Source of the DNA: Rubrivivax gelatinosus IL144
GTDB lineage: Bacteria > Pseudomonadota > Gammaproteobacteria > Burkholderiales > Burkholderiaceae_C
Length of the DNA stretch: 64,000 nt
Direction: 5' to 3'
Assembly: GCF_000284255.1 (NCBI RefSeq)
Contig: NC_017075.1
Coordinates: forward strand, 124,001-188,000
Shown here: positions 1 through 64,000 of the stretch, piece after piece
Layout of the letters: the number at the start of each line of letters is the position of its first letter
How positions within the stretch are numbered: the stretch's first letter is position 1
Program-made: the position numbers and the translations under genes
Notes under the pieces: model-generated
The model's database searches: none
Told to the model about the DNA's origin: nothing
What the model saw: only the letters and a program-made list of their open reading frames with translations

Positions 1-525
1 GGCTACGTCGTCGGCGCCTGCGTCTTCTCGGTGACGATGATGGTGCTGTACCTGGCCTCGTCTGTGTACCACGCGCTGCCGGCCGGGCGGCTCAAGCAGT
101 GGTTCCAGCGCGTGGACCACGCGGCGATCTTCCTCTTCATCGCCGGCAGCTACACGCCGTTCGCGCTGGGGCCGCTGCACGGCGCCTGGGGCTGGTCGCT
201 GCTCGTCGCGGTATGGGCCATCGCCATCGTCGGCATCGTCGCCAAGGCCTTCGACCGGCTGGCGCACCCGCTGTGGTCCACCGGCCTGTACGTCGGCATG
301 GGCTGGCTGGTGCTGGTGGCGATCGGGCCGCTGGTCGCGCACATGTCGACCGTCGGGCTGGTGATGCTGGTCGCCGGCGGCCTGGCCTATACCGGCGGCG
401 CGGTCTTCTACCTGCTGGACAGCCGCCTGCGCTTCGCGCACTTCGTCTGGCACCTGTTCGTCATCGCCGGCAGCGTCTGCCACTTCTTCGCCGCGCTGCT
501 GCACGCGGCCGGCACCCCGGCCTGA
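1..525 (+). CDS. trhA: Hemolysin III / TrhA-family membrane protein, 5' truncated by window edge
   Basis: The frame is open from base 1, so the N-terminus lies outside the window; 174 codons are visible. Family hallmarks are seen: the SSVYHALP motif, DHAAIFLFIAGSYTPFAL in the middle, and a C-terminal segment with HFVWHLFVIAGSVCHF. These histidine-bearing helices belong to the hemolysin III / progestin-receptor-like (TrhA/YqfA) seven-helix inner-membrane family. At least five hydrophobic segments remain. Members are proposed to act as metal-dependent membrane enzymes or in membrane-energy homeostasis; haemolysis is only a historical name. It converges on the large minus-strand CHAT gene, with ten bases between the stop codons. 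Confidence 0.88.
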   Translation, partial: GYVVGACVFSVTMMVLYLASSVYHALPAGRLKQWFQRVDHAAIFLFIAGSYTPFALGPLHGAWGWSLLVAVWAIAIVGIVAKAFDRLAHPLWSTGLYVGMGWLVLVAIGPLVAHMSTVGLVMLVAGGLAYTGGAVFYLLDSRLRFAHFVWHLFVIAGSVCHFFAALLHAAGTPA

Positions 526-535
526 ACGGCAGCGC

Positions 536-3500
536 TCAGCGCTGCGCGTACTCGCGCAGCAGCGCCAGCAGCGACGCCGCCGCGGCCTGCGTCTGCTCGC
601 CGCGGTGGCGCATCCAGGGCAGCACCAGGAAGTCCGCCTGGTCGGCCACCGAGCCCCAGTGGCGCGCCCCGGGCACACGCGTGCGCAGGTCCTCGTAGCG
701 CGTGCGGATCGCCGCCAGCCGTCCGGCGAGGCCGGCGTCGGGATCGTCGCCGCGCCCCAGCGCCTGCATCACGTCGAGCTCGATCAGCCCGGCGGCGGCC
801 CAGAACTCCGGCTGCTCGGCCATGCGCCGCTCCAGCGACTGGCGCACGTCGTTCCAGCCGGCGCCGTCGGGCCCGTTCCAGTCGCCCTCGGCGGCATGCA
901 GCGCGATCTCGGCGGCCAGGCGGTTGGCGCCGGGGTAGTAGAGCTCGTCGCTGTGCTGCTCGCGCGCCAGCGCCTCGGCGGCGAAGTAGGCCGCGTGCAT
1001 CGCCTCCAGCGCCGCGCGTTCGCCGGCCGCGTCGCCGGCCAGGCGCTCCAGCATCACCCGGCGCTTGTGCGCCGAGCCGAGCAGCGACCAGCGCTCGACC
1101 GTGGGCTGCAGCGCCAGCAGCCGCTCGAGCTGTTCCACCGCGGCCTGCATCGCGCCGCGTGCCGTCTCCAGGGCCTCGCGGCCCGGCGCCGCGGCCCGCG
1201 TCGCGCGGCGCCCGCGTGCCGACGCCGGTGCCGCGGCGGCCTCGCGCGCGGCGCGCTCGACCTGGCCCCAGGCCTGGCGCGCGCGCAGGTTGGCCAGCTG
1301 TTCGGCGGCGCGCAGCGAGGCGCTGCCGTCGTTGGCCGCCAGCGCGCGCTCGTACCAGGCGATGGCGCGCTCGGGGTCGCCGTTCTCGCTCCAGGCCACG
1401 CCGAAGGCTTCGGCGATCGCGCCCATGCCGCCCCAGCGGGGCTGGAAGCGTGTCTCCAGCCGCAGCAGGTGCTCGCTGCGGGCGCCCTGGCCGTCCTGGG
1501 CGCCGAACTTGGCGTCGGTCGCGATCTCCTCCAGCGTCAACGCCAGCCCGACCGGCGAGGAGATCTCGTCGTCCACCGCCTGGGCCGCGCTCGGCGCCAC
1601 CTGGGCGTCGCCGGTGCGCGCGCGGAAGCTCCAGTCCGGGTCGCCGTAGCACTGGTAGGCCGCCCAGGTGTTGCCGCCGGCCAGCCAGGCGGCCTGCCGG
1701 GCGCGGGCCACGGCCTCGATGAAGGGCTCGCCGCTCAGCAGCGCGCGGTACAGCGTGGTCGCGAACTGCTGTGCCGGCTCGTCCTCGACGGCCCAGCCGG
1801 CGGCGACGACGCAGCGCACGCCGATGGCGATCAGCGCCTCGGCGACGGTGGCGGCGAAGCGGCTGCGGTCGAAGGAGGGCGGTACCAGCAGCTCCTTCTC
1901 GTCGCGTTCGGCGAGGTGGCAGCAGTTGACGAACACCAGCTCGGGCACGGTGCGCATGGCCTCGATCTCGGCGGCGCCGAGCACGGTGCCGCCGGACAGC
2001 ACGACGCCGCCGGCCTCGCCGGGCTCGCCGTGGCCGGCGATGTGCACGATGCGGTAGCGCCGCTCCAGCAGCGCGTTGACGACCGGCAGCGCGTCCTGGC
2101 CGCCTTCGTCGGTGGCGATCAGCGCGTTGACACGATCGGCGCCGACGCCGGCCGGGCCGCGGAACAGCGCCGCCACCGCCTGCGCCTCGGCGCGGGCGCC
2201 GGGCAGGCGCGGGAAGTTGCGCGGCGCGCACGAGGGCTCGCCGATGATCAGCACCGCGTCGTCGGCGTTGGCGTCGACGACGCGTTCGCGGTAGTTGCCG
2301 GTGCGCAGCTTGCGCAGCAGCCGGCTGCGGATCGCCCAGGGCCAGGGGTTGCCGCCCGGCGCGGTGGCGTCGGGCGCGTCCAGCAGCTCCCAGGGGATGC
2401 CGGCGGTGGCGCTGTCGAGTTCGAGCAGCGTGCTCGTCGTGCCGCCCAGGAAGGGCTCCAGCTCGACCGGCACGAGCAGCTGGAACAGCGTGCGGCCCAG
2501 CCGCGGGTCGTCGTTGTCGTCGCGCGCCGCGCAGGAGACGATCTCGGCGACCAGCGCACGCTGCGTCTTGCGTGCACGCACCTCGCTGCGCGCGCGGCGC
2601 GAGTCCAGCGTGAAGTCGATGAAGCCGGCCTGCGCCGCGGTGACGCGGATGAAGTCGTAGTCGGCGCCGCGATAGGCGTCCAGCGAACGCCGGAGCGCGC
2701 CCAGGCCGCTGGCGATGGTCTCGTCGAGCTCCAGCGTGCCCGGCGCCGCGGTGACCTGCACGCGCAGGCCCTTCCAGGCCTCGGCGGCGCGTTCGAGGAA
2801 CAGCTCGACCAGCGTCAGCCGCTGCACGCAGGGCCAGTTGGCGCGGGCCAGCAGGATGTTCGCGTCGCGCACGCCCTGCGCGATGGCGCGCGCCGCCCCG
2901 CCCGGCGAGATGCCCAGGCCGCCGCTGCCCAGCAGCGTCGCCGCGAGTTCGAAGCCGCTGCCGCCGCCTTCCTCGACCAGGCGCAGCGCCCAGGCCAGCA
3001 CGCCCTGGCGCACGCTGCCGGCGAGCTCGTCGGTCGACAGCCCGCCTTCGGGCCCCAGGCCGACGACGATCACCGCTTCGGGCCGCGGCACCAGCGCGCC
3101 GCGCTCGGCCAGCGGCGACGGGTTGAGGAAGACCTGGCAGCTGCCCAGCGCGTTCGGGTACAGGCCCAGCCCCAGCGCCTGGTTCATCGCGCCGCCGATC
3201 ATGCGGTCGACGGCACGCTCGGTGCCTTCCAGGCGCAAGGACTCGTAGTGGCCGACGAGCAGCGGCTGGCGCACGAAGCACAGGTTGCCGTTGTGCACGG
3301 TGACGCGCAGCGCCGGCGCGGCGCGGCGCTGCGGCGCCTCGGCGGCGGCGGCCGGCCGCAGGAAGACCGAACCGGGGCTGCCGGCGGGCAGCGCGTCGGC
3401 GCTGCTGCCGCGCGCCGGACGGCTGCGCACGTGGGCCACCGCGCCGCGTGTGGCGGCCAGCGGCGCCAGCCGCGCCGTGTCGCCGCGCTCCAGCAGCTCG

Positions 3501-6118
3501 GCGTAGGCCTCGAACGCCTCGGCGCGCGAGGGCAGCGCGCCGTGCTCGCAGTCCAGCGTCCAGGTGCGCACGCCGGGCAGCAGCGCCGAAGGCAGCGGCA
3601 CGCGGCCGTCGCCGCCGTCCACCGCGTCGAGGTAGACGAGGCCGCTGTCGCGCCACTCGTAGCCGTCGGGCGTGAACCTGGCGTGGCCGGTGACGAGCAG
3701 CAGCCGGTCGGCCACCGCGGGCAGCACCTCGTGCAGCTGGGCGTCCAGGCGCCGGCGCAGCGCCGCGGCACGGTCGAGCACCGGCTGCGGCGGCACGCCC
3801 CATTCGTAGGCCGGCACACGTTCGTCCCAGCCGTCGGAGGGCTGGTGCCAGGCGTTGAAGCGGCGCGCCGCGTCCAGGTCGCGCTGGGCGATGGCCTTCC
3901 AGGTGGCGGCGTTGCCGAGGTCGCGCGGGTCGTCGACGAGCCCGGCCTGCAGCTGCAGAAAGCCCGGGAAGCCGGCCATCAGCGTGCGTGCCTGGTGGTC
4001 GCGCAGCGGCAGGCCGAAGGCGGCCATCGCGTTGCCGAACGTGTCGTCGCCGGACAGTACCTGCATCGGCGACCACGAGCCGCCGTTGGGCGTGCCCAGC
4101 ATCAGCAGGCGGCTGCCGGGCCGCTCCATCAGCCGCTGCCAGACGGCCGGGCGCTCGAGCTGCAGCGTGCGCGCCAGCAGCCCGCCCATCGAGTGCGCCA
4201 GCAGCCGCACCGGCTGGCCGCTGGCGGCGCGTGCGTCCAGCGCCTGCGTGACGGCGTCGGCCAGGCGCCGGGCTTCGTCTTCCAGCGGCCGGCGCCAGTC
4301 GTAGCCGAAGGGGATGACCTGGTGGGTGCGCTCCAGGTACTGCACGAGCTCGTCGTAGACCTCGCCCACCGGGCCGTCGGGCTCGACGCGGTCGGGCGTG
4401 TCGGGCTCGTACTTCAGCAGCGGCAGGCCGCCGAGGAAATGCGGCCCGAGCCAGATGCGCCGGCCGTCGACCTTGAGGTGGCTGCCGAGGATGCCGGGCA
4501 GCACGAAGACCGCCGGCAGGTCGGCGGCGACACGGCCGTCGGTCCGCGTGGTCGTCGTGCTGCCGCGCACGCCGCCGCTGTCGCGCCCGGCCCAGGACAG
4601 CGGTCCGATCGGGCCGAAGCCGTCCGGGCGGGCCTCGGTCAGCCCCTGGACGACGGCGTCGGCCGTGCGCCGGTTGCGGAAGTAGTCGAAGTGCGTGACC
4701 TTGCCGCCGCGGTCGAGCAGGAAGCTGGCACCGCCGGCGCGCGGCGTGCCGCCGTACATCGAGCGCGTCTGCACGACGATGTCGTTGTCGGTCCAGTAGA
4801 AGGCGTCGGCCAGCAGCGTCTTGACCCAGCTGCCCAGCGAGTCGCCCTGCAGGTCGCCGGCGACGACCCGCAGCTCGCCGGGGATCGTCGCGTCCGACAG
4901 GTTGAGCCACTGCACCAGCGGGTTGTCGGGCGTCATCGCCGCCAGGCCGGGCAGCTGCAGCCAGTTCTCGCGCCGCCGCGCGACCTCGCCGAGGAAGTCG
5001 ACCAGCGTCGGCGCGACCGGGATCGCCGCCAGCTCCAGCGCCCACTTCAGCACCGAGACGTAGGCGTCGAGCCGGCGCGATGCGAGCAGCGTGCCGCGCG
5101 CCGGGCAGGCGACGCGCACGACGCGCTCGACGCTGACCTGGCGCTGCGCCAGCGCGTCGGCCAGGGCCTGCAGTTCCGGGCGCAGCACGCGCGCGGCCTC
5201 GCCCCAGTCGCCGGCCTGCGCCGCCAGGCGGTCGAAGTCGGCCAGCGCCGCGGCCGGGTCGGCGGCCATGCGCGCCAGCACCTCGGCGACGAGGCCGCCG
5301 CGCGAGTGCGTGACGAGGTGCAGGCGCAGCGGCTGGCCGGGCGCCAGGGCCTGCACCAGCGTCAGCGCGTTGCGCACCGGGCTCGCGCCCAGCGTCGGGT
5401 GGTCCAGCGCGTAGACCCGGCCGCCGTAGTGCTCGAACAGCCGCTGCACGCCTTGCGGGTGCTCGCTCCAGAGCTTGGAGAAGGTGCTCTCGGTGTCGAC
5501 GAAGGTGCCGTGCGCCAGCACCAGCAGCGGCCCGCCGTCGGCGCGCGCGCCGATGCTGCCGGCGGCGCAGGCCGGGCGGCCCTTGAGCGCCGTCAGCGCG
5601 CCGGGCTCGAGCGCGTAGACCGCGTCGCCGGCCTGGCCGTCGACGTGGCGCGCGATGGCCTCGACGGCGGCGTCGGCCAGCGGCGCGCGCACGAGGTCGG
5701 TGAGGATCTCGACCGCGTCCAGCGCCGCGCCCTCGGGCAGCGCGAGGCCGCGTGTCGCGGCCAGCGGCTCCAGGCCGGCCCAGCGCAGCGCCACCGGCAC
5801 TTCCACCTCGGCCGGCGCCGGCTGGCCGGCACCGCGTGTGGCCTGGGCCGCGCCGGCCTGGGCGAACAGCAGGTCGCGTGCGTTCTCCGGGTGCAGCACC
5901 AGCACCGGCCCGCCGGCCAGGTGCAGCGCGACGGCGTCCTGGCCGATGCGCGCGACGAGGCGCTGGCGGTCGGCGCCGGCGCGCAGCGCGGCGACGCGCA
6001 CCGAGTCGAGCACCCGCCCGGGCAGCGTGCGGTTGCCGAGCGGCGCCGCCGCGCTGCCGGCGCCGCGCGAGGCGCGGGCGGGCACGATGAAGGTGATGCT
6101 GCCGGCGTCGGTGGCCAT
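536..6118 (-). CDS. Giant CHAT-domain protein with two alpha/beta-hydrolase (lipase/LCAT-like) domains
   Basis: 1860 residues from the ATG at 6118 (reading MATDAGSITF). The open frame continues upstream into rlpA territory, but this start is the first after rlpA. Domain order: an alpha/beta-hydrolase with a nucleophile elbow THSRGG near residue 272; a second lecithin:cholesterol acyltransferase-like hydrolase starting FVLPGILGSHLKVDG with elbow AHSMGG near residue 642; then a CHAT (caspase-like) domain at about 1230-1500 with the His in IAGHGE (about 1362) and the Cys in FVNCCH (about 1399); then a helical repeat, TRAF-binding/TPR-like C-terminus containing a PERAIAWYERAL repeat. No signal peptide or membrane helix is evident, so it is probably cytoplasmic. 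CHAT proteins are Cys-His peptidases, several acting in regulated proteolysis or anti-phage cell death. Combining one with two putative lipase domains suggests an effector or signalling enzyme; the function is not established. Confidence 0.85.
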   Translation of the reverse strand: MATDAGSITFIVPARASRGAGSAAAPLGNRTLPGRVLDSVRVAALRAGADRQRLVARIGQDAVALHLAGGPVLVLHPENARDLLFAQAGAAQATRGAGQPAPAEVEVPVALRWAGLEPLAATRGLALPEGAALDAVEILTDLVRAPLADAAVEAIARHVDGQAGDAVYALEPGALTALKGRPACAAGSIGARADGGPLLVLAHGTFVDTESTFSKLWSEHPQGVQRLFEHYGGRVYALDHPTLGASPVRNALTLVQALAPGQPLRLHLVTHSRGGLVAEVLARMAADPAAALADFDRLAAQAGDWGEAARVLRPELQALADALAQRQVSVERVVRVACPARGTLLASRRLDAYVSVLKWALELAAIPVAPTLVDFLGEVARRRENWLQLPGLAAMTPDNPLVQWLNLSDATIPGELRVVAGDLQGDSLGSWVKTLLADAFYWTDNDIVVQTRSMYGGTPRAGGASFLLDRGGKVTHFDYFRNRRTADAVVQGLTEARPDGFGPIGPLSWAGRDSGGVRGSTTTTRTDGRVAADLPAVFVLPGILGSHLKVDGRRIWLGPHFLGGLPLLKYEPDTPDRVEPDGPVGEVYDELVQYLERTHQVIPFGYDWRRPLEDEARRLADAVTQALDARAASGQPVRLLAHSMGGLLARTLQLERPAVWQRLMERPGSRLLMLGTPNGGSWSPMQVLSGDDTFGNAMAAFGLPLRDHQARTLMAGFPGFLQLQAGLVDDPRDLGNAATWKAIAQRDLDAARRFNAWHQPSDGWDERVPAYEWGVPPQPVLDRAAALRRRLDAQLHEVLPAVADRLLLVTGHARFTPDGYEWRDSGLVYLDAVDGGDGRVPLPSALLPGVRTWTLDCEHGALPSRAEAFEAYAELLERGDTARLAPLAATRGAVAHVRSRPARGSSADALPAGSPGSVFLRPAAAAEAPQRRAAPALRVTVHNGNLCFVRQPLLVGHYESLRLEGTERAVDRMIGGAMNQALGLGLYPNALGSCQVFLNPSPLAERGALVPRPEAVIVVGLGPEGGLSTDELAGSVRQGVLAWALRLVEEGGGSGFELAATLLGSGGLGISPGGAARAIAQGVRDANILLARANWPCVQRLTLVELFLERAAEAWKGLRVQVTAAPGTLELDETIASGLGALRRSLDAYRGADYDFIRVTAAQAGFIDFTLDSRRARSEVRARKTQRALVAEIVSCAARDDNDDPRLGRTLFQLLVPVELEPFLGGTTSTLLELDSATAGIPWELLDAPDATAPGGNPWPWAIRSRLLRKLRTGNYRERVVDANADDAVLIIGEPSCAPRNFPRLPGARAEAQAVAALFRGPAGVGADRVNALIATDEGGQDALPVVNALLERRYRIVHIAGHGEPGEAGGVVLSGGTVLGAAEIEAMRTVPELVFVNCCHLAERDEKELLVPPSFDRSRFAATVAEALIAIGVRCVVAAGWAVEDEPAQQFATTLYRALLSGEPFIEAVARARQAAWLAGGNTWAAYQCYGDPDWSFRARTGDAQVAPSAAQAVDDEISSPVGLALTLEEIATDAKFGAQDGQGARSEHLLRLETRFQPRWGGMGAIAEAFGVAWSENGDPERAIAWYERALAANDGSASLRAAEQLANLRARQAWGQVERAAREAAAAPASARGRRATRAAAPGREALETARGAMQAAVEQLERLLALQPTVERWSLLGSAHKRRVMLERLAGDAAGERAALEAMHAAYFAAEALAREQHSDELYYPGANRLAAEIALHAAEGDWNGPDGAGWNDVRQSLERRMAEQPEFWAAAGLIELDVMQALGRGDDPDAGLAGRLAAIRTRYEDLRTRVPGARHWGSVADQADFLVLPWMRHRGEQTQAAAASLLALLREYAQR

Positions 6119-6198
6119 CTCGTTCCTCGGCGGTCGTCGTTGTGCGACCGAGCATCGCCGCAAAGCCCCGGGCCGGACAAGCCGCGGCGTCCGCCGGC

Positions 6199-7149
6199 CT
6201 AGGGGCGTCGTTCGACGAGCAGCGGCACGATCAGCAGCTGCGAGCGCAGGCGTTCGGCGGCGCGCTGGGCCTCGGCGCGTGTGGTGTACGGCCCGACCTG
6301 CACGCGGTAGGCGACGACGTCGTCGAAGACCGCGACCGCGAGGTCGCCGGCGGCGTCCAGCACCTGGCGGCGCAGCGTCGCCGCGCCCTCGGCCTGGCGG
6401 AAGGCGCCGAGCTGCAGCCAGAAGCCGGGGGCGGCGTCGGCGCCGGCCGCGCGCGCGGCCGGGGGCGCCGCGTCGCGTGCCGGCTGGCGCGCCTCGACGC
6501 CGGCGACCAGCGTCATCAGCGGGTCGGCGGCGTCGGGCGTGGCCGCGGCCAGCGCCGGCTCGGGCGCCGGCACGCTCTCCGGCGGCGGCGCGCCGCGGCG
6601 CCACAGGCCGGCGCGGATCTCGTCGTGCGTCAGCCGCCGCACCTCGACCGGCGCGACGCCGGCCAGCAGCCCCAGGCGCAGCGCCGCGGTGTAGCTGAGG
6701 TCGATGACGCGCCCGGCGACGAAGGGCCCGCGGTCGTTGACGCGCACCACGATCTCGCGCCCGTTGGCCGGGTTGCGCACCAGGGCGTAGCTGGGGATCG
6801 GCAGCGTCTTGTGCGCCGCCGTCATCGCGTACATGTCGTAGGGCTCGCCGCTGGACGTGGACTTGCCGTGGAAGGCCGTGCCGTACCACGAGGCCAGGCC
6901 GTTCTCGCTGAACGGCAGGTCGGCGTCCATCGGCACGTAGCGCTTGCCGAGCACCTCGTAGGGCTTGTTCGGGCCGCCGCGGCGCAGCGGCTCGACACGC
7001 GGCACGGCGTCGGGTGTCGACGACAGGTCGCCCGGCGGCCGCGCCGGGGCGCCGTCGCGGCCGGGCCTGCTCGCGCAGGCGGCCAGCAGCACGGCGGCGA
7101 CGACGACGCTGGCGCGGCAGGCGTTGCGGACGAGGCGGGCGGCGGACAT
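6199..7149 (-). CDS. rlpA: Septal-ring lytic transglycosylase RlpA family lipoprotein with SPOR domain
   Basis: 316 residues. The start at 7149 gives a classic lipoprotein signal: hydrophobic VVVAAVLLAAC with the lipidated Cys at residue 25. A double-psi beta-barrel follows at about 84-165 (GLASWYGTAFHGKSTSSGE and RVNDRGPF, which carry the expected acidic residues), then a Pro/Ala-rich linker, then a SPOR domain at about 243-316 (FWLQLGAFRQ, YRVQVGPYTT). RlpA cleaves naked glycan strands at the division septum, and the SPOR domain targets denuded peptidoglycan. The upstream open frame to 7467 is a chance extension that would lose the lipobox. It shares direction with the CHAT gene, which starts 81 bases downstream. 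Confidence 0.93.
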   Translation of the reverse strand: MSAARLVRNACRASVVVAAVLLAACASRPGRDGAPARPPGDLSSTPDAVPRVEPLRRGGPNKPYEVLGKRYVPMDADLPFSENGLASWYGTAFHGKSTSSGEPYDMYAMTAAHKTLPIPSYALVRNPANGREIVVRVNDRGPFVAGRVIDLSYTAALRLGLLAGVAPVEVRRLTHDEIRAGLWRRGAPPPESVPAPEPALAAATPDAADPLMTLVAGVEARQPARDAAPPAARAAGADAAPGFWLQLGAFRQAEGAATLRRQVLDAAGDLAVAVFDDVVAYRVQVGPYTTRAEAQRAAERLRSQLLIVPLLVERRP

Positions 7150-7270
7150 CGGCGGGCACTTTAGCGCCCCCTCGTCCATGCGGCGCGCTGACCTGCCGCG
7201 GCCGCCGCGGCGCGCCGCGGGCCTAGACTCCCGCCCGGCCACGAGCCGAGACCACACGAGAGCAACCCCG

Positions 7271-8560
7271 ATGAGTTCGATCTTCCGCTGGCGCGAAGTG
7301 CGCCCCGCCCCCGGTGCCGTCGTCGCCCCCGACGAGCGCCTGCCCTGGCCGCAGACCGCGGCGATGGGCGTGCAGCACGTCATCGCGATGTTCGGCGCCA
7401 CCGTGCTGGCGCCGATCCTGATGGGCTTCGACCCCAACCTGGCGATCCTGATGAGCGGCATCGGCACGCTCGTCTTCTATCTGATCACCGGCGGCCGGGT
7501 TCCCAGCTACCTGGGGTCGAGCTTCGCGTTCATCGGCGTGGTCATCGCCGCCACCGGCTTCGCCGGCCACGGCGCCAACGGCAACCTGGGCGTGGCGCTG
7601 GGCGGCATCATCGCCTGCGGCGCGGTCTACACGCTGATCGGCCTGATCGTGATGGCCATCGGCACGCGCTGGATCGAGGCCCTGATGCCGCCGGTGGTCA
7701 CCGGCTCGGTGGTCGCGGTCATCGGCCTGAACCTGGCCGGGGTGCCGATCAAGAACATGGCGCCGACCTCGTTCGACGCCTGGATGCAGGGCGTGACCTT
7801 CGTCTGCGTCGCCGGCGTCGCGGTCTTCACGCGCGGCTTCACGCAGCGCCTGCTGATCCTCGTCGGCCTGATCGTCGCGAGCATCGTCTACGCCGTGCTG
7901 ACCAACGGCATGGGCCTGGGCAAGCCGATCGACCTGTCGGGCGTGTCCAACGCCGCCTGGTTCGGCGCGCCGTCGTTCACCTCGCCGGTGTTCGACCCGA
8001 GCGCGATGCTGCTGATCTCTCCGGTGGCGATCATCCTCGTCGCCGAGAACCTGGGCCACCTGAAGGCCGTCGGCGCGATGACCGGCCGCGACCTGAACCC
8101 GGTGATGGGCCGCGCCTTCGTCGGCGACGGCGTCGCGACGATGATCTCCGGCTCGGCCGGCGGCACCGGCGTCACGACCTACGCCGAGAACATCGGCGTC
8201 ATGGCCGCGACCAAGATCTACTCGACGGCGATCTTCGTCTGCGCGGCCGTGATCGCGCTGCTGCTCGGCTTCTCGCCGAAGTTCGGCGCGCTGATCCAGG
8301 CCATCCCGTTGGCGGTGATGGGCGGCGTGTCGATCGTCGTCTTCGGCCTGATCGCGGTGGCCGGCGCCAAGATCTGGGTCGACAACAAGGTCGACTTCTC
8401 GGACAACCGCAACCTCGTCGTCGCCGCGATCACGCTGGTGCTGGGCACCGGCGACTACACGCTGAAGTTCGGCGTCTTCACGCTCGGCGGCATCGGAACC
8501 GCCACCTTCGGCGCCATCCTGCTGTGGGCGCTGCTGGGCAAGCGCGAGGCGCACGGCTGA
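7271..8560 (+). CDS. uraA: Nucleobase:cation symporter (UraA / NCS2 family), probably uracil or xanthine
   Basis: 429 residues with 12-14 hydrophobic segments. NCS2 signatures are present: VPSYLGSSFAFIG in the TM3 region, NLGHLKAVGAMTGRDLNP in the TM8 loop, and GGTGVTTYAENIGVMA at TM10, the substrate-binding half-helix typical of UraA/RutG-like uracil permeases. The family imports nucleobases with protons across the inner membrane. The start at 7271 is the first Met that leaves a normal short cytoplasmic N-terminus; upstream reading frame to 6965 is opposite rlpA. A strong rho-independent terminator follows at 8583. Substrate is assigned from the UraA-like motif; xanthine cannot be excluded. 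Confidence 0.9.
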   Translation: MSSIFRWREVRPAPGAVVAPDERLPWPQTAAMGVQHVIAMFGATVLAPILMGFDPNLAILMSGIGTLVFYLITGGRVPSYLGSSFAFIGVVIAATGFAGHGANGNLGVALGGIIACGAVYTLIGLIVMAIGTRWIEALMPPVVTGSVVAVIGLNLAGVPIKNMAPTSFDAWMQGVTFVCVAGVAVFTRGFTQRLLILVGLIVASIVYAVLTNGMGLGKPIDLSGVSNAAWFGAPSFTSPVFDPSAMLLISPVAIILVAENLGHLKAVGAMTGRDLNPVMGRAFVGDGVATMISGSAGGTGVTTYAENIGVMAATKIYSTAIFVCAAVIALLLGFSPKFGALIQAIPLAVMGGVSIVVFGLIAVAGAKIWVDNKVDFSDNRNLVVAAITLVLGTGDYTLKFGVFTLGGIGTATFGAILLWALLGKREAHG

Positions 8561-8582
8561 GGGCTCGCAACGCCCGCTCGCC

Positions 8583-8608
8583 AAGCCCGGCCTCGGCCGG
8601 GCTTTTTC
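8583..8608 (+). terminator. Rho-independent terminator after uraA
   Basis: GCCCGGCC-TCG-GGCCGGGC-like GC stem followed by a five-base T run, 22 bases downstream of the uraA stop. Confidence 0.85.
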
Positions 8609-8620
8609 ATGTCCGGCGTG

Positions 8621-8660
8621 CAGCGTCTTGCGCGCCTGCGCAGCGCTTTGCGCACCTGCA
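8621..8660. repeat. Two tandem 20-bp direct repeats upstream of a small gene
   Basis: CAGCGTCTTGCGCGCCTGCG is followed immediately by CAGCGCTTTGCGCACCTGCA; 16 of 20 positions agree. The pair sits between the uraA terminator and the small gene at 8773, where tandem operator sites could lie. No function is known. Confidence 0.5.
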
Positions 8661-8772
8661 GCCCGCCCGAGGCGGCCCTTTCCCTGCGGCGGCGCCGTCT
8701 TGCCGGCTGGCACGGGGGTTGCGAACATCCGGACGAGGCCGCCGACGTCCGGTGGCGATGCGAGGTTTCGAC

Positions 8773-9081
8773 GTGTTCATCGACTACGACAGGACGCTGC
8801 GCCAGATCGAGGCCGAACTGGCCCGCCTCGGCATCGCGCTGGGCATCGACTGGCGCGACGAGTCGCGCGTGCGGGCGCTGGCGCGCGAGGTGATGGAGCA
8901 CTGGCGCAACGGCGGCCGCTCGGCGCACGTCGACCGCCAGCAGATCCCGCGGCGCACGCTCTACGGCCTGGTCGGCCTGCTGGTGCTGACGATGCAGTGC
9001 GCGCCCGGCGCGGCCAGCGAACCCGACACCGTGCGCGAGTCGCTGGCGCGCGCCTTCGAGTCCATCCAGGGTCCCGGCTGA
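8773..9081 (+). CDS. Small conserved protein, paralogue of 29409-29717
   Basis: 102 residues from a GTG codon. GTG is preferred over the ATG at 8758 because the paralogue at 29409 begins at the same GTG, has exactly the same length, and both have a GAGG/AAGGA Shine-Dalgarno seven bases upstream. The N-terminal half is charged and helical (VFIDYDRTLRQIEAELARLG, then DWRDESRVRALAREVMEHW). A single hydrophobic segment follows at about residues 65-82 (LYGLVGLLVLTMQCAPGA), then a short amphipathic tail. I do not recognise a named family. A single-pass membrane protein with a cytoplasmic N-terminal domain is the likely form. It stands alone between two terminators. Confidence 0.75.
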   Translation: MFIDYDRTLRQIEAELARLGIALGIDWRDESRVRALAREVMEHWRNGGRSAHVDRQQIPRRTLYGLVGLLVLTMQCAPGAASEPDTVRESLARAFESIQGPG

Positions 9082-9133
9082 CCCCCGCGTCGCCGCCCGG
9101 CGACGCCCTCTTTCCCGTCCTCGCGTTTCTCCG

Positions 9134-9159
9134 GCCCGGTCTCCCCCGGGCTTTTTTTT
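9134..9159 (+). terminator. Rho-independent terminator after the small gene
   Basis: GCCCGG stem pairing with CCGGGC, then eight consecutive T residues (9152-9159). Confidence 0.85.
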
Positions 9160-9226
9160 CGTCCTGCGTCGCCGCCGGGAGGCCTGCGCCTGCCCGCTCG
9201 GCCCTGCCTCAGCCCCCCGTGCCGAG

Positions 9227-9343
9227 GCAAGCGGCGCTTCGCGCAGCGCGAATCCGACTTTGCGGCAGATCAAAAACGCAATGTCAACGGCTGACAGTTC
9301 GGGCCCGAACGGCGCCGCCCCCAGCGATATCGTGTGCTCGTCC
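9227..9343 (+). repeat. Promoter segment duplicated at 34648-34764
   Basis: This 117-base stretch aligns without gaps to 34648-34764; by eye 103 of 117 bases agree. It includes all dyads and the -10-like box of the composite promoter. It is a regulatory duplication, not a coding one. Confidence 0.8.
9238..9333 (+). promoter_or_regulatory. Composite catabolic promoter, copy 1 (before the MFS/CoA-transferase/SDR operon)
   Basis: Three dyads in a row: TTCGC-N5-GCGAA (9238-9252), TTGCG-N4-ATCAA (9260-9273, Crp/Fnr-like geometry), and TGTCAACGGCTGACA (9282-9296). Their centres are 21.5 and 22.5 bp apart, about two helical turns. A TATCGT -10-like box follows 31 bp after the last dyad (9328-9333), with no good -35, as expected for an activator-dependent promoter. 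The same order and spacing recur at three other operons. The 9082-9418 gap holds this promoter, the terminator at 9134 and an untranslated leader. Confidence 0.8.
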
Positions 9344-9418
9344 GACATACATCAAAAGACGAATAGACGAACCTTCCCGGCCCCAGCGGACAGGGGCCCT
9401 GTCATGAGGAATAACGAG

Positions 9419-10753
9419 ATGGGCGCACGCTTGCAGGCGGGGAATTCCCCGGCGACACCACCAATCGGCAAGAAACCCTCCGCGAATAACTTCGGCGGCT
9501 GGGGCTGGAGCATGATCGGCTTCAGCCTGCTGATGTACTACAACTTCGCGGCGTGGACCGCGGACGGTCTCAACGTGATCGTCGAGAGTTTCGTCGATCT
9601 GCACGGCTGGGATTATGCGACGCTGCTCGCATTCTCGACGCCGGCGGGCTGGCTGGGGGTGCTCGGCTCGTTCCTGATCGCCGAGATGATCAATCGCAAG
9701 GGTGCCCGCCTGGTCGCCCTCGGCGGTTTGGTGGCGCTCGGCGCGACGATGATCTGGTTCGGTCGCGTGACGACCCCGATGGAATATGCCATCGGCCTCA
9801 CCCTGATCAATTTCCTGGCCACCGGCACCTGTTTCAACGTGCCCGGCACGCTGCTCACCACCTGGTTCCCGCGGAAAAAGGGCCTGGCCCTCGGCTGGGC
9901 CACGATGGGGATGTCGCTGTGCACCGCGACGCTGGTCCCGCTGATGGTCATGCTGTTCAGCCGCTTCGGTGTCCAGGATACCTATGCGGTCGTCGGCGGC
10001 GTCCTCATCGTCTTCGGCATCGTCTCCTTCTTCTGGGTCCGCAACACCCCCGAGGAACTCGGCTGCTCGCCTGACAACGAGAAGCTCTCCAAGGAGGCGA
10101 TGGCCGAGAACCTGCGCGAGTTCAACGAGCACAAGAGCCCGTTCACGCTGCCGGTGCTGCTGCGCGACCGCGACATGTGGCTGATCTCCGTGGGTTATGG
10201 CGTGCTCTGGCTGGTGGATATCGGCGTGGTCAGCCAGCTGATTCCCCGTCTGATTTCGGTGGGCTACGACAAGCAGACCGCGATCATGATGTTCACGACC
10301 GCAGCGCTGTTCTGCGCAGTGTTCAGCTACTTCTGGGGCTGGGCCGACGTGAAGTTCGGCACGCGGCGCACGAGCATCGCTTACGCATTCTTCTTCGCGG
10401 CCACCCACGCCTGCCTCCTGGTGCGGGGCAGCGACACCTTCACGTATTTCACCCTGCTGATGGTCGGCGCCAGTATCGCCGGCATCAAGGAACTCGCCAC
10501 GTCGCAGGTCGGGTCGGTTTACGGGCGATATGACTTCGCCGCCGCGAACCGCGTCATCTCGACGATCGCCTGCCTGTTCCGGGTGATGTGCTTCGCCGTC
10601 ATCGCCGCCAGCCTGAAGTGGACCGGTGATTTCGACGCGGCCTACATGTTCTTCATCTTCCTGGACTTCGTCGGGGCCGCGCTGATTTACTTCATCACGA
10701 CCGAGTGCAAAGGCCGGGTGGATGCCAGCGACGCAGCCTACGCCGGCCACTGA
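9419..10753 (+). CDS. MFS transporter, first gene of the phloroglucinol-type operon
   Basis: 444 residues, about 12 membrane segments. I chose the ATG at 9419 because AGGAA lies eight bases upstream; an ATG at 9404 (reading MRNNEM) is an alternative. It is paralogous to the MFS protein at 33272: both share DRDMWLISVG, then QLIPRL, and late in the chain VGSVYGRYDF. This is the anion:cation/organic-acid symporter style of MFS carriers, suggesting uptake of an aromatic or organic acid. Codon use is somewhat less GC-biased than the neighbours (for example TTATGCG, GGGATATT nearby), which may hint at separate ancestry. It follows composite promoter copy 1. Confidence 0.85.
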   Translation: MGARLQAGNSPATPPIGKKPSANNFGGWGWSMIGFSLLMYYNFAAWTADGLNVIVESFVDLHGWDYATLLAFSTPAGWLGVLGSFLIAEMINRKGARLVALGGLVALGATMIWFGRVTTPMEYAIGLTLINFLATGTCFNVPGTLLTTWFPRKKGLALGWATMGMSLCTATLVPLMVMLFSRFGVQDTYAVVGGVLIVFGIVSFFWVRNTPEELGCSPDNEKLSKEAMAENLREFNEHKSPFTLPVLLRDRDMWLISVGYGVLWLVDIGVVSQLIPRLISVGYDKQTAIMMFTTAALFCAVFSYFWGWADVKFGTRRTSIAYAFFFAATHACLLVRGSDTFTYFTLLMVGASIAGIKELATSQVGSVYGRYDFAAANRVISTIACLFRVMCFAVIAASLKWTGDFDAAYMFFIFLDFVGAALIYFITTECKGRVDASDAAYAGH

Positions 10754-10837
10754 ATAACTCGGACAAACAACCGGGATATTCACCGACCGCTGCTCGATAA
10801 CCCCCGCCGGACAACGGTCGGAACACTCAACCAAACC

Positions 10838-11500
10838 ATGATTTCCAAACCTTTGATCACGGCTGCCGACGCGGCGGCCCTCGTCGAGGACGGGATGACG
10901 GTGATGATCGGCGGCTTCATGGCGGTCGGCACGCCGGAAGCCATCGTCGACGCGCTGGTCGCCAGCGGCCGGCGGGACCTGACGATCATCGCCAACGACA
11001 CCGGCTTCGTCGACCGCGGCGTCGGCAAGCTGGTGACCAACCGTCAGGTGCGCAAGGTCATCGCCTCGCACATCGGCACCAACCCCGAGACCGGCCGCCA
11101 GATGTCCGACGGCGTGCTCGAGGTCGAGCTGGTGCCGCAGGGCACGCTGATCGAACGCATCCGCGCCCACGGCGCCGGGCTGGGCGGGGTGCTGACCCCC
11201 ACCGGCCTGGGCACGGTGGTCGAGAGCGGCAAGGCGCGCGTGCGCGTCGGCGACGCCGACTTCCTGGTCGAGACGCCGCTGCGCGCGGACATCGCGTTCA
11301 TCCGCAGCTCGCGCTCGGACGCGGCCGGCAACTCGGCCTTCTACAAGACGACGAAGAACTTCAACCCGACGATGGCCACGGCGGCCGACCTCGTCGTCTG
11401 CGAGGCGCAGGAGATCGTCGAGATCGGCTACGGCCGCGGCGACGACTTCCACCTGCCCGGCATCTTCGTCGACTACCTGGTCCAAGGGGAGCGGCGCTGA
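10838..11500 (+). CDS. 3-oxoacid CoA-transferase subunit A
   Basis: 220 residues of the family I CoA-transferase alpha subunit. The glycine-rich MIGGFMAVGTPE and the SHIGTNPETGRQM segment are characteristic, as is LGGVLTPTGLGTVVE. With subunit B it would move CoA from acetyl- or succinyl-CoA to a beta-keto acid such as acetoacetate. Its stop overlaps the start of subunit B by one base (TGATG arrangement). In the proposed pathway it activates the acetoacetate released by the BKACE enzyme. A second A/B pair exists at 23695-25017. Confidence 0.93.
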   Translation: MISKPLITAADAAALVEDGMTVMIGGFMAVGTPEAIVDALVASGRRDLTIIANDTGFVDRGVGKLVTNRQVRKVIASHIGTNPETGRQMSDGVLEVELVPQGTLIERIRAHGAGLGGVLTPTGLGTVVESGKARVRVGDADFLVETPLRADIAFIRSSRSDAAGNSAFYKTTKNFNPTMATAADLVVCEAQEIVEIGYGRGDDFHLPGIFVDYLVQGERR

Positions 11501-12180
11501 TGGACAAGAACCAGATCCGGCGGCGCATCGCACGCCGCGTGGCCCGCGAACTGAAGGCGGGTGACCTCGTGAACCTGGGCATCGGGCTGCCGACTTCGGT
11601 CGTCAACTTCGTGCCCGACGAACTGGGCATCGTCTTCCAGTCCGAGAACGGGATGCTGGGCGTCGGCCCGGCGCCGACGCAGCAGGAAGAGATCGACCCG
11701 GACATCACCAACGCCGGCGGCCAGCCGGTCGGTGAACTGCCCGGCGCCATCTACTTCGACAGCGCGATGTCCTTCACGATCATCCGCGGCGGTCACGTCG
11801 ACGTGACCGTGCTCGGGGCGCTGGAGGTCGACGCCGAGGCCAACCTGGCCAACTGGATCGTGCCGGGCAAGCTGGTGCCCGGCATGGGCGGTGCGATGGA
11901 CCTCGTGACGGGGGCGCGCCGCGTCATCGTCGCGATGGAGCACTGCGACAAGAACGGCAGGCCGCGCGTGCTCGAACGCTGCTCCCTGCCCCTCACGGCC
12001 GTCGGTGTCGTCGACCTGGTCGTGACCGAGAAAGCGGTCATCGAGATGACCGAAGACGGACCCCTGCTGACCGAGATCGCCGCCGACACGACGGTGGAGG
12101 AGGTCATGCGCACGACGGGAGCGCGGCTGGCAGTCGCGCTCGATCTCAAGACTTTCGGTGAAGAGGAGTTAGAGCAATGA
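11500..12180 (+). CDS. 3-oxoacid CoA-transferase subunit B
   Basis: 226 residues. The family I beta-subunit active-site region is present: QSENGMLGVGP carries the catalytic Glu (SENG motif), followed by ITNAGGQPV and the GGHVDVTVLGALEVD segment. It is translationally coupled to subunit A (one-base overlap) and to the cupin gene downstream (ATGA overlap at 12177). It forms a heteromer with the product at 10838. Confidence 0.93.
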   Translation: MDKNQIRRRIARRVARELKAGDLVNLGIGLPTSVVNFVPDELGIVFQSENGMLGVGPAPTQQEEIDPDITNAGGQPVGELPGAIYFDSAMSFTIIRGGHVDVTVLGALEVDAEANLANWIVPGKLVPGMGGAMDLVTGARRVIVAMEHCDKNGRPRVLERCSLPLTAVGVVDLVVTEKAVIEMTEDGPLLTEIAADTTVEEVMRTTGARLAVALDLKTFGEEELEQ

Positions 12181-12518
12181 AGGTCACGAACGTGGCGGCG
12201 GCCAAAGCCTACAACCCCCCGCTGCACAACGGCATGGTGGCGCTGAAGCTCAGCGACAAGGCGCTCACGGGTGCCGAGAAGTTCTGGTGCGGGATGTCCC
12301 ACTTCCTCCCGGGCGGCGGTGCCGACTGGGCCTACGAGGACTCGCCGACCGAGAAGCTGTACTACGTCGTCGAAGGCGAGCTGGTCATCAAGACCAAGGA
12401 CGGCGAGACGACGGTGCGCGCCGGCGACGCCGTGTTCCTCGCGCCCTTCGAGGGCCGCTCGGTGATCAACAAGACCAACTACCCCGCCAGCATGCTGGTG
12501 GTGGCGACGAACAGCTGA
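12177..12518 (+). CDS. Small single-domain cupin protein
   Basis: 113 residues forming one cupin barrel. Motif 1 is degenerate (FLPGGGADWAYEDSPTEKLYYVVEGEL) and motif 2 reads VRAGDAVFLAPFEGRSV. The usual metal-binding His pair of motif 1 is not obvious. It could be a tautomerase or isomerase-like helper, a binding protein, or an enzyme acting on a cyclic diketone. It lies between the CoA-transferase and the SDR and overlaps the former by four bases, so it is co-translated with the catabolic operon. Precise role unknown. Confidence 0.8.
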   Translation: MKVTNVAAAKAYNPPLHNGMVALKLSDKALTGAEKFWCGMSHFLPGGGADWAYEDSPTEKLYYVVEGELVIKTKDGETTVRAGDAVFLAPFEGRSVINKTNYPASMLVVATNS

Positions 12519-12539
12519 AGAGAGAAGGAAGCAGACATC

Positions 12540-13328
12540 ATGGACAAGCAATGGGACCAACGCGTGAAGTCGCTGTTCGACCTCACGGGACAAGTCGCGG
12601 TCATCACCGGCGGTGCCGGTTCGCTGGGTGAGGGCGTGGCCCGCGGCCTGGCGGTGCACGGGGCGACGGTCGTCGTCACCGGACGCACGATGGAGACGCT
12701 GCAGAAGGCCGTCGCCCAGGTCGAGGAAGCCGGCGGCAAGGCCGTCGCGATCACCAGCGACGTGACCGACGAAGCCTCGGTGCAGGCGCTGGCCGACAAG
12801 GTGATGACGCAGTTCGGGCGCATCGACATCCTGGTCAACATCGCCGGCATCGCGCGCCGCCACCCGGCCGAGAAGTTCCCGCTCGACGACTTCCGCAAGG
12901 TCATCGAAGCCAACGTCACCGGCACCTTCATTCCCTGCAAGGTGTTCGGCGAGATCTTCGTGCGCCAGAAGCACGGCAAGATCGTCAACACCTCCTCGGT
13001 GCGTGCCTTCGCGGGCCACCCGGGCGGCTACGCGGCCTACGGCACCAGCAAGGGCGCGGTCAACCTGCTGACCAAGCAGCTGGCCACCGAATGGGCCAAG
13101 CACGGCGTCAACGTCAACGCCGTCGCGCCGACGATCTTCTGGACCCCGCTGACGCAGGAAGTCCTCGAGGACGAGAAGCTCAAGAAGATCTTCCTCGACC
13201 GCATCCCGATGGGCCGTGCGGCGGAAGTCATCGACATGGTCGGCACCACGGTCTACCTGTGCGCGCCGGCCGCCGACTTCATCACCGGCCAGGTCGTCTA
13301 CGTGGACGGCGGCTGCACCGCGGGCTGA
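12540..13328 (+). CDS. SDR-family oxidoreductase, candidate phloroglucinol reductase
   Basis: 262 residues. The nucleotide-binding motif TGGAGSLG is near the N-terminus. An Arg after the second beta-strand (VVVTGRT) favours NADPH. The NIAG motif and catalytic Y167-x3-K171 (YGTSK) with an upstream TSS serine complete the classical SDR site. Known phloroglucinol reductases of anaerobes are NADPH-dependent SDRs related to polyhydroxynaphthalene reductase. The assignment rests on the neighbours, a cyclase-family hydrolase and a BKACE, which match the next steps. It could alternatively be a 3-hydroxyacid dehydrogenase. A good SD (AGAAGGAAG) precedes the ATG. Confidence 0.9.
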   Translation: MDKQWDQRVKSLFDLTGQVAVITGGAGSLGEGVARGLAVHGATVVVTGRTMETLQKAVAQVEEAGGKAVAITSDVTDEASVQALADKVMTQFGRIDILVNIAGIARRHPAEKFPLDDFRKVIEANVTGTFIPCKVFGEIFVRQKHGKIVNTSSVRAFAGHPGGYAAYGTSKGAVNLLTKQLATEWAKHGVNVNAVAPTIFWTPLTQEVLEDEKLKKIFLDRIPMGRAAEVIDMVGTTVYLCAPAADFITGQVVYVDGGCTAG

Positions 13329-13417
13329 GGACCGTCCCGCGCGCCGCCGTTCCTCCACGGCCACAGGGCCCGCGGCGGCGCACCCCAAACCTTCTTCAGA
13401 GACAGACAGGAAACATC
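13329..13417 (+). other. Intra-operon spacer with a GC-rich inverted repeat
   Basis: GCGCCGCCG near 13343 can pair with CGGCGGCGC near 13373, across a loop of about 22-26 bases; an SD-like AGGAAA precedes the next gene. It may tune mRNA stability between the SDR and cyclase genes. Confidence 0.4.
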
Positions 13418-14218
13418 ATGGGCAAGAAAGTACTCGTGGACCTGAGCCACCCGTTCGGCGCGACCTCGCCGCTGTGGCCTTACTTCCAGGCGCCGCAGAT
13501 CAGCAAGCTGCACTACATGGCCAAGTCGGGCGTGCTGACGCAGCAGATCACCGCGACGATGCACTGCTCGACGCACGCCGACTCGCCGGCGCACGTCGTC
13601 GAAGGCACCGAGTTCACGCACGAGATCCCGCTGGACAAGTACTACGGCGACGCGGTGTGCGTGCACATCGAGAAGCCCGAATGGGGCGTCATCACCGCCG
13701 AGGACCTCGAGGCCGCGACGCCCGAGATCCGCAAGGGTGACATCGTCATCGTGCACACCGGCTGGCACAAGTACTACGGCGACAACACCAAGTACTACCA
13801 CTACGCCCCGGGCCTGGGCCGCAGCGCCGGCGAATGGTTCGTCAAGAAGGGCGTGAAGGCCGTCGGCGTCGACCAGCAGGCGCTGGACCACCCGCTGCAC
13901 ACCGCCATCGGCCCGCACGGCACCGGCCCGCTGGTGCCGCGCCTGATGGACGAGTACCGCGAGCGCACCGGCCGCGAGGTCAAGGACGACTTCCCGGAAT
14001 GGGAACCGTGCCACAACCTGATCCTCGGCAACGGGATCATGGGCTACGAGAACGTCGGTGGCGACATCGAGAAGGTCGTCGGCAAGCGCTTCAAGATCAT
14101 GGGCTTCCCGATCCGCTGGTACATGGGCGACGGCTCGTGGGTGCGCCTGGTCGCCGAGATCGACGAGGACGACCTGAACCCGGTGCCGGATCGCGTCTAC
14201 AAGTACGGCACGTACTGA
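13418..14218 (+). CDS. Cyclase-family metal hydrolase, candidate dihydrophloroglucinol cyclohydrolase
   Basis: 266 residues. The metal-binding signature of the cyclase / kynurenine-formamidase family (PF04199) is intact: H49-x3-H53-x-D55-x3-H59 (HCSTHADSPAH). VIVHTGWHKYYG and the ending region VRLVAEID also fit. Family members hydrolyse cyclic or amide substrates with Mn or Zn. Dihydrophloroglucinol cyclohydrolase of the anaerobic pathway is, to my recollection, a Mn-dependent member of this family, opening the ring to 3-hydroxy-5-oxohexanoate. Its place directly after the SDR and before the BKACE supports that role. The product could instead act on another cyclic diketone or lactone. Confidence 0.88.
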   Translation: MGKKVLVDLSHPFGATSPLWPYFQAPQISKLHYMAKSGVLTQQITATMHCSTHADSPAHVVEGTEFTHEIPLDKYYGDAVCVHIEKPEWGVITAEDLEAATPEIRKGDIVIVHTGWHKYYGDNTKYYHYAPGLGRSAGEWFVKKGVKAVGVDQQALDHPLHTAIGPHGTGPLVPRLMDEYRERTGREVKDDFPEWEPCHNLILGNGIMGYENVGGDIEKVVGKRFKIMGFPIRWYMGDGSWVRLVAEIDEDDLNPVPDRVYKYGTY

Positions 14219-14232
14219 GGCCCACCCCCGAA

Positions 14233-14328
14233 GCGCCTTCGGCGCGGCCGGGCCAGTGGCCCGGCCCTTCGGCTGGCGCGGACCGTCCACCGGACGGTCC
14301 ACGTCCCGCCGAAGCCCCCTCAGGGGGC
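14233..14328. repeat. Four consecutive perfect hairpins with 3-nt loops
   Basis: Stem-loops in a row: GCGCC-TTC-GGCGC (14233-14245), GCCGGGCC-AGT-GGCCCGGC (14247-14265), GGACCGTCC-ACC-GGACGGTCC (14280-14300), GCCCCC-TCA-GGGGGC (14314-14328). No T run follows, so this is not a simple terminator. It occupies the 231-base spacer between the cyclase and BKACE genes. It resembles a REP/BIME-like RNA structure that could differentially stabilise the operon mRNA. Confidence 0.75.
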
Positions 14329-14449
14329 ACTGCGGCTGCTTGATGCGCCGTTGGTCGCGGGGCGCCTTTCCCCTCTCACGCAAGCACAACCGCCGGCGCC
14401 GCTCCTCCGGGTTGGATGCGGCAGACGGCCGATCGAAAGAAGGACTGAC

Positions 14450-15298
14450 ATGAACCTCAGCAACAAGGTGATCTGCACCGTGGCGTGCACCGGTGCGTGG
14501 CCGAGCAAGGCCGACACGCCGTACATCCCGCTGACGCCGCAGGAAGAAGCCGACGAGGTCGTGCGCTGCTGGGAGGCGGGGGCCTCGATCGCGCACATCC
14601 ACGTGCGCAACGACGAAGGCAAGGCCTCGATGGACTTCGACAAGTTCGCCGAGACCGTGCGCCTGATCCGCGCCCGTGCGGACATCGTCATCAACCTGAC
14701 GACCTCCGGCGGCCTGGGCCTGACCGACGAGATCCGGATGAAGCCGTTCCAGGAACTGCGCCCCGAGATCTGCTCGTTCGACGCCGGCACGATGAACTGG
14801 GCGCACTCGACGATCTTCGAGAACAGCCCGCGCTTCCTGGAGAAGCTGGCCATCGAGACCGCGGCCTGCGGCGTCAAGCCGGAGTACGAGATCTTCGACG
14901 CCGGCATGATCTACAACATCGGCTACTACCGCCGCAAGGGCCTGCTGCAGCACCGCCCGCACTTCCAGTTCGTGCTCGGCGCGCCCGGTGGCATGACGGC
15001 CGAAGTGCGCAACCTGATGTTCCTGCTGGAGACCTGCCGCGAGGTCGTCGGCGACGACTTCACCTGGGGCGGTCTGGGCATCGGCAAGGGCCACCTGCCG
15101 ATCCAGCTCGCCTGCCTGGCGCTGGGCGGCCACGTGCGCGTCGGCATGGAAGACAACATCTTCTACCGCAAGGGCCAGCTCGCGAAGAGCAACGTCGAGT
15201 TCGTCGAGCGCGTCAAGCGCCTGGCGGCCGAAGTCGACAAGGAAGTCGCGACGCCTGACGAGGCGCGCGAGATCCTTCAGCTCAAGCGTCAGGCCTGA
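14450..15298 (+). CDS. BKACE (beta-keto acid cleavage enzyme, DUF849), candidate triacetate acetoacetate-lyase
   Basis: 282 residues. The BKACE fold markers are present: an N-terminal ICTVACTGAW strand, the metal-binding H49-x-H51 (AHIHVRND), and the conserved E234 in RVGMEDNIFY. BKACE enzymes condense a beta-keto acid with acetyl-CoA to give acetoacetate and a CoA ester. In the anaerobic phloroglucinol route a BKACE cleaves 3,5-dioxohexanoate (triacetate) to acetoacetyl-CoA and acetoacetate. Here it follows candidate reductase and ring-opening genes, which favours that substrate; 3-keto-5-aminohexanoate or another beta-keto acid remains possible. Its 3' end overlaps the convergent Crp/Fnr gene by 17 bases. 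Confidence 0.92.
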   Translation: MNLSNKVICTVACTGAWPSKADTPYIPLTPQEEADEVVRCWEAGASIAHIHVRNDEGKASMDFDKFAETVRLIRARADIVINLTTSGGLGLTDEIRMKPFQELRPEICSFDAGTMNWAHSTIFENSPRFLEKLAIETAACGVKPEYEIFDAGMIYNIGYYRRKGLLQHRPHFQFVLGAPGGMTAEVRNLMFLLETCREVVGDDFTWGGLGIGKGHLPIQLACLALGGHVRVGMEDNIFYRKGQLAKSNVEFVERVKRLAAEVDKEVATPDEAREILQLKRQA

Positions 15299-16070
15299 GT
15301 CGGGGACGATCGTGACGCGTCTCGTGCGCCGGCGCCGAAACTCCGAGGCCGTCTTCGGCCTCCGGGGCCGCGGCCTCGTCCTCCGCCATCGCCAGTTCGC
15401 CGATGCCGCGATCGGCGACGAGGCGCAGGCGCTCGAGGTCCAGCACGATCGTCTTGCCGTACTTGGAGCCCATGATCCCGAGCCGCGCGAAGTGCTTGAT
15501 CGTCTTGGCGACGAACGGGCGCGACAGGCGCAGGCAGTCGGAGATGAACTCGATCGAGAAGGGCAGCTGCTGTTGCGGGATCGCGCTCCAGCTGCAGCAA
15601 TGCACGAGGAACTGGGCGATCCCCTGTTCCTTGGACGAAGCCTTGTGCGTGCACAGCGCCAGGCGCATGTCGTCGAGCATCCGGCCCAGCCCATTGATCA
15701 CGAAGGACTGGAACTCCGGGAAGTGTTCGAGCAGGTGCATGAACACATGGCTCGGGATCAGCAGCAGCTCGACGCGGGTGACCGCGTAGAGCTCGAAGTC
15801 CAGCGGCCGGTGCTGCAGCGTGTTGTTCACCAGCAGCAGCCGGTCGGGGTGGAAATGCGTCAGCAGGATGCGCTCGTTCTCGGAGTTCGTGATCCACGAG
15901 AACAGCATCCCGTTGAGCGTGTAGACCACCGCCCCGGGATGCGCGCCTTGCGGGAACACCACCGAGTTGCTCGGGTAGGTGCGCAGCTTGGAGCCGTCGG
16001 CGATCGCGTGCCGCAGAGGCTGGGAGAACCCCCTCATCAGGGGCAGTTCGAGGAGCTTGGAGGTGTCCAC
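15282..16070 (-). CDS. Crp/Fnr-family transcriptional regulator with unusual recognition helix
   Basis: 262 residues if translation starts at the GTG at 16070; no clear SD is visible and a Met at residue 13 is an alternative. A cyclic-nucleotide-binding-like beta-barrel fills the first half (VVFPQGAHPGAVVYTLNG), then a long dimer helix, then a winged HTH around FISDCLRLSRPFVAKTIKHF. There is no N-terminal cysteine cluster, so it is not an oxygen-sensing Fnr. At the Fnr positions for Glu-x-x-Ser-Arg the chain reads P-x-x-A-K, so a non-canonical half-site is expected. It sits among the catabolic genes, divergent from pntAa. It is the best candidate to bind the TTGCG-N4-CGCAA dyads; the ligand is unknown. 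An acidic, Ala/Glu-rich tail extends beyond the HTH. Confidence 0.85.
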   Translation of the reverse strand: MDTSKLLELPLMRGFSQPLRHAIADGSKLRTYPSNSVVFPQGAHPGAVVYTLNGMLFSWITNSENERILLTHFHPDRLLLVNNTLQHRPLDFELYAVTRVELLLIPSHVFMHLLEHFPEFQSFVINGLGRMLDDMRLALCTHKASSKEQGIAQFLVHCCSWSAIPQQQLPFSIEFISDCLRLSRPFVAKTIKHFARLGIMGSKYGKTIVLDLERLRLVADRGIGELAMAEDEAAAPEAEDGLGVSAPAHETRHDRPRLRPDA

Positions 16071-16095
16071 GTGAAGCCGTACTGCAGTTGCGGGA

Positions 16096-16114
16096 GGCGC
16101 CCCACAGGGGCGCC
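16096..16114 (-). promoter_or_regulatory. Hairpin in the leader of the Crp/Fnr gene
   Basis: GGCGCCCC-ACA-GGGGCGCC, a perfect 8-bp stem with a 3-nt loop, 26 bases upstream of the regulator's GTG. It resembles the 3-nt-loop hairpins at 14233-14328. Confidence 0.55.
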
Positions 16115-16174
16115 TTGGGCAGTCTAGTCCGTGCCCCGCGCCGAATCCACATATTGGAGGATGCGGCGTGGAAT

Positions 16175-16189
16175 TTGTGAGATTCGCAA
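16175..16189. promoter_or_regulatory. Possible degenerate regulator site in the crp/fnr-pntAa divergent spacer
   Basis: TTGTG-N5-CGCAA shares half-sites with the TTGCG-N4-CGCAA dyads elsewhere but has one extra spacer base. It lies 53 bases before the pntAa start. Confidence 0.35.
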
Positions 16190-16241
16190 TACACCGGAAG
16201 ACGGGCTGTCCAAGCTCTGTCTGCCGAGGAGAAGTGTCGTC

Positions 16242-17372
16242 ATGAACATCGGAGTGCCGCTGGAGACGTCCCCCGGGGAAACCCGCGTGGCCGTCACGCC
16301 AGAGACGGCGAAGAAACTGAAGGCGCAAGGCCACACCGTGAAGGTGCAGAGCGGCGCGGGCGTGGCGGCGAGTGCGCCGGACGAGGCCTACGCGGCCGTC
16401 GGCGCGGAGATCTGCGACCGTGCCACCGCGTTCGGCTGCGAGCTGGTGCTCAAGGTGCGCAGCCCGGATGCCGAGGAGCTCGCGCTGATGAAGCCCGGCA
16501 CGGCGCTGGTCGGCATGTTGAATCCTTTCGACAAGCCCGGCCTGCAGGCGCTGGCGAGCGCCGGCTTGACCGCCTTCGCGCTCGAAGCCGCGCCGCGCAC
16601 GACGCGGGCGCAGAGCATGGACGTGCTGTCCAGCCAGGCCAACATCGGCGGCTACAAGGCCGTGATGATGGCCGCGGACAAGTACCAGCGCCTGTTCCCG
16701 ATGCTGATGACCGCCGCCGGCACGATCAAGGCCGCGCGTGTCGTCATCCTGGGTGTCGGCGTCGCCGGCCTGCAGGCCATCGCCACGGCCAAGCGCCTGG
16801 GCGCGGTCATCGAGGCCTCCGACGTGCGTCCCAGCGTCAAGGAGCAGGTCGAGTCGCTGGGCGCCAAGTTCATCGAGGTGCCTTACGAGACGCCCGAGGA
16901 GAAGGAAGCCGCCGAAGGCGTCGGCGGCTACGCCCGCCCGATGCCGCAGAGCTGGCTGGACCGCCAGAAGGTCGAGGTCGCCAAGCGCGTCGCGCAGGCC
17001 GACATCGTCATCTCCACCGCGCTGATCCCGGGCCGTGCGGCGCCGGTGCTCGTCACCGAGGACATGGTCAAGGCCATGAAGCCGGGCTCGGTCATCGTCG
17101 ACATGGCCGCCGGCCGTGGCGCCGATGGCGTGGGCGGCAACTGCCCGCTGACCGAAGCCGGCCAGACGGTGAAGAAGCACGGCGTGACCATCATCGGCGA
17201 GACCAATCTGCCGGCGCTGGTGGCCGCGGACAGCTCCAGCCTGTACGCGCGCAACGTGCTCGATTTCCTCAAGCTCGTCGTCACCAAGGAAGGTGCGCTG
17301 CACGTGCCTGCCGACGACGACATCGTGCTCGCCTGCCTGATGGCGCAGGGCGGCGAACTGAAGAAGAACTGA
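16242..17372 (+). CDS. pntAa: NAD(P) transhydrogenase subunit alpha, part 1 (PntAa, NAD-binding)
   Basis: 376 residues, the soluble dI domain. The alanine-dehydrogenase/PNT fold is evident: N-terminal MNIGVPLETSPGETRVAVTP, the Rossmann motif VVILGVGVAGLQAIATAKRLGA, and the RQD-loop-like region before VSTALIPGR. It binds NAD(H) on the cytoplasmic side. The ATG at 16242 has GAGGAGA ten bases upstream. The three-gene split layout (Aa, Ab, B) matches Rhodospirillum rubrum. Proton-driven NADPH formation would support an NADPH-dependent phloroglucinol reductase, which could explain its position inside this cluster. Confidence 0.95.
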   Translation: MNIGVPLETSPGETRVAVTPETAKKLKAQGHTVKVQSGAGVAASAPDEAYAAVGAEICDRATAFGCELVLKVRSPDAEELALMKPGTALVGMLNPFDKPGLQALASAGLTAFALEAAPRTTRAQSMDVLSSQANIGGYKAVMMAADKYQRLFPMLMTAAGTIKAARVVILGVGVAGLQAIATAKRLGAVIEASDVRPSVKEQVESLGAKFIEVPYETPEEKEAAEGVGGYARPMPQSWLDRQKVEVAKRVAQADIVISTALIPGRAAPVLVTEDMVKAMKPGSVIVDMAAGRGADGVGGNCPLTEAGQTVKKHGVTIIGETNLPALVAADSSSLYARNVLDFLKLVVTKEGALHVPADDDIVLACLMAQGGELKKN

Positions 17373-17383
17373 AGGAGGCGGCG

Positions 17384-17698
17384 ATGGAAATCGTGAGCCA
17401 TACCGTCACGAACCTGATCATTTTCATGCTGGCGATCTACGTGGGTTACCACGTGGTGTGGAACGTGACGCCGGCGCTGCACACGCCGCTGATGGCGGTG
17501 ACGAACGCGATCTCGGCGATCGTGATCGTGGGCGCCATGCTGGCGGCGGCGCTGACCGAGACCGACCTGGGCAAGACCATGGGCGTGCTGGCCGTGGCGC
17601 TGTGCGCGGTCAACGTCTTCGGCGGCTTCCTGGTCACGCGGCGAATGCTGGAGATGTTCAAGAAGAAGCCCGCGAAGAAGGCTGCGGGGGAGAAGTGA
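17384..17698 (+). CDS. pntAb: NAD(P) transhydrogenase subunit alpha, part 2 (PntAb, membrane)
   Basis: 104 residues with about three to four membrane helices (NLIIFMLAIYVGYHVVW, AISAIVIVGAMLAAAL, TMGVLAVALCAVNVFGGFLVTRRML) and a basic Lys-rich tail. This is the short dII part of the alpha subunit. GGAGG lies just upstream, and the gene is 11 bases after pntAa, so it is co-translated. Confidence 0.95.
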   Translation: MEIVSHTVTNLIIFMLAIYVGYHVVWNVTPALHTPLMAVTNAISAIVIVGAMLAAALTETDLGKTMGVLAVALCAVNVFGGFLVTRRMLEMFKKKPAKKAAGEK

Positions 17699-17752
17699 GA
17701 TGAATCCGAACCTGTTCCAACCGAGGGCTCGCGTGGCCCGGGGAGCACGAGC

Positions 17753-19177
17753 ATGAGCGCGAGCCTCGTCACCCTGCTGTATCTGGTCGCGAGCATCTGC
17801 TTCATCCAGGCGCTCAAGGGGCTGTCGCACCCGACCACCTCGATCCGCGGCAACGTCTTCGGCATGGTCGGCATGACGATCGCCGTGCTGACCACCGCCG
17901 CGCTGATCGTCAAGCTCGCCGGTGGCGGCGTCGCCGGGCTGGGCTACGTGCTCGTCGGCCTGGTCGTCGGCGGCGGCGCCGGTGCCGTGATGGCGCAGCG
18001 CGTCGAGATGACCAAGATGCCCGAGCTGGTGGCCTTCATGCACAGCATGATCGGCCTGGCGGCGGTCTTCATCGCGGTGGCCGTCGTCGCCGAGCCGCAG
18101 GCTTTCGCGATCGCGCCGGCCGGCGAGCCGATCCCCGTCGGCAACCGCATCGAGCTGTTCCTGGGGGCGGCCATCGGCGCGATCACCTTCAGCGGCTCGG
18201 TCATCGCCTTCGGCAAGCTCTCGGGCAAGTACAAGTTCCGCCTGTTCCAGGGTGCGCCGGTGCGTTTTGCCGGCCAGCACTGGCTGAACCTCGTGCTCGG
18301 CCTCGCGACGATCGGCCTGGGCATCGCGTTCGCGGCGACGCAGCGCTTCGAGTTCTTCATCGTGCTGATCGCGCTGGCCTTCGTGCTCGGCGTGCTGCTG
18401 ATCATCCCGATCGGCGGCGCCGACATGCCGGTCGTGGTGTCGATGCTCAACAGCTACTCGGGCTGGGCGGCGGCCGGCATCGGCTTCAGCCTGAACAACA
18501 GCATGCTGATCATCGCCGGCTCGCTGGTGGGCAGCTCGGGGGCGATCCTCAGCTACATCATGTGCAAGGCGATGAACCGCTCGTTCTTCAACGTCATCCT
18601 GGGCGGCTTCGGCGGCGAAGGCACGACGGCGGCGGCGGGCGGCCAGGCGCAGCGCAGCGTCAAGAGCGGCAGCGCCGACGACGCGGCCTTCATCCTGGGC
18701 AACGCCGAGACGGTGATCATCGTTCCGGGCTACGGCCTGGCGGTGGCCCGTGCGCAGCACGCGGTGAAGGAACTGGCGGCCAAGCTCACCGAGAAGGGCG
18801 TGACGGTGAAGTACGCCATCCACCCGGTGGCTGGGCGCATGCCGGGGCACATGAACGTGCTGCTGGCCGAGGCCGAGGTGCCCTACGACCAGGTCTTCGA
18901 GATGGAAGACATCAACGCCGAGTTCGGCCAGGCCGACGTGGCGATCATCCTGGGCGCCAACGACGTCGTGAACCCGGCCGCGCATGTGAAGGGCAGCCCG
19001 ATCTACGGCATGCCGATCCTGGAGGCCTACAAGGCCAAGACGGTGATCGTGAACAAGCGTTCGATGGCCTCGGGCTACGCCGGCCTGGACAACGAACTGT
19101 TCTACATGGACAAGACCATGATGGTCTTCGGCGACGCCAAGAAGGTCGTCGAGGACATGGTCAAGTCGGTCGATTGA
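17753..19177 (+). CDS. pntB: NAD(P) transhydrogenase subunit beta (PntB)
   Basis: 474 residues. About eight to nine membrane helices form dII, followed by the NADP-binding dIII with GYGLAVARAQHAVKEL and HPVAGRMPGHMNVLLAEA, both diagnostic for PntB. It completes the proton-translocating transhydrogenase. The short spacer after pntAb contains an in-frame ATG at 17701 with no convincing product. Two near-identical terminators follow (19216 and 19521). Confidence 0.96.
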   Translation: MSASLVTLLYLVASICFIQALKGLSHPTTSIRGNVFGMVGMTIAVLTTAALIVKLAGGGVAGLGYVLVGLVVGGGAGAVMAQRVEMTKMPELVAFMHSMIGLAAVFIAVAVVAEPQAFAIAPAGEPIPVGNRIELFLGAAIGAITFSGSVIAFGKLSGKYKFRLFQGAPVRFAGQHWLNLVLGLATIGLGIAFAATQRFEFFIVLIALAFVLGVLLIIPIGGADMPVVVSMLNSYSGWAAAGIGFSLNNSMLIIAGSLVGSSGAILSYIMCKAMNRSFFNVILGGFGGEGTTAAAGGQAQRSVKSGSADDAAFILGNAETVIIVPGYGLAVARAQHAVKELAAKLTEKGVTVKYAIHPVAGRMPGHMNVLLAEAEVPYDQVFEMEDINAEFGQADVAIILGANDVVNPAAHVKGSPIYGMPILEAYKAKTVIVNKRSMASGYAGLDNELFYMDKTMMVFGDAKKVVEDMVKSVD

Positions 19178-19243
19178 ACCCGGACTGACGCACAGGAACT
19201 CCGCGTCTTTTCGTTGGGCCGGCAGTCTGCCGGCCCTTTTTTA
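19172..19243 (+). repeat. pntB 3' end plus terminator, copy 1 of a direct repeat
   Basis: GATTGAACCCGGACTGACGC, a short variable stretch, then CGTTGGGCCGGC...GCCGGCCC and a T run recur at 19478-19549. The terminator stem here is GGGCCGGCA-GTC-TGCCGGCCC (19216-19236) with six T residues. Confidence 0.75.
19216..19242 (+). terminator. Rho-independent terminator after pntB
   Basis: Nine-base-pair GC stem with a 3-nt loop, then TTTTTT. Confidence 0.9.
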
Positions 19244-19477
19244 TTGGCGATCGTTTCCTTCGATGGAGCGATCGGAAACGACGATTTCACCTCGTGGCGC
19301 CTTCGGTTCAGACTGCGCGCATTCGCTCTTCGCGCACCGGAATGCCGGCAAAGCGCCGGAACGAATGTCCGCAGTCCATCGGCTTCGGCTCGCGCGCACC
19401 TCAGCCCTGCATCAGCGGCTGCAGCGTCCTACCCACGCGCTGCAGCAACGCCATACGCCCCGGCCCGGGGCGGCACG
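19244..19477. other. Non-coding stretch between the two terminator copies
   Basis: No supported gene. It contains a TCGTTTCC/GGAAACGA inverted pair (about 19253-19282) and a short GCTGCAGC-type dyad. The stretch between 19178 and 19562 otherwise holds only the two terminators. Confidence 0.5.
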
Positions 19478-19549
19478 ATTGAACCCGGACTGACGCTCTC
19501 AGCCATTGCGTCGTTTCGTTGGGCCGGCTCACGCCGGCCCGTTTTTTTT
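19478..19549 (+). repeat. pntB 3' end plus terminator, copy 2 of a direct repeat
   Basis: Repeats the last codons of pntB and its trailing GAACCCGGACTGACGC, then a terminator stem GGGCCGGC-TCAC-GCCGGCCC (19521-19540) and eight T residues. It suggests a local duplication of the operon end. Confidence 0.75.
19521..19549 (+). terminator. Second terminator between pntB and the convergent lysR gene
   Basis: Eight-base-pair GC stem with TCAC loop and a T8 run; it lies 14 bases beyond the stop of the converging LysR gene. Confidence 0.85.
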
Positions 19550-19562
19550 GGGTCGACCGCGT

Positions 19563-20468
19563 TCAGGCGCGGCCGGCCGAACTCTTGCGCTGGCGGATCA
19601 GCTCCAGCATCGCCCCGGCGGCGATCGACAGCGGCCGGTCCTTGCGCCAGAGCACGTGGATCGGCCGCGTGATGCCCGGCGGCGCCAGCGGCACGGCCAC
19701 CAGCTCGGGGTGGCGGAACTGGGTCAGCGCCAGCTCCGGCAGCAGGCTCACGCCCAGGCCGTGGCGGATCAGCCCGGCCACCGTCGACAGGTAGTTGACC
19801 TGGAAGGTCGACGAGGTGACGCCGGTCGCACCGACCGCGTTGACGACGTGCTGGTGCACGCTGGTCTGGCGCGACAGGCGGATGAAGTCGCAGCCGTCCA
19901 GGTCTTCGAGCGAGACGCTTTCGAGGCGTGCGACACGGTGGTCGCGCCGGCACACGAGGTAGAAGCGGTCGCTGTGGAAGTGTTCGCTGCAGTATTCGTC
20001 CAGCGGCGTGTTCGGCGCCGCGATGGCGATGTCGGCTTCGCCGCTGTTGAGCAGCTGCATGCAGGTGTCCGACAGCACGTCGTAGACCTCGACCGCGATG
20101 CCCGAGTACAGGCTGCGGAACTCGCCGATCACCGGCGGCAGCCAGTCGCCCGAGATCGACGGCAGCGCCGCGATGCCGACACGGCCCTTCTTCTTCGCCA
20201 CCAGGTCGTTGAGGTTGCTGAAGGTGCGTTCGATCTCGTCGACCAGGTGGCGCGCCGCGTCGGCGAACAGCGCGCCCTCGGGCGTCAGCACGACGTTGCG
20301 CGTGTCGCGGTCGAACAGCCGCGTGCCGACGTCCTCCTCCAGGCGCTGGATCATGCCGCTCAGCGTGGACTGCGAGACGTGGCAGTGCTCGGCCGCGCGC
20401 GTGAAGTTCTTCTGCTCGACCAGTGTCAGGAAGGCCTTCAGCAGTCGGAAGGAGACATTAATCGCCAT
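19563..20468 (-). CDS. LysR-family transcriptional regulator, divergent from the CitMHS gene
   Basis: 301 residues. The N-terminal winged HTH (FRLLKAFLTLVEQKNFTRAAEHCHVSQSTLSGMIQRLEEDVGTRLFDR) is followed by a periplasmic-binding-like effector domain (GRVGIAALPSISGDWLP onward). It is transcribed away from the CitMHS-AtuA-CoA-transferase genes across a 219-base spacer, the usual layout for a LysR activator of the adjacent operon. The effector is probably the organic acid imported by the neighbouring carrier. No signs of truncation. Confidence 0.93.
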   Translation of the reverse strand: MAINVSFRLLKAFLTLVEQKNFTRAAEHCHVSQSTLSGMIQRLEEDVGTRLFDRDTRNVVLTPEGALFADAARHLVDEIERTFSNLNDLVAKKKGRVGIAALPSISGDWLPPVIGEFRSLYSGIAVEVYDVLSDTCMQLLNSGEADIAIAAPNTPLDEYCSEHFHSDRFYLVCRRDHRVARLESVSLEDLDGCDFIRLSRQTSVHQHVVNAVGATGVTSSTFQVNYLSTVAGLIRHGLGVSLLPELALTQFRHPELVAVPLAPPGITRPIHVLWRKDRPLSIAAGAMLELIRQRKSSAGRA

Positions 20469-20687
20469 CGCCGATCAATCCATCGAAAACGACAATTTTA
20501 CAGAATAAATAGCCCGGCCGACACTATGGACACCGGACGAATGTTATGCAACCCCGGATCGTGTTCGACAGCCCCATGCATTAGCAACGCAAAGCAAAGT
20601 CGACCCCGCCCGTCGGAGATGGCAGTCCGGTCCCGTTCAAATGAGTTAGCGCCCATCGGGTAACGATAAAGGGCTGAGGGGTTATTA

Positions 20688-21983
20688 ATGTTGGCATTGC
20701 TAGGCCTATTGACGATCGTCGTGATGCTCGCGGCGATCATGACGAAGAAGCTGTCACCGATGGTGGCGCTGATTTCGATTCCGATCATTGCCGCCCTGAT
20801 CGGCGGCTTCGGTCTCGAAACCGGCAAACACATCGTGGCCGGCGTCAAGAACATGGCGCCGATCATCGGCATGTTCATCTTCGCAATCCTGTATTTCGGC
20901 ATCGTCACCGACGCCGGCATGCTGGACCCGATCATCAACCGCATCCTGAAGACGGTCGGCACGAAGCCGGCGCGCATCACGATGGGCACGGCGCTGCTGG
21001 CGCTGATCATCCACCTCGACGGCTCGGGTGCCGTGACCTTCCTGGTCACGATCCCGGCGATGATCCAGATCTACGACCGCCTGGGCATGGACAAACGTGT
21101 CCTGGCGGCGTGCGCGTCATTGGCGGCGGGGGTGAACTTCCTGCCGTGGACCGGGCCGGTGATCCGCGCCTCGGCGGCGCTGCACATCCCGGTGTCGGAG
21201 ATCTTCCTGCCGCTGCTGCCGGTGCAGATCGTCGGCCTGGCCTTCGTCTTCGGCACCGCCTGGTACCTGGGCAAGCGTGAAGAGAAGCGCCTGGGCCTGG
21301 GCAACGGTTCCGAGCACGTCGTCGTCGAACGCACGCTCAAGCCCGAAGAAGAGGCCCTGCGCCGTCCGAAGAACTTCTGGATCAACATCGTCCTGACGCT
21401 GATCGTCATGGGCGTGATGATTTCCGGCAAGGTCGAGCCGGTGGTGATGTTCATGATCGGCACGGTCCTCGCGCTGATCATCAACTACCCCAACGTCGAC
21501 ATGCAGCGCCAGCGCGTGGATTCGCACGCCAAGGCCGCGCTGCTGATGGCCTCGATCCTGCTGGCCGCCGGCGTCTTCACCGGCGTCATGAAGGGCACCG
21601 GCATGCTGACCGCGATGGCGCAGAGCGTCGCCGGCCACGTGCCGCAGGACATGGCGTCGCACATCCCGTTCGTGCTCGGCATCCTGTCGATGCCGCTGAG
21701 CCTGCTGTTCGACCCCGACTCGTTCTACTTCGGCGTGCTGCCGGTGCTGGCCGAGGTCTGCAAGATGCTCGACGTGCCGTCGATCCAGGTCGCCCAGGCC
21801 GCGCTGCTCGGCCAGATGACCACGGGCTTCCCGGTGAGCCCGCTGACCCCCGCCACCTTCCTCGTCGTCGGCCTGTGCCGCATCGAGCTCGGCGACCACC
21901 AGAAGTTCTCGATTCCGCTGCTGTGGGGCGCATCCATCGTGATGACGCTGGCCTGCGTGCTGTTCGGAGTCTTCCCCCTCTGA
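20688..21983 (+). CDS. CitMHS-family organic acid / H+ (Mg-citrate type) symporter
   Basis: 431 residues, about 12 membrane helices. It starts [21 protein letters not shown] and carries the family-typical [19 protein letters not shown] and [15 protein letters not shown] segments. A late motif [22 protein letters not shown] also fits CitMHS. Members import divalent-metal citrate or related tricarboxylates. GAGGGG lies six bases before the ATG. The genes downstream (AtuA-like pair, CoA-transferase) suggest the imported acid is a branched or tricarboxylic compound activated with CoA. Substrate unknown. Confidence 0.9.
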
Positions 21984-22050
21984 CGCGAGACGCGTCCCCG
22001 TGCCGGCCGCCGAGGCGGCCCGCGCGGACCATCGAAGAAAGAAGGACACG

Positions 22051-23382
22051 ATGAAAACCATCCGCATCGGTGCCGGTGCCGGCTACTCCGGCGACCGCAT
22101 CGAACCCGCCGTCGAACTCGCCGCCAAGGGCGGCATCGACTACCTCGTCTACGAGTGCCTGGCCGAACGCACGATCGGCCTGGCCCAGCAGGCGAAGATG
22201 AAGGATCCGAAGGCCGGCTACGACGCGCTGCTCGAAGCGCGCATGCGTTCGGTGCTGCCGCTGTGCCGCGCCAACGGCATCAAGCTGATCTCCAACATGG
22301 GCGCGGCCAACCCGGTCGCCGCGGTCGAGAAGGTGCGCGAGATCGCCGCCGAGCTGGGCCTCACCGGCCTGAAGATCGCCGCCGTCACCGGCGACGACGT
22401 GCTCGAGGTCGTCAAGACCACCGACCTGCCGCTGATGGAAACCGGCGAGTCGATCCGCACGCTCGACGGCAAGATCGTCTCGGCCAACGCCTACCTGGGC
22501 GTCGAGCCGCTGCTCGAGGCGCTGCGCGGCGGTGCCGACGTCATCATCAGCGGCCGCGTCGCCGACCCGGCGCTGTTCATGGCGCCGCTGATCCACGAGT
22601 TCGGCTGGAAGCTCGACGACTGGGACAAGCTCGGCAAGGGCACGCTGGTGGGCCACCTGCTGGAGTGCGGCGGCCAGGTCACCGGCGGCTACTTCGCCGA
22701 CCCGGGCGTCAAGGACGTCGCCGGCCTGGCGCGCCTGGGCTTCCCGATCGCCGAGGTCAGCGAAGACGGCACCGCCGTCATCACCAAGGTCGAAGGTTCC
22801 GGCGGCCAGGTGCGCGTGGCCACCTGCAAGGAGCAGATGCTCTACGAGATCCACGACCCGCGCACCTACTTCACGCCCGACGTCGTCGCCGACTTCTCGC
22901 AGGTGACGATGACCCAGATCGGCCCCGACCGCGTGCAGGTCGCCGGCGCCACCGGCCGCGAGCGCACGCCGACGCTGAAGGTGTCGGTCGGCTACCGCGA
23001 CGGCTACATCGGCGAAGGCCAGATGTCCTATGCCGGCCCCGGCGCCCAGGCGCGCGGCGAACTCGCGCTGCAGATCGTCGAGCAGCGCCTGTCGCTGACC
23101 GGCGTGAAGTTCTCCGAGGTCCGCTACGACCTGATCGGCGTGAACTCGATCCACACCCGCCCGAACCCGGCCGAGCCCGGCGAGGTGCGTGTGCGCGTCG
23201 CGGCGCGCACGACGACGCAGAAGGACGCGGTGGCCATCGGCAACGAGGTCGAGACGCTCTACACCAACGGCCCCGCCGGCGGCGGTGGCGCCACCAAGTC
23301 GGCCAAGGAAGTGCTGGCGATCCTGTCGGTGCTGCTGCCGCGTGCCAGCGTCAAGCCCGCCGTCACCTACGTGGAGGTCTGA
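22051..23382 (+). CDS. AtuA-family protein (DUF1446)
   Basis: 443 residues matching the acyclic terpene utilisation AtuA family: N-terminal MKTIRIGAGAGYSGDRIEPAVELA, YLVYECLAERTI, SNMGAANP, and the middle HLLECGGQVTGGYFADPG. AtuA of Pseudomonas is needed for citronellol/geraniol catabolism, but its reaction is not established. Here it sits between a CitMHS carrier and a CoA-transferase, next to the small partner at 23384, rather than with acyl-CoA carboxylases. So it probably serves another branched or hydroxy acid. A good SD (GAAGGA) is present. Confidence 0.9.
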   Translation: MKTIRIGAGAGYSGDRIEPAVELAAKGGIDYLVYECLAERTIGLAQQAKMKDPKAGYDALLEARMRSVLPLCRANGIKLISNMGAANPVAAVEKVREIAAELGLTGLKIAAVTGDDVLEVVKTTDLPLMETGESIRTLDGKIVSANAYLGVEPLLEALRGGADVIISGRVADPALFMAPLIHEFGWKLDDWDKLGKGTLVGHLLECGGQVTGGYFADPGVKDVAGLARLGFPIAEVSEDGTAVITKVEGSGGQVRVATCKEQMLYEIHDPRTYFTPDVVADFSQVTMTQIGPDRVQVAGATGRERTPTLKVSVGYRDGYIGEGQMSYAGPGAQARGELALQIVEQRLSLTGVKFSEVRYDLIGVNSIHTRPNPAEPGEVRVRVAARTTTQKDAVAIGNEVETLYTNGPAGGGGATKSAKEVLAILSVLLPRASVKPAVTYVEV

Positions 23383-23383
23383 A

Positions 23384-23695
23384 ATGAAAGTCCGTGACAT
23401 CGCCCACTCGCGTACCGGCGACAAGGGCAACATCTCCAACATCTCGATCATCGCCTTCGACGCCAAGGACTACGAGCGCCTGGCCAAGGCGCTGACGCCC
23501 GAGGTCGTGCGCCGGCACTTCGCCTGGGTCGTCAAGGGCGAGGTCGAGCGCTACGAGCTGCCGCAGCTGGGCGCGCTGAACTTCGTCATGACCCAGGCCC
23601 TGGGCGGCGGCGTGACGCGCTCGCTGGCGCTGGACCCGCACGGCAAGTGCCTGAGTTCGTACCTGCTCGAGTACGACCTGCCGGACGAACAGTGA
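23384..23695 (+). CDS. AtuA-associated small protein
   Basis: 103 residues. It begins MKVRDIAHSRTGDKGNISNISI, the signature of the small domain often fused to or encoded after AtuA. It overlaps the next gene by one base and follows AtuA by one base, so the two are likely co-translated subunits. Function unknown. Confidence 0.88.
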   Translation: MKVRDIAHSRTGDKGNISNISIIAFDAKDYERLAKALTPEVVRRHFAWVVKGEVERYELPQLGALNFVMTQALGGGVTRSLALDPHGKCLSSYLLEYDLPDEQ

Positions 23696-24354
23696 TGGCC
23701 GGCAAGCAGATCGCCTGGGACGCCGTCGGCGCCCTGTTCCGCAACGGCATGAAAGTCATGTACGGCGGCTTCATGGGGGTCGGCACGCCCGCGGGCATCG
23801 TCGAGGCGATGTGCGCGGCCGACCTGCGCGAGCTGGAGCTGATCGGCAACGACACCGGGGTGCCGATCCCCGGCGTCGCGCCGCTGATCAGCCAGCGCCG
23901 CGTGCGCCGGCTCGTGGCCTCGCACATCGGCACCAATCCCGAGACCGGCAAGCAGATGCTGGCCGGCGAGCTGGAGGTCGAGCTGGTGCCGCAGGGCACG
24001 CTGGCCGAGCGCATCCGCTGCGGCGGTGCCGGCCTCGGCGGCTTCCTCACGCCGACCGGCGTCGGTACCGTCGTCGAGGAAGGAAAGACGCGTTTGAAGG
24101 TCGGCTGGACCGACTACCTGCTCGAGCTGCCGCTGCGTGCCGACATCGCCATCGTCAAGGCCGCGCGCGCCGACCGCCTGGGCAACCTGGTCTACGAACG
24201 CGCGGCGCGCAACTTCAACCCGCTGATCGCGCTGGCGGCCGACGTCGTCATCGCCGAGGTCGACGAGATCGTCGAGCCGGGCACGCTGGACCCCGACCTG
24301 GTGATGACGCCGGGCGTGGTGGTCGACTACATCGTGCCGGCAAGGAGCCATTGA
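23695..24354 (+). CDS. 3-oxoacid CoA-transferase subunit A (second copy)
   Basis: 219 residues, paralogous to 10838: KVMYGGFMGVGTPAG, SHIGTNPETGKQM and LGGFLTPTGVGTVVE. It is coupled to the AtuA-associated gene through a TGATG overlap. Substrate specificity may differ from the first pair because of its AtuA/CitMHS context. Confidence 0.93.
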   Translation: MAGKQIAWDAVGALFRNGMKVMYGGFMGVGTPAGIVEAMCAADLRELELIGNDTGVPIPGVAPLISQRRVRRLVASHIGTNPETGKQMLAGELEVELVPQGTLAERIRCGGAGLGGFLTPTGVGTVVEEGKTRLKVGWTDYLLELPLRADIAIVKAARADRLGNLVYERAARNFNPLIALAADVVIAEVDEIVEPGTLDPDLVMTPGVVVDYIVPARSH

Positions 24355-25017
24355 ATGGATGCCAAGTCCGTGATCGCCTGCCGCGTGGCGCAGGAACTGC
24401 ACGACGGCGACGTCGTCAACCTGGGCATCGGCACGCCGACGCTGGTGCCGCGTTACCTGCCGCCGGGCGTGCAGGTGACGCTGCAGTCGGAGAACGGCTT
24501 CGTCGGCATGGGGCCGCTGCAGGGCGAGCCGCAGCCGGGCGTCGTCAACGCCGGCGGCCAGCCCTGCGGGCTGGTGCCCGGCGCCGCCTTCTTCGACAGC
24601 GCGATGTCCTTCATGCTGATCCGCGGCGGCCACGTCGACCTGACGGTGCTCGGCGGCCTCGAAGTCGACCGGCAGGGCAACCTCGCCAACTGGATGGTGC
24701 CCGGCAAGATGGTGCCCGGAATGGGCGGTGCAATGGACCTCGTGACCGGCGCCAAGCGCGTCATCGTCGCGATGGAGCATTGCACGCGCAATGGCGGCCC
24801 GAAGATTCTCGAACGCTGCCAATTGCCGCTGACCGCGTGTAATTGCGTCGACATGATCGTCACCGAAATGGCGGTCTTCCGGCGCGACGACGACGGTCTG
24901 GTGCTCGAGGAACTGGGCCCCGGCGTCAGCGAGGACGACGTTCGCCGCGGCACCGCGGCGGCCTACCGCACATCGCCGACGCTGCGCCAGATGGTCCTGC
25001 CGGGCCTCGCCGCCTGA
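24355..25017 (+). CDS. 3-oxoacid CoA-transferase subunit B (second copy)
   Basis: 220 residues. It has the SENG catalytic region (QSENGFVGMGP) and GGHVDLTVLGGLEVDRQ. The start directly abuts the stop of subunit A. It closes the LysR-linked operon; the spacer that follows carries a composite promoter for the next operon. Confidence 0.93.
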   Translation: MDAKSVIACRVAQELHDGDVVNLGIGTPTLVPRYLPPGVQVTLQSENGFVGMGPLQGEPQPGVVNAGGQPCGLVPGAAFFDSAMSFMLIRGGHVDLTVLGGLEVDRQGNLANWMVPGKMVPGMGGAMDLVTGAKRVIVAMEHCTRNGGPKILERCQLPLTACNCVDMIVTEMAVFRRDDDGLVLEELGPGVSEDDVRRGTAAAYRTSPTLRQMVLPGLAA

Positions 25018-25183
25018 GGCCCGCGGCGGCCGTGCCTCCGTGGCTCGGCTGCCGAGCGGCCCGGTCCAAGCGACGTGATGCATGGAGATTCGCGTAAGTG
25101 GGCACTGACCGCACGTGCCGGGCAGGGCGTTGGCGTGCTGCGCCACGGCCTGCTTGCGCGCGCCGCGCGGCGCTCCGGCGGCG

Positions 25184-25257
25184 TTGATCCAGCGCAAAAC
25201 GAGGATGGCAACGCTTGCCATTTCACGGCCCTGCCGGTCGGGCGTCGGCGATACCGT
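25184..25257 (+). promoter_or_regulatory. Composite catabolic promoter, copy 4 (before the MaoC-Pta/ackA/thiolase operon)
   Basis: TTGAT-N4-CGCAA (25184-25197), eight bases, then TGGCAACGCTTGCCA (25206-25220), then 31 bases and TACCGT (25252-25257). Order and spacing equal those at 9260, 32108 and 34681. The outer TTCGC-N5-GCGAA dyad is not conserved here. The 25018-25385 gap otherwise holds an untranslated leader of about 120 bases and no supported gene. Confidence 0.75.
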
Positions 25258-25385
25258 TTCGTCCATCGTCAATAAAGCCTTCGCGGCGAATTGGCGACAC
25301 GAGACGCTCAAGAGCGTGGTCCTGCCGGGCAAATGGAAATAGCCGATCGGGCCACGACGAATAACGAATTCTGCTGGGTGATCCC

Positions 25386-26837
25386 ATGATGGCTGAGGAA
25401 ACGATCGTCGACGCCCGCCTGCGTCGTGCCGAGGCGACCGGCCCCGCGTCGGTGGCGACGGTGAGCAACGTCCCGTTCGACGAGCTGCTGATCGGCCAGA
25501 GCGCCAGCGTCACGCGCCAGGTGACGATGGACGAGATCGAACTCTTCGCCGCCGTCTCGCACAACCGCAACCCGCTGATGCTCGACGCCGAGTTCGCCGT
25601 CGGCGGGCCGTACCGGCGCGTCATCGCGCACGGCATGTGGAGCGGCTCGCTTCTGTCGGGCATCCTGGGCTCGCAGCTGCCGGGTTTCGGCACCGTCTAC
25701 CGCGGCCAGAACCTGCAGTTCCTGCACCACGTCGCGCTCGGCGACACGATCACCGCCAGCGTCACCGTCGTCGAGAAGAACGCCGAGACCGGCGTCGTCG
25801 TGCTGCGCTGCCTGTGCCGCAACCAGGACGGCGTGACCATCGTCAGCGGCACCGCCGAGGTGCTGGCGCCACGGCACAAGACGACGCTGCCGGTGGCCGA
25901 GCTGCCCCAGGTGCAGCTGATCCACCACCACCAGCACGACGCGCTGCTGCGCCGCTGCCAGGCGCTGGAGCCGGTGGCCACCGCGATCGTCTACCCCTGC
26001 AGCGAAGCCGCGCTGCGCGCCGCCGTCGAGGCCCAGCACGCCGGGCTGATACGCCCGGTGCTGGTCGGCCCGGCGGCGAAGATCCGCGCCATCGCCGCGG
26101 GCTGCGTGCTCGACATCGCCGGCCTGCGCATCGTCGACGCCGAACGTCCGGCCGACGCCGCCGAAGCCGCCGCCCGCCTGGCGCGCGACGGCGAGGTCGG
26201 CGCGCTGATGAAGGGCTCGCTGCACACCGACGAGCTGATGAGCGCCGTCGTGCGCCGCGAGAACGGCTTGCGCACCGCGGCGCGCATCAGCCACGTCTTC
26301 GCGGTCAACGTGCCGACCTATCCGCGGCTGCTGCTGATCACCGACGCGGCGGTCAACATCTCGCCCTCGCTCGACGACAAGGCGCACATCGTCCAGAACG
26401 CGATCCACCTCGCGCAGGTGCTGGGCGTGGCGACGCCCAAGGTCGCGATCCTGTCGGCGGTCGAGACGCTGAACCCGAAGATCCCGTCGACGCTGGAAGC
26501 GGCGGCGCTGTGCAAGATGGCCGAGCGCGGTCAGATCACCGGCGGCGTGCTCGACGGCCCGCTGGGCTTCGACAACGCGATCTCGGCCGAGGCCGCACGC
26601 ACCAAGGGCATCGTCTCGCCGGTGGCCGGTTCGCCCGACATCCTGCTCGTGCCCGACCTCGTGTCCGGCAACACGCTGGCCAAGCAACTGAGTTTCCTCG
26701 CCCACGCCGAGGCGGCCGGCATCGTGCTCGGCGCCAAGGTGCCGGTGATCCTGACCAGCCGCGCCGACAGCCTGCGCTCGCGCCTGGCCTCCTGCGCGAT
26801 CGCCTCGCTGATGGCCGCCGCGCACCGCGCCGCCTGA
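25386..26837 (+). CDS. Bifunctional MaoC-like enoyl-CoA hydratase / phosphate acetyltransferase
   Basis: 483 residues. The N-terminal third is a hot-dog MaoC domain (about 20-150; FAAVSHNRNPLMLDAEFA, IAHGMWSGSLLSGILGSQLPG with the hydratase Asn/His region). The C-terminal two thirds form a phosphotransacetylase/phosphobutyryltransferase domain (about 170-480; VLVGPAAKIRAIA, KGSLHTDELMSAVV, GVLDGPLGFDNAIS). The fusion converts acyl-CoA to acyl phosphate, coupled to the kinase immediately downstream. In the pathway it would turn acetyl-CoA into acetyl phosphate. Two ATG codons in tandem (25386, 25389) could serve as start; no strong SD is visible. Confidence 0.92.
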   Translation: MMAEETIVDARLRRAEATGPASVATVSNVPFDELLIGQSASVTRQVTMDEIELFAAVSHNRNPLMLDAEFAVGGPYRRVIAHGMWSGSLLSGILGSQLPGFGTVYRGQNLQFLHHVALGDTITASVTVVEKNAETGVVVLRCLCRNQDGVTIVSGTAEVLAPRHKTTLPVAELPQVQLIHHHQHDALLRRCQALEPVATAIVYPCSEAALRAAVEAQHAGLIRPVLVGPAAKIRAIAAGCVLDIAGLRIVDAERPADAAEAAARLARDGEVGALMKGSLHTDELMSAVVRRENGLRTAARISHVFAVNVPTYPRLLLITDAAVNISPSLDDKAHIVQNAIHLAQVLGVATPKVAILSAVETLNPKIPSTLEAAALCKMAERGQITGGVLDGPLGFDNAISAEAARTKGIVSPVAGSPDILLVPDLVSGNTLAKQLSFLAHAEAAGIVLGAKVPVILTSRADSLRSRLASCAIASLMAAAHRAA

Positions 26838-26849
26838 AAGGAGCCCGCC

Positions 26850-28166
26850 GTGGCCAAACATTCCGCCTGCCTCGTGCTCAACGCCGGTTCGTCGAGCCTG
26901 AAGTTCTCGGTCTTCCGCGACGACCCGACGCGCGCCCGGCTGCAGCCGGTGTTGAGCGGCCAGGTCTCGGGCATCGGCGGCACCGCGCGGCTGGAAGCCA
27001 AGGACGCCGAACGCCGCGTCATCGCCGAGCGCTACTGGAGCGCCGATCAGTCGCTGTCGCGCCAGGACCTGCTGGACCACGTGCTGGCCTGGATCTCGAC
27101 GACGCTGGACGGCGACCACATCGTCGCCGTCGGCCACCGCGTCGTGCACGGCGGCCCGGACATCGCCGAGCCGCGCGTCGTCAGCCCGGCGCTGCTGGAA
27201 GAGCTGCAGCAGCTCGTGCCGCTGGCACCGCTGCACCAGCCGCACAACATCGCGCCGATGCGGCTGATCGCCGAACGGTTCCCCGACCTGCCGCAGGTCG
27301 CGTGTTTCGACACCGCCTTCCACCGCGGCCAGCCCTGGGTGACGCGCACCTACGCGCTGCCCAAGGAGCTGACCGCCGACGGCGTCTGCAGCTACGGCTT
27401 CCACGGCCTGTCCTACGAGTACGTGTCGCGCACGCTGCTGGCCGCGCGGCCCGAGCTGGCGCGCTCGCGCATCGTCATCTGCCACCTGGGCAACGGCTCC
27501 AGCGTCTGCGCGGTGCAGAACGGCCGCAGCGTCGACACCTCGATGGGCTTCACCGCGCTGGACGGCGTGCCGATGGGCACGCGCAGCGGCGCGCTCGATC
27601 CCTCGGTGATCTTCTACCTCGTGCGCGAGTACGGCATGACGCTGGAAGACGTCGAGACGCTGCTCTACACGCGCAGCGGTCTGCTCGGCGTCTCCGGCCT
27701 GTCCAACGACATGAAGGTGCTGCTGGAGTCGACCGACGCCGACGCGCACCAGGCCGTGGAGCTCTTCTGCTTCCGTGTCGCCAAGGAGGTCGCGGCGCAG
27801 AGCGCCTCGATCGGCGGCCTGGACGCGCTGGTGTTCACCGGCGGCATCGGCGAGAACGCGCCGCGGGTGCGCGAGCTGATCGCCGAGCGCCTGGCCTGGC
27901 TGGGCGTGGAGCTGGACGCGCACGCCAACGCCGCGCGTCACGACGAGATCGGTGCCGAGCGGGCGCGCGTGCGCTCCTTCGTCGTGCCGACCAATGAAGA
28001 ACTGATGATCGCCCAGCACACGCTGGCGCTGCTGCGCGAAGCGCGTTCGCCGCTGCCGGCGGCGCGCCCGGCGCCGCCGCCGCGGCGCCCGGTCGCGGCG
28101 CTGCTGCGCCAGGCCGCACGGCGTCCCCGCACCTTCCTCGCCCTCAAGGGCACCGCCCCGCGCTGA
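26850..28166 (+). CDS. ackA: Acetate (or propionate/butyrate) kinase with C-terminal extension
   Basis: 438 residues from a GTG codon preceded by AAAGGAG. ASKHA-kinase motifs: LVLNAGSSSLKFSVF at the N-terminus, VGHRVVHGG, FDTAFH, YGFHGLSYEYVS, and VFTGGIGENAPRVRE. The paired Pta-like gene starts 12 bases upstream, giving an ATP-forming module. The usual family length is about 400; here some 40 extra residues at the end are Pro/Arg/Ala-rich (from about 397, LPAARPAPPPRRP). This tail is atypical and may be unstructured. Acetate is the preferred substrate in the proposed pathway. Confidence 0.93.
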   Translation: MAKHSACLVLNAGSSSLKFSVFRDDPTRARLQPVLSGQVSGIGGTARLEAKDAERRVIAERYWSADQSLSRQDLLDHVLAWISTTLDGDHIVAVGHRVVHGGPDIAEPRVVSPALLEELQQLVPLAPLHQPHNIAPMRLIAERFPDLPQVACFDTAFHRGQPWVTRTYALPKELTADGVCSYGFHGLSYEYVSRTLLAARPELARSRIVICHLGNGSSVCAVQNGRSVDTSMGFTALDGVPMGTRSGALDPSVIFYLVREYGMTLEDVETLLYTRSGLLGVSGLSNDMKVLLESTDADAHQAVELFCFRVAKEVAAQSASIGGLDALVFTGGIGENAPRVRELIAERLAWLGVELDAHANAARHDEIGAERARVRSFVVPTNEELMIAQHTLALLREARSPLPAARPAPPPRRPVAALLRQAARRPRTFLALKGTAPR

Positions 28167-28203
28167 GCGCGGGACTTCACCCCGACACCCCAGGAGTCAC
28201 ACC

Positions 28204-29388
28204 ATGGTTCAAGAAGTCTTCGTCATGAGCGCCGTGCGCTCGGCCATCGGCACCTTCGGCGGCTCGCTCGCCGATTTCCATGCCTGCGAGCTGGGCGGCC
28301 TCGTGATGCGCGAAGCCGTCGCCCGCGCCCATCTCGACCCCGAACTGCTCGAGTACGTCACCGTCGGCACGACGATGCCGACCGACTCGCGCTACCCCTA
28401 CGTGTCGCGCGTCGCCTCGATCCAGGCCGGGCTGCCGATGACGTCGACGGCGATGCAGCTCAACCGCCTCTGCGCCTCGGGCCTGCAGGCCGTCGTGACG
28501 ACGGCGCAGAACATCCGCCTGGGCGACGTCGCCGCGGGCATCGGCGGCGGCGTCGAGGTGATGTCGCGTGCCGCGTACATGCTGCCGGCGCTGCGTTCCG
28601 GCGCGCGCATGGGCGACACGGTGGCCTTCGACGGCATGCAGTCGATCCTGACCGACCCGTTCGGCGTCGGCCACATGGGCGTCACCGCCGAGAACCTGGC
28701 CACCAAGTACGGCATCACGCGCGAGGAGCAGGACGCCTGCGCGGTCGAGTCGCACCGCCGCGCCGCGGTGGCGATCGCCGAAGGCCGCTTTGCCGGCCAG
28801 ATCGTTCCGATCGTCAAGAAGACGCGCAAGGGCGAGGTCGTGTTCGACACCGACGAGCACTGCAAGCCCGAGACGACGATGGAGTCGCTGGGCAAGCTGC
28901 GTCCGGCCTTCAAGAAGGACGGCGGCACGGTGACCGCCGGCAACGCCTCGGGCATCAACGACGGCGCCGCCTTCCTGGTGCTGGCCAACGGCGAGGTCGC
29001 CGCGCGTTCGGACAAGAAGCCGATGGCGCGCCTGGTGTCCTATGCGGTGTCCGGCGTCTGCAACGACGTGATGGGCGAGGGCCCGGTGCCGGCGACGCGT
29101 GCGGCGCTGAAGAAGGCCGGCCTGTCGCTGGACGCGATGGACGTCATCGAGTCCAACGAGGCTTTCGCGGCGCAGGCGCTGACGGTGGCCAAGCTGCTCG
29201 GCCTGGACCCGGCCAAGACCAACCCGAACGGCGGCGCGATCGCGCTCGGCCACCCGGTGGGCTGCAGCGGCGCCTTCATCGCGACCAAGGCGCTGCACGA
29301 ACTGCAGCGTGTCCAGGGCCGCTACGCGCTGGTCACGATGTGCATCGGCGGCGGCCAGGGCATCGCCGTGATCTTCGAACGCGTCTGA
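28204..29388 (+). CDS. Acetyl-CoA C-acetyltransferase (thiolase)
   Basis: 394 residues with the thiolase triad: C90 (NRLCASGLQA), H350 (GHPVGCSGA) and C380 (MCIGGGQG). Length and motifs match biosynthetic/degradative acetoacetyl-CoA thiolases. In this context it splits acetoacetyl-CoA, from the BKACE and CoA-transferase steps, into two acetyl-CoA. CAGGAG precedes the ATG. It is followed closely by the small gene at 29409. Confidence 0.95.
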   Translation: MVQEVFVMSAVRSAIGTFGGSLADFHACELGGLVMREAVARAHLDPELLEYVTVGTTMPTDSRYPYVSRVASIQAGLPMTSTAMQLNRLCASGLQAVVTTAQNIRLGDVAAGIGGGVEVMSRAAYMLPALRSGARMGDTVAFDGMQSILTDPFGVGHMGVTAENLATKYGITREEQDACAVESHRRAAVAIAEGRFAGQIVPIVKKTRKGEVVFDTDEHCKPETTMESLGKLRPAFKKDGGTVTAGNASGINDGAAFLVLANGEVAARSDKKPMARLVSYAVSGVCNDVMGEGPVPATRAALKKAGLSLDAMDVIESNEAFAAQALTVAKLLGLDPAKTNPNGGAIALGHPVGCSGAFIATKALHELQRVQGRYALVTMCIGGGQGIAVIFERV

Positions 29389-29408
29389 ACGGCGCCAAGG
29401 ACACGACC

Positions 29409-29717
29409 GTGTTCATCGACTACGACAGGACGCTGCGCCAGATCGAGGCCGAGCTGGCGCGCGTGGGGGTCGCCATGGGCATCGACTGGGCCGACGAGTC
29501 GCGCATGCGCGCGCTGGCCAAGGAGGTGTTCGACCACTGGCACGCCGGCGGCAACGCCGCGCCGCCGCGCACCGACCGGCGCCAGATCTCGCGCCACAAG
29601 CTCTACGGCCTCGTCGCGCTGCTCGTCGTGACGATGCAGAGCGCGCCCGGCGCGGGCGACGAGCCGAGCCCGGTGCGCCAGGCACTGGCGCGCGCGTTCT
29701 CGTCGATCCAGGCCTGA
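29409..29717 (+). CDS. Small conserved protein, paralogue of 8773-9081
   Basis: 102 residues from a GTG with AAGGA seven bases upstream. It is the same length as the paralogue at 8773 and shares VFIDYDRTLRQIEAELAR and later LYGLVALLVVTMQSAPGAG. The first 44 bases of the two genes are identical, including an AGG arginine codon. One predicted membrane segment lies at about residues 67-84. It sits 20 bases after the thiolase stop, in the MaoC-Pta operon. Function unknown. Confidence 0.78.
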   Translation: MFIDYDRTLRQIEAELARVGVAMGIDWADESRMRALAKEVFDHWHAGGNAAPPRTDRRQISRHKLYGLVALLVVTMQSAPGAGDEPSPVRQALARAFSSIQA

Positions 29718-29733
29718 GGCCGGGGAGCCGGCG

Positions 29734-30969
29734 ATGGCGAGGGTGGACGTCCCGGCCGCCCGCCGCCCGGCCGGCCTGGCGGCGCTGACGCCGGGGCTGG
29801 CCGCCGCGGTGCTGGCGGCACTGCTGGCGCTGCAGCCGGTGTCCACCGACATCCTGGTGCCGGCGCTGCCGGTGCTGTCTCGCGCGCTGGGCGCGCCGCC
29901 GTCGGCGGCGCAGCTGACGATGGCGGCGATGATGCTCGGCTTCGGCTTCGCCCAGCTCGTCTGGGGGCCGCTGGCCGACCGCGCCGGGCGCCGCCCGGTG
30001 CTGCTGGCGGCGCTGGCGCTGTTCGTCGCCGCCTGCGCCGGCGGCGCGCTGGCCGAGAACATCGGCGCGCTGGTCGCGTGGCGCGCGCTGCAGGGCGCGG
30101 CGATGGCCGCGGCCGTGGTGCTGGCGCGGGCCATCGTGCGCGACCTCTACGAGCCGCACGAAGGCGCGCAGGTGATGGCGCGCGCGCAGTCGGGGCTGGG
30201 CGCGATCGCCATCGTCTCGCCGGCGCTGGGCGGGCTGGCGGTCGGTTTCGGCGGCTGGCGCGCGGCGCCGGCGCTGATGGCCGTCATCGGCGCGGGGACG
30301 CTGGCCTTCGTCGCGCTGCGCCTGCCCGAGACGCGGCCGCCGCGGCGCGCGCTGGCACCGCCGCTGTTCAGCGCCTGGGGCGGCGTGCTGCGCCACCCGA
30401 GCTTCGTCGCCTGGACGCTGCTCAACGCCTGCAGCTACGCCGGGCTGTTCGTCGTGCTGTCGGGCTCGTCCTTCGTCTACATGAACCGCTTCGGCCTGTC
30501 GGCCGGCGCCGCCGGGCTGACGATCGCCTCGGGCTCGCTGGCCTTCCTGGGCGGCACGCTGGCCTGCCGGCACTGGATCGTGCGTCACGGCATGGTGGCG
30601 GCGGCGGTGCGCGGCGGCTTCTTCACGCTGGCCGGCGGCCTGGGCACGGCCGCCGCGGCGCTGGCCGGAATCGAGTCGGTCTGGCCTTTCCTGCTGGCGC
30701 AGTGGCTGTTCTCGTTCGGCCATGGCATCCACCAGCCCTGCGGCCAGGCCGGGGCCGTCGGTCCCTTCCCGCAGCAGGCCGGTGTGGCCTCGGCGCTGTC
30801 GGGTTTCGTGCTCGCGCTGGCCTGCTTCGCCGTCGGCGCCTGGCTGGGCGCGGTGCAGGGCGCCGACGTGAGACCCTATGCGCTGACGCTGGCCTTCTGG
30901 GCCGCGGCCACCGCAGCAGTGGCCTGGACCCTGGTGCGGCGCCTGCAAACTTCGATTCCCGTTCCCTGA
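29734..30969 (+). CDS. MFS transporter, Bcr/CflA drug-resistance type
   Basis: 411 residues, about 12 helices. It begins with the family-like LALQPVSTDILVPALPVLSRALGA and the A-motif LVWGPLADRAGRRPVLL; ARAIVRDLYEPHEGAQVMA is typical of Bcr/CflA. The family exports diverse small molecules by proton antiport. In an aromatic-degradation operon it may export toxic phenolic intermediates. It lies 16 bases after the small gene. Confidence 0.9.
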   Translation: MARVDVPAARRPAGLAALTPGLAAAVLAALLALQPVSTDILVPALPVLSRALGAPPSAAQLTMAAMMLGFGFAQLVWGPLADRAGRRPVLLAALALFVAACAGGALAENIGALVAWRALQGAAMAAAVVLARAIVRDLYEPHEGAQVMARAQSGLGAIAIVSPALGGLAVGFGGWRAAPALMAVIGAGTLAFVALRLPETRPPRRALAPPLFSAWGGVLRHPSFVAWTLLNACSYAGLFVVLSGSSFVYMNRFGLSAGAAGLTIASGSLAFLGGTLACRHWIVRHGMVAAAVRGGFFTLAGGLGTAAAALAGIESVWPFLLAQWLFSFGHGIHQPCGQAGAVGPFPQQAGVASALSGFVLALACFAVGAWLGAVQGADVRPYALTLAFWAAATAAVAWTLVRRLQTSIPVP

Positions 30970-30980
30970 AAGGACCCGCC

Positions 30981-32075
30981 GTGAGCGACCGCGCGCGCCA
31001 TCTCGAGTACGTGCTGCCCCTGTCGATCGACCGCAACCTGCGCTGGCGCTACCGCGTGCTCGACGAGGAGCTGCCGGGCAACTTCCGCTTCGGCCTGCTG
31101 CTGGAGGTGATCGACAAGCTCGCCGAACGCGTGGCGCGCAACTACGCCGAGCAGCTGCACGGCGACGCCTGGGTCGTCACCGCGGCGATCGACCGCGTGC
31201 TGGTGCGCCAGGTCGTCGACATCGAGCGCGACCTGGTCTGCCACGCCAGCATCAACCACGTCGGCCGCACCTCGATGGAAGTCGGCATCCGCGTCGAGCA
31301 GCCGGGCGAGCCGGCGGCGCACGTCGCCTCGTGCTACCTGACGATGGTCGCGCGGCGCAGCGTGCGCGGCGAGGAGACCGGCGCCGAGCTGTCGCCGCTG
31401 CGCCTGCAGACCGACACCGAGCGCCGCCGCGCCGAGCAGGCCGAGCAGCGCCGCGAGCAGTACCGGCTGCAGCAGCTGGCGCTGCAGGAGCCGCCGACAC
31501 GCGACGAGTACCTGGAACTCGCGCGGCTGCATGCCGCGCAGGAGGCGCCGGGCTTCGACGGCCAGCTCTGCGGCCGGCTGGAAGTCGGCGCCTGGGAGCG
31601 CACCTTCCCCGAGCAGGAGAACGTGCCGACGCGCATCTTCGGCGGCTACCTGATGCGCCGCGCCTACGAGCTGTCGTCGATCTGCGCCGAGCGCATCGCG
31701 CCGCACCGGCCGATCGTCGCCGCGGTCAACCGCATCAACTTCTTCCACCCGGTGCGCCTGGGCGACACGCTGCACTTCACCAGCCGCGTCGTCTACACCG
31801 ACCGCAGCCTGATCTGCGTCGAGGCCGGCATCGAGCGCATCAGCCGCGACCGCAGCAGCAAGGCGCTGTCCAACTCCTGCCTGTTCACCTTCGTCAACGT
31901 CGACGGCGGCCTGGCACCGCACGACGTGCCGCCGGTGTTCCCGACGACCTACGCCGAGGACGCGCGCTACCTCGCGGCGATGCGCAGCTGCCGCGAGCTC
32001 GTCGCCGAGGCCGACGGCCGCGCGCGCTGCCTGCTGACGGCGGCGCTGGGCGCGACGGGCGGCGCCTCGGCCTGA
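30981..32075 (+). CDS. Double hot-dog acyl-CoA thioesterase
   Basis: 364 residues from a GTG preceded by AAAGGA. Two hot-dog domains in tandem: about 30-150 (FRFGLLLEVIDKLAERVA, INHVGRTSMEVGIRVEQP) and about 200-330 (TRIFGGYLMRRAYELS, INFFHPVRLGDTLHFTSRVVYTD). A charged, Gln/Arg-rich linker joins them. The layout is that of ACOT9/BFIT-type acyl-CoA hydrolases. It probably relieves trapped CoA or releases an acid in this operon. Its exact substrate is unknown. Confidence 0.88.
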   Translation: MSDRARHLEYVLPLSIDRNLRWRYRVLDEELPGNFRFGLLLEVIDKLAERVARNYAEQLHGDAWVVTAAIDRVLVRQVVDIERDLVCHASINHVGRTSMEVGIRVEQPGEPAAHVASCYLTMVARRSVRGEETGAELSPLRLQTDTERRRAEQAEQRREQYRLQQLALQEPPTRDEYLELARLHAAQEAPGFDGQLCGRLEVGAWERTFPEQENVPTRIFGGYLMRRAYELSSICAERIAPHRPIVAAVNRINFFHPVRLGDTLHFTSRVVYTDRSLICVEAGIERISRDRSSKALSNSCLFTFVNVDGGLAPHDVPPVFPTTYAEDARYLAAMRSCRELVAEADGRARCLLTAALGATGGASA

Positions 32076-32085
32076 GCGTCAGACC

Positions 32086-32182
32086 TTCGCGGCAGGCGAA
32101 TCCAGGCTTGCGCTGGCGCAACCTGGAAATGTCAACGGCTGACATTTGAAGTACGGAGCGAGGGTTCGCCCGGGGATATCGT
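32086..32182 (+). promoter_or_regulatory. Composite catabolic promoter, copy 2 (before the PhlG-type hydrolase operon)
   Basis: TTCGC-N5-GCGAA (32086-32100), seven bases, a perfect TTGCG-N4-CGCAA (32108-32121), eight bases, TGTCAACGGCTGACA (32130-32144), then 32 bases and TATCGT (32177-32182). The 32076-32430 gap contains this promoter and a leader of about 240 bases with no supported ORF. Confidence 0.8.
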
Positions 32183-32430
32183 GAATCGGTCCCAAGTCAA
32201 TCTGACGATGTCCTGACGGGAACCGTTCGCGGGGCCGAGGCACGAGGATTCCAAGCCGGGGGCAATAGATCGACGTGGGCTGCGGGGACTATCTCGCGGC
32301 GCACCGCTGAATCGTCTGCGGAAGATATTCGGCGGCGACCGCGACGCACGGTCGATATACCCGGCAACCTCGCTGCGTTTTCGCGCCGATACGCGTCGCC
32401 CCGCCAGGCAATCACCTGAAAGGAATTGCC

Positions 32431-33249
32431 ATGCGTCGCGAACTCTCGGCCTTTGACAAGGCCCAGCCCTACGCCCCCTGGTTCGACCGGCCGATGACGC
32501 CGGCGCCGCAATCGATCTACGAGGAACTCGACCGCGGGCCGCTGGACCCGGCGCTGGCGCTGCCGCTGGCCGAACGCGACAAGCTGCTCCAGCCCGGCTA
32601 CCTGCCGGCCGAGCGCGGCTGGTGCCTGATGCCCGACGGCAGCGCCTTCGTCGCCGGCCTGACGCGCATGCCCGGCGTGACCGCCGAGATGCTCGAGTGG
32701 TGGTTCTACTGGCACGGCCTGCACGGCCTGCGCTACGCGATCTGGGACGCCGACGACCACTACGACGCGCGCGTCAGCCCCGAGACCATCCGCCGCCGCC
32801 TGGACCCGACGCTGTCGATCCGCGAGCGCGGCTGGAACACCACCGACATCGTGCTCGAGGACGTGGGCACCGGCCCGACCGAGCTGCACATCTCCTTCGT
32901 CAGCCCCGAGGCCTTCGGCTACGACATGGCGGCCTTCCGCACCGGCGCCTGCGCCGCGATCAGCGCCAACATCCGCCACGGCAGCGGGCCCTCGCTGGTC
33001 TGCTTCTCGCACGTGGCGCGCGAGACCGAGGGCGGCATCGAACTGCGCAGCCGCTTCTGGCTGGGCTGGAACGTCGTCGACGGCCAGCCGGTGCGCGTGG
33101 GGCAGGGCGTGCCGCAGGAGGTGTTCGTGGGCCTGGCCCAGGGCCTGGTGCGCCACTGCCCGAAGGAGTACCACAACCTCGCGGCGATCCTGCCGGCCGT
33201 CTGGGCCGAGAACAAGGACCGCGCCGACCGGCTCGAGGACTATCTCTGA
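32431..33249 (+). CDS. PhlG-type C-C hydrolase (diacetylphloroglucinol / phloretin hydrolase family)
   Basis: 272 residues. The family hallmark EWWFYWHGLHGLRYAIWDADDHYD (about 89-111) carries candidate Zn ligands H95 and H98/H110. The C-terminal H242-x3-E246 (HCPKE) matches the His-x3-Glu Zn ligands known in PhlG. PhlG hydrolyses the C-C bond of 2,4-diacetylphloroglucinol, and phloretin hydrolase yields phloroglucinol plus phloretate. Here a preceding composite promoter and the downstream pathway genes make delivery of phloroglucinol from an acylated precursor the likely role. AAAGGAA lies seven bases before the ATG. The natural acyl substrate cannot be read from sequence. Confidence 0.9.
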   Translation: MRRELSAFDKAQPYAPWFDRPMTPAPQSIYEELDRGPLDPALALPLAERDKLLQPGYLPAERGWCLMPDGSAFVAGLTRMPGVTAEMLEWWFYWHGLHGLRYAIWDADDHYDARVSPETIRRRLDPTLSIRERGWNTTDIVLEDVGTGPTELHISFVSPEAFGYDMAAFRTGACAAISANIRHGSGPSLVCFSHVARETEGGIELRSRFWLGWNVVDGQPVRVGQGVPQEVFVGLAQGLVRHCPKEYHNLAAILPAVWAENKDRADRLEDYL

Positions 33250-33271
33250 CGCGCCGCCGCGCGAGGTCGCC

Positions 33272-34564
33272 ATGGACAAGACCTTGAGCCTGGCCGGCGC
33301 CGCGCCGGCCGACCCCGTGCCGCGCACCGGCTTCGGTGCGGCCGGCTGGCGCATGATCCTCTTCTCGGTGCTGATGTACTTCGCCTATGCGGGCTGGTGC
33401 GTCGACGGCATCAACATCTTCGCCCCGGCGCTGGCGGCGAAGAACGGCTGGAGCACCGGCCAGCTGCTGACGCTGGTGACGCCCGGCGCGCTGTTCGGCG
33501 TCGTCGGCTCGGCGGTGTTCGGCCAGGTGCTGATCAAGAAGGGCCCGCGCTGGGTGATGAGCTTCTGCGCCGCCTGCACCGCGGTGGCGGTGTTCTGGTT
33601 CGGGCGCATCACCACGCTCTGGGAGTTCACGGCGGTGTTCATCGTCATGAACTTCTTCGCCGCGGGTTTCGGCTTCATCGCCCCGGGCGCGCTGATGAAC
33701 TACTGGTTCCCGCGCCGCAAAGGCATGGCGCTGGCGATCGCGACCTCGGGCTACCCGCTGGCCACCGCGCTGTTCGTGCCGCTGATCGCGGTGATGTTCA
33801 ACACCGTCGGCATCGGCGCGTCCACCGCCATCTGGGCCGGGATCTTCCTGTTGCTGGCCGTGGCCGCCTGGCTGGTGATCCGCGACACGCCCGAGGAGAT
33901 CGGCTGCTTCCCCGACAACGACCCCCGGGTCGACCGGGCGAGGCTGGACGAGATGGCCGGCTACGTCAGCCCGCTCACCGTGCGCCGGCTGCTGAAGGAC
34001 CGCGACATGTGGCTCATCAGCGTCGGCTGGGGCTGTCTGTGGATGGTCACGGTGGGCATCGTCGTGCAGCTGATCCCGCGGCTGATGGAACTCGGCTACG
34101 ACGAGCCGCAGGCGCTGGGCTTTCTGTCGGGCGCCGCGCTCTGCGCGCTGCCCGGCGGGCTGCTGTGGGGCTGGCTGGACCAGAAGTTCGGCACCAAGAC
34201 GGCGAGCGCGCTCTACGGCGCGATGTACATCGTCACGCTGGTCCTGCTCGTCACGCAGTCCCACAGCCCGGTGATGACCTTCCTGACCATCGTGCTCGTC
34301 GGCGTCGGCCTGGGCGGCATCAAGAACCTGATCACCTCGATGGTCGGCTCGGTGTACGGCCGCTACGACTTCACCGCCGCCTATCGCATCGTGATCCCGC
34401 TGGCGATCATCGTGCGCACGCTGTGCTTCCCGATCATGGGCTTGTGCATGCAGCAGTTCCAGACGCTGAGCGCGGCCTACCTCGTGTTCATCGGCGTCGA
34501 CGTGCTCGCCGTCGTGCTGGTGCTGCTGACGACCAGCCGCTGCAAGGGCAAGACGCTCGGCTGA
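33272..34564 (+). CDS. MFS transporter paired with the PhlG-type hydrolase
   Basis: 430 residues, about 12 helices, paralogous to 9419-10753 (DRDMWLISVGWGCLWM, VVQLIPRL, VGSVYGRYDFTAAYRI). It lies 22 bases after the hydrolase with a GAGG SD, so the two are one operon. It probably imports the hydrolase's aromatic substrate. A strong terminator follows at 34591. Confidence 0.88.
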   Translation: MDKTLSLAGAAPADPVPRTGFGAAGWRMILFSVLMYFAYAGWCVDGINIFAPALAAKNGWSTGQLLTLVTPGALFGVVGSAVFGQVLIKKGPRWVMSFCAACTAVAVFWFGRITTLWEFTAVFIVMNFFAAGFGFIAPGALMNYWFPRRKGMALAIATSGYPLATALFVPLIAVMFNTVGIGASTAIWAGIFLLLAVAAWLVIRDTPEEIGCFPDNDPRVDRARLDEMAGYVSPLTVRRLLKDRDMWLISVGWGCLWMVTVGIVVQLIPRLMELGYDEPQALGFLSGAALCALPGGLLWGWLDQKFGTKTASALYGAMYIVTLVLLVTQSHSPVMTFLTIVLVGVGLGGIKNLITSMVGSVYGRYDFTAAYRIVIPLAIIVRTLCFPIMGLCMQQFQTLSAAYLVFIGVDVLAVVLVLLTTSRCKGKTLG

Positions 34565-34590
34565 GCGCCGCCCGACCCCGGCCAGACAAG

Positions 34591-34611
34591 GCCGCCTGCG
34601 GGCGGCTTTTT
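34591..34611 (+). terminator. Rho-independent terminator after the MFS gene
   Basis: GCCGCC-TGCG-GGCGGC stem followed by TTTTT. Confidence 0.9.
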
Positions 34612-34647
34612 CATCGCCCGGCGGCTGTTCACAGCCGCCGCCGCAGC

Positions 34648-34764
34648 GCAAGCGGCGCTTCGCCGGACGCGAATTCGGCTTTGCGCCAGATCAAAAGCGC
34701 AATGTCAACCGCTGACAATTCGCGCCCGAACGGCGCCGCCTCCGGCGATATCGTGTGCCCGTCC
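34648..34764 (+). repeat. Promoter segment duplicated at 9227-9343
   Basis: Ungapped partner of 9227-9343, about 88% identical by eye. The two copies head different operons. Confidence 0.8.
34659..34754 (+). promoter_or_regulatory. Composite catabolic promoter, copy 3 (before the dehydrogenase/porin/decarboxylase operon)
   Basis: TTCGC-N5-GCGAA (34659-34673), seven bases, TTGCG-N4-ATCAA (34681-34694), eight bases, TGTCAACCGCTGACA (34703-34717), 31 bases, TATCGT (34749-34754). The 34565-35039 gap holds the terminator, this promoter, and a leader with one short ORF (34830). Confidence 0.8.
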
Positions 34765-34829
34765 TGAGTTAATCCAACGATGTAATTGCCGGCGCCCGCG
34801 AAAAGTCGTGCGCAGACGAGGAGATCGAG

Positions 34830-34913
34830 ATGGACACGACATTGCGGAAAACCCTGAAACGCCGAATGACGAGCGCTCCGGAAAACCCGGCGAGCGAGAT
34901 TCGAAGCGTTTGA
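34830..34913 (+). CDS. Possible 27-residue leader peptide
   Basis: An ATG preceded by GAGGAG at good spacing opens MDTTLRKTLKRRMTSAPENP and ends after SEIRSV. It lies between composite promoter copy 3 and the dehydrogenase gene. The product is basic and lacks a recognisable motif. It may be a translated leader or a chance ORF. Confidence 0.4.
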   Translation: MDTTLRKTLKRRMTSAPENPASEIRSV

Positions 34914-35039
34914 GGTATTTCCCAGATATTCCCTGAGGAAGCCCCCGTGAGTATTTCCGGGGGCCGCCGCCCGGGCCGCAGGGTCCGGGCAGCGCTGCAG
35001 ACCTGCCCGCCTGACGCGGGCGACGAAGAGGAGTTGGTC

Positions 35040-35954
35040 ATGAACGAGAAGGCACAGATCGCCGTCATCGGCGCCGGTCTGATGGGCCATGGCATCGCCC
35101 AGGTGTTCGCCCACGCGGGCCACCTGGTGACGGTGCACGACGCGTCGGCGCAGGCGCTGGCGACGCTGCGCGAGCGCATCGCCCGCAACCTGCGCGACCT
35201 GGGCCAGGACCCGGCGGCTGCCGAGCGTGTGTTCCCGGTGGAGTCGCTGGCCGACTGCGTGGCCTCGGCCGACGTCGTCATCGAGTGCGGCCCGGAGAAC
35301 CTGACCTTCAAGCGCGACCTGTTCGCCCGCCTGGAGGAGCTGTGCCCGCCGCACACCCTGCTGGCGAGCAACACCTCGGTGATGCCGATCACCTCGATCA
35401 TGCGCGGCTTGCGCAGCGGCCACCGCGCGATGGGCACGCACTGGTGGAACCCGCCGTACCTGGTGCCGCTGGTCGAGGTCATCAAGACGCCGGACACCGA
35501 CCCGGCGCTGGCGCAGCAGATGTTCGACCTGCTCGCCGCCTGCGGCAAGACGCCGGCGATGGTCGAGAAGGACGTGCCCGGCTTCATCGGCAACCGCCTG
35601 CAGCACGCGCTGTGGCGCGAGGCGGTGGCCATCGTCGCCGAAGGCATCTGCGACGCCGAGACGGTGGACACCGTCGTCAAGGCCAGCTTCGGCCGCCGAC
35701 TGCCGGTGCTGGGCCCGCTGGAGAACGCCGACCTCGTCGGCACCGATCTCACGCTGGCCATCCACGAGACCGTGCTGCCGGCCATCGACGCGACGCCGGC
35801 GCCGTCGCCCTATCTGAAGCAGCTCGTCGCCGAAGGGCGGCTCGGCATGAAGAGCGGCGAAGGTTTCCGCCGCTGGACGCCCGAGCAGCAGGCCGAACTG
35901 CGCGAGCGCGTGCTCAACCACCTGAAGGCCATGAACCACGCCGAGGGACGCTGA
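35040..35954 (+). CDS. 3-hydroxyacyl-CoA-dehydrogenase-family enzyme, candidate 3-hydroxy-5-oxohexanoate dehydrogenase
   Basis: 304 residues. The NAD-binding motif VIGAGLMGHGIAQVFAHAGH is at the N-terminus. SNTSVMPIT and the catalytic H134 (GTHWWNPPYLVPLVEV) follow, then the C-terminal helical domain (DVPGFIGNRLQHALWREA). A single-domain length near 300 fits 3-hydroxybutyryl-CoA or L-carnitine-type dehydrogenases. The phloroglucinol route needs an NAD-dependent oxidation of (S)-3-hydroxy-5-oxohexanoate, which suits an L-3-hydroxyacid enzyme of this fold. The ATG at 35040 has GAGGAG eight bases upstream and is preferred to a GTG at 34947. Confidence 0.88.
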   Translation: MNEKAQIAVIGAGLMGHGIAQVFAHAGHLVTVHDASAQALATLRERIARNLRDLGQDPAAAERVFPVESLADCVASADVVIECGPENLTFKRDLFARLEELCPPHTLLASNTSVMPITSIMRGLRSGHRAMGTHWWNPPYLVPLVEVIKTPDTDPALAQQMFDLLAACGKTPAMVEKDVPGFIGNRLQHALWREAVAIVAEGICDAETVDTVVKASFGRRLPVLGPLENADLVGTDLTLAIHETVLPAIDATPAPSPYLKQLVAEGRLGMKSGEGFRRWTPEQQAELRERVLNHLKAMNHAEGR

Positions 35955-36102
35955 TCGCCCGACGAGTGAAGCCGCAGAGCTCACCGCGGACGACGACCCC
36001 AGAAGCATTTCTCCCCGAGACGGTGCCGGCCTGAAGGTGGTCCTGGCAAGGACCTCGAAAGAGCGCCCCGGGGAACCCAAACCCTAGAAGAGGTAGACGA
36101 TC

Positions 36103-37428
36103 ATGAAATTCCCCCACGCGCTCATCGCCGGCGCCGCCCTGGCCACCCTGGCCGGGGCAGCGGCCGCGGCCGACGGCCGCTACGAGCTGTTCGACGGCCT
36201 CGAGGCCAAGACCGGCTTCAAGGCCTACGGTTATCTGTGGGTCGGCTTCTCGAGCAACGACTCGACGACGCACGACGAGGCGACCAAGGGCCACAGCAAC
36301 GGCCCGATCGCCGGCCCGTCCGACGAAGGCCTGCAGCTGAACGCGCTCCAAATGGTCCTGGAGCGCAACATCAAGAGCAACATCGTGCCGCGCTTCACGC
36401 CGCTGCCCGGCCCGATGCCGCAGGAGTTCTCCTGGGGCCTGCACTTCGAGGGCACCTACGGCCGCAACGGCCTGCCGGCGCAGATGCAGGGCATCGAGAC
36501 GAACTGGGGGATCAACAAGACGACGACCGGCACGACCGCCGGCACCAACCGCCAGAACTACCTCGCCTTGGGCCAGGTCTACGGCCAGATGTACTTCCCG
36601 GTGCTCAAGGGCGCCACGCTGACCATCGGCCGCTTCGGCACGGGCATCGGCTACGAAGCGCCGACCAACCACACCTACACGCCGAACTTCTTCTACTCGC
36701 GCAGCTACAGCTTCCTGTCGTCGCCCGACCAGGTCGCCGGCGCGCTGGGCTCGGTGAACCTGATGAACGGCGACTACGGCCTGGTGATGGCCGAGCTCGG
36801 CGTCGTCCAGGGCCGCCAGAACTGGCAGGACAACAACGACTCCAAGAGCGTCATCGGCTACCTGCACTGGCGCAGTCCGGACATGAAGTACTCGCTGGAC
36901 TACGGCTTCATGCGCGGCAACGAGCAGAACGACCCGGGCGAGAAGGTGCAGGCGCCGACCGCGCGCGTGATCTCGCCGCGTGACCAGCTGCGCCAGCATC
37001 ATTCGCTGAGTGCCTGGTGGCGTCCGAACGACACCTGGGCGCTGCACGCCGAGGCGCTGCACGGCCGCCAGGACGGCGACGGCCTGGCCGGCACCATCGA
37101 CATCCTCGACGGCAACTTCTACAAGGGCGGCTCGTACACCGGCTACAACGCCGAGGTGCGCTACCGGACCTCGCCGACCATGCAGTGGGGCCTGCGTGCC
37201 GAGACCTTCGACGATCCGGAAGGTGTCGCGCTGTTCCCGCTGTCGGCCGCCAAGGGCCGCTTCAACGCCATCACCGCCGGCCTGCGCTACCAGCTCACGC
37301 CCAACGTGCTGCTGCGCCCCGAACTGCGCTACGACTGGCAGGACAAGCAGGGCACGCTGAAGGCCTTCGGCGGCGGCTCCGAGACCAAGCAGACGACGGT
37401 CTCGGTCGACGCGCTGTTCTACTTCTGA
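36103..37428 (+). CDS. Outer-membrane beta-barrel protein (porin-like)
   Basis: 441 residues. A signal peptide (MKFPHALIAGAALATLAGAAAAADG) is cut near residue 24. The mature part alternates hydrophobic and polar residues and ends in a terminal Phe (SVDALFYF), as in outer-membrane barrels. FEGTYGRNGLPAQM and AEALHGRQDGDG look like extracellular turns. No recognised family name beyond porin-like. It lies in the operon with the dehydrogenase and decarboxylase and probably admits the aromatic substrate. Confidence 0.85.
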   Translation: MKFPHALIAGAALATLAGAAAAADGRYELFDGLEAKTGFKAYGYLWVGFSSNDSTTHDEATKGHSNGPIAGPSDEGLQLNALQMVLERNIKSNIVPRFTPLPGPMPQEFSWGLHFEGTYGRNGLPAQMQGIETNWGINKTTTGTTAGTNRQNYLALGQVYGQMYFPVLKGATLTIGRFGTGIGYEAPTNHTYTPNFFYSRSYSFLSSPDQVAGALGSVNLMNGDYGLVMAELGVVQGRQNWQDNNDSKSVIGYLHWRSPDMKYSLDYGFMRGNEQNDPGEKVQAPTARVISPRDQLRQHHSLSAWWRPNDTWALHAEALHGRQDGDGLAGTIDILDGNFYKGGSYTGYNAEVRYRTSPTMQWGLRAETFDDPEGVALFPLSAAKGRFNAITAGLRYQLTPNVLLRPELRYDWQDKQGTLKAFGGGSETKQTTVSVDALFYF

Positions 37429-37491
37429 CGCCTCCCGGCGCCTGATACAACCCCGAACGCGTCCGCCGTGCCGTCGGCGCGGCGAACGGGA

Positions 37492-37509
37492 GCGGCGCTT
37501 CGGCGCCGC
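37492..37509. repeat. Stem-loop in the porin-MFS spacer
   Basis: GCGGCGC-TTCG-GCGCCGC, a perfect 7-bp stem with a stable TTCG tetraloop, without a T run. Likely an mRNA structural element rather than a terminator. Confidence 0.5.
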
Positions 37510-37551
37510 ATCCCTCGCCGCAGCCCCTCGCCGGACGCCGTGGAGTCTCGA

Positions 37552-38799
37552 ATGGAAAAACGTTTCGCGAACCCCTGGTGGGTCGTGTTCGGGTCGATCT
37601 TCGGCCTGATCGTCGGCAACGGGCCGATCATGCAGTTCACGTTCGGCGTCTTCCTGAAGCCGATCACCCAGGAGTTCGGATGGGAGCGTTCGACCACGTC
37701 GACCGCGCTCGTCGTCGGGCTCCTGGGCACCGGGCTGTGCGTGCCGATCGCCGGCCGGCTGATGGACAAGTACGGCGTGCGCGCGGTGGCACTGCCGTCG
37801 ATCACCGCCTTCGCGCTGGCGATGGTGGCGCTGGCCTTCTTCGCCAATTCGCCGATGGCCTTCGTCGTCATCTACGCGCTGATGGGCATCGCTGCGGCCG
37901 GCCAGACGCCGATGCCGTACTCCAAGGCCATCACCGCCGCCTTCGACGACAAGCGCGGCCTGGCGCTGGGCATCGCGATGGCCGGCGTCGGCATCGGCGC
38001 GGCCGCCGTGCCGCAGATCGCCCAGTACCTGGTCACCAACCACGGCTGGCGCGGCGCCTACGTCGGCCTGGGCGCGCTGACCTTCCTGCTCGCCTTCCCG
38101 GCGGTGGCGCTGTTCGTCAATACCGAGCCCGCGGTCAAGCGCGAAGGCCAGGCCGCACCGATCGTGCGTCCGGGCCTGACCGCCGCCGAGGCGCTGAAGA
38201 GCGGCCGCTTCTGGGCGCTGGCGGTGGCCTTCTTCAGCGTCGCGATGGCCTCCAACGGCACCATCGGCCACATCGTGCCGCTGCTGACCGATCGCGGCTT
38301 CTCGCCGCAGATCGCCGCCGGGGCGATGACCTTCGCCGGCATCGCGCTGGTCGCCGGGCGTTTCGTCGCCGGCTACCTGCTCGACCGCATCTTCGCGCCC
38401 TACGTCGCCGCGTTCTTCTTCGTCATCCCGCTGCTGGGCATCGGCCTGCTGCTGCTGGCGCCGGGGCAGCTGACGGCGACGATCGCGGTGGTGATGATCG
38501 GCCTGGGCCTGGGCGCCGAGGTCGACCTGATCGCCTACCTGGTGTCGCGCTACCTGGGCATGCGCAGCTTCGGCGAGATCTACGGCTACCTGTTCATGAT
38601 CTTCATGCTCGGCAACGCCGTCGGTCCGTTCCTGATGGGCATCTCGTTCAAGTTCTGGGGCTACGAGGCCTGCCTGACCGGCTTCGTCGCCGCGCTGGCC
38701 GTCGCCAGCGCCCTCGTGCTGCGACTGGGCGCCTACGCCTTCCCGCCGGAACGCCGCGGCCCGCCGCCGGCCTCCGGCATCAAGCCGGCCGTCGCCTGA
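37552..38799 (+). CDS. MFS transporter, OFA (oxalate/formate antiporter) type
   Basis: 415 residues, about 12 helices. It begins MEKRFANPWWVVFGSIFGLIVGNG and has the A-like motif IAGRLMDKYGVRAVALPS; SRYLGMRSFGEIYGYLFMIF is typical for the OFA branch that carries monocarboxylates or aromatic acids. It sits between the porin and the LigW-like decarboxylase, so uptake of the corresponding hydroxybenzoate is plausible. Confidence 0.9.
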   Translation: MEKRFANPWWVVFGSIFGLIVGNGPIMQFTFGVFLKPITQEFGWERSTTSTALVVGLLGTGLCVPIAGRLMDKYGVRAVALPSITAFALAMVALAFFANSPMAFVVIYALMGIAAAGQTPMPYSKAITAAFDDKRGLALGIAMAGVGIGAAAVPQIAQYLVTNHGWRGAYVGLGALTFLLAFPAVALFVNTEPAVKREGQAAPIVRPGLTAAEALKSGRFWALAVAFFSVAMASNGTIGHIVPLLTDRGFSPQIAAGAMTFAGIALVAGRFVAGYLLDRIFAPYVAAFFFVIPLLGIGLLLLAPGQLTATIAVVMIGLGLGAEVDLIAYLVSRYLGMRSFGEIYGYLFMIFMLGNAVGPFLMGISFKFWGYEACLTGFVAALAVASALVLRLGAYAFPPERRGPPPASGIKPAVA

Positions 38800-38808
38800 C
38801 GCCGGCGG

Positions 38809-38832
38809 CGCGGGGCCCTCGCGGGCCCCGCG
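38809..38832 (+). terminator. GC hairpin before the decarboxylase gene (weak terminator or attenuator)
   Basis: CGCGGGGCCC-TCGC-GGGCCCCGCG, a perfect 10-bp stem, then TTCTTCC. The weak U tract suggests partial termination or processing inside the operon. Confidence 0.55.
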
Positions 38833-38867
38833 TTCTTCCGATCACCAAGACCCAAGGACTAGTTGAT

Positions 38868-39884
38868 ATGTCGTACCGCCGCATCGCGCTGGAGGAAGCC
38901 TTCGTCACGCAGGACATCGCCGACGAATGGGCGAAGGTGCTGTCGCACCGCAACGTCGAGCCGGGCTTCCGCAAGATGGGCGAGAGCATCCTCGCGCACA
39001 CGCCGGGCAACCAGCAGCTGCACAACCGGTTGCTCGACCTGGGCGCCGGCCGCCTGGCCCACATGGACGAGACCGGCATCGACGTGCAGGTGCTGTCGCT
39101 GACCTCGCCGGGCGTGCAGGTCTTCGACGCCGTCACCGCGACTCGGCTGGCGGCCGAGTCCAACGAGGTGCTAGCCGACGCCGTGCGCCGCCACCCGACG
39201 CGTTTCGTCGGCCTGGCCGCCGTCGCGCCGCAGTACCCGGCCGGCGCGGCGCTGGAAGTCGAGCGCGCCGCCAAGCGCCTGGGCCTGTCGGGGCTGATCA
39301 TCAACTCGCACACGATGGGCGAGTACCTCGACGACCCGAAGTACTGGGAGATCCTCGAGGCGGCCGAAGCCGCCGACATGCCGATCTACCTGCACCCGCG
39401 CGAGCCGGCGCCCAGCATGGTCGCGCCCTACCTGGACTACGGCCTGTACTTCGCCGGCTGGGGCTTCGCCATCGAGTGCGGCCTGCACGCGATGCGGCTG
39501 ATCATGAGCGGCGTCTTCGACCGCTTCCCGCGGCTGCGCATCATCCTCGGCCACATGGGCGAGGGCATCCCGTACTGGTTGAAGCGCATCGACAACCGTT
39601 ACGAGCTGCAGGTGAAGATCGGCGCCGTGCCGAAGATGGCGCGCAAGCCCAGCGAGTACTTCCTGGAGCACTTCGTCGTCACGACCTCGGGCATGACCGA
39701 CCCCGACATCCTCAAGCTGTGCCTGTCGCAGCTGGGCGTCGAGCGCATCCTGTTCGCGGCCGACTACCCGTACGAGTCGATCGCCGAGCACGTCGAGTTC
39801 CTCGACAACGCTCCGGTCACCGAGGCCGAGCGCCGCGCGATCTACGAGGACAACGCCTGCCGCCTGCTGAAGATCGCGCGCTGA
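38868..39884 (+). CDS. Amidohydrolase-2 family (de)carboxylase, LigW / gamma-resorcylate decarboxylase-like
   Basis: 338 residues. Metal and catalytic positions of the ACMSD-type decarboxylases can be traced: E9-E10 in ALEEAF, H176 (IYLHPREP), H229 (GHMGEGIPYW) and D299 (AADYPYES). The ALEEAF variant has Ala where gamma-resorcylate decarboxylase has His, as in LigW-type 5-carboxyvanillate decarboxylases that use Mn. Such enzymes decarboxylate phenolic acids non-oxidatively. In this cluster decarboxylation of 2,4,6-trihydroxybenzoate or a related acid to phloroglucinol is attractive; the substrate is inferred. Confidence 0.88.
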   Translation: MSYRRIALEEAFVTQDIADEWAKVLSHRNVEPGFRKMGESILAHTPGNQQLHNRLLDLGAGRLAHMDETGIDVQVLSLTSPGVQVFDAVTATRLAAESNEVLADAVRRHPTRFVGLAAVAPQYPAGAALEVERAAKRLGLSGLIINSHTMGEYLDDPKYWEILEAAEAADMPIYLHPREPAPSMVAPYLDYGLYFAGWGFAIECGLHAMRLIMSGVFDRFPRLRIILGHMGEGIPYWLKRIDNRYELQVKIGAVPKMARKPSEYFLEHFVVTTSGMTDPDILKLCLSQLGVERILFAADYPYESIAEHVEFLDNAPVTEAERRAIYEDNACRLLKIAR

Positions 39885-39906
39885 AGGCGCTGCGCCCGCA
39901 AACGAC

Positions 39907-39933
39907 AACGGCTGCCCGAGGGCAGCCGTTTTT
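39907..39933 (+). terminator. Rho-independent terminator closing the catabolic cluster
   Basis: A stem of CGGCTGCC pairing with GGCAGCCG around a short loop, then TTTTT. Confidence 0.92.
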
Positions 39934-39969
39934 CTTGGAGGGGCTTCAGGCCTGAGGGGCCCGGTGACC

Positions 39970-40044
39970 TGGTGCGACCGGCAAGAATCGAACTTGCGAC
40001 GTGGCCTTCGGAGGGCCGCATGATATCCACTTCACCACGGTCGC
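39970..40044 (-). tRNA. tRNA-Arg (anticodon CCG)
   Basis: Read on the minus strand: acceptor GCGACCG pairs with CGGTCGC before ACCA, D stem GTGA/TCAT, anticodon loop CTCCGAA with anticodon CCG, T arm GCAAG-TTCGATT-CTTGC, and an encoded CCA end. It decodes CGG. A TAGAAT -10-like hexamer lies upstream (ATTCTA at 40058-40063 on the plus strand). Confidence 0.95.
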
Positions 40045-40159
40045 CAGGGTTGCCGGCATTCTAGCCTGCGCCACCGGGTCTCGGTTCAGCCGCCGCCAAG
40101 CGCTGATCGTGGTTGACAATAATCAAGGGTTTGGCCGCATGGCCGAACACGAGAGACAC

Positions 40160-40687
40160 ATGACCGACCAGCCCGATTCCTCGGCCTCCGAGGGCCCGAT
40201 CAAGACCCCGCGCGGCCTCGCGCTGACCATCCTCGCCGCCTTCCTGGTGCCGATCACGCTGCTGCTGCTGATCGCCGGCTACTTCGGCGCCCAGCCGCGC
40301 ATGGGCGCGGGCAGCGACGCCTTCGACGAACAGGCCGTGGCCGCGCGGCTGCAGCCGGTGGGCCGCGTCGCGCTGGCCGACGCGCCGGCCGGCGGCGGTG
40401 CGCCGCGCAGCGGCGAGCAGGTCTACCAGGCCGTCTGCAGCGCCTGCCACGCCGCCGGCACGCTGGGCGCGCCGAAGTTCGGCGACCACGCGGCCTGGGC
40501 CCCGCGCATCGCGCAAGGCTTCGACACGCTGTGGCATTCGGCGCTGAAGGGCAAGAACGCGATGCCGCCGCAAGGCGGCGGCGCGACCTCGGACTACGAG
40601 ATCGCCCGCGCCGTGGTCCACATGGCCAACGCCGGCGGCGCCAAGTTCGCCGAACCGCCGGCACCGGCGGCCAGCGCCGTGAACTGA
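40160..40687 (+). CDS. Membrane-anchored class I cytochrome c (c5-like)
   Basis: 175 residues. One N-terminal membrane anchor (LALTILAAFLVPITLLLLIAGYF) precedes a periplasmic domain with one haem site CSACH and a distal Met in NAMPPQGG. The overall plan matches the small c5-type cytochromes of Burkholderiales, which begin with a short polar stretch before PIKTP; that is why I chose 40160 over the ATG at 40139. It would carry electrons to a terminal oxidase or other acceptor. A Fnr-like TTGAC-N4-ATCAA lies just upstream (40113-40126). Confidence 0.9.
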   Translation: MTDQPDSSASEGPIKTPRGLALTILAAFLVPITLLLLIAGYFGAQPRMGAGSDAFDEQAVAARLQPVGRVALADAPAGGGAPRSGEQVYQAVCSACHAAGTLGAPKFGDHAAWAPRIAQGFDTLWHSALKGKNAMPPQGGGATSDYEIARAVVHMANAGGAKFAEPPAPAASAVN

Positions 40688-40702
40688 GGCTTCGATGCCG
40701 TC

Positions 40703-40731
40703 CGACGGCCGCCTGCGGGCGGCCGTCGTCG
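40703..40731. terminator. Bidirectional terminator between convergent genes
   Basis: CGACGGCCGCC-TGCG-GGCGGCCGTCG, an 11-bp stem, between the cytochrome stop and the next minus-strand stop. Confidence 0.75.
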
Positions 40732-40733
40732 TT

Positions 40734-41252
40734 TCAGGCCGGCCGCGGCGCGAGCACGTAGCCGAAACGTGCCGGCATCTCGGCGAACACCAGCGCCTGC
40801 GGCTGCCAGCGCCCGGCCTCCACCGCCTCGGCGGCGTGGCCCATGTCCAGCGTGTGCACGAGGCCGAAGCCCAGCGCCGTGTCCAGGAACAGCCGGCCGT
40901 GTTCGTCGAGCCAGGCGGCGCGCGCTTCGGTCGCCTCGCCGGTGTGGGCCTGCACCGCGAAGTCGGGGCCTACACGCCAGACGAAGGGCGCTGCCTCCAG
41001 CTCGACGTAGACGCGCTGCGGCCCGTTCTGGAAGAACCAGGCGCCGGCCCCGTCGTGCAGGTAGTTGCGGTGGATGAACTCGCGCAGCTTGTCGTGCGTG
41101 ATGCGGCTGCCCTTGACCTGCGGGAAGGGCCCGGCGGCCTGCACGCGTTCGTCGCGCATGTACCAGTCGCCGCGCGCATCCAGCGCCAGCCAGCCCCAGC
41201 AGTGCGGCACGTGGGGCCACTTGCGCAGCGCGGCTTCGACGATCGGATCCAT
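40734..41252 (-). CDS. Conserved hypothetical protein
   Basis: 172 residues starting MDPIVEAALRKWPHVPHCWGWLALDARGDWYMRDE. It is soluble with no signal peptide and shows alternating beta-type segments (GWLALDARGDWYM, RVYVELEAAPFVWRVG). This is a family common in Burkholderiales without an established role. It ends the minus-strand run purU - SnoaL-like - YheT-like - this gene. Confidence 0.8.
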   Translation of the reverse strand: MDPIVEAALRKWPHVPHCWGWLALDARGDWYMRDERVQAAGPFPQVKGSRITHDKLREFIHRNYLHDGAGAWFFQNGPQRVYVELEAAPFVWRVGPDFAVQAHTGEATEARAAWLDEHGRLFLDTALGFGLVHTLDMGHAAEAVEAGRWQPQALVFAEMPARFGYVLAPRPA

Positions 41253-41266
41253 CGGCCGATCCTGCC

Positions 41267-42235
41267 TCAGGCGGCGCGGCGCAGCCAGTCGACGACCGCT
41301 TCGGCGAAAGGGCGTACGTCGCCGGGGAAGGGCCCCTGGGCGAAACCGACGTGGCCGCCGTCGGCCGGCTGCCAGAGCGTGACGTGGGCGCCGACCTCGC
41401 TCGGCCCGGGAAGCGAGTCGCCGGGCACGAAGGGGTCGTTGCGGGCGTTGAAGACCAGCGTCGGCACGCGCACCGCGTGCAGCTGCGGCTTGGCCGAGGC
41501 GCGGCGCCAGTAGTCGTCGGCGCCGGCGAAGCCGTGCAGCGGAGCGGTGAAGACGTCGTCGAACTCCCACAGCGTCGTCGCGCGCAGCAGGCGCTCGCGG
41601 TCGAACAGGCCCGGATGCTGCTGCCACTTGGCCAGCGCCCGCGGCTTCATCGTCTGCAGGAAACGGCGGGCGTAGACGGCGCGGTTGAAGCCGCGGTCGA
41701 TGGCGCGGCCGGAAGCCGTCAGGTCCACCGGCGCGGAGACCGCGGCGACGGCGCGCACCGTCGCCGCGGCGCCGTCGCCTTGCTCCTCGGTCCAGCGCAG
41801 CAGCGCGTTGCCGCCCAGCGAGACGCCGGCGGCCAGCAGCGGCCGGCCTTCGCGCGCGCGCAGCCGCTCGAGGATCCAGCCGACCTCCTCGAAGTCGCCC
41901 GAGTGGTAGGCGCGCGGCGCCAGGTTGGGCTCGCCCGAGCAGCCGCGGAAGTGCGGCACCGTGAAGGCCCAGCCCGCGGCGCGCGCGGCGAGCGCGAAGG
42001 CGATCGCGTAGCGGCTGCTCGACGAGCTCTCCAGGCCGTGGAACAGCACCAGCCGCGGTGCGCCGGGCGCGGTGGCGTCGAGATGGTCGAGGTCGACGAA
42101 GTCCTCGTCGGGCGTGGTCCAGCGCTCGCGCCGGTACGGCGGCGCCTCGTGCATCCACGGGCGCGAGAACAGCGAGGGCCAGATCGTCTGCAGGTGGCCG
42201 CCGGGCAGCCAGCGCGGAGCGCGGTAGTCGTGCAT
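41267..42235 (-). CDS. YheT-type alpha/beta-fold hydrolase
   Basis: 322 residues from the ATG at 42235 (MHDYRAPRWLPGGHLQTIWP, the family-typical opening); a Met seven codons upstream is less likely. Nucleophile elbow GVSLGGNALL, oxyanion region LFHGLESSSSSRYAIA, acid and His near ARNDPFVPG and DGGHVGFAQG. YheT-like proteins are uncharacterised esterases/lipases of proteobacteria. Confidence 0.9.
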   Translation of the reverse strand: MHDYRAPRWLPGGHLQTIWPSLFSRPWMHEAPPYRRERWTTPDEDFVDLDHLDATAPGAPRLVLFHGLESSSSSRYAIAFALAARAAGWAFTVPHFRGCSGEPNLAPRAYHSGDFEEVGWILERLRAREGRPLLAAGVSLGGNALLRWTEEQGDGAAATVRAVAAVSAPVDLTASGRAIDRGFNRAVYARRFLQTMKPRALAKWQQHPGLFDRERLLRATTLWEFDDVFTAPLHGFAGADDYWRRASAKPQLHAVRVPTLVFNARNDPFVPGDSLPGPSEVGAHVTLWQPADGGHVGFAQGPFPGDVRPFAEAVVDWLRRAA

Positions 42236-42260
42236 CGCGGCGCCGGCCCCGGGCACGGTG

Positions 42261-42713
42261 TCAGTGCAGCGTCGTCGGCGCCGGTTCGGGCGGCGGCCGG
42301 TCGTCGGGGCCGGCGGCGGTGGCGTGGTGGGCCACGATGCGCCAGCCCAGCGGCGTCTTCAGGTAGACGTTGGTCGCCAGCATGCGCAGCTCGCTGCGGC
42401 CCTGCGCGGTGTCGACGGCGATGCGCTCGACGAGGTGGTGCACGGCGACGTCGGCGCGCTGCAGGCGGTGCACGGCCTCGTAGCTCACCGGGATGCCACC
42501 GTCGGCGAGGATGGTCTCGTAGCTGGCGCGCACCGCCGCGTTGCCGACGACGCGGCCGCCGCCGGGGTGCACGCAGAGCACGTCCTCCTCGTCGGCCCAC
42601 AAGGACATCATGCGGCCGACGTCGCCGCTGGCCATCGCCTCGTAGAACGCGGTCTCGGCGTCTTCCGGCGTCAGCGCGATCGTCGGCGCGGCAGGCGGCT
42701 TCGGGCGGGCCAC
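42261..42713 (-). CDS. SnoaL/NTF2-like small protein
   Basis: 150 residues of the NTF2-like cone fold: EDAETAFYEAMASGDVGRMMSLWADEEDVLCVHPGG, then a beta-rich half ending YLKTPLGWRIVAHHAT. These domains bind small molecules or act as ketosteroid-isomerase-like enzymes. It starts 7 bases after the purU stop. Confidence 0.85.
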   Translation of the reverse strand: MARPKPPAAPTIALTPEDAETAFYEAMASGDVGRMMSLWADEEDVLCVHPGGGRVVGNAAVRASYETILADGGIPVSYEAVHRLQRADVAVHHLVERIAVDTAQGRSELRMLATNVYLKTPLGWRIVAHHATAAGPDDRPPPEPAPTTLH

Positions 42714-42720
42714 GGCGTGG

Positions 42721-43605
42721 TCAGCGGAAGACCACGCTCTTGTGGCCGTTGAGCAGCACGCGGCGCTCGACGTGCCAGCGCACCGCGCGGGCGAGCACGC
42801 GCGACTCGATGTCGCGGCCGACGGCGGTGAAGTCCTCGGCCGACAGCGTGTGGTCCACGCGTTCGACGTCCTGCTCGATGATCGGGCCTTCGTCGAGGTC
42901 GGCGGTGACGTAGTGCGCGGTCGCGCCGATCAGCTTGACGCCGCGCGCGTGCGCCTGGAAGTACGGCCGCGCGCCCTTGAAGCTGGGCAGGAAGCTGTGG
43001 TGGATGTTGATCGCCCGGCCGCGCAGCACCTCGCAGAACTCGGGGCTCAGGATCTGCATGTAGCGCGCGAGCACGACGAGGTCGATGCGCTCGCGTTCGA
43101 TGATCGCCTCGACCTCGCGCTCCTGGGCGCGTTTGGTCTCGGCGCTGCTGCCGCCGACCAGCGGCAGGTGCACGAACGGGATGCCGTAGCTCTCGGCCAG
43201 GCCGACGAAGGTCGTGTGGTTGGAAACGATCGCCGGGATCTCCACCGGCAGCTGCCCGCTCTTCCAGCGGAACAGCAGGTCGTTCAGGCAGTGGCCGTGC
43301 TGGCTGACCATCAGCAGCAGGCGCGGGCGGCGCGAGACGGCGTGGAAACGCACGTCCATCTGGTGCTGCTCGCGCGTGTGGGCGAACAGCCGGTCCAGCG
43401 TCTGCACGTCGGCGAGCTGTTCCGGCGCCTCGAAGTGCACGCGCATGAAGAACAGGCCCGTCGCGTCGTCGCCGTCGAGGTCGCCGAACTGCTGCGAGTC
43501 GATGATGTTGCAACCCGCCTGGTACAGCAGCCCCGAGACGGCGAAGACGATGCCTTTGGTGTCCCGGCAGGAGAGCGTCAGGACGAACTGGTTTTCCGCA
43601 GCCAT
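42721..43605 (-). CDS. purU: Formyltetrahydrofolate deformylase
   Basis: 294 residues. An N-terminal ACT domain (FVLTLSCRDTKGIVFAVSGLLYQAGCNIIDSQQF) is followed by a formyltransferase-like domain with the catalytic Asn-His-Asp set in INIHHSFLPSFKGA and TADLDEGPIIEQDV. It hydrolyses 10-formyl-THF to THF and formate, balancing one-carbon pools. Confidence 0.95.
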   Translation of the reverse strand: MAAENQFVLTLSCRDTKGIVFAVSGLLYQAGCNIIDSQQFGDLDGDDATGLFFMRVHFEAPEQLADVQTLDRLFAHTREQHQMDVRFHAVSRRPRLLLMVSQHGHCLNDLLFRWKSGQLPVEIPAIVSNHTTFVGLAESYGIPFVHLPLVGGSSAETKRAQEREVEAIIERERIDLVVLARYMQILSPEFCEVLRGRAINIHHSFLPSFKGARPYFQAHARGVKLIGATAHYVTADLDEGPIIEQDVERVDHTLSAEDFTAVGRDIESRVLARAVRWHVERRVLLNGHKSVVFR

Positions 43606-43748
43606 CCCGGCATTGTAGGGACCGCCGTCGGCGCGCCCGGCGCGACATCCGTCACGGCCGCCCGGGCGCACTCCCATCAGGAGTGAGCGGAAATGTTCGA
43701 TATACGACCGGATGTCCCGCGCTGCGCCCGTTTCCCCCTGAAGAGCCG

Positions 43749-46643
43749 ATGAAGCTGCGTTCGATCTCGCACGGCTTCTCGGCCGCGGTGCTGCTCGCGC
43801 TGCTGGCCAACGTGCTGGTGTTCTGGGGCCTGGTGTTCCCGGCGCGCGAGGCCACCCGGCTGGCGGTCGACGACCGCGAACGGGCGCTCGGCTTCGTGCA
43901 GCAGATCGAGGACGAGAACGCCTTGCTGGCCGAGTTGGTGCAGGGTTTCACCGCACGCACCGACCGCCAGGGGGACCTGCGCTACCTGAACACCTACTAC
44001 GAGATCCTCGAGGTGCGCGACGGCGTCTCGCCGGCGCCGCCGGGGCCCGACCCGATGCTCTACTGGCGCGAGCGCATGCGCCTGAAGGACCCGGCCACGC
44101 CGCGCACCGGCACGCCTGCGCCCCTGCTGGAGCGCATGTCGCGCCTGGGTTTCGCGCCCGACGAACTCGCCGCCACCGGTCGCGTGCTCGCCGCCGCGCA
44201 GTACATGCAGGAGCTGGAGAAGGTGGCGATGGCGGCCACCCAGGGCCTGTTCGACACCGCCAGCGGCGAGTTCGTCGACGACGGCCGGCCCGAGCTGTAC
44301 TTCGCTTTCGAGCTGGTGCGCTCGCGCGAGTACGAGGACCGGCGGCTGATGCTGGCCGAGGCGGTCAGCGAGCTGCGCAGCCAGGTCCGCGCGCGCACCG
44401 AGGCCGCGACGGCCCTCGCGCGCGAGCGCCTCACGACCGGGATCCAGGTCGCGTTCGCGGTCAACGCGCTGCTCTCGCTGCTGTTCTACGCCGGGGTGCG
44501 CGTGCAGCGCCGCCTGGTGCTCGAGCCGATCCGCACGCTGAGCCGGGTGGCTGCGCGCATCACCGACGGCGACTACGACGCGCGCACGCCGCCGGGCACG
44601 CGCGGCGTCGACGAGCTCGTCAGCCTGGGCCGGGCGCTGGACGCGATGGCCAACCGCTTCCAGGCCGAGCTCGCGGCGCGCGAGCGCAGCAGCCAGGAAC
44701 TGCAGCTCGCGCGCGACGAGGCCAACGAGGCCACCGAGGCCAAGTCGCGTTTCGTGCGCAACATGAGCCACGAGATGCGCACGCCGATGAACACCATCGT
44801 GCTCGGCCTCACGCACCTGTCGCTGCAGACCGACCTGTCGCCCGAGCAGCGCGACTTCGTCGACAAGGCCCAGGGCGCCTCGCGCATGATGCTGGCGCTG
44901 ATCAACGACGTGCTCGACTTCTCCAAGATCGAAGCCGGGCGCATGAGCATCGAGTCGGCCCGCTTCTCGGTCGAGGAGGTCGTCGCCCAGGCGATCGAGC
45001 TGGTTCGCCAGCCGGCGCAGCACAAGGAGCTCGAGCTGCTGTGCGACTGGGCCGATCCGTCGCTGCTGGCCGCGCGCGGCATGCTGCGCGGCGACGCGCT
45101 GCGGCTTCAGCAGGTGCTCGCCAACCTGCTGTCCAACGCCGTCAAGTTCACGCCGCGCGGCCAGGTGCGGCTGACGGTGGACAGCCTGCCGCAGGACGAC
45201 GAGACGACGGTCGAGCTGCGCCTGGCGGTCGAGGACACCGGCATCGGCATGACGCCGGAGCAGGTCCAGGGCCTGTTCCGCGAGTTCGTGCAGGCCGACG
45301 TGTCGACGACGCGCCATTTCGGCGGCACCGGCCTGGGGCTGGCGATCACGCGCCGCCTCGTCGAGCTGATGGCCGGCACGATCGAGGTGCACAGCGAGCC
45401 GGGCGTCGGCAGCCGCTTCGAGGTGCGCGTGGCGCTGCCGCGCGAACGCGCCGCCGAGGCGCCGCCGCCGTCGCCCGAGGCCGGCACCGCGCGCGTGCTC
45501 GTCGTCGACGACCAGCAGGACTCCCGGCTGGTGCTGCTGGGCCTGCTGCACACGCAGGGCGTCGGTTCGGCCGGCCGCCTGGCCGCCGCGCGCGACGGCA
45601 CGCAGGCGGTGGCCATCGCCGAGGAGGCGCTGCGCGAGGGCCGGCCCTTCGACCGCGTGCTGCTCGAGTGGATGCTGCCCGACGCCGACGGCGCCGCGGT
45701 GCTGCAACGCCTGCGCGAACTGATGCCGGCGGCGCGTTTCAGCGTCGTCTCGGCCTATGGCAGCGACGAGATCCGCCAGCGCGCGCGGGCGCTGGGCGCG
45801 GCCGACTTCGTCGCCAAGCCGGTGCTGCCCGAGGACCTGCGGCGCCTGTTCCGCCCGGCCGAACCTCCTGCCGCCCGGACGCCGCCGCCGGCCGGGCTGC
45901 CCGGCCTGCGCGTGCTGCTCGTCGAGGACCACCCGCTGAACCAGGAGCTCGCCGCGTCGCTGCTGCGCCGCCGCGGCGCCCAGGTGGCGATCGCCGACAA
46001 CGGCCAGGTCGCGCTGCAGACGCTGGCCGCGCGCGGCCCCGGGGCCTTCGACGTCGTGCTGATGGACGTGCAGATGCCGGTGCTCGACGGCCTGGAGGCG
46101 ACGCGGCGGCTGCGCCGCGACGCGCGCTTCGACGCGCTGCCGGTGATGGCGATGACCGCGCACGCGCTCGACGAGGAGCGCCGGCGCTGCCTGGCCGCCG
46201 GCATGCAGGGCCACATCTCCAAGCCGCTGGACGTCGCTGCGCTGGAGGCGGCGCTGGCGCCGTTCGTGCGCGCGCCGCTCGCGGCGCCGGTGCTGGACCT
46301 GGACCAGGCGCTGCGCCTGGTCGGCGGCAGCGCCGAGCTGCTCGAACGCACGCTGAGCGCGTTCGCCGCCGAGTACGGCGCCGGCATTGCCGCCTGGGCG
46401 GCCTGGCGCGACCAAGGGCGCTGGCCCGAGCTGCGGCGTGCCGCGCACACGCTGCAGGGGCTGGCCGGCACCGTCGGCGCCGCGGCGCTGCGTGAACGCG
46501 CGCTGGCGCTCGAACGCGCCGCGGCGCGCCAGGACGCGGCGGTGGCCGCGGCCGCCTGGCGGCCGCTGGACGACGCGCTCGGCGAGGTGCTGGCCGCGAT
46601 CGGCCCGGCGCTGCGAAGTCTGGGCGCGGGCTCACCGAACTGA
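43749..46643 (+). CDS. Hybrid sensor histidine kinase with two receivers and HPt
   Basis: 964 residues. Two N-terminal membrane helices flank a periplasmic sensor; HAMP at about 255-310; HisKA with H341 (NMSHEMRTP); HATPase with GTGLGLAITRRL; receiver 1; receiver 2 with D773 (LMDVQMP); C-terminal HPt with H900 (AAHTLQG). In receiver 1 the phospho-acceptor Asp is Glu (E640, LLEWMLP), so that domain cannot be phosphorylated normally. The start MKLRSISHGF at 43749 is chosen over the in-frame ATG at 43683. A phosphorelay through HPt to an unlinked regulator is likely. The stop lies 13 bases before the porin-like gene. Confidence 0.92.
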   Translation: MKLRSISHGFSAAVLLALLANVLVFWGLVFPAREATRLAVDDRERALGFVQQIEDENALLAELVQGFTARTDRQGDLRYLNTYYEILEVRDGVSPAPPGPDPMLYWRERMRLKDPATPRTGTPAPLLERMSRLGFAPDELAATGRVLAAAQYMQELEKVAMAATQGLFDTASGEFVDDGRPELYFAFELVRSREYEDRRLMLAEAVSELRSQVRARTEAATALARERLTTGIQVAFAVNALLSLLFYAGVRVQRRLVLEPIRTLSRVAARITDGDYDARTPPGTRGVDELVSLGRALDAMANRFQAELAARERSSQELQLARDEANEATEAKSRFVRNMSHEMRTPMNTIVLGLTHLSLQTDLSPEQRDFVDKAQGASRMMLALINDVLDFSKIEAGRMSIESARFSVEEVVAQAIELVRQPAQHKELELLCDWADPSLLAARGMLRGDALRLQQVLANLLSNAVKFTPRGQVRLTVDSLPQDDETTVELRLAVEDTGIGMTPEQVQGLFREFVQADVSTTRHFGGTGLGLAITRRLVELMAGTIEVHSEPGVGSRFEVRVALPRERAAEAPPPSPEAGTARVLVVDDQQDSRLVLLGLLHTQGVGSAGRLAAARDGTQAVAIAEEALREGRPFDRVLLEWMLPDADGAAVLQRLRELMPAARFSVVSAYGSDEIRQRARALGAADFVAKPVLPEDLRRLFRPAEPPAARTPPPAGLPGLRVLLVEDHPLNQELAASLLRRRGAQVAIADNGQVALQTLAARGPGAFDVVLMDVQMPVLDGLEATRRLRRDARFDALPVMAMTAHALDEERRRCLAAGMQGHISKPLDVAALEAALAPFVRAPLAAPVLDLDQALRLVGGSAELLERTLSAFAAEYGAGIAAWAAWRDQGRWPELRRAAHTLQGLAGTVGAAALRERALALERAAARQDAAVAAAAWRPLDDALGEVLAAIGPALRSLGAGSPN

Positions 46644-46656
46644 AGAGGACTCTCTC

Positions 46657-47961
46657 GTGCGCACGTTCTTCCCCTCGCTGCGAACCGCGCTGGCACTGGC
46701 CGCCGCGGCGCTGGCGGCCGGCCCGGCGCTGGCGCTGGACCTGTCCTGGTCGGGTTTCGGCACGCTGGGCTGGGCGCAGTCGAACCGCGACTACCGCATC
46801 GAGCGCAGCATCGACGACGAGGGCACGGCCGAACGCGACACCGTGTTCGGCCTGCAGCTCGACGCGCGCCTGGCCGAACAATGGACCGCGACGGTGCAGC
46901 TCAGGGCCGCCGAGTCGCTGCAGAAGGACCGCCGCTGGGACCTCACCCCGACCTGGGCCTTCGTCGCCTGGCGGCCCAGCGACGACTGGCTGCTGCGCCT
47001 GGGGCGCATGCGGCTGCCGCTGTACCTGTACTCCGAGCTGCTGGACGTCGGCGCGACGCACGACCTGGCGCGGCTGCCGACCGAGATGTACTCGATCGCG
47101 CCGTCCAACGAGTTCGACGGCCTCGCGGCGACCCGGACCTGGGGCCTGGGCGAGGACGAACTGGCGCTCGACGTCTACGGCGGGCGGGCGCGCACGACGG
47201 CGCGCTTCTGGTCGCGCGACGGCGCCGAGCGGCGCAGGCCCGCGGGCGCGAACTTCGTCGACGTCGACGTCCAGCTCTTCGGCGGCGCGCTGACGCTGCG
47301 CCGCGCCGACGCCCTGTGGCGGGCGAGCGTCCACCACGTGCGCACCTCGCAGAGCGACGGCACGAAGATGCCGGTGACGCTGCCCTGGGTCGAGCTGGCG
47401 CCGGGCGTCGGCTTCTACAAGACCGACAACTCGATCCCCTACGGCCCGGCCCTGAGCCAGGTCTCGGCGATCACCAACCTGATCTTCACGCTCGGCGTCG
47501 AGCAACGCTTCGCCGAACACTGGCGCGTCGCCGCCGAGTTCGCACGCGACATCCAGCGCGACACCGAGCTCGGCTCCAACACCGCCGGCGGTTACGTCGC
47601 GCTGTTCCGCGAGTTCGAGACGGTGACGCCCTATGTCGCCTGGTCCAAGCTGCGCTCGACGCGCGGCACGCGCGAGTGGTACCGCCGGCTCACCGAAGGC
47701 GGCCTGCCGCCCGGCCTGCCCGGCGCCGAGCAGATCGCCGCCGGTCAGCGCCTGACCGCCGAGACCATCTGGGCCGCCGATCAGCGCGCGCTGGCGCTGG
47801 GCGCGTCCTGGAACCTGGGCAGCGGCCACAAGCTGAAAGCCGAGTGGAAGCGCACGCACATCGGCCAGATGAGCCGGTTGATCGACACGCCCGCGGGCGC
47901 CGACACGATCCACGACACGCACGTGGACGTCTGGTCGCTCGACTACAACTTCGCCTACTGA
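46657..47961 (+). CDS. Outer-membrane porin-like protein
   Basis: 434 residues from a GTG with GAAGAGGA upstream. Signal peptide VRTFFPSLRTALALAAAALAAGPALA, then a beta-rich chain ending SLDYNFAY (terminal aromatic residue of outer-membrane barrels). Motifs such as RLGRMRLPLYLYSELLDVGATHDLARLP resemble trimeric-porin-like or alginate/phosphate-related barrels. It is followed after 11 bases by a small periplasmic binding-type protein, and preceded by a hybrid kinase, suggesting a signal-linked uptake unit. Confidence 0.85.
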   Translation: MRTFFPSLRTALALAAAALAAGPALALDLSWSGFGTLGWAQSNRDYRIERSIDDEGTAERDTVFGLQLDARLAEQWTATVQLRAAESLQKDRRWDLTPTWAFVAWRPSDDWLLRLGRMRLPLYLYSELLDVGATHDLARLPTEMYSIAPSNEFDGLAATRTWGLGEDELALDVYGGRARTTARFWSRDGAERRRPAGANFVDVDVQLFGGALTLRRADALWRASVHHVRTSQSDGTKMPVTLPWVELAPGVGFYKTDNSIPYGPALSQVSAITNLIFTLGVEQRFAEHWRVAAEFARDIQRDTELGSNTAGGYVALFREFETVTPYVAWSKLRSTRGTREWYRRLTEGGLPPGLPGAEQIAAGQRLTAETIWAADQRALALGASWNLGSGHKLKAEWKRTHIGQMSRLIDTPAGADTIHDTHVDVWSLDYNFAY

Positions 47962-47972
47962 GGAGGGCCCCG

Positions 47973-48383
47973 ATGCGCACACTCCTCGGTTTCATCTTCG
48001 GCGTGCTGCTCTGCGGCAGCGCCTGGGCCGGCGACGACATCGTCGTCATCGCCCACCCCGGCATCACGCGCCTGGACCTGCCGACGCTGCAGCGGCTGTA
48101 CACCGGGCGGGCGGTGGAGGTCGGCGGGGCGCCGGCCGAAGTCGTCAACGCGCCGCCGGGCACGCCGTCGCGCCAGCGTTTCCTGTCGCAGGTGGTGCAG
48201 CTCGACGACGGCCGCTACGTCGCCTACTGGACGGTGCGCCGCCACGTCGGCCGCGGCGTGCCGCCGCGCGAGCTGAAGACGGCCGCCGAGATCATCGCCT
48301 TCGTGCAGGCCACGCCGGGCGCGATCGGCTACATCCCGGCGTCGGAGCTCAAGCCCGGGCTGAACGTCGTGCTGCGGCCCTGA
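47973..48383 (+). CDS. Small periplasmic phosphate-binding-like protein
   Basis: 136 residues with signal peptide MRTLLGFIFGVLLCGSAWA. The mature part resembles a truncated PstS-like domain (VVIAHPGITRLDLPTLQRLYTGRAVEVGG, then GRGVPPRELKTAAEIIAFVQATPGAIGYIP). Such mini-domains often sit beside histidine kinases and porins. Its stop abuts the convergent kinase stop. Confidence 0.85.
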   Translation: MRTLLGFIFGVLLCGSAWAGDDIVVIAHPGITRLDLPTLQRLYTGRAVEVGGAPAEVVNAPPGTPSRQRFLSQVVQLDDGRYVAYWTVRRHVGRGVPPRELKTAAEIIAFVQATPGAIGYIPASELKPGLNVVLRP

Positions 48384-49949
48384 TCAGGCCGCCGGCAGCG
48401 TGACGGCGAAGCTCGAGCCGGCGCCGGGCTCGCTCTCGACCTCGATGCGCCCGCCCATCAGCACCACCAGGTCCTGCGTCAGCGCCAGACCGATGCCGGT
48501 GCCTTCGACCCGGCCGCGCACGCCGCGGCCGCGGTAGAAGGGCTCGAACAGGCGCTCGCGCTCGTCGCGCGCGATGCCGATGCCGGTGTCGTGCACGACG
48601 AAACGCCGCCACGGGCCGGCGGGCGCCGCGATCTCCAGCTCGACGCGGCCGCCCGGCCGGTTGTACTTGATGGCGTTGGTCAGCAGGTTCAGCAGCACCT
48701 GGCGCAGGCGGGTGCGGTCGGCGCGCACGACGGCGCCGGCCCCGGCGTCGGTCAGCGTCAAGCTGACCCGGGCGCGTTCGGCGCTCGCGGTGACCATCGC
48801 CAGCGCCTCGTCGGCCAGCGGCCGCAGCTCGACGGCGGCCAGCCGCATCTCGAAGCCGCCGGACTCGATGCGCGTCAGGTCCAGCAGGTCGCCGATCATC
48901 TGCAGCAGGTGCTCGCCGGCCTCGCGGATCAGCTTGAGCCGGCGCTCCTGGCCTTCGCTGGGCGGGTCGACCGGATCGCTCTCCAGCAGCTGGGCGAAGC
49001 CGAGCACCGCGTTCAGCGGCGTGCGCAGCTCGTGGCTCATGCGCGAGAGGAACTCGGTCTTGGCGCGGTTGGCGGCGGCCGCCACGGCGGCGTCCTGGCG
49101 CGCCTGCTCGAGTTCGCGGCGTTCGGTGGCGTCTTCCAGGTAGCCGTGCCAGACGGTCGAGCCGTCGTCCTGGCGGCGCGGCGTCGCTTCGCCGCGCACC
49201 CAGCGCAGTTCGCCGTCGCGGCGCACGCGGAACTCCACGCGCCAGGGTTCGAGCGTGCGTGCCGACGCGCGGATCGCGGCGCGCAGCGGGCCGCGGTCGT
49301 CGGGCTCGACGCAGTCCAGCAGCGCCCGGCCGTCGCGCGCCAGTTCGGCCGGCTCGATGCCGAACAGCGCCCGGCAGCGCTCGCTGGCGTAGGGGAAGGT
49401 GACGCGGCGTTCGCGGTCGACGCGCATCTGCACCAGCGTGCCCGGCACGTGGCGCGCGATGCGCGCCAGCCGCTCCAGCGCCTGCTGCGCGGTGTCGGCC
49501 AGCTCGCGCAGCTCGGTGATGTCGGTCTGCGTGCCCAGCATGCGCAGCGGGCGGCCGTCGGGGTGGCGCTCGACGATGCGGCCGCGCTCGCGCACCCAGC
49601 GCCAGCGGCCCTGGGCATCGCGGATGCGGTAGCTGTGCTCGTAGACGTCGACCTCGCCGCGCGCATGGCGCAGGTAGGCCTCGTGGTTGGCCGCCCGGTC
49701 CTCGGGGTGGATCAGCCGGTTCCAGTCTTCCTGGGTGTGGCCGATGGCCCCGGGCCGGTAGCCCAGCATCGCCAGGCCTTCGTCGATGTCGCTGAGGCGG
49801 TCGCTGTCGAGGTCCCAGCCCCAGACGAAGGTGCCGGTGCCGGCCAGCGCGGCGTGGAACAGCGCGTGGCGTGTATCGCCGCCGGCGGCCGGATCGGGCG
49901 GGCAGGGGCGCGCGCCCGATTCGGGCGAGGGGGTCGGCTGCGTGCCCAC
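48384..49949 (-). CDS. PAS-domain sensor histidine kinase
   Basis: 521 residues from a GTG (reading MGTQPTP) with AGAGGA upstream. It has two PAS domains (about 25-150 with TDITELRELA at the PAC end, and about 165-285), then HisKA with H306 (RMSHELRTPLNA) and HATPase (GTGIGLALTQDLVVLMGG). No membrane segment, so it senses a cytoplasmic signal. No receiver is attached. Confidence 0.93.
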   Translation of the reverse strand: MGTQPTPSPESGARPCPPDPAAGGDTRHALFHAALAGTGTFVWGWDLDSDRLSDIDEGLAMLGYRPGAIGHTQEDWNRLIHPEDRAANHEAYLRHARGEVDVYEHSYRIRDAQGRWRWVRERGRIVERHPDGRPLRMLGTQTDITELRELADTAQQALERLARIARHVPGTLVQMRVDRERRVTFPYASERCRALFGIEPAELARDGRALLDCVEPDDRGPLRAAIRASARTLEPWRVEFRVRRDGELRWVRGEATPRRQDDGSTVWHGYLEDATERRELEQARQDAAVAAAANRAKTEFLSRMSHELRTPLNAVLGFAQLLESDPVDPPSEGQERRLKLIREAGEHLLQMIGDLLDLTRIESGGFEMRLAAVELRPLADEALAMVTASAERARVSLTLTDAGAGAVVRADRTRLRQVLLNLLTNAIKYNRPGGRVELEIAAPAGPWRRFVVHDTGIGIARDERERLFEPFYRGRGVRGRVEGTGIGLALTQDLVVLMGGRIEVESEPGAGSSFAVTLPAA

Positions 49950-49961
49950 CCCCGCGTCCTC

Positions 49962-50165
49962 TCAGTGGCCGTGCAGGTGCACGCCCGCGGCCAGCTTGTA
50001 GGCCGTGCCGCAGTACGGGCAGCGGCCTTCGCCGGTGCTCGCGACGTCGATGAAGACGCGCGGGTGGTTGCTCCACAGCGGCATCTTCGGGTTCGGGCAG
50101 AAGACGACGCCCGGCCCGGCGAGGTCGGCCGCCTGGACCTCGACGGTGGCTTTGGGTTCGTTCAT
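49962..50165 (-). CDS. Zinc-finger (CHCC-type) small protein
   Basis: 67 residues with a Cys/His set typical of the NDUFS6-like zinc finger: FCPNP, SNHPRVFID, RCPYCGTAYKL. It lies four bases after ilvE. The homologues are small metal-binding proteins of unclear role. Confidence 0.88.
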   Translation of the reverse strand: MNEPKATVEVQAADLAGPGVVFCPNPKMPLWSNHPRVFIDVASTGEGRCPYCGTAYKLAAGVHLHGH

Positions 50166-50169
50166 GGGT

Positions 50170-51093
50170 TCAGACCTTGGTGAGCCATTCGGCGTACTTG
50201 GGGTTGCGGCCGTTGACGATGTCGAAGAAGGCGGTCTGGATCTTCTCCGTCACCGGGCCCCGCGCGCCAGCCCCGATCTGGATGCGGTCGAGCTCGCGGA
50301 TCGGCGTCACTTCGGCCGCCGTGCCGGTGAAGAAGGCCTCGTCGGCGACGTAGACCTCGTCGCGCGTGATGCGCTTCTCGACGACGCTGATGCCCAGGTC
50401 GCGGCAGATCGCGAAGATCGTGTTGCGAGTGATGCCGTTGAGCGCGCCGGCCGACAGGTCGGGCGTGTAGACGGTGCCGCCGCGCACGATGAACAGGTTC
50501 TCGCCGGCGCCTTCGGAGACGAAGCCCGAGGCGTCGAGCAGCATCGCCTCGTCGTAGCCGTCTTCGGTGGCCTCCATGTTGGCCAGGATCGAGTTCGTGT
50601 AGTTGCTCACCGCCTTGGCCTGCGTCATCGTGATGTTGACGTGGTGGCGGGTGTAGCTGCTGGTCTTGACGCGGATGCCGCGGCGCAGGCCTTCCTCGCC
50701 GAGGTAGGCGCCCCAGGGCCAGGCGGCGATCATCAGGTGCACGGTGTTGCCCTTGGGGCTGACGCCGAGCTTCTCCGAACCCAGCCAGGTCAGCGGGCGC
50801 AGGTAGCAGCTGTCGAGCTTGTTGGCGCGCACGACCTCGCGCTGCGCGTCCATCACCTCCTGCAGCGAGAAGGGGATCTTCATGCGCAGGATCTTGGCGC
50901 TGTTGAACAGGCGCTCGGTGTGCTCCTGCAGGCGGAAGATCGCCGTGCCCTGGGCCGTGTGATAGGCGCGCACGCCCTCGAAGGCGCCGCAGCCGTAGTG
51001 CAGCGTGTGCGTGAGCACGTGGATCTTCGCGTCGCGCCAGTCGACCAGCGCGCCGTCCATCCAGATCTTGCCGTCGCGGTCGGACATCGACAT
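50170..51093 (-). CDS. ilvE: Branched-chain amino acid aminotransferase
   Basis: 307 residues, class IV PLP enzyme. MDGALVDWRDAKIHVLTHTLHYG at the start, the lysine region TMTQAKAVSNYTNSILA, and EGAGENLFIVRGG are diagnostic. It transaminates Val, Leu and Ile with 2-oxoglutarate. The start at 51093 has GAGGAACC just upstream. Confidence 0.96.
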   Translation of the reverse strand: MSMSDRDGKIWMDGALVDWRDAKIHVLTHTLHYGCGAFEGVRAYHTAQGTAIFRLQEHTERLFNSAKILRMKIPFSLQEVMDAQREVVRANKLDSCYLRPLTWLGSEKLGVSPKGNTVHLMIAAWPWGAYLGEEGLRRGIRVKTSSYTRHHVNITMTQAKAVSNYTNSILANMEATEDGYDEAMLLDASGFVSEGAGENLFIVRGGTVYTPDLSAGALNGITRNTIFAICRDLGISVVEKRITRDEVYVADEAFFTGTAAEVTPIRELDRIQIGAGARGPVTEKIQTAFFDIVNGRNPKYAEWLTKV

Positions 51094-51137
51094 GGTGGTT
51101 CCTCGGGAAAAGTGAGCGGTTCTAGAGAGCGACGATT

Positions 51138-51545
51138 CTAGGCGGCGGGGTGCGCGCCGGCATCGGGTGCGGCGCCTGCGCGCACGAGCTGCCAGGCGCC
51201 GACACGGCCGCCGTGGAACTCGACACGCACCGCGTCGCCGCCGGCGTCGCGCCAGACGAAGGTCTCGGGCGTGTCGGCGATCTTTTCGCCCAGGCTGCCG
51301 GTGAGCTTCATCACGGCCAGCATCGGCAGCCCGCGCTCCAGCCTGGCGTGCAGCACGACGGCGCTGGCGACGCTGGCGCGTGGCCGCTGCGCCGCCTGCT
51401 GCATCCCGCGCAGCGCGCGGCTGAACTGCAGCAGCAGCCAGAACACGGTGACGGTGACGCCCAGCGCGACGCCCTTCCAGCCCCAGCCGACGTAGCCGGC
51501 GGCGACGGCGGCGGCGGCCAGCAGCCAGCCGATCCAGGCGTTCAT
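51138..51545 (-). CDS. Small membrane protein of unknown function
   Basis: 135 residues. Two N-terminal hydrophobic segments (WIGWLLAAAAVAAGYVGWGW and VALGVTVTVFWLLLQF) are followed by a short soluble domain. It overlaps the metallophosphoesterase stop by four bases, so it is the end of that minus-strand unit. No family recognised. Confidence 0.75.
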   Translation of the reverse strand: MNAWIGWLLAAAAVAAGYVGWGWKGVALGVTVTVFWLLLQFSRALRGMQQAAQRPRASVASAVVLHARLERGLPMLAVMKLTGSLGEKIADTPETFVWRDAGGDAVRVEFHGGRVGAWQLVRAGAAPDAGAHPAA

Positions 51546-52300
51546 CGTCTTGCTCCCAGGTCGGCTTCGCGCCGGCCGACGCGGCCGCTGCGCAGCGCGT
51601 CGGCCCAGTCGCCGCGGCCGTGGGCCTCGGCGCGGCGGGCGGCGCTTTCGTGGTCGTAGTCGACGGCGCGCAGCGTCGCCTGCCAGCCGCCGGAGCCGTG
51701 TTCCAGCCAGGCGTAACGCGCCTGCGGCGTGCCGGTCTCGGCGACGTGCGGCGCCGGCTGGTCGTGGTCGAAGGCCGGCAGGCCGACGCTGCCGGGGTTG
51801 AGCACCGTCGTCGTGCCGACGCGGCGCTGGCGCGGCAGGTGGCTGTGGCCGCAGAGCAGCCAGGCCGGCGTCGCGGCCGGCAGGCGCGCGGCGATCTCGC
51901 CCTCGTCGGCTTCGTGCAGGCCGTCGGCGCGCACGCTGTGCAGCAGGTACTCCAGGTCGCTGCGGCCGCTGCCGTGCAGCGCGAGCACGTCGGCATGCGG
52001 CGCCATCGTCGCCGGCAGCGCCGCCAGCCAGGCGCGTTCGGCCTCGCCGAGCGCGTCGAAGGCGAAGCGGTCGCTGTCGCCCAGGCGTTCAGGCGGCGGC
52101 GTCAGCAGCTGGCGCTCGTGGTTGCCGGCGATCGTCGGCCAGCCCAGCGCCATCAGCCGGCGCGCGGTCTCCAGCGGCCACAGCGGGCCGGAGACGATGT
52201 CGCCCAGGTTCAGCCAGCCGTCGACCGTGCCGGCGTCGGCGATCACCGCCTCCAGCGCCGGCAGGTTGCCGTGGATGTCGGAGACGACGGCCCAGCGCAT
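51542..52300 (-). CDS. Calcineurin-type metallophosphoesterase
   Basis: 252 residues. Metal ligands follow the order of the family: DIHGNLPALEAV, GDIVSGPLWP, GNHERQLL, and CGHSHLPRQRRVG. Substrate unknown; homologues act as YfcE-like phosphodiesterases. It lies between radA and a small membrane gene. Confidence 0.9.
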   Translation of the reverse strand: MRWAVVSDIHGNLPALEAVIADAGTVDGWLNLGDIVSGPLWPLETARRLMALGWPTIAGNHERQLLTPPPERLGDSDRFAFDALGEAERAWLAALPATMAPHADVLALHGSGRSDLEYLLHSVRADGLHEADEGEIAARLPAATPAWLLCGHSHLPRQRRVGTTTVLNPGSVGLPAFDHDQPAPHVAETGTPQARYAWLEHGSGGWQATLRAVDYDHESAARRAEAHGRGDWADALRSGRVGRREADLGARR

Positions 52301-52302
52301 CG

Positions 52303-53655
52303 TCACAGCCCGCGCACGATGTCGATCGCCTGCTCGATGCGCTCGACGGCGTGCACCGTCAGGCCTTCGATCGGCTTCTTCGGCGCGTTGGCCTTGGGCA
52401 CGACGGCGACCGAGAAGCCGAGCTTGGCGGCTTCCTTCAGCCGCTCCTGGCCGCGCGGCGCCGGGCGCACCTCGCCGGCCAGGCCCACTTCGCCGAAGGC
52501 GACGAAGCCGCGCGGCAGCGGCTTGCCGCGCAGCGAACTGGTGATCGCGAGCAGCACCGCCAGGTCGGCCGCCGGCTCGCCGATGCGCACGCCGCCGACG
52601 GCGTTGACGAACACGTCCTGGTCCATGCACGAGACGCCGGCGTGGCGGTGCAGCACCGCCAGCAGCATCGCCAGGCGGTCGCGGTCCAGGCCCACCGACA
52701 GCCGCCGCGGGCTGGGGCCGCCGCTGTCCACCAGCGCCTGCACCTCGACCAGCAGCGGCCGTGTGCCTTCCAGCGTCACAAGCACGCAGGAACCCGACAC
52801 CGGCTCGCCGTGCGCCGACAAAAAGATCGCGCTCGGGTTGCTGACGCCGCGCAGCCCCTTCTCGGTCATCGCGAAGACGCCGATCTCGTTGACGGCGCCG
52901 AAGCGGTTCTTGATCGCGCGCACCAGGCGGAAGCTGGAATGCGTGTCGCCCTCGAAATACAGCACCGTGTCGACGATGTGCTCCAGCACGCGCGGCCCGG
53001 CCAGCGCGCCTTCCTTGGTGACGTGGCCGACGAGCACCATCGCGCAGCCGCCGGTCTTGGCGACACGCGTCAGCTGCGCGGCGCATTCGCGCACCTGGGC
53101 CACCGAGCCCGGCGCCGAGGTCAGCTGGTCGGAGTACAGCGTCTGGATCGAGTCGATGACGCAGAACGCCGGCTTCTCGGCGTCCAGCGTCGCCAGGATC
53201 TTCTCCAGCGAGATCTCGGCGACGACGCGCACCTTGGCGCCGGCCAGGCCCAGCCGGCGCGCGCGCAGCGCGACCTGGGCGCCCGATTCCTCGCCGGTGA
53301 CGTAGAGCACCGGCATCACGGCCGACAGCGCGTCCAGCGCCTGCAAGAGCAGCGTGCTCTTGCCGATGCCGGGGTCGCCGCCGATCAGCGTCACGCCGCC
53401 GGCGACGATGCCGCCGCCGAGCACGCGGTCGAGTTCCTCCTGGCCGGTCGGCGTGCGCGCGACTTCGGCGGCGTCGATGTCGGCCAGCGTCGCCACCGGC
53501 TGGCTCCTGGCCAGCGCCTGGAAGCGGTTGTTCTTCGTCGCCGGCTCGGCCAGGCCCTCGTCGAGCGAGTTCCAGGCGCCGCAGGCCGGGCACTTGCCCA
53601 GCCACTTGGGGCTGGTGCCGCCGCACTCGCGGCAGGTGTAGATCGTTTTCGCCAC
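52303..53655 (-). CDS. radA: DNA repair protein RadA
   Basis: 450 residues from a GTG (reading MAKTIYTC). An N-terminal C4 zinc finger (CRECGG, CPACGAW), a Walker A in GGDPGIGKSTL, the RadA-specific KNRFGAVNEIG (KNRFG motif) and a C-terminal Lon-like domain are all present. It promotes branch migration in recombination. It follows arfB after a 13-base gap. Confidence 0.97.
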   Translation of the reverse strand: MAKTIYTCRECGGTSPKWLGKCPACGAWNSLDEGLAEPATKNNRFQALARSQPVATLADIDAAEVARTPTGQEELDRVLGGGIVAGGVTLIGGDPGIGKSTLLLQALDALSAVMPVLYVTGEESGAQVALRARRLGLAGAKVRVVAEISLEKILATLDAEKPAFCVIDSIQTLYSDQLTSAPGSVAQVRECAAQLTRVAKTGGCAMVLVGHVTKEGALAGPRVLEHIVDTVLYFEGDTHSSFRLVRAIKNRFGAVNEIGVFAMTEKGLRGVSNPSAIFLSAHGEPVSGSCVLVTLEGTRPLLVEVQALVDSGGPSPRRLSVGLDRDRLAMLLAVLHRHAGVSCMDQDVFVNAVGGVRIGEPAADLAVLLAITSSLRGKPLPRGFVAFGEVGLAGEVRPAPRGQERLKEAAKLGFSVAVVPKANAPKKPIEGLTVHAVERIEQAIDIVRGL

Positions 53656-53668
53656 GGGGGTGATGCTG

Positions 53669-54076
53669 TCAGAAGTCGCGCACGCGGCCGCGCCCGGCCT
53701 TGACCTGGGCGTCGCGCGCCTTGCCCTGCAGCCGGCGCTGCTTGGACGACCAGGTCGGTTTCGTCGCCCGGCGTTGCACGGGCACCTCGGCCGCGGCGTC
53801 GACCAGCGCCTGCAGCCGCGCCAGCGCGTCGGCCTGGTTGCGCGGCAGGCTGCGGTGGGTCTGGGCCTTGATGACGACGACGCCGTCGCTGACGATGCGC
53901 TGGTCGGGCGTCGCCAGCAGTCGTTCCTTGATCGCGTCGGGCAGCGACGAGGCGCGGATGTCGAAACGCAGATGGACCGCGTTCGAGACCTTGTTGACGT
54001 TCTGCCCGCCGGCGCCCTGGGCGCGGATCGCCGCGAACTCGACCTCGCGGCGGTCGACGCGCGGCGGCGCGGCCAT
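53669..54076 (-). CDS. arfB: Alternative ribosome-rescue peptidyl-tRNA hydrolase ArfB (YaeJ)
   Basis: 135 residues. The class I release factor GGQ motif appears in RAQGAGGQNVNKVSNAV. The basic tail (KQRRLQGKARDAQVKAGRGRVRDF) enters the mRNA channel. It hydrolyses peptidyl-tRNA on stalled ribosomes. Its start overlaps the alr stop by one base. Confidence 0.96.
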   Translation of the reverse strand: MAAPPRVDRREVEFAAIRAQGAGGQNVNKVSNAVHLRFDIRASSLPDAIKERLLATPDQRIVSDGVVVIKAQTHRSLPRNQADALARLQALVDAAAEVPVQRRATKPTWSSKQRRLQGKARDAQVKAGRGRVRDF

Positions 54077-55164
54077 CAGTCCTCGGCGACGCGCATCGTC
54101 ACGCGCGGCGCGACGGCGCACATCAACTCGTAGCCGATCGTGCCGGCGGTGCGTGCCACCTCGTCGATCGGCAGCACGCTGCCGCCCGGGCCGCGGCCCC
54201 AGAGCGTGACTTCGCTGCCGATGCCGGCGTCGGGCAGTTCGGTGAGGTCGACCTCGAGCATGTCCATCGAGACGCGGCCGATGGTGCGCGTGCGCCGGCC
54301 GTCGACCAGCGCCGGCGTGCCGGTGGGGCACAGCCGCGGGTAGCCGTCGGCGTAGCCGCAGGCGACGATGCCCACGCGCATCGGCCCCGGCGCGGTGAAG
54401 CTGCTGCCGTAGCCGACGGTGTCGCCGGCGGCCAGCGTCTGCGTGGCGATGATGCGCGAGCGCAGCGTCATCGTCGGCTGCAGGTCCCAGTGGGCGATGT
54501 CGTGCTCGGGGAAGTCGGGCGCGCTGCCGTACAGCAGGATCCCGGCGCGCACCCAGTCGTTCTTCACGCCGTGGCGCAGCAGCGCGGCGCTGTTGGACAG
54601 GCAGCGTTCGCCCGGCAGGTCCTGCGTCGCGGTCTCGAAGGCGGCGATCTGGTGGGCGATGCCGCGTGGGCCGTCGGCGTCGGAGAAGTGCGTGATCGCC
54701 GAGATCTCGTCGACCTGCGGCAGCGCGCCCAGCCGTGCCCAGGCGCCGCGGAAGGCCGCCGGCGTGAAGCCCAGCCGGTTCATGCCGCTGTTGAGCTTGA
54801 GGAAGACGCGGTGCGGGCGGTGCGTCTTGTGCGCCGCCAGCCAGTCGATCTGCTCGTCGCAGTGCACCGCATGCCACAGGTCCAGGCGCGAACACAGCTC
54901 CAGGTCGCGCGGTTCGAACACGCCTTCGAGCAGCAGGATCGGGCCGCGCCAGCCCAGCGTGCGCAGGCGCTCGGCCTCGGCCAGGTCCAGCAGCGCGAAG
55001 CCGTCGGCGCCGCGCAATCCGTCATAGGCGCGCTCGATGCCGTGGCCGTAGGCGTTGGCCTTGACGACCGCCCAGACCCGTGCATCGGGGGCCTGCGCGC
55101 GGGCGCGCTGGAGGTTGTGGGCGAGGGCGCTGACGTGGACGAGAGCTTCGATGTGGCGGGGCAT
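54076..55164 (-). CDS. alr: Alanine racemase
   Basis: 362 residues. The PLP lysine lies in [31 protein letters not shown], and the C-terminal [16 protein letters not shown] with the catalytic Tyr region complete the family. It makes D-alanine for the wall. The upstream open frame to 55383 is non-coding. Confidence 0.95.
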
Positions 55165-55303
55165 GGCCGAGTCATTTTGCCAGCCGGATCGTGTCTTCCA
55201 TCCTTCGGAACGACGATGCCACCGTGCTATAAACCGCCAGCCCGAAAGGATGGAGAGACAGGACTGGCGCCCGGAACCGGCGTCCCCGGCTGGTGCGCGA
55301 CAG

Positions 55304-56581
55304 ATGAAAAAAGGTTTCTCGACCATCATGTCGGCGCAGTTCTTCAGCTCGCTGGCCGACAACGGGCTTACTGTCGCTGCCATCGAACTGCTGCGCAGCA
55401 GCCAGGCGCCGAGCTGGCACGTGCCGGTGCTCGCGGTCGTCTTCGCGCTGTTCTACGTGGTGCTCGCGCCCTTCCTCGGCGCCTTCGCCGACGCGATCCC
55501 CAAGGGCCGCGTGATGCTGATCTCCAACGGCATCAAGATCGTCGGCTGTCTGCTGATGCTGTTCGGCGGCCATCCGCTGCTGGCCTATTCGATCGTCGGC
55601 CTGGGCGCCGCGGCCTACTCGCCGGCCAAGTACGGCATCCTCACCGAACTGCTGCCGCCGTCGCAGCTGGTCAAGGCCAACGGCTGGATCGAAGGCCTGA
55701 CGATCGCCAGCGTCATCCTCGGCACCGTGCTCGGCGGCCAGCTCGTCGGGCCGCACATCGCGCCGGTGCTGCTCGGCATCGACCTGCCGTTCTTCGACAC
55801 CGGCATCGACATGCCGGCCGAAGCCGCGATCTGCGTGCTGCTGGTCATCTACGCGCTGGCGGCGCTGTTCAACCTCTACATCCCGCGCACCGACGCGCCG
55901 CTGCAGCCGCTGCCGTCGAACCCGCTGACGCTGGTGCGCGACTTCTCGCGCTGCAACGCGCGCCTGTGGTCGGACAAGCTGGGCCAGATCTCGCTGGCGA
56001 CGACGACGATGTTCTGGGGCGTCGGCGGCAATCTGCGCATCATCGTCTTCCCCTGGGCCGCGGCGGCGCTGGGCTACACGACGACGCAGGCCTCGTCGCT
56101 GGCCGGCGTGGTGTCCGTCGGCGTGGCCGTCGGTGCGGTGCTCGCCTCGATGCGCATGCGCCTGGACCGCGCCACCGCGGTGATCCCGCTGGGCGTGCTG
56201 ATGGGTGTGCTGCTGATGGGGCTCAACCTCATCCGCGACCTGTCGGTGGCCATCCCCTTCCTGCTGCTGCTGGGCGCCGCCGGCGGCTACCTCGTCGTGC
56301 CGATGAACGCGCTGCTGCAGCACCGCGGCCACAACCTGATGGGCGCCGGGCGTTCGATCGCGGTGCAGAACTTCAACGAGCAGGCCTGCATCCTGGCGCT
56401 GGGCGCCTTCTATGCCGGCATGACGCGCTTCGAGCTCTCGGCCTTCGCCGCGATCACGGTCTTCGGCCTCGTCGTCGCCGGCATCATGGAGACGATCCGG
56501 CGCTGGCACCGGCGCAACATCGTCCAGCACAAGGACGAAGTCGAGCGGCTGCTGACCATCGCCCGCACCGATGGCCATTGA
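55304..56581 (+). CDS. lplT: Lysophospholipid transporter LplT
   Basis: 425 residues, about 12 helices. Opening [22 protein letters not shown] and later [26 protein letters not shown] are hallmarks of LplT, which flips 2-acyl-lysophospholipids inward for re-acylation. The usual fused or adjacent acyltransferase (Aas) is absent here. It overlaps the next gene by 11 bases. Confidence 0.94.
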
Positions 56582-57464
56582 CGCCGCCGCGCCGCGCGCC
56601 GGCAGTTCCGGCGCGACGGCGCCGGCGCTCGCGCTACTGGCCAACGCTTTCGTCTGGGGCCTCTCGTGGTGGCCTCTGCGCGAGCTGCAGGCCCTGGGCC
56701 TGCACCCGCTGTGGGCCACCGTCACGGTCTACGGCAGCGTCGTGCTGGCCATCAGCGCCTGGCGGCCGTCGGCCTGGCGCGAGCTGCTGCGCACGCCGGT
56801 GCTGTGGGTGCTGGTGGCCGCTGCCGGCACGACCAACGCCACCTTCAACTGGGGCGTGACCGTCGGCGACGTCGTGCGCGTCGTGCTGCTGTTCTATCTG
56901 ATGCCGCTGTGGACCGTGCTGCTGGCGCGGCTGCTGCTGCGCGAGCGCCTGACGCGCGCCGCCGCCCTGCGCGTGGCGATGGCGCTGGCCGGCGCGGCCG
57001 TCGTGCTCTGGCCCGAAGGCGGCGGCCTGCCGCTGCCGCGCACGCTGGCCGAATGGCTGGGCATCGCCGGCGGCTTCAGCTTCGCGCTGAACAACGTGAT
57101 GCTGCGCCGCGAGGCGCACCGGCCGCAGTCGGCGCGCGCGCTGGCGATGTTCCTCGGCGGTGTCGTCGTCGCCGGGCCGCTGGCCGCGACGCTGGCCGCG
57201 CACGGCGCGGTGCCGATGCCGCCGTCCCCGGCGCCAGGCTGGATCGCCGGCGCGCTGCTGCTAGCGGTGTTCTTCCTCGGCGGCAACCTCGCGCTGCAGT
57301 ACGGCGCGGCGCGTCTGCCGGCCAACGCGACGGCGGTGGTCATGATCACCGAGGTGCTGTTCGCCTCGGTCTCGGCGGCGCTGCTGGGCGCTGCGGCGAT
57401 CACGCTGCCGCTGCTGGCCGGCGGCGCGCTGATCGTCGGCGCGGCGCTGCTCGCCGCCCGCTGA
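56571..57464 (+). CDS. EamA-type drug/metabolite exporter
   Basis: 297 residues with two five-helix EamA repeats (LLANAFVWGLSWWPLRELQALGLHPLWATV and the second beginning near EWLGIAGGFSFALNNVMLRRE). Export substrate unknown. It converges on the response-regulator gene with one base between stops. Confidence 0.9.
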   Translation: MAIDAAAPRAGSSGATAPALALLANAFVWGLSWWPLRELQALGLHPLWATVTVYGSVVLAISAWRPSAWRELLRTPVLWVLVAAAGTTNATFNWGVTVGDVVRVVLLFYLMPLWTVLLARLLLRERLTRAAALRVAMALAGAAVVLWPEGGGLPLPRTLAEWLGIAGGFSFALNNVMLRREAHRPQSARALAMFLGGVVVAGPLAATLAAHGAVPMPPSPAPGWIAGALLLAVFFLGGNLALQYGAARLPANATAVVMITEVLFASVSAALLGAAAITLPLLAGGALIVGAALLAAR

Positions 57465-57465
57465 A

Positions 57466-58209
57466 TCAGTGGCTGGCGGGCGCCGCGGCGCGCGGCGGCC
57501 GCGAGACCAGGCGCGTCAGCTCGTCATCGTCCAGCGGCTTGCCGAGATAGGCGTCGGCGCCGGCGAGCGCGCCGCGCACGCGGTCGATCTCGCCGTGCTG
57601 CGCCGAGACCAGCACCAGCACCGCGCCGAGCGCGCCCGGGCTGGGCTGGCGGCGCAGGCGGCGGCACAGCGCCAGGCCGTCGAGCTCGCTCGCGTCGCCG
57701 AGCTCGACGTCGACGAAGACGAACTCGAAACGCTGGCGCGCCAGGCGTTCGAGCGCCTGGCCGCTGGTGCGCGCAGCGATGCTGGGCAGGCCCAGGCGCT
57801 GCAGCCGGCCGGCCAGATGGCGCGTCGCGACCTCGCTGTCGTCGACGATCAGCGCATGCGGCATGGCCGGCCGGGCGGCCGGCGCCGCCGGAGCGCGCAT
57901 CGCGACGATGGCGTCGAGTTCACGCAACAGCAGCAGCGCGTCCATCGGCCGCGGCATCCAGGCCGCGGCGCCTTCGGGCGCGTGGCGGCCGACGAAGACC
58001 GCGTCGCCGACGCGGCCGGCGGCCGAGGCGCTGAGCACGGCGTCGACGTCGTCGGCGTCGACGACGAGGAAGTCGGCCTGCTCGGCGTCGGCGACCTGCA
58101 CGTAGCCCGGCTCGCGCGTGGCGGCCAGGCGCACGCAGCAGCCGAGCGTGCTGCGCTCGAAGGCGCTGAAACCGAGCAGGTGGAGGCGGTGCAGCATGGC
58201 GGCAAACAT
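57466..58209 (-). CDS. Response-regulator-like protein
   Basis: 247 residues. The second half is a receiver ([53 protein letters not shown]). The first half looks like a degenerate receiver-like sensor without its Asp pocket. There is no output domain, so it would act by protein interaction. The ATG at 58197 is an alternative start. Confidence 0.85.
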
Positions 58210-58292
58210 GCTGCGCGGTGCCTGTTCGCCCTGTCAACGCCGGTCATGGGATGGGGGCTTACGATGCGCGTTTCGTCACGACCGGAGCTTCG

Positions 58293-58781
58293 ATGGCCGC
58301 GACCCTGTCCGATTTCGACGCCGTCACGATCGACGGCCAAGCCGCACCGCTGTCCGCCTATGCCGGCCAGGTGGTGCTCGTCGTCAACACCGCCAGCCGC
58401 TGCGGCTTCACGCCGCAGTTCGCCGGGCTCGAGGAGCTGTGGCAGCGCTACCGCGAGCGCGGCCTCGTGATCCTGGGATTCCCGAGCAACGAGTTCGGTG
58501 CTCAGGACCCGGGCACGAACGACGAGATCGCCTCGTTCTGCCAGCTCAACTACGGCGTCAGCTTCCCGATGATGGCCAAGGTGAAGGTCAACGGCGGCGA
58601 CGCGCATCCGTTGTGGCGATGGCTCACCACCGAGGCGCGCGGCGTGCTCGGCACCCAGGCGGTGAAGTGGAACTTCACCAAATTCCTCGTCGGCCGCGAC
58701 GGACGCGTGTTGAAGCGTTACGCGCCGACCGACGCCCCGGCCTCGCTGGCCGCCGACATCGAGAAAGCGCTTTCGGCATGA
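58293..58781 (+). CDS. Glutathione peroxidase (Cys type)
   Basis: 162 residues. [12 protein letters not shown] holds the peroxidatic Cys, [14 protein letters not shown] the Gln, and [12 protein letters not shown] the Trp/Asn pair. It reduces hydroperoxides with thioredoxin or glutathione. The ATGA overlap links it to the aminotransferase. Confidence 0.95.
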
Positions 58782-59974
58782 CCGTCTTCTCCCACCTCGA
58801 GCCCTATGCGGGCGACCCGATCCTGTCGCTGAACGAGGCCTTCGGCCGCGATCCGCGCCCGGCCAAGGTCAACCTGTCGATCGGCATCTACTTCGACGAC
58901 GCGGGCCGCATCCCGGTGCTCGACTGCGTGCGCCAGGCCGAGGCGCAGCTGCTGGCCGAAGCCGGCCCCAAGCCCTATTTGCCGATGGAAGGCTCGGGCG
59001 CCATGCGCACCGCGGTGCAGACGCTGCTGTTCGGCGCCGCCAGCGCCGCCGTCGCCGAAGGCCGCGTCGCGACGCTGCAGACCATCGGTTCCAGCGGCGG
59101 CCTGAAGGTCGGCGCCGATTTCCTGAAGCGCTGGTTCCCGGCGAGCACGGTCTGGGTCAGCGACCCGACCTGGGACAACCACCGCTCGATCTTCGAAGGC
59201 GCCGGCCTCGCCGTGAAGGCCTATCCGTACTACGACGCGGCCACCGGCGGCGTCGCCTTCGATCGTCTGTGCGAGACGCTGCGCGGCCTGCCGGCGGGCG
59301 ACGTCGTGCTGCTGCACGCCTGCTGCCACAACCCGACCGGCGTCGACCTGTCGCCGGCGCAGTGGGCCGAGCTGGTGACGATCGTGCGCGCGCGCGGCCT
59401 GATCCCGTTCCTCGACATCGCCTACCAGGGCTACGGCGACGGCATCGAGCAGGACGCGTTCGCCATCCGCGCGCTGGCCGACGCCGGGCTGTCGTTCTTC
59501 GTCTCGAACTCGTTCTCCAAGAGCATGAGCCTGTACGGAGAGCGTGCCGGCGCGCTGTCGGTGGTCTGCGCCGACCGGGCGGAGGCCGAGCTCGTGCTCG
59601 GCCAGATGAAGGCCACCGTGCGCCGCAACTACTCCAGCCCGGGGCTGCACGCCGCCGGCGTCGTCGCGCGCGTGCTCGGCGAGCCGGGGCTGCGCGCCTC
59701 GTGGGAGGCCGACGTCGCGGCGATGCGCGAGCGCATCCTGGCGATGCGCCGCGCGCTGCACGAGGTGCTGGCGGCGCGCAAGCCGGGGCGCGACTTCGGC
59801 TACTTCCTCAGCCAGCGCGGCATGTTCAGCTACACCGGGCTGTCGCCGCAGCAGGTCGACCGGCTGCGCGAGGAGTTCGGCGTCTACCTCGTGCGCTCGG
59901 GCCGCATCTGCGTGGCCGGGCTCAACAGCGGCAACGTCGAGCGCACGGCCGAGGCCATCGCCGCCGTCGTCTGA
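58778..59974 (+). CDS. Aromatic amino acid aminotransferase (class I)
   Basis: 398 residues, AspC/TyrB-like. [38 protein letters not shown] and the PLP lysine in [16 protein letters not shown] are present. It transaminates Tyr, Phe and Asp with 2-oxoglutarate. It is translationally coupled to the peroxidase gene. Confidence 0.94.
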
Positions 59975-60052
59975 GCCTGGACGCAGGACGCCGGAAGGCG
60001 TTCTGCGCCTGCCCAAGGCCCGAGCGCGATTTCACGCGGGAGGGCTGAGCGG

Positions 60053-60997
60053 TCATTCGGCCGGGATCTCCCGGCCGACCGCCTGCTGCACCAGCGCGCG
60101 CAGCCAGCGCTGCGCCGGGTCGCCGTCCTGGCGCACCGGCCAGACCATGTGCACGCCCACTGGCGGCAGCGTCACCGGCGCCGGCAGCGCCCGCGTGACG
60201 AGGCGCTGCGGCGTGCCGGTCGCAGCGATGAAGGACAGCGGCAGCACCGTGATCACGTCCGACTGCGTGACGACGCGCCCCGCGGTGTAGTACTGGTTGA
60301 CGGTCAGCACGATGCGCCGGCGCCGGCCGAGCGCGGCCAGGGCCTCGTCGATCATGCCGTGCGGCCGGCCCGAGAAGCTGACCAGCACGTGGTGCGCCTC
60401 GCAGAAGGCGTCCAGCGTCAGCGCGTCGGCCAGCGGATGGCCGCGGCGCATCACGCAGACGTAATGGCTGCGGTGCAGCTGGCGATGCAGCAGGCCCGAC
60501 GGCGGGCCGTCGGCGACGATCGCCGCGATGGCCTCGGGAAAGTGGCCGACGGCCAGGTCGGCCTCGCCGTCGCGCAGCATCGCGCGCGGGTCGCGGCTGG
60601 TCAGCGGCACCAGGCGCAGGTCGACGCGCGCCTGGCGCGACTCGATCGCGCGCACGAAGATCGGCGTCAGCACCGAGGCCGGCGCATCGGACATCGCGAT
60701 GCGGAAGTTCGCCTCCTGGCTGCGGGCGTCGAACTGCTCCGGCGCCAGCGCGCGCTGCCATTCGGCCAGCCCTTCGCGCACCACCGGCCACAGCGCCAGC
60801 GCGCGCGGCGTCGGCTTCATGCCGTGCGCGCCGCGCACGAACAGGGCTTCGCCGACGGCCTCGTGCAGCCGCTTCAGCGAGTGGCTGGCTGCGGGTTGCG
60901 TCACGGCCAGCACTTCGGCGGCGCGTGTCAGGCTGCCTTCGGCCATCACCGCGTCGAAAACACGCAGCAGGTTCAGGTCCAGCGTGCGGAAGTTCAT
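60053..60997 (-). CDS. LysR-family regulator (NodD/LinR-like)
   Basis: 314 residues from the ATG at 60997 (MNFRTLDLNLLRVFDAVMAEGSLTRAAEVLAVTQPAASHSLKRL); the ORF start at 61048 would add a non-native N-terminus. HTH plus effector domain intact. It lies between an aromatic aminotransferase and a small gene; its target is unknown. Confidence 0.92.
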   Translation of the reverse strand: MNFRTLDLNLLRVFDAVMAEGSLTRAAEVLAVTQPAASHSLKRLHEAVGEALFVRGAHGMKPTPRALALWPVVREGLAEWQRALAPEQFDARSQEANFRIAMSDAPASVLTPIFVRAIESRQARVDLRLVPLTSRDPRAMLRDGEADLAVGHFPEAIAAIVADGPPSGLLHRQLHRSHYVCVMRRGHPLADALTLDAFCEAHHVLVSFSGRPHGMIDEALAALGRRRRIVLTVNQYYTAGRVVTQSDVITVLPLSFIAATGTPQRLVTRALPAPVTLPPVGVHMVWPVRQDGDPAQRWLRALVQQAVGREIPAE

Positions 60998-61121
60998 GAA
61001 TCGATTGTGATATGCACGCCGCTTATGCGCGTGATGCAAAACATTCAATGGATCGACATCGGGTAAACCCTGAAAATGCCGTCATCGCAGCCCCACAAGG
61101 GCTGTGCCGACAGGAAAGATG

Positions 61122-61364
61122 ATGGGCATGTACGTTGAAGTCCAATCGGTCGCACCCGCGCAGGAGACCCCTCGCGGTTCGCTGATCGCCGCCGAGCTGT
61201 TCGCTCGCCTGATGAAGCGCCTCTCGCCGCAGCCGCACACCCCGGAGCGCGTGCACGACGTCGCGATGGTCCGTGAGCTCGCGCACCAGGTCGAAAACAC
61301 CGACCCCGGTTTCGCCGCCGACTTGTTCGCCGCGGCCGCCCGCCACGAAGGCCTGGGCGACTGA
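61122..61364 (+). CDS. Small hypothetical protein
   Basis: 80 residues, AGGAAA just upstream. Start is uncertain among ATGs at 61119, 61122 and 61128. The C-terminus (VRELAHQVENTDPGFAADLFAAAARHE) is helical and acidic. No family recognised. A terminator follows. Confidence 0.65.
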   Translation: MGMYVEVQSVAPAQETPRGSLIAAELFARLMKRLSPQPHTPERVHDVAMVRELAHQVENTDPGFAADLFAAAARHEGLGD

Positions 61365-61397
61365 TCACTCCTGGCGGCCTGACCAGCCGCTCCCTCG

Positions 61398-61434
61398 CGG
61401 CCCCGACGCTTCCCGCGCTGGGGCCGTTTTTCGT
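61398..61434 (+). terminator. Rho-independent terminator
   Basis: CGGCCCC pairs with GGGGCCG across a loop of about 16 bases, then TTTTT. Confidence 0.8.
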
Positions 61435-61485
61435 CCGGCCAGGCCTGTCCGGGCACACGCGGCGCATCGGGCATCATTGCCCGCG

Positions 61486-62442
61486 ATGTCCGTGTTCTTG
61501 CTGCGCCGTTTCGCGACCTTCTTGCTGACCCTGGTCGCGGCCTCGGCGATCGTCTTCGTCGTGCTCGACATGCTGCCCGGCAGCGCCGCCGAGGTGGTGC
61601 TGGGCGAGACCGCGACGCCCGAGGCGGTCGCCGCGCTCGAGGCCCGGCTGGGCCTGGACCGGCCGCCGGCCGAGCGTTACGCCGAGTGGGTCGGCGGGCT
61701 GCTGCACGGCCGCACTGCCGACAGCATCGCCTACGACACGCCGACCGCCGAGCTGATCGCCGAGCGCCTGCGTGTGTCGCTGCCACTGGCCGCGCTGGCG
61801 ATGGCGCTGACCGTCGTCGTCGCGCTGGCCGCCGGCGTCTACGCCGCGGCGCGCCGCGGCCGCGCCGGCGACGTCGGCGTGATGATCGCCACCCAGCTCG
61901 GACTGGCCGTGCCTGGCTTCTGGCTGGCGATGCTGCTGATCCTGCTGTTCGCGGTGCAGCTGCAGTGGGTCGGGGCCGGCGGTTTCCCCGGCTGGAGCGA
62001 GGACGAGGGCGGCGGCCTGCTCGAAGGCCTGAAGGCGCTGCTGCTGCCGGCGCTGGCGCTGGCCGCGGTGCAGGCGGCGATCCTGGCGCGTGTCACGCGC
62101 TCGGCGGTGCTCGACACGATGGGCGAGGACTACGTGCGCACCGCGCGCGCCAAGGGCCTGTCGCGGGCGCAGACGCTGCGCCGCCACGTGCTGCGCAACG
62201 CCGCGATCCCGGTGCTGACCGTCGCCGGGCTGCAGTTCGCCAACCTCGTCACCGGCACCATCGTCGTCGAGAACGTCTTCGTGCTGCCGGGGCTGGGCCG
62301 GCTGGTGTTCCAGGCGGTGGCCAACCGCGACCTGGTCGTCGTGCGCGACGTCGTGCTGCTGCTGGCAGCGCTGGTCGTCGTCGTCAACTTCGTCGTCGAC
62401 GTGCTCTATGCGCTCGTCGATCCGCGGCTGCGGCACGCATGA
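61486..62442 (+). CDS. ABC transporter permease, DppB/OppB type
   Basis: 318 residues, six helices. The EAA-like loop reads LDTMGEDYVRTARAKGLSRAQTLRRHVLRNAAIP, typical of oligopeptide permeases. It is overlapped by the DppC-type gene (ATGA). No substrate-binding or ATPase gene is in the window, so those lie outside or elsewhere. Substrate may be peptides, nickel or a dipeptide-like compound. Confidence 0.93.
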   Translation: MSVFLLRRFATFLLTLVAASAIVFVVLDMLPGSAAEVVLGETATPEAVAALEARLGLDRPPAERYAEWVGGLLHGRTADSIAYDTPTAELIAERLRVSLPLAALAMALTVVVALAAGVYAAARRGRAGDVGVMIATQLGLAVPGFWLAMLLILLFAVQLQWVGAGGFPGWSEDEGGGLLEGLKALLLPALALAAVQAAILARVTRSAVLDTMGEDYVRTARAKGLSRAQTLRRHVLRNAAIPVLTVAGLQFANLVTGTIVVENVFVLPGLGRLVFQAVANRDLVVVRDVVLLLAALVVVVNFVVDVLYALVDPRLRHA

Positions 62443-63299
62443 GGCACGGCGCGCCGTCCTTCGCCGCGCGGGCGCGGCGCAGCCCGGGCTTCGTGCTCGG
62501 CGCGCTGCTGATCGGCGCCGTCGTGCTGATGGCGCTGGTCTCGCTCGCCTGGACGCCATGGGCACCGGACGAGCTCGACATCGCGGCGCGGCTGCAGCCG
62601 CCGTCGGCGGCGCACTGGCTGGGCACCGACAGCCTGGGGCGCGACATCGTCTCGCTGCTGATGGCCGGCGCGCAGACCAGTCTGCTGGTCGGCGTCGTCG
62701 CGGTCGCGATCGGCCTCGTCACCGGCGTCGCGCTCGGCTGCCTGGCGGCGGCGCGCCGCGGCTGGGTCGACGAGCTGGTGATGCGCGCGGCCGACTTCGG
62801 CTTCGCCTTTCCGGCGCTGCTGTCGGCGCTGCTGCTGGCCGCGGTGCAGGGGCCGGGGCTGGCCACCAGCGTCGTCGCGATCGGCCTCTACAACGTGCCG
62901 GTGTTCGCGCGCATCACGCGGGGCGCGGCGCTGGCCGTCTGGTCGCGCGAGTACGTGCTCGCCGCCAGGGCCGCCGGCAAGGGCGGCTGGCGCATCACGC
63001 GCGACCACGTGCTGCCGAACATCGCCGCGCCGATCATCGTGCAGGCGACGATCGCCTTCGCCACGGCGATCCTCGCCGAGGCGGCGCTCAGCTATCTCGG
63101 CCTGGGCACGCAGCCGCCGCGGCCGAGCTGGGGGCGCATGCTCAACGAGGCGCAGACGCAGTGGTTCCAGGCGCCGATGCAGGCCGTCTACCCGGGCCTG
63201 GCGATCATGAGCGCCGTGCTCGGGCTGAACCTGCTGGGCGACGGGCTGCGCGACCTGCTGGACCCTCGCCTGGCCCGGTCCGCGCCCGGCGCGCGATGA
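62439..63299 (+). CDS. ABC transporter permease, DppC/OppC type
   Basis: 286 residues. It starts with the N-terminal segment typical of OppC and has HWLGTDSLGRDIVSLLMAGAQTSL and the EAA loop (SREYVLAARAAGKGGWRITRDHVLPNI). It forms the heterodimer with the preceding permease. Confidence 0.94.
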   Translation: MRHGAPSFAARARRSPGFVLGALLIGAVVLMALVSLAWTPWAPDELDIAARLQPPSAAHWLGTDSLGRDIVSLLMAGAQTSLLVGVVAVAIGLVTGVALGCLAAARRGWVDELVMRAADFGFAFPALLSALLLAAVQGPGLATSVVAIGLYNVPVFARITRGAALAVWSREYVLAARAAGKGGWRITRDHVLPNIAAPIIVQATIAFATAILAEAALSYLGLGTQPPRPSWGRMLNEAQTQWFQAPMQAVYPGLAIMSAVLGLNLLGDGLRDLLDPRLARSAPGAR

Positions 63300-63321
63300 T
63301 CGCGGCCCGCACGGAGGCGCC

Positions 63322-63840
63322 ATGGCACGCAATGTCGAGATCAAGGTCCGCGTCGACTCGCTCGACGCGCTGCGCGAGCGCGCCGCGGCGCTGGCCGGTG
63401 CCGCGCTCGAACTGATCGAGCAGGACGACGTCTTCTACGCGGTCGCCAAGGGGCGGCTGAAGCTGCGCCGCTTCGCCGACGGCAGCGCCGAGCTGATCCA
63501 TTACGAACGCCCCGACGGCGACGGCGCACGCCTGTCCGACTACGAACGTGTCGCCGTCGGCGAGGCGGCCGAGGCGCTGCACCGCGTGCTCGCGCGCGGC
63601 TTGGGACTGCGCTCGCACGTGCGCAAGCAGCGCTGGCTGGCACGGGTCGGCCGCAGCCGGCTGCATCTGGACCGCGTCGAGGGCCTGGGCGACTTCGTCG
63701 AGATCGAGGTCGTGCTTGCCGACGGCGAGTCCGAGGCCGACGGCCGCGAGGTCGCCGAGGGCCTGCTGGAGGCGCTCGGCCTGAGTGCTGCCGAGCGTGT
63801 GCCGACCGCCTACGCCGACCTGCCGCCCTTGGCCGTCTGA
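63322..63840 (+). CDS. CYTH-domain protein (class IV adenylate cyclase-like)
   Basis: 172 residues of the CYTH triphosphate tunnel fold. The ExExK motif is nearly intact at the N-terminus (NVEIKVRVD), followed by LKLRRFADG, RKQRWL and VEIEVVL. Members cyclise ATP or hydrolyse triphosphates, including polyphosphate or thiamine triphosphate. The bases from 63841 to the window end show no gene. Confidence 0.9.
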   Translation: MARNVEIKVRVDSLDALRERAAALAGAALELIEQDDVFYAVAKGRLKLRRFADGSAELIHYERPDGDGARLSDYERVAVGEAAEALHRVLARGLGLRSHVRKQRWLARVGRSRLHLDRVEGLGDFVEIEVVLADGESEADGREVAEGLLEALGLSAAERVPTAYADLPPLAV

Positions 63841-64000
63841 TCGGCGCTGGGCCGAGAAGCCCTAATCGTTGCGGCGCTGCAACAAAACGCGGTGTTGCAT
63901 CCGTGCTGCAAGCGATGCCTCCGGATGGCGGCTTTCGCGCTCCGGAATGCCGCGGATGGCGGTGCGGGAACTGTCACGCAAGCCCTTTACGCGGGGGCGC

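Follow-up and report, generated by a model that had tools for sequence, protein, structure and literature searches.

Sequence comparison strongly supports the existence of a composite operator-promoter that is common to several operons of the purple bacterium Rubrivivax gelatinosus. Such an element had been proposed in a preliminary description of the window (the whole 64,000-nucleotide stretch of the R. gelatinosus IL144 genome analyzed here), and our results bear this out, as the element is specific within the genome, conserved across strains, and tied to one pathway. Its constant core consists of dyad B (TTG-N8-CAA), 8 bp, dyad C (TGKCA-N5-TGMCA), a spacer of 31-32 bp, and the hexamer TAYCGT. 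Upon re-reading the sequence, the copies placed at 9238, 25184, 32086, and 34659 were all confirmed, as was the separation of the dyad centers by 21.5 and 22.5 bp. The site coordinates are:

Site 1, dyad A, TTCGC-N5-GCGAA: 9238..9252, + strand (half-sites retained in 3 of 3 strains)
Site 1, dyad B, TTGCG-N4-ATCAA: 9260..9273, + strand (sequence and genome pattern scan)
Site 1, dyad C, TGTCA-N5-TGACA: 9282..9296, + strand (sequence and genome pattern scan)
Site 1, hexamer TATCGT, putative -10 element: 9328..9333, + strand (strain alignment and window scan)
Site 2, which lacks dyad A, dyad B, TTGAT-N4-CGCAA: 25184..25197, + strand (sequence and genome pattern scan)
Site 2, dyad C, TGGCA-N5-TGCCA: 25206..25220, + strand (sequence and genome pattern scan)
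Site 2, hexamer TACCGT: 25252..25257, + strand (sequence and strain alignment)
Site 3, dyad A: 32086..32100, + strand (sequence)
Site 3, dyad B, TTGCG-N4-CGCAA: 32108..32121, + strand (sequence and genome pattern scan)
Site 3, dyad C, TGTCA-N5-TGACA: 32130..32144, + strand (sequence and genome pattern scan)
Site 3, hexamer TATCGT after a 32-bp spacer: 32177..32182, + strand (strain alignment and window scan)
Site 4, dyad A: 34659..34673, + strand (sequence)
Site 4, dyad B, TTGCG-N4-ATCAA: 34681..34694, + strand (sequence and genome pattern scan)
Site 4, dyad C, TGTCA-N5-TGACA: 34703..34717, + strand (sequence and genome pattern scan)
Site 4, hexamer TATCGT: 34749..34754, + strand (strain alignment and window scan)

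Several details of the preliminary description required revision. The four copies are real, but the genome holds five sites rather than four, and the term tripartite is only partly apt: B, C, and the hexamer form the constant part, whereas dyad A is optional and occurs in only 3 of the 5 sites. Dyad B had been given as TTGCG-N4-CGCAA or a close variant; the exact form is found only at 32108, while 9260 and 34681 both read TTGCG-N4-ATCAA. Likewise, the compensated half-site changes claimed for the copy at 25184 hold for dyad C (TGGCA/TGCCA) but not for dyad B, as TTGAT and CGCAA are not self-complementary. By eye, no GG-N10-GC element of a sigma-54 promoter is present at the sites, and the right half of dyad C is not a likely -35 box, as no conserved hexamer lies 17 bp further on.

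The pattern is not scattered at random over the genome. A scan of all 5.04 Mb returned five perfect B-C cores, none with one mismatch, and three with two mismatches, compared with a single place for the reversed control. TGTCA-N5-TGACA alone occurs at 7 places genome-wide versus 1 for its control, two of which (385890 and 3367773) have neither B nor the hexamer at the module distances, while TATCGT has three occurrences in the + strand of the window, precisely at the three sites that carry it. Dyad B by itself is not enriched, at least in the one spelling examined, since TTGCG-N4-CGCAA was found at 7, 4, and 4 places in three genomes versus 8, 5, and 4 for the reversed control. A pattern search of 84,980 species genomes found the complete spacing together with TAYCGT in R. 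gelatinosus only, with a pattern that is blind to site 3 (32-bp spacer) and to site 2 of strain IM 151 (changed half-site). Nine of its 16 matches lack TAYCGT (Saccharofermentans, Cloacimonadota, Diapherotrites, Janthinobacterium, Algoriphagus, Saprospiraceae, Anaerolineae, Chitinophagales, and Clostridia). Because none of them keeps the hexamer, we take these nine as chance matches, even though they are somewhat more than the ~4 expected from a rough estimate that assumes uniform base composition. The plasmid records contained no match to the site-1 region.

The fifth site was located by its B-C core without reference to the hexamer, and it carries TATCGT at exactly 31 bp. It lies before a BBP2 porin gene whose product is ~52% identical to the porin of the cluster, and a second PhlG-like hydrolase gene adjoins it. 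Among 81 genomes of the genus scanned with at most one mismatch, three R. gelatinosus strains have five sites each, and the two other strains have the same five sites as IL144, with half-sites and hexamer conserved and spacers diverged; strain IM 151 shows one mismatch in 2 of its 5 sites. When the 15 copies are aligned, every one retains the TTG and the CAA of dyad B. Mean conservation over the half-site columns of dyad C is 14.4 and 14.2 of 15 copies, and within each site group the hexamer is invariant, in contrast to the variable spacers and sequence further downstream. The small ORF that follows site 4 is not conserved in strain IM 151. Matches were found in 15 genomes of the genus, the other 12 of which are not carriers of the R. 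gelatinosus module: nine have one match and three (G047, G011, and G023) have two. The matches in G043 and G077 have a perfect B-C core, but no TATCGT at 31 bp. A lone C dyad, with all 15 bp kept, is also found upstream of a chemoreceptor (MCP) gene in 3 of 3 strains. An additional C-like site was observed at G063:C40:28389.

The gene families that flank the sites match the anaerobic phloroglucinol pathway whose enzymes were described in 2023 (PMC10470551), in a paper that names this cluster in R. gelatinosus (section 12) and whose main text mentions "regulator" a single time and neither "promoter" nor "operator" at any point. By family matches, the genes behind the four window sites are:

Site 1: 9404..15298, + strand, MFS transporter, CoA-transferase A and B, cupin, SDR (phloroglucinol-reductase-like), cyclase PF04199 (dihydrophloroglucinol-cyclohydrolase-like), and BKACE PF05853 (triacetate-lyase-like)
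Site 2: 25386..29388, + strand, MaoC-phosphotransacylase, acetate-kinase family, and thiolase
Site 3: 32431..34564, + strand, PhlG-like DAPG/phloretin hydrolase and MFS transporter
Site 4: 35037..39884, + strand, 3-hydroxyacyl-CoA-dehydrogenase family, BBP2 porin, MFS transporter, and amidohydrolase

The roles suggested for the site-1 enzymes derive from family membership and from the pathway as described in PMC10470551. Homologues of PGR, DPGC, TfD, and TAL are co-present in the window, at the family level only, as the SDR, cyclase, 3HCDH, and BKACE proteins, respectively, and the site-3 hydrolase matches the NCBIfam PhlG model below the model's cut-off. A search of the order for other phloroglucinol-type cyclases gave matches with E below 1e-40 in 3 of 399 genomes, namely IL144 itself, G434, and G469. 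Two neighborhoods were viewed: the second cyclase copy of IL144 has a divergent IclR-family gene beside it, and in G469 an IclR-family gene lies about 8 kb away.

Two regulator genes within the window were considered as sources of a module-binding protein:

15282..16070, - strand, Crp/Fnr-family regulator of 262 aa (GTG start presumed), candidate binder, from domain matches
19563..20468, - strand, LysR-family regulator, from a family match, divergent from CitMHS-AtuA-CoA-transferase genes that have no module

The LysR protein was rejected as a binder of A, B, or C, as none of these occurs in its divergent region (window scan; other two strains by eye); also by eye, a LysR T-N11-A dyad is absent from C and present in A. 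Binding of the module by a Crp/Fnr protein is plausible, and the protein of the cluster is the leading candidate binder for one of the dyads. Its precomputed matches (PF00027 and PF13545) indicate a cNMP-binding-like domain and a Crp HTH, the latter above cut-off at 29.5 bits in the genome profile search, and there was no NCBIfam match. Its recognition helix reads S-R-P-F-V-A-K, lacking the glutamate that CRP and FNR use. The base contacts of the CRP helix are R180, E181, and R185 (PMC12531629), and when mapped through Clr the aligned residues are R, P, and K, so that the CRP set is not retained. Near-identical orthologues are found in 2 of 197 other genomes, the same two strains only, and a protein search that reaches only relatives sharing short exact words returned the own protein plus two others, both named R. 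gelatinosus. At an E of 0.001, 40 of 198 genomes match, 37 of them weakly (best 1.8e-8, 19-30% identity). The co-occurrence of regulator and module does not single out this gene, because the regulator is accompanied by the entire gene cluster. Neither a module nor a dyad was seen upstream of the gene itself. The genome has 17 HTH_Crp_2 matches, 14 above the family cut-off and the window's own counted, including one FNR-like paralogue with an E-x-x-S-R helix. The predicted structure of the 15282-16070 protein was unusable (mean pLDDT 39.6).

Overall, B-8-C-31-TAYCGT probably constitutes a common activator-dependent promoter of the polyphenol/phloroglucinol regulon of R. gelatinosus. TAYCGT would be a sigma-70-type -10 element without a -35, and RNA polymerase would therefore need activators. 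If its first T is -12, the dyad centers would fall at about -51 (C), -73.5 (B), and -95 (A), and since the three dyads lie on one helix face, two or three dimeric proteins could sit side by side and contact the alpha subunits of polymerase. B, with its even symmetry and TTG...CAA ends, is most simply a Crp/Fnr-type site, and the cluster-encoded Crp/Fnr protein perhaps senses phloroglucinol or a derivative. C may be read by a second dimer, which may also act alone upstream of the chemoreceptor gene, and A, present at three operons, would be an optional third site. Several observations count against this explanation. The alignment of site copies shows another conserved hexamer, T[AC]AATC, 14 bp after TATCGT, which could be the true -10; the regulator's own gene lacks the module, and B alone is not enriched. 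Furthermore, the helix of the regulator lacks the CRP/FNR glutamate, and its likeness to Clr suits C better than B. One could suppose that the cluster protein binds C and another paralogue such as FnrL reads B, combining substrate and anaerobiosis signals. Its helix does resemble S-R-P-K-V-N-R of Clr in alignment, Clr reads TGT triplets, dyad C begins with TGT and ends with ACA, and an FNR-like paralogue is available in the genome. We nevertheless consider this assignment rather unlikely, as C is TGT-N9-ACA, one base pair shorter than the Clr frame TGT-N10-ACA, and the left half-sites of B are mostly TTGCG rather than the FNR TTGAT. Crp-family sites are generally even-symmetric, and the odd symmetry of A and C would be unusual for the family, and we know of no Crp/Fnr protein with an odd-symmetric 15-bp dyad spacing. 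More speculative still, and improbable, is that a lineage-specific Crp/Fnr protein reads the 15-bp odd-symmetric C via its altered S-R-P-F-V-A-K helix, with a second Crp/Fnr protein on B and a third factor on A, the three unlike dimers forming one rigid activating array that places the uptake of polyphenols, their breakdown, and chemotaxis under combined substrate and redox control.

The remaining alternatives assign the dyads other functions or none. C (and A) might be operators of a repressor from another family that is relieved by phloroglucinol, with only B activating. There is precedent in MbdR, as some anaerobic aromatic pathways are repressor-controlled (PMC4424350), and C occurs without B at the chemoreceptor gene. 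However, C would not overlap the presumed core promoter but be located upstream of it, the B-C distance is fixed in 5 of 5 sites, and the lack of a visible -35 box suggests activation, leaving repression a possibility of low probability. Recent duplication of promoter DNA, with likeness due to ancestry instead of constraint, could account for sites 1 and 4, whose likeness extends from upstream of A to beyond TATCGT. It is very unlikely to account for the module, since the spacers of sites 2, 3, and 5 differ from those of 1 and 4 and from each other while dyads and distances are kept, and orthologous spacers diverge between strains while the dyads do not. The least likely explanation, which we find barely credible, is that the elements function at the RNA level or constitute a mobile repeat: hairpins could form from the inverted repeats, but the presumed start is downstream of the dyads, whose arms are 5 bp and loops 4-5 bp, while the copies have no long flanks in common and 5 of 5 lie before genes of the pathway families.

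Phloroglucinol is a plant phenol, and its anaerobic breakdown is a key step of polyphenol degradation. Five gene sets for its uptake and breakdown carry one rigidly spaced switch and are seemingly turned on together. A regulon can be defined from sequence alone, and it extends the pathway by a porin encoded far from the cluster and perhaps by a chemoreceptor. The module also names a regulator candidate and provides a simple handle for finding the control proteins of the pathway, and its rigid geometry offers a clean case for unlike activators sharing one promoter.

Among known systems, the FNR box is TTGAT-N4-ATCAA and the NnrR box is TTGCG-N4-CGCAA. Like both, dyad B is an even-symmetric 14-bp sequence that begins with TTG, ends with CAA, and has a TTGCG or TTGAT half-site, but it differs in always lying 8 bp from C, in its position far upstream (about -73), and in its variable half-site positions 4-5. 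Clr of S. meliloti, a cluster G Crp protein, recognizes HGTYHC-N4-GRWACA (PMC10127613). Clr has the S-R-P-x-V helix in common with the window regulator and dyad C has the outer TGT/ACA, whereas Clr sites, as given there, are 16 bp and even while dyad C is 15 bp and odd. HbaR and AadR (both named in PMC4424350) are Crp/Fnr regulators of anaerobic aromatic metabolism, and they share with our candidate the link between a Crp/Fnr protein and this type of metabolism. The same likeness extends to a third protein of the family. This is CprK, a Crp/Fnr regulator of haloaromatic metabolism. All three act through single FNR-like boxes, in contrast to the two or three unlike dyads combined in the module. 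In R. gelatinosus itself, tandem PpsR sites have the form (TGT-N12-ACA)-N8/9-(TGT-N12-ACA), with spacing that matters, and the PpsR footprint at pucB overlaps the -35/-10 region (PMC4452267). These sites are alike in having two dyads about 8 bp apart in the same organism, but B and C of the module are unlike in sequence. C was rejected as a PpsR/CrtJ site, as it is TGT-N9-ACA and PpsR needs TGT-N12-ACA. Finally, at tandem (class III) CRP-dependent promoters, in-phase upstream dyads act upon a weak core promoter, an arrangement similar to that of the module, except that its dyads are unlike in sequence and are conserved as one rigid unit over the regulon.

The module consists of dyad B (TTG-N8-CAA), an 8-bp gap, dyad C (TGKCA-N5-TGMCA), a 31-32 bp spacer and the hexamer TAYCGT, with an optional dyad A (TTCGC-N5-GCGAA) at its 5' side. 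Re-reading the sequence reproduced the positions and gaps of the three full copies and one partial copy listed in the preliminary description. Its spelling TTGCG-N4-CGCAA is exact only at 32108, with TTGCG-N4-ATCAA at 9260 and 34681 and TTGAT-N4-CGCAA at 25184, and because dyad B at 25184 has this form, the compensation between half-sites proposed for that copy holds for its dyad C only. TATCGT occurs three times on the + strand of the 64-kb window, all at the three sites that carry it. The four sites precede the following genes of the phloroglucinol-breakdown cluster:

Site 1 (~9238): MFS transporter, two CoA-transferase subunits, cupin, SDR, PF04199 cyclase, BKACE
Site 2 (~25184): MaoC-phosphotransacylase, acetate-kinase family, thiolase
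Site 3 (~32086): PhlG-like hydrolase, MFS
Site 4 (~34659): 3-hydroxyacyl-CoA-dehydrogenase family, BBP2 porin, MFS, amidohydrolase

All 16 genes have counterparts in the compared stretches of both R. gelatinosus DSM 1709 (G024) and IM 151 (G063). PMC10470551 describes an anaerobic phloroglucinol pathway of Clostridium scatologenes with the same core enzyme families and names the R. gelatinosus cluster in its section 12; the pathway assignment is made at the family level, with several NCBIfam equivalog models matched only below their cut-offs.

Random occurrence of the pattern across the genome, a possibility raised in the preliminary description, is not what we found. Within 5,043,253 bases, TTG-N8-CAA-N8-TGKCA-N5-TGMCA matched five places perfectly and three with two mismatches, with no single-mismatch place, compared with one match for the reversed control, and four of the five perfect matches are the window copies. 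The fifth (site 5; G000:C1:1328572-1328608, minus strand) was located by the B-C pattern without use of the hexamer, and it has TATCGT exactly 31 bp downstream in surroundings otherwise unlike those of the other sites. It precedes a BBP2 porin that adjoins a second PhlG-like hydrolase and shares ~52% identity with the porin of the cluster, the comparison being made with the copies in the other strains. Since the gene families behind the five sites fit one pathway, the module is predicted to mark one functional regulon, its distant member included. A second cyclase, 60% identical to that of the window, lies at L172:9604-10689 (G000:C1:4111639-4112412, minus strand) with a divergent IclR-family gene, and the two possibly belong to a second ring-cleavage pathway.

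Among 81 genomes of the genus, 15 had matches at ≤1 mismatch: five each in the window's own genome, DSM 1709 and IM 151 (one mismatch in two of the IM 151 sites), and one or two stray matches in each of the other 12. Across the 15 aligned copies (five sites in three strains), the TTG and CAA of dyad B are unvaried, as is TT at +2 and +3 past dyad C; conservation in the dyad C half-sites averages 14.4 and 14.2 of 15 per column, and in the hexamer, which is constant within each site group (TACCGT at site 2), 14.5. The spacer, seven-base gap and downstream DNA are more variable. Dyad A occurs at sites 1, 3 and 4 in each of the three strains; its half-sites are the same throughout and its centre varies, and sites 2 and 5 lack it. 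In the alignment, the B dyads of sites 2 and 4 come close to being reverse complements of each other, which fits the expectation for a site bound by a symmetric dimer. Among 84,980 species genomes, from which our own was possibly excluded, the pattern B-8-C-31-TAYNNT, which leaves out site 3 (32-bp spacer), matched 16 places; seven belong to R. gelatinosus (DSM 1709, four; IM 151, three), and TAYCGT is present in none of the nine scattered elsewhere. Three spellings each of dyads A and C were absent from 5.39 million open-access papers, and two spellings of TTGCG-N4-CGCAA had no hit in the open literature, where the phrase "NnrR binding site" occurs in one paper; these searches, whose coverage mostly excludes subscription journals, turned up no description of the module. 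The module is real and specific. In all likelihood it is functional, and judged from sequence it appears to be a new composite promoter variant of one regulon in one species group.

If TAYCGT serves as a -10 element, the centres of dyads C, B and A would fall near -51, -73.5 and -95; a -35 box cannot be seen at the 17-bp distance. Most simply, this would be a promoter that depends on activators, with two dimers always upstream and an optional third, all on the same face of the helix. A second conserved hexamer resembling T[AC]AATC lies 14 bp past TATCGT (9348-9353, 32197-32202 and 34769-34774), and should it mark the core promoter, 20 bp further downstream, the dyads would fall at about -71, -93.5 and -115. 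CGTCC or GGTCC stands just before it in sites 1, 3 and 4. At sites 1 and 4 (9217-9252 and 34638-34673), a CAA lies 7 bp upstream of dyad A, mirroring the TTG of B; in IM 151 (G063:C16:8362-8397) A is flanked on its other side, too, by a perfect B-like dyad, of which this CAA is a part.

By itself, TGTCA-N5-TGACA occurs at seven places genome-wide (control, one); dyad B alone had no such enrichment. One lone copy, AATGTCAACGCTTGACATTT at 3671650 (dyad at L113:5653-5667; G000:C1:3671652-3671666), lies upstream of a methyl-accepting chemotaxis gene, at a distance of ~145 bp, and matches site 5 almost completely over a 25-base stretch. Its 15-bp dyad is kept before the corresponding gene in both other strains within diverged flanking DNA. 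Neither a B dyad nor the hexamer lies at module distances, which argues that dyad C need not be accompanied by B and is probably bound by a protein of its own. The pattern AATGTCAACGSYTGACATTT at ≤3 mismatches matched 6, 6 and 7 distinct places in the three genomes (control, 0): in each genome the chemoreceptor site and the five sites of the module, and in IM 151 one more. The lone dyad may tie chemotaxis to the polyphenol regulon. The intergenic region between the LysR gene and the divergent CitMHS genes (20468-20530) has its own block, CGATCAATCCATCGAAAAC, conserved in three strains and unlike A, B or C; it is a possible separate LysR operator.

The cluster itself encodes a candidate regulator:

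15282-16070, minus strand: Crp/Fnr-family gene

Matches at E≤0.001 occur in 40 of 198 genomes (our own included), with close orthologues only in DSM 1709 (95%) and IM 151 (88%). A protein search at E 0.001, confined to relatives with short exact words in common, returned three proteins, the window's own and two recorded under the name R. gelatinosus. The gene co-occurs with the module, as does the whole cluster. The predicted structure of the protein has a mean pLDDT of 39.6, too low to be of use. The recognition helix, S-R-P-F-V-A-K, has R, P and K at the positions of the CRP base-contact residues R180, E181 and R185 (PMC12531629). As candidate target, dyad B is slightly favoured over C: symmetry and half-site frame point to B, while a Clr-like helix together with TGT triplets points to C (TGT...ACA), the helix of S. 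meliloti Clr aligning as S-R-P-K-V-N-R against S-R-P-F-V-A-K and Clr reading TGT triplets within a 16-bp even site, according to PMC10127613.
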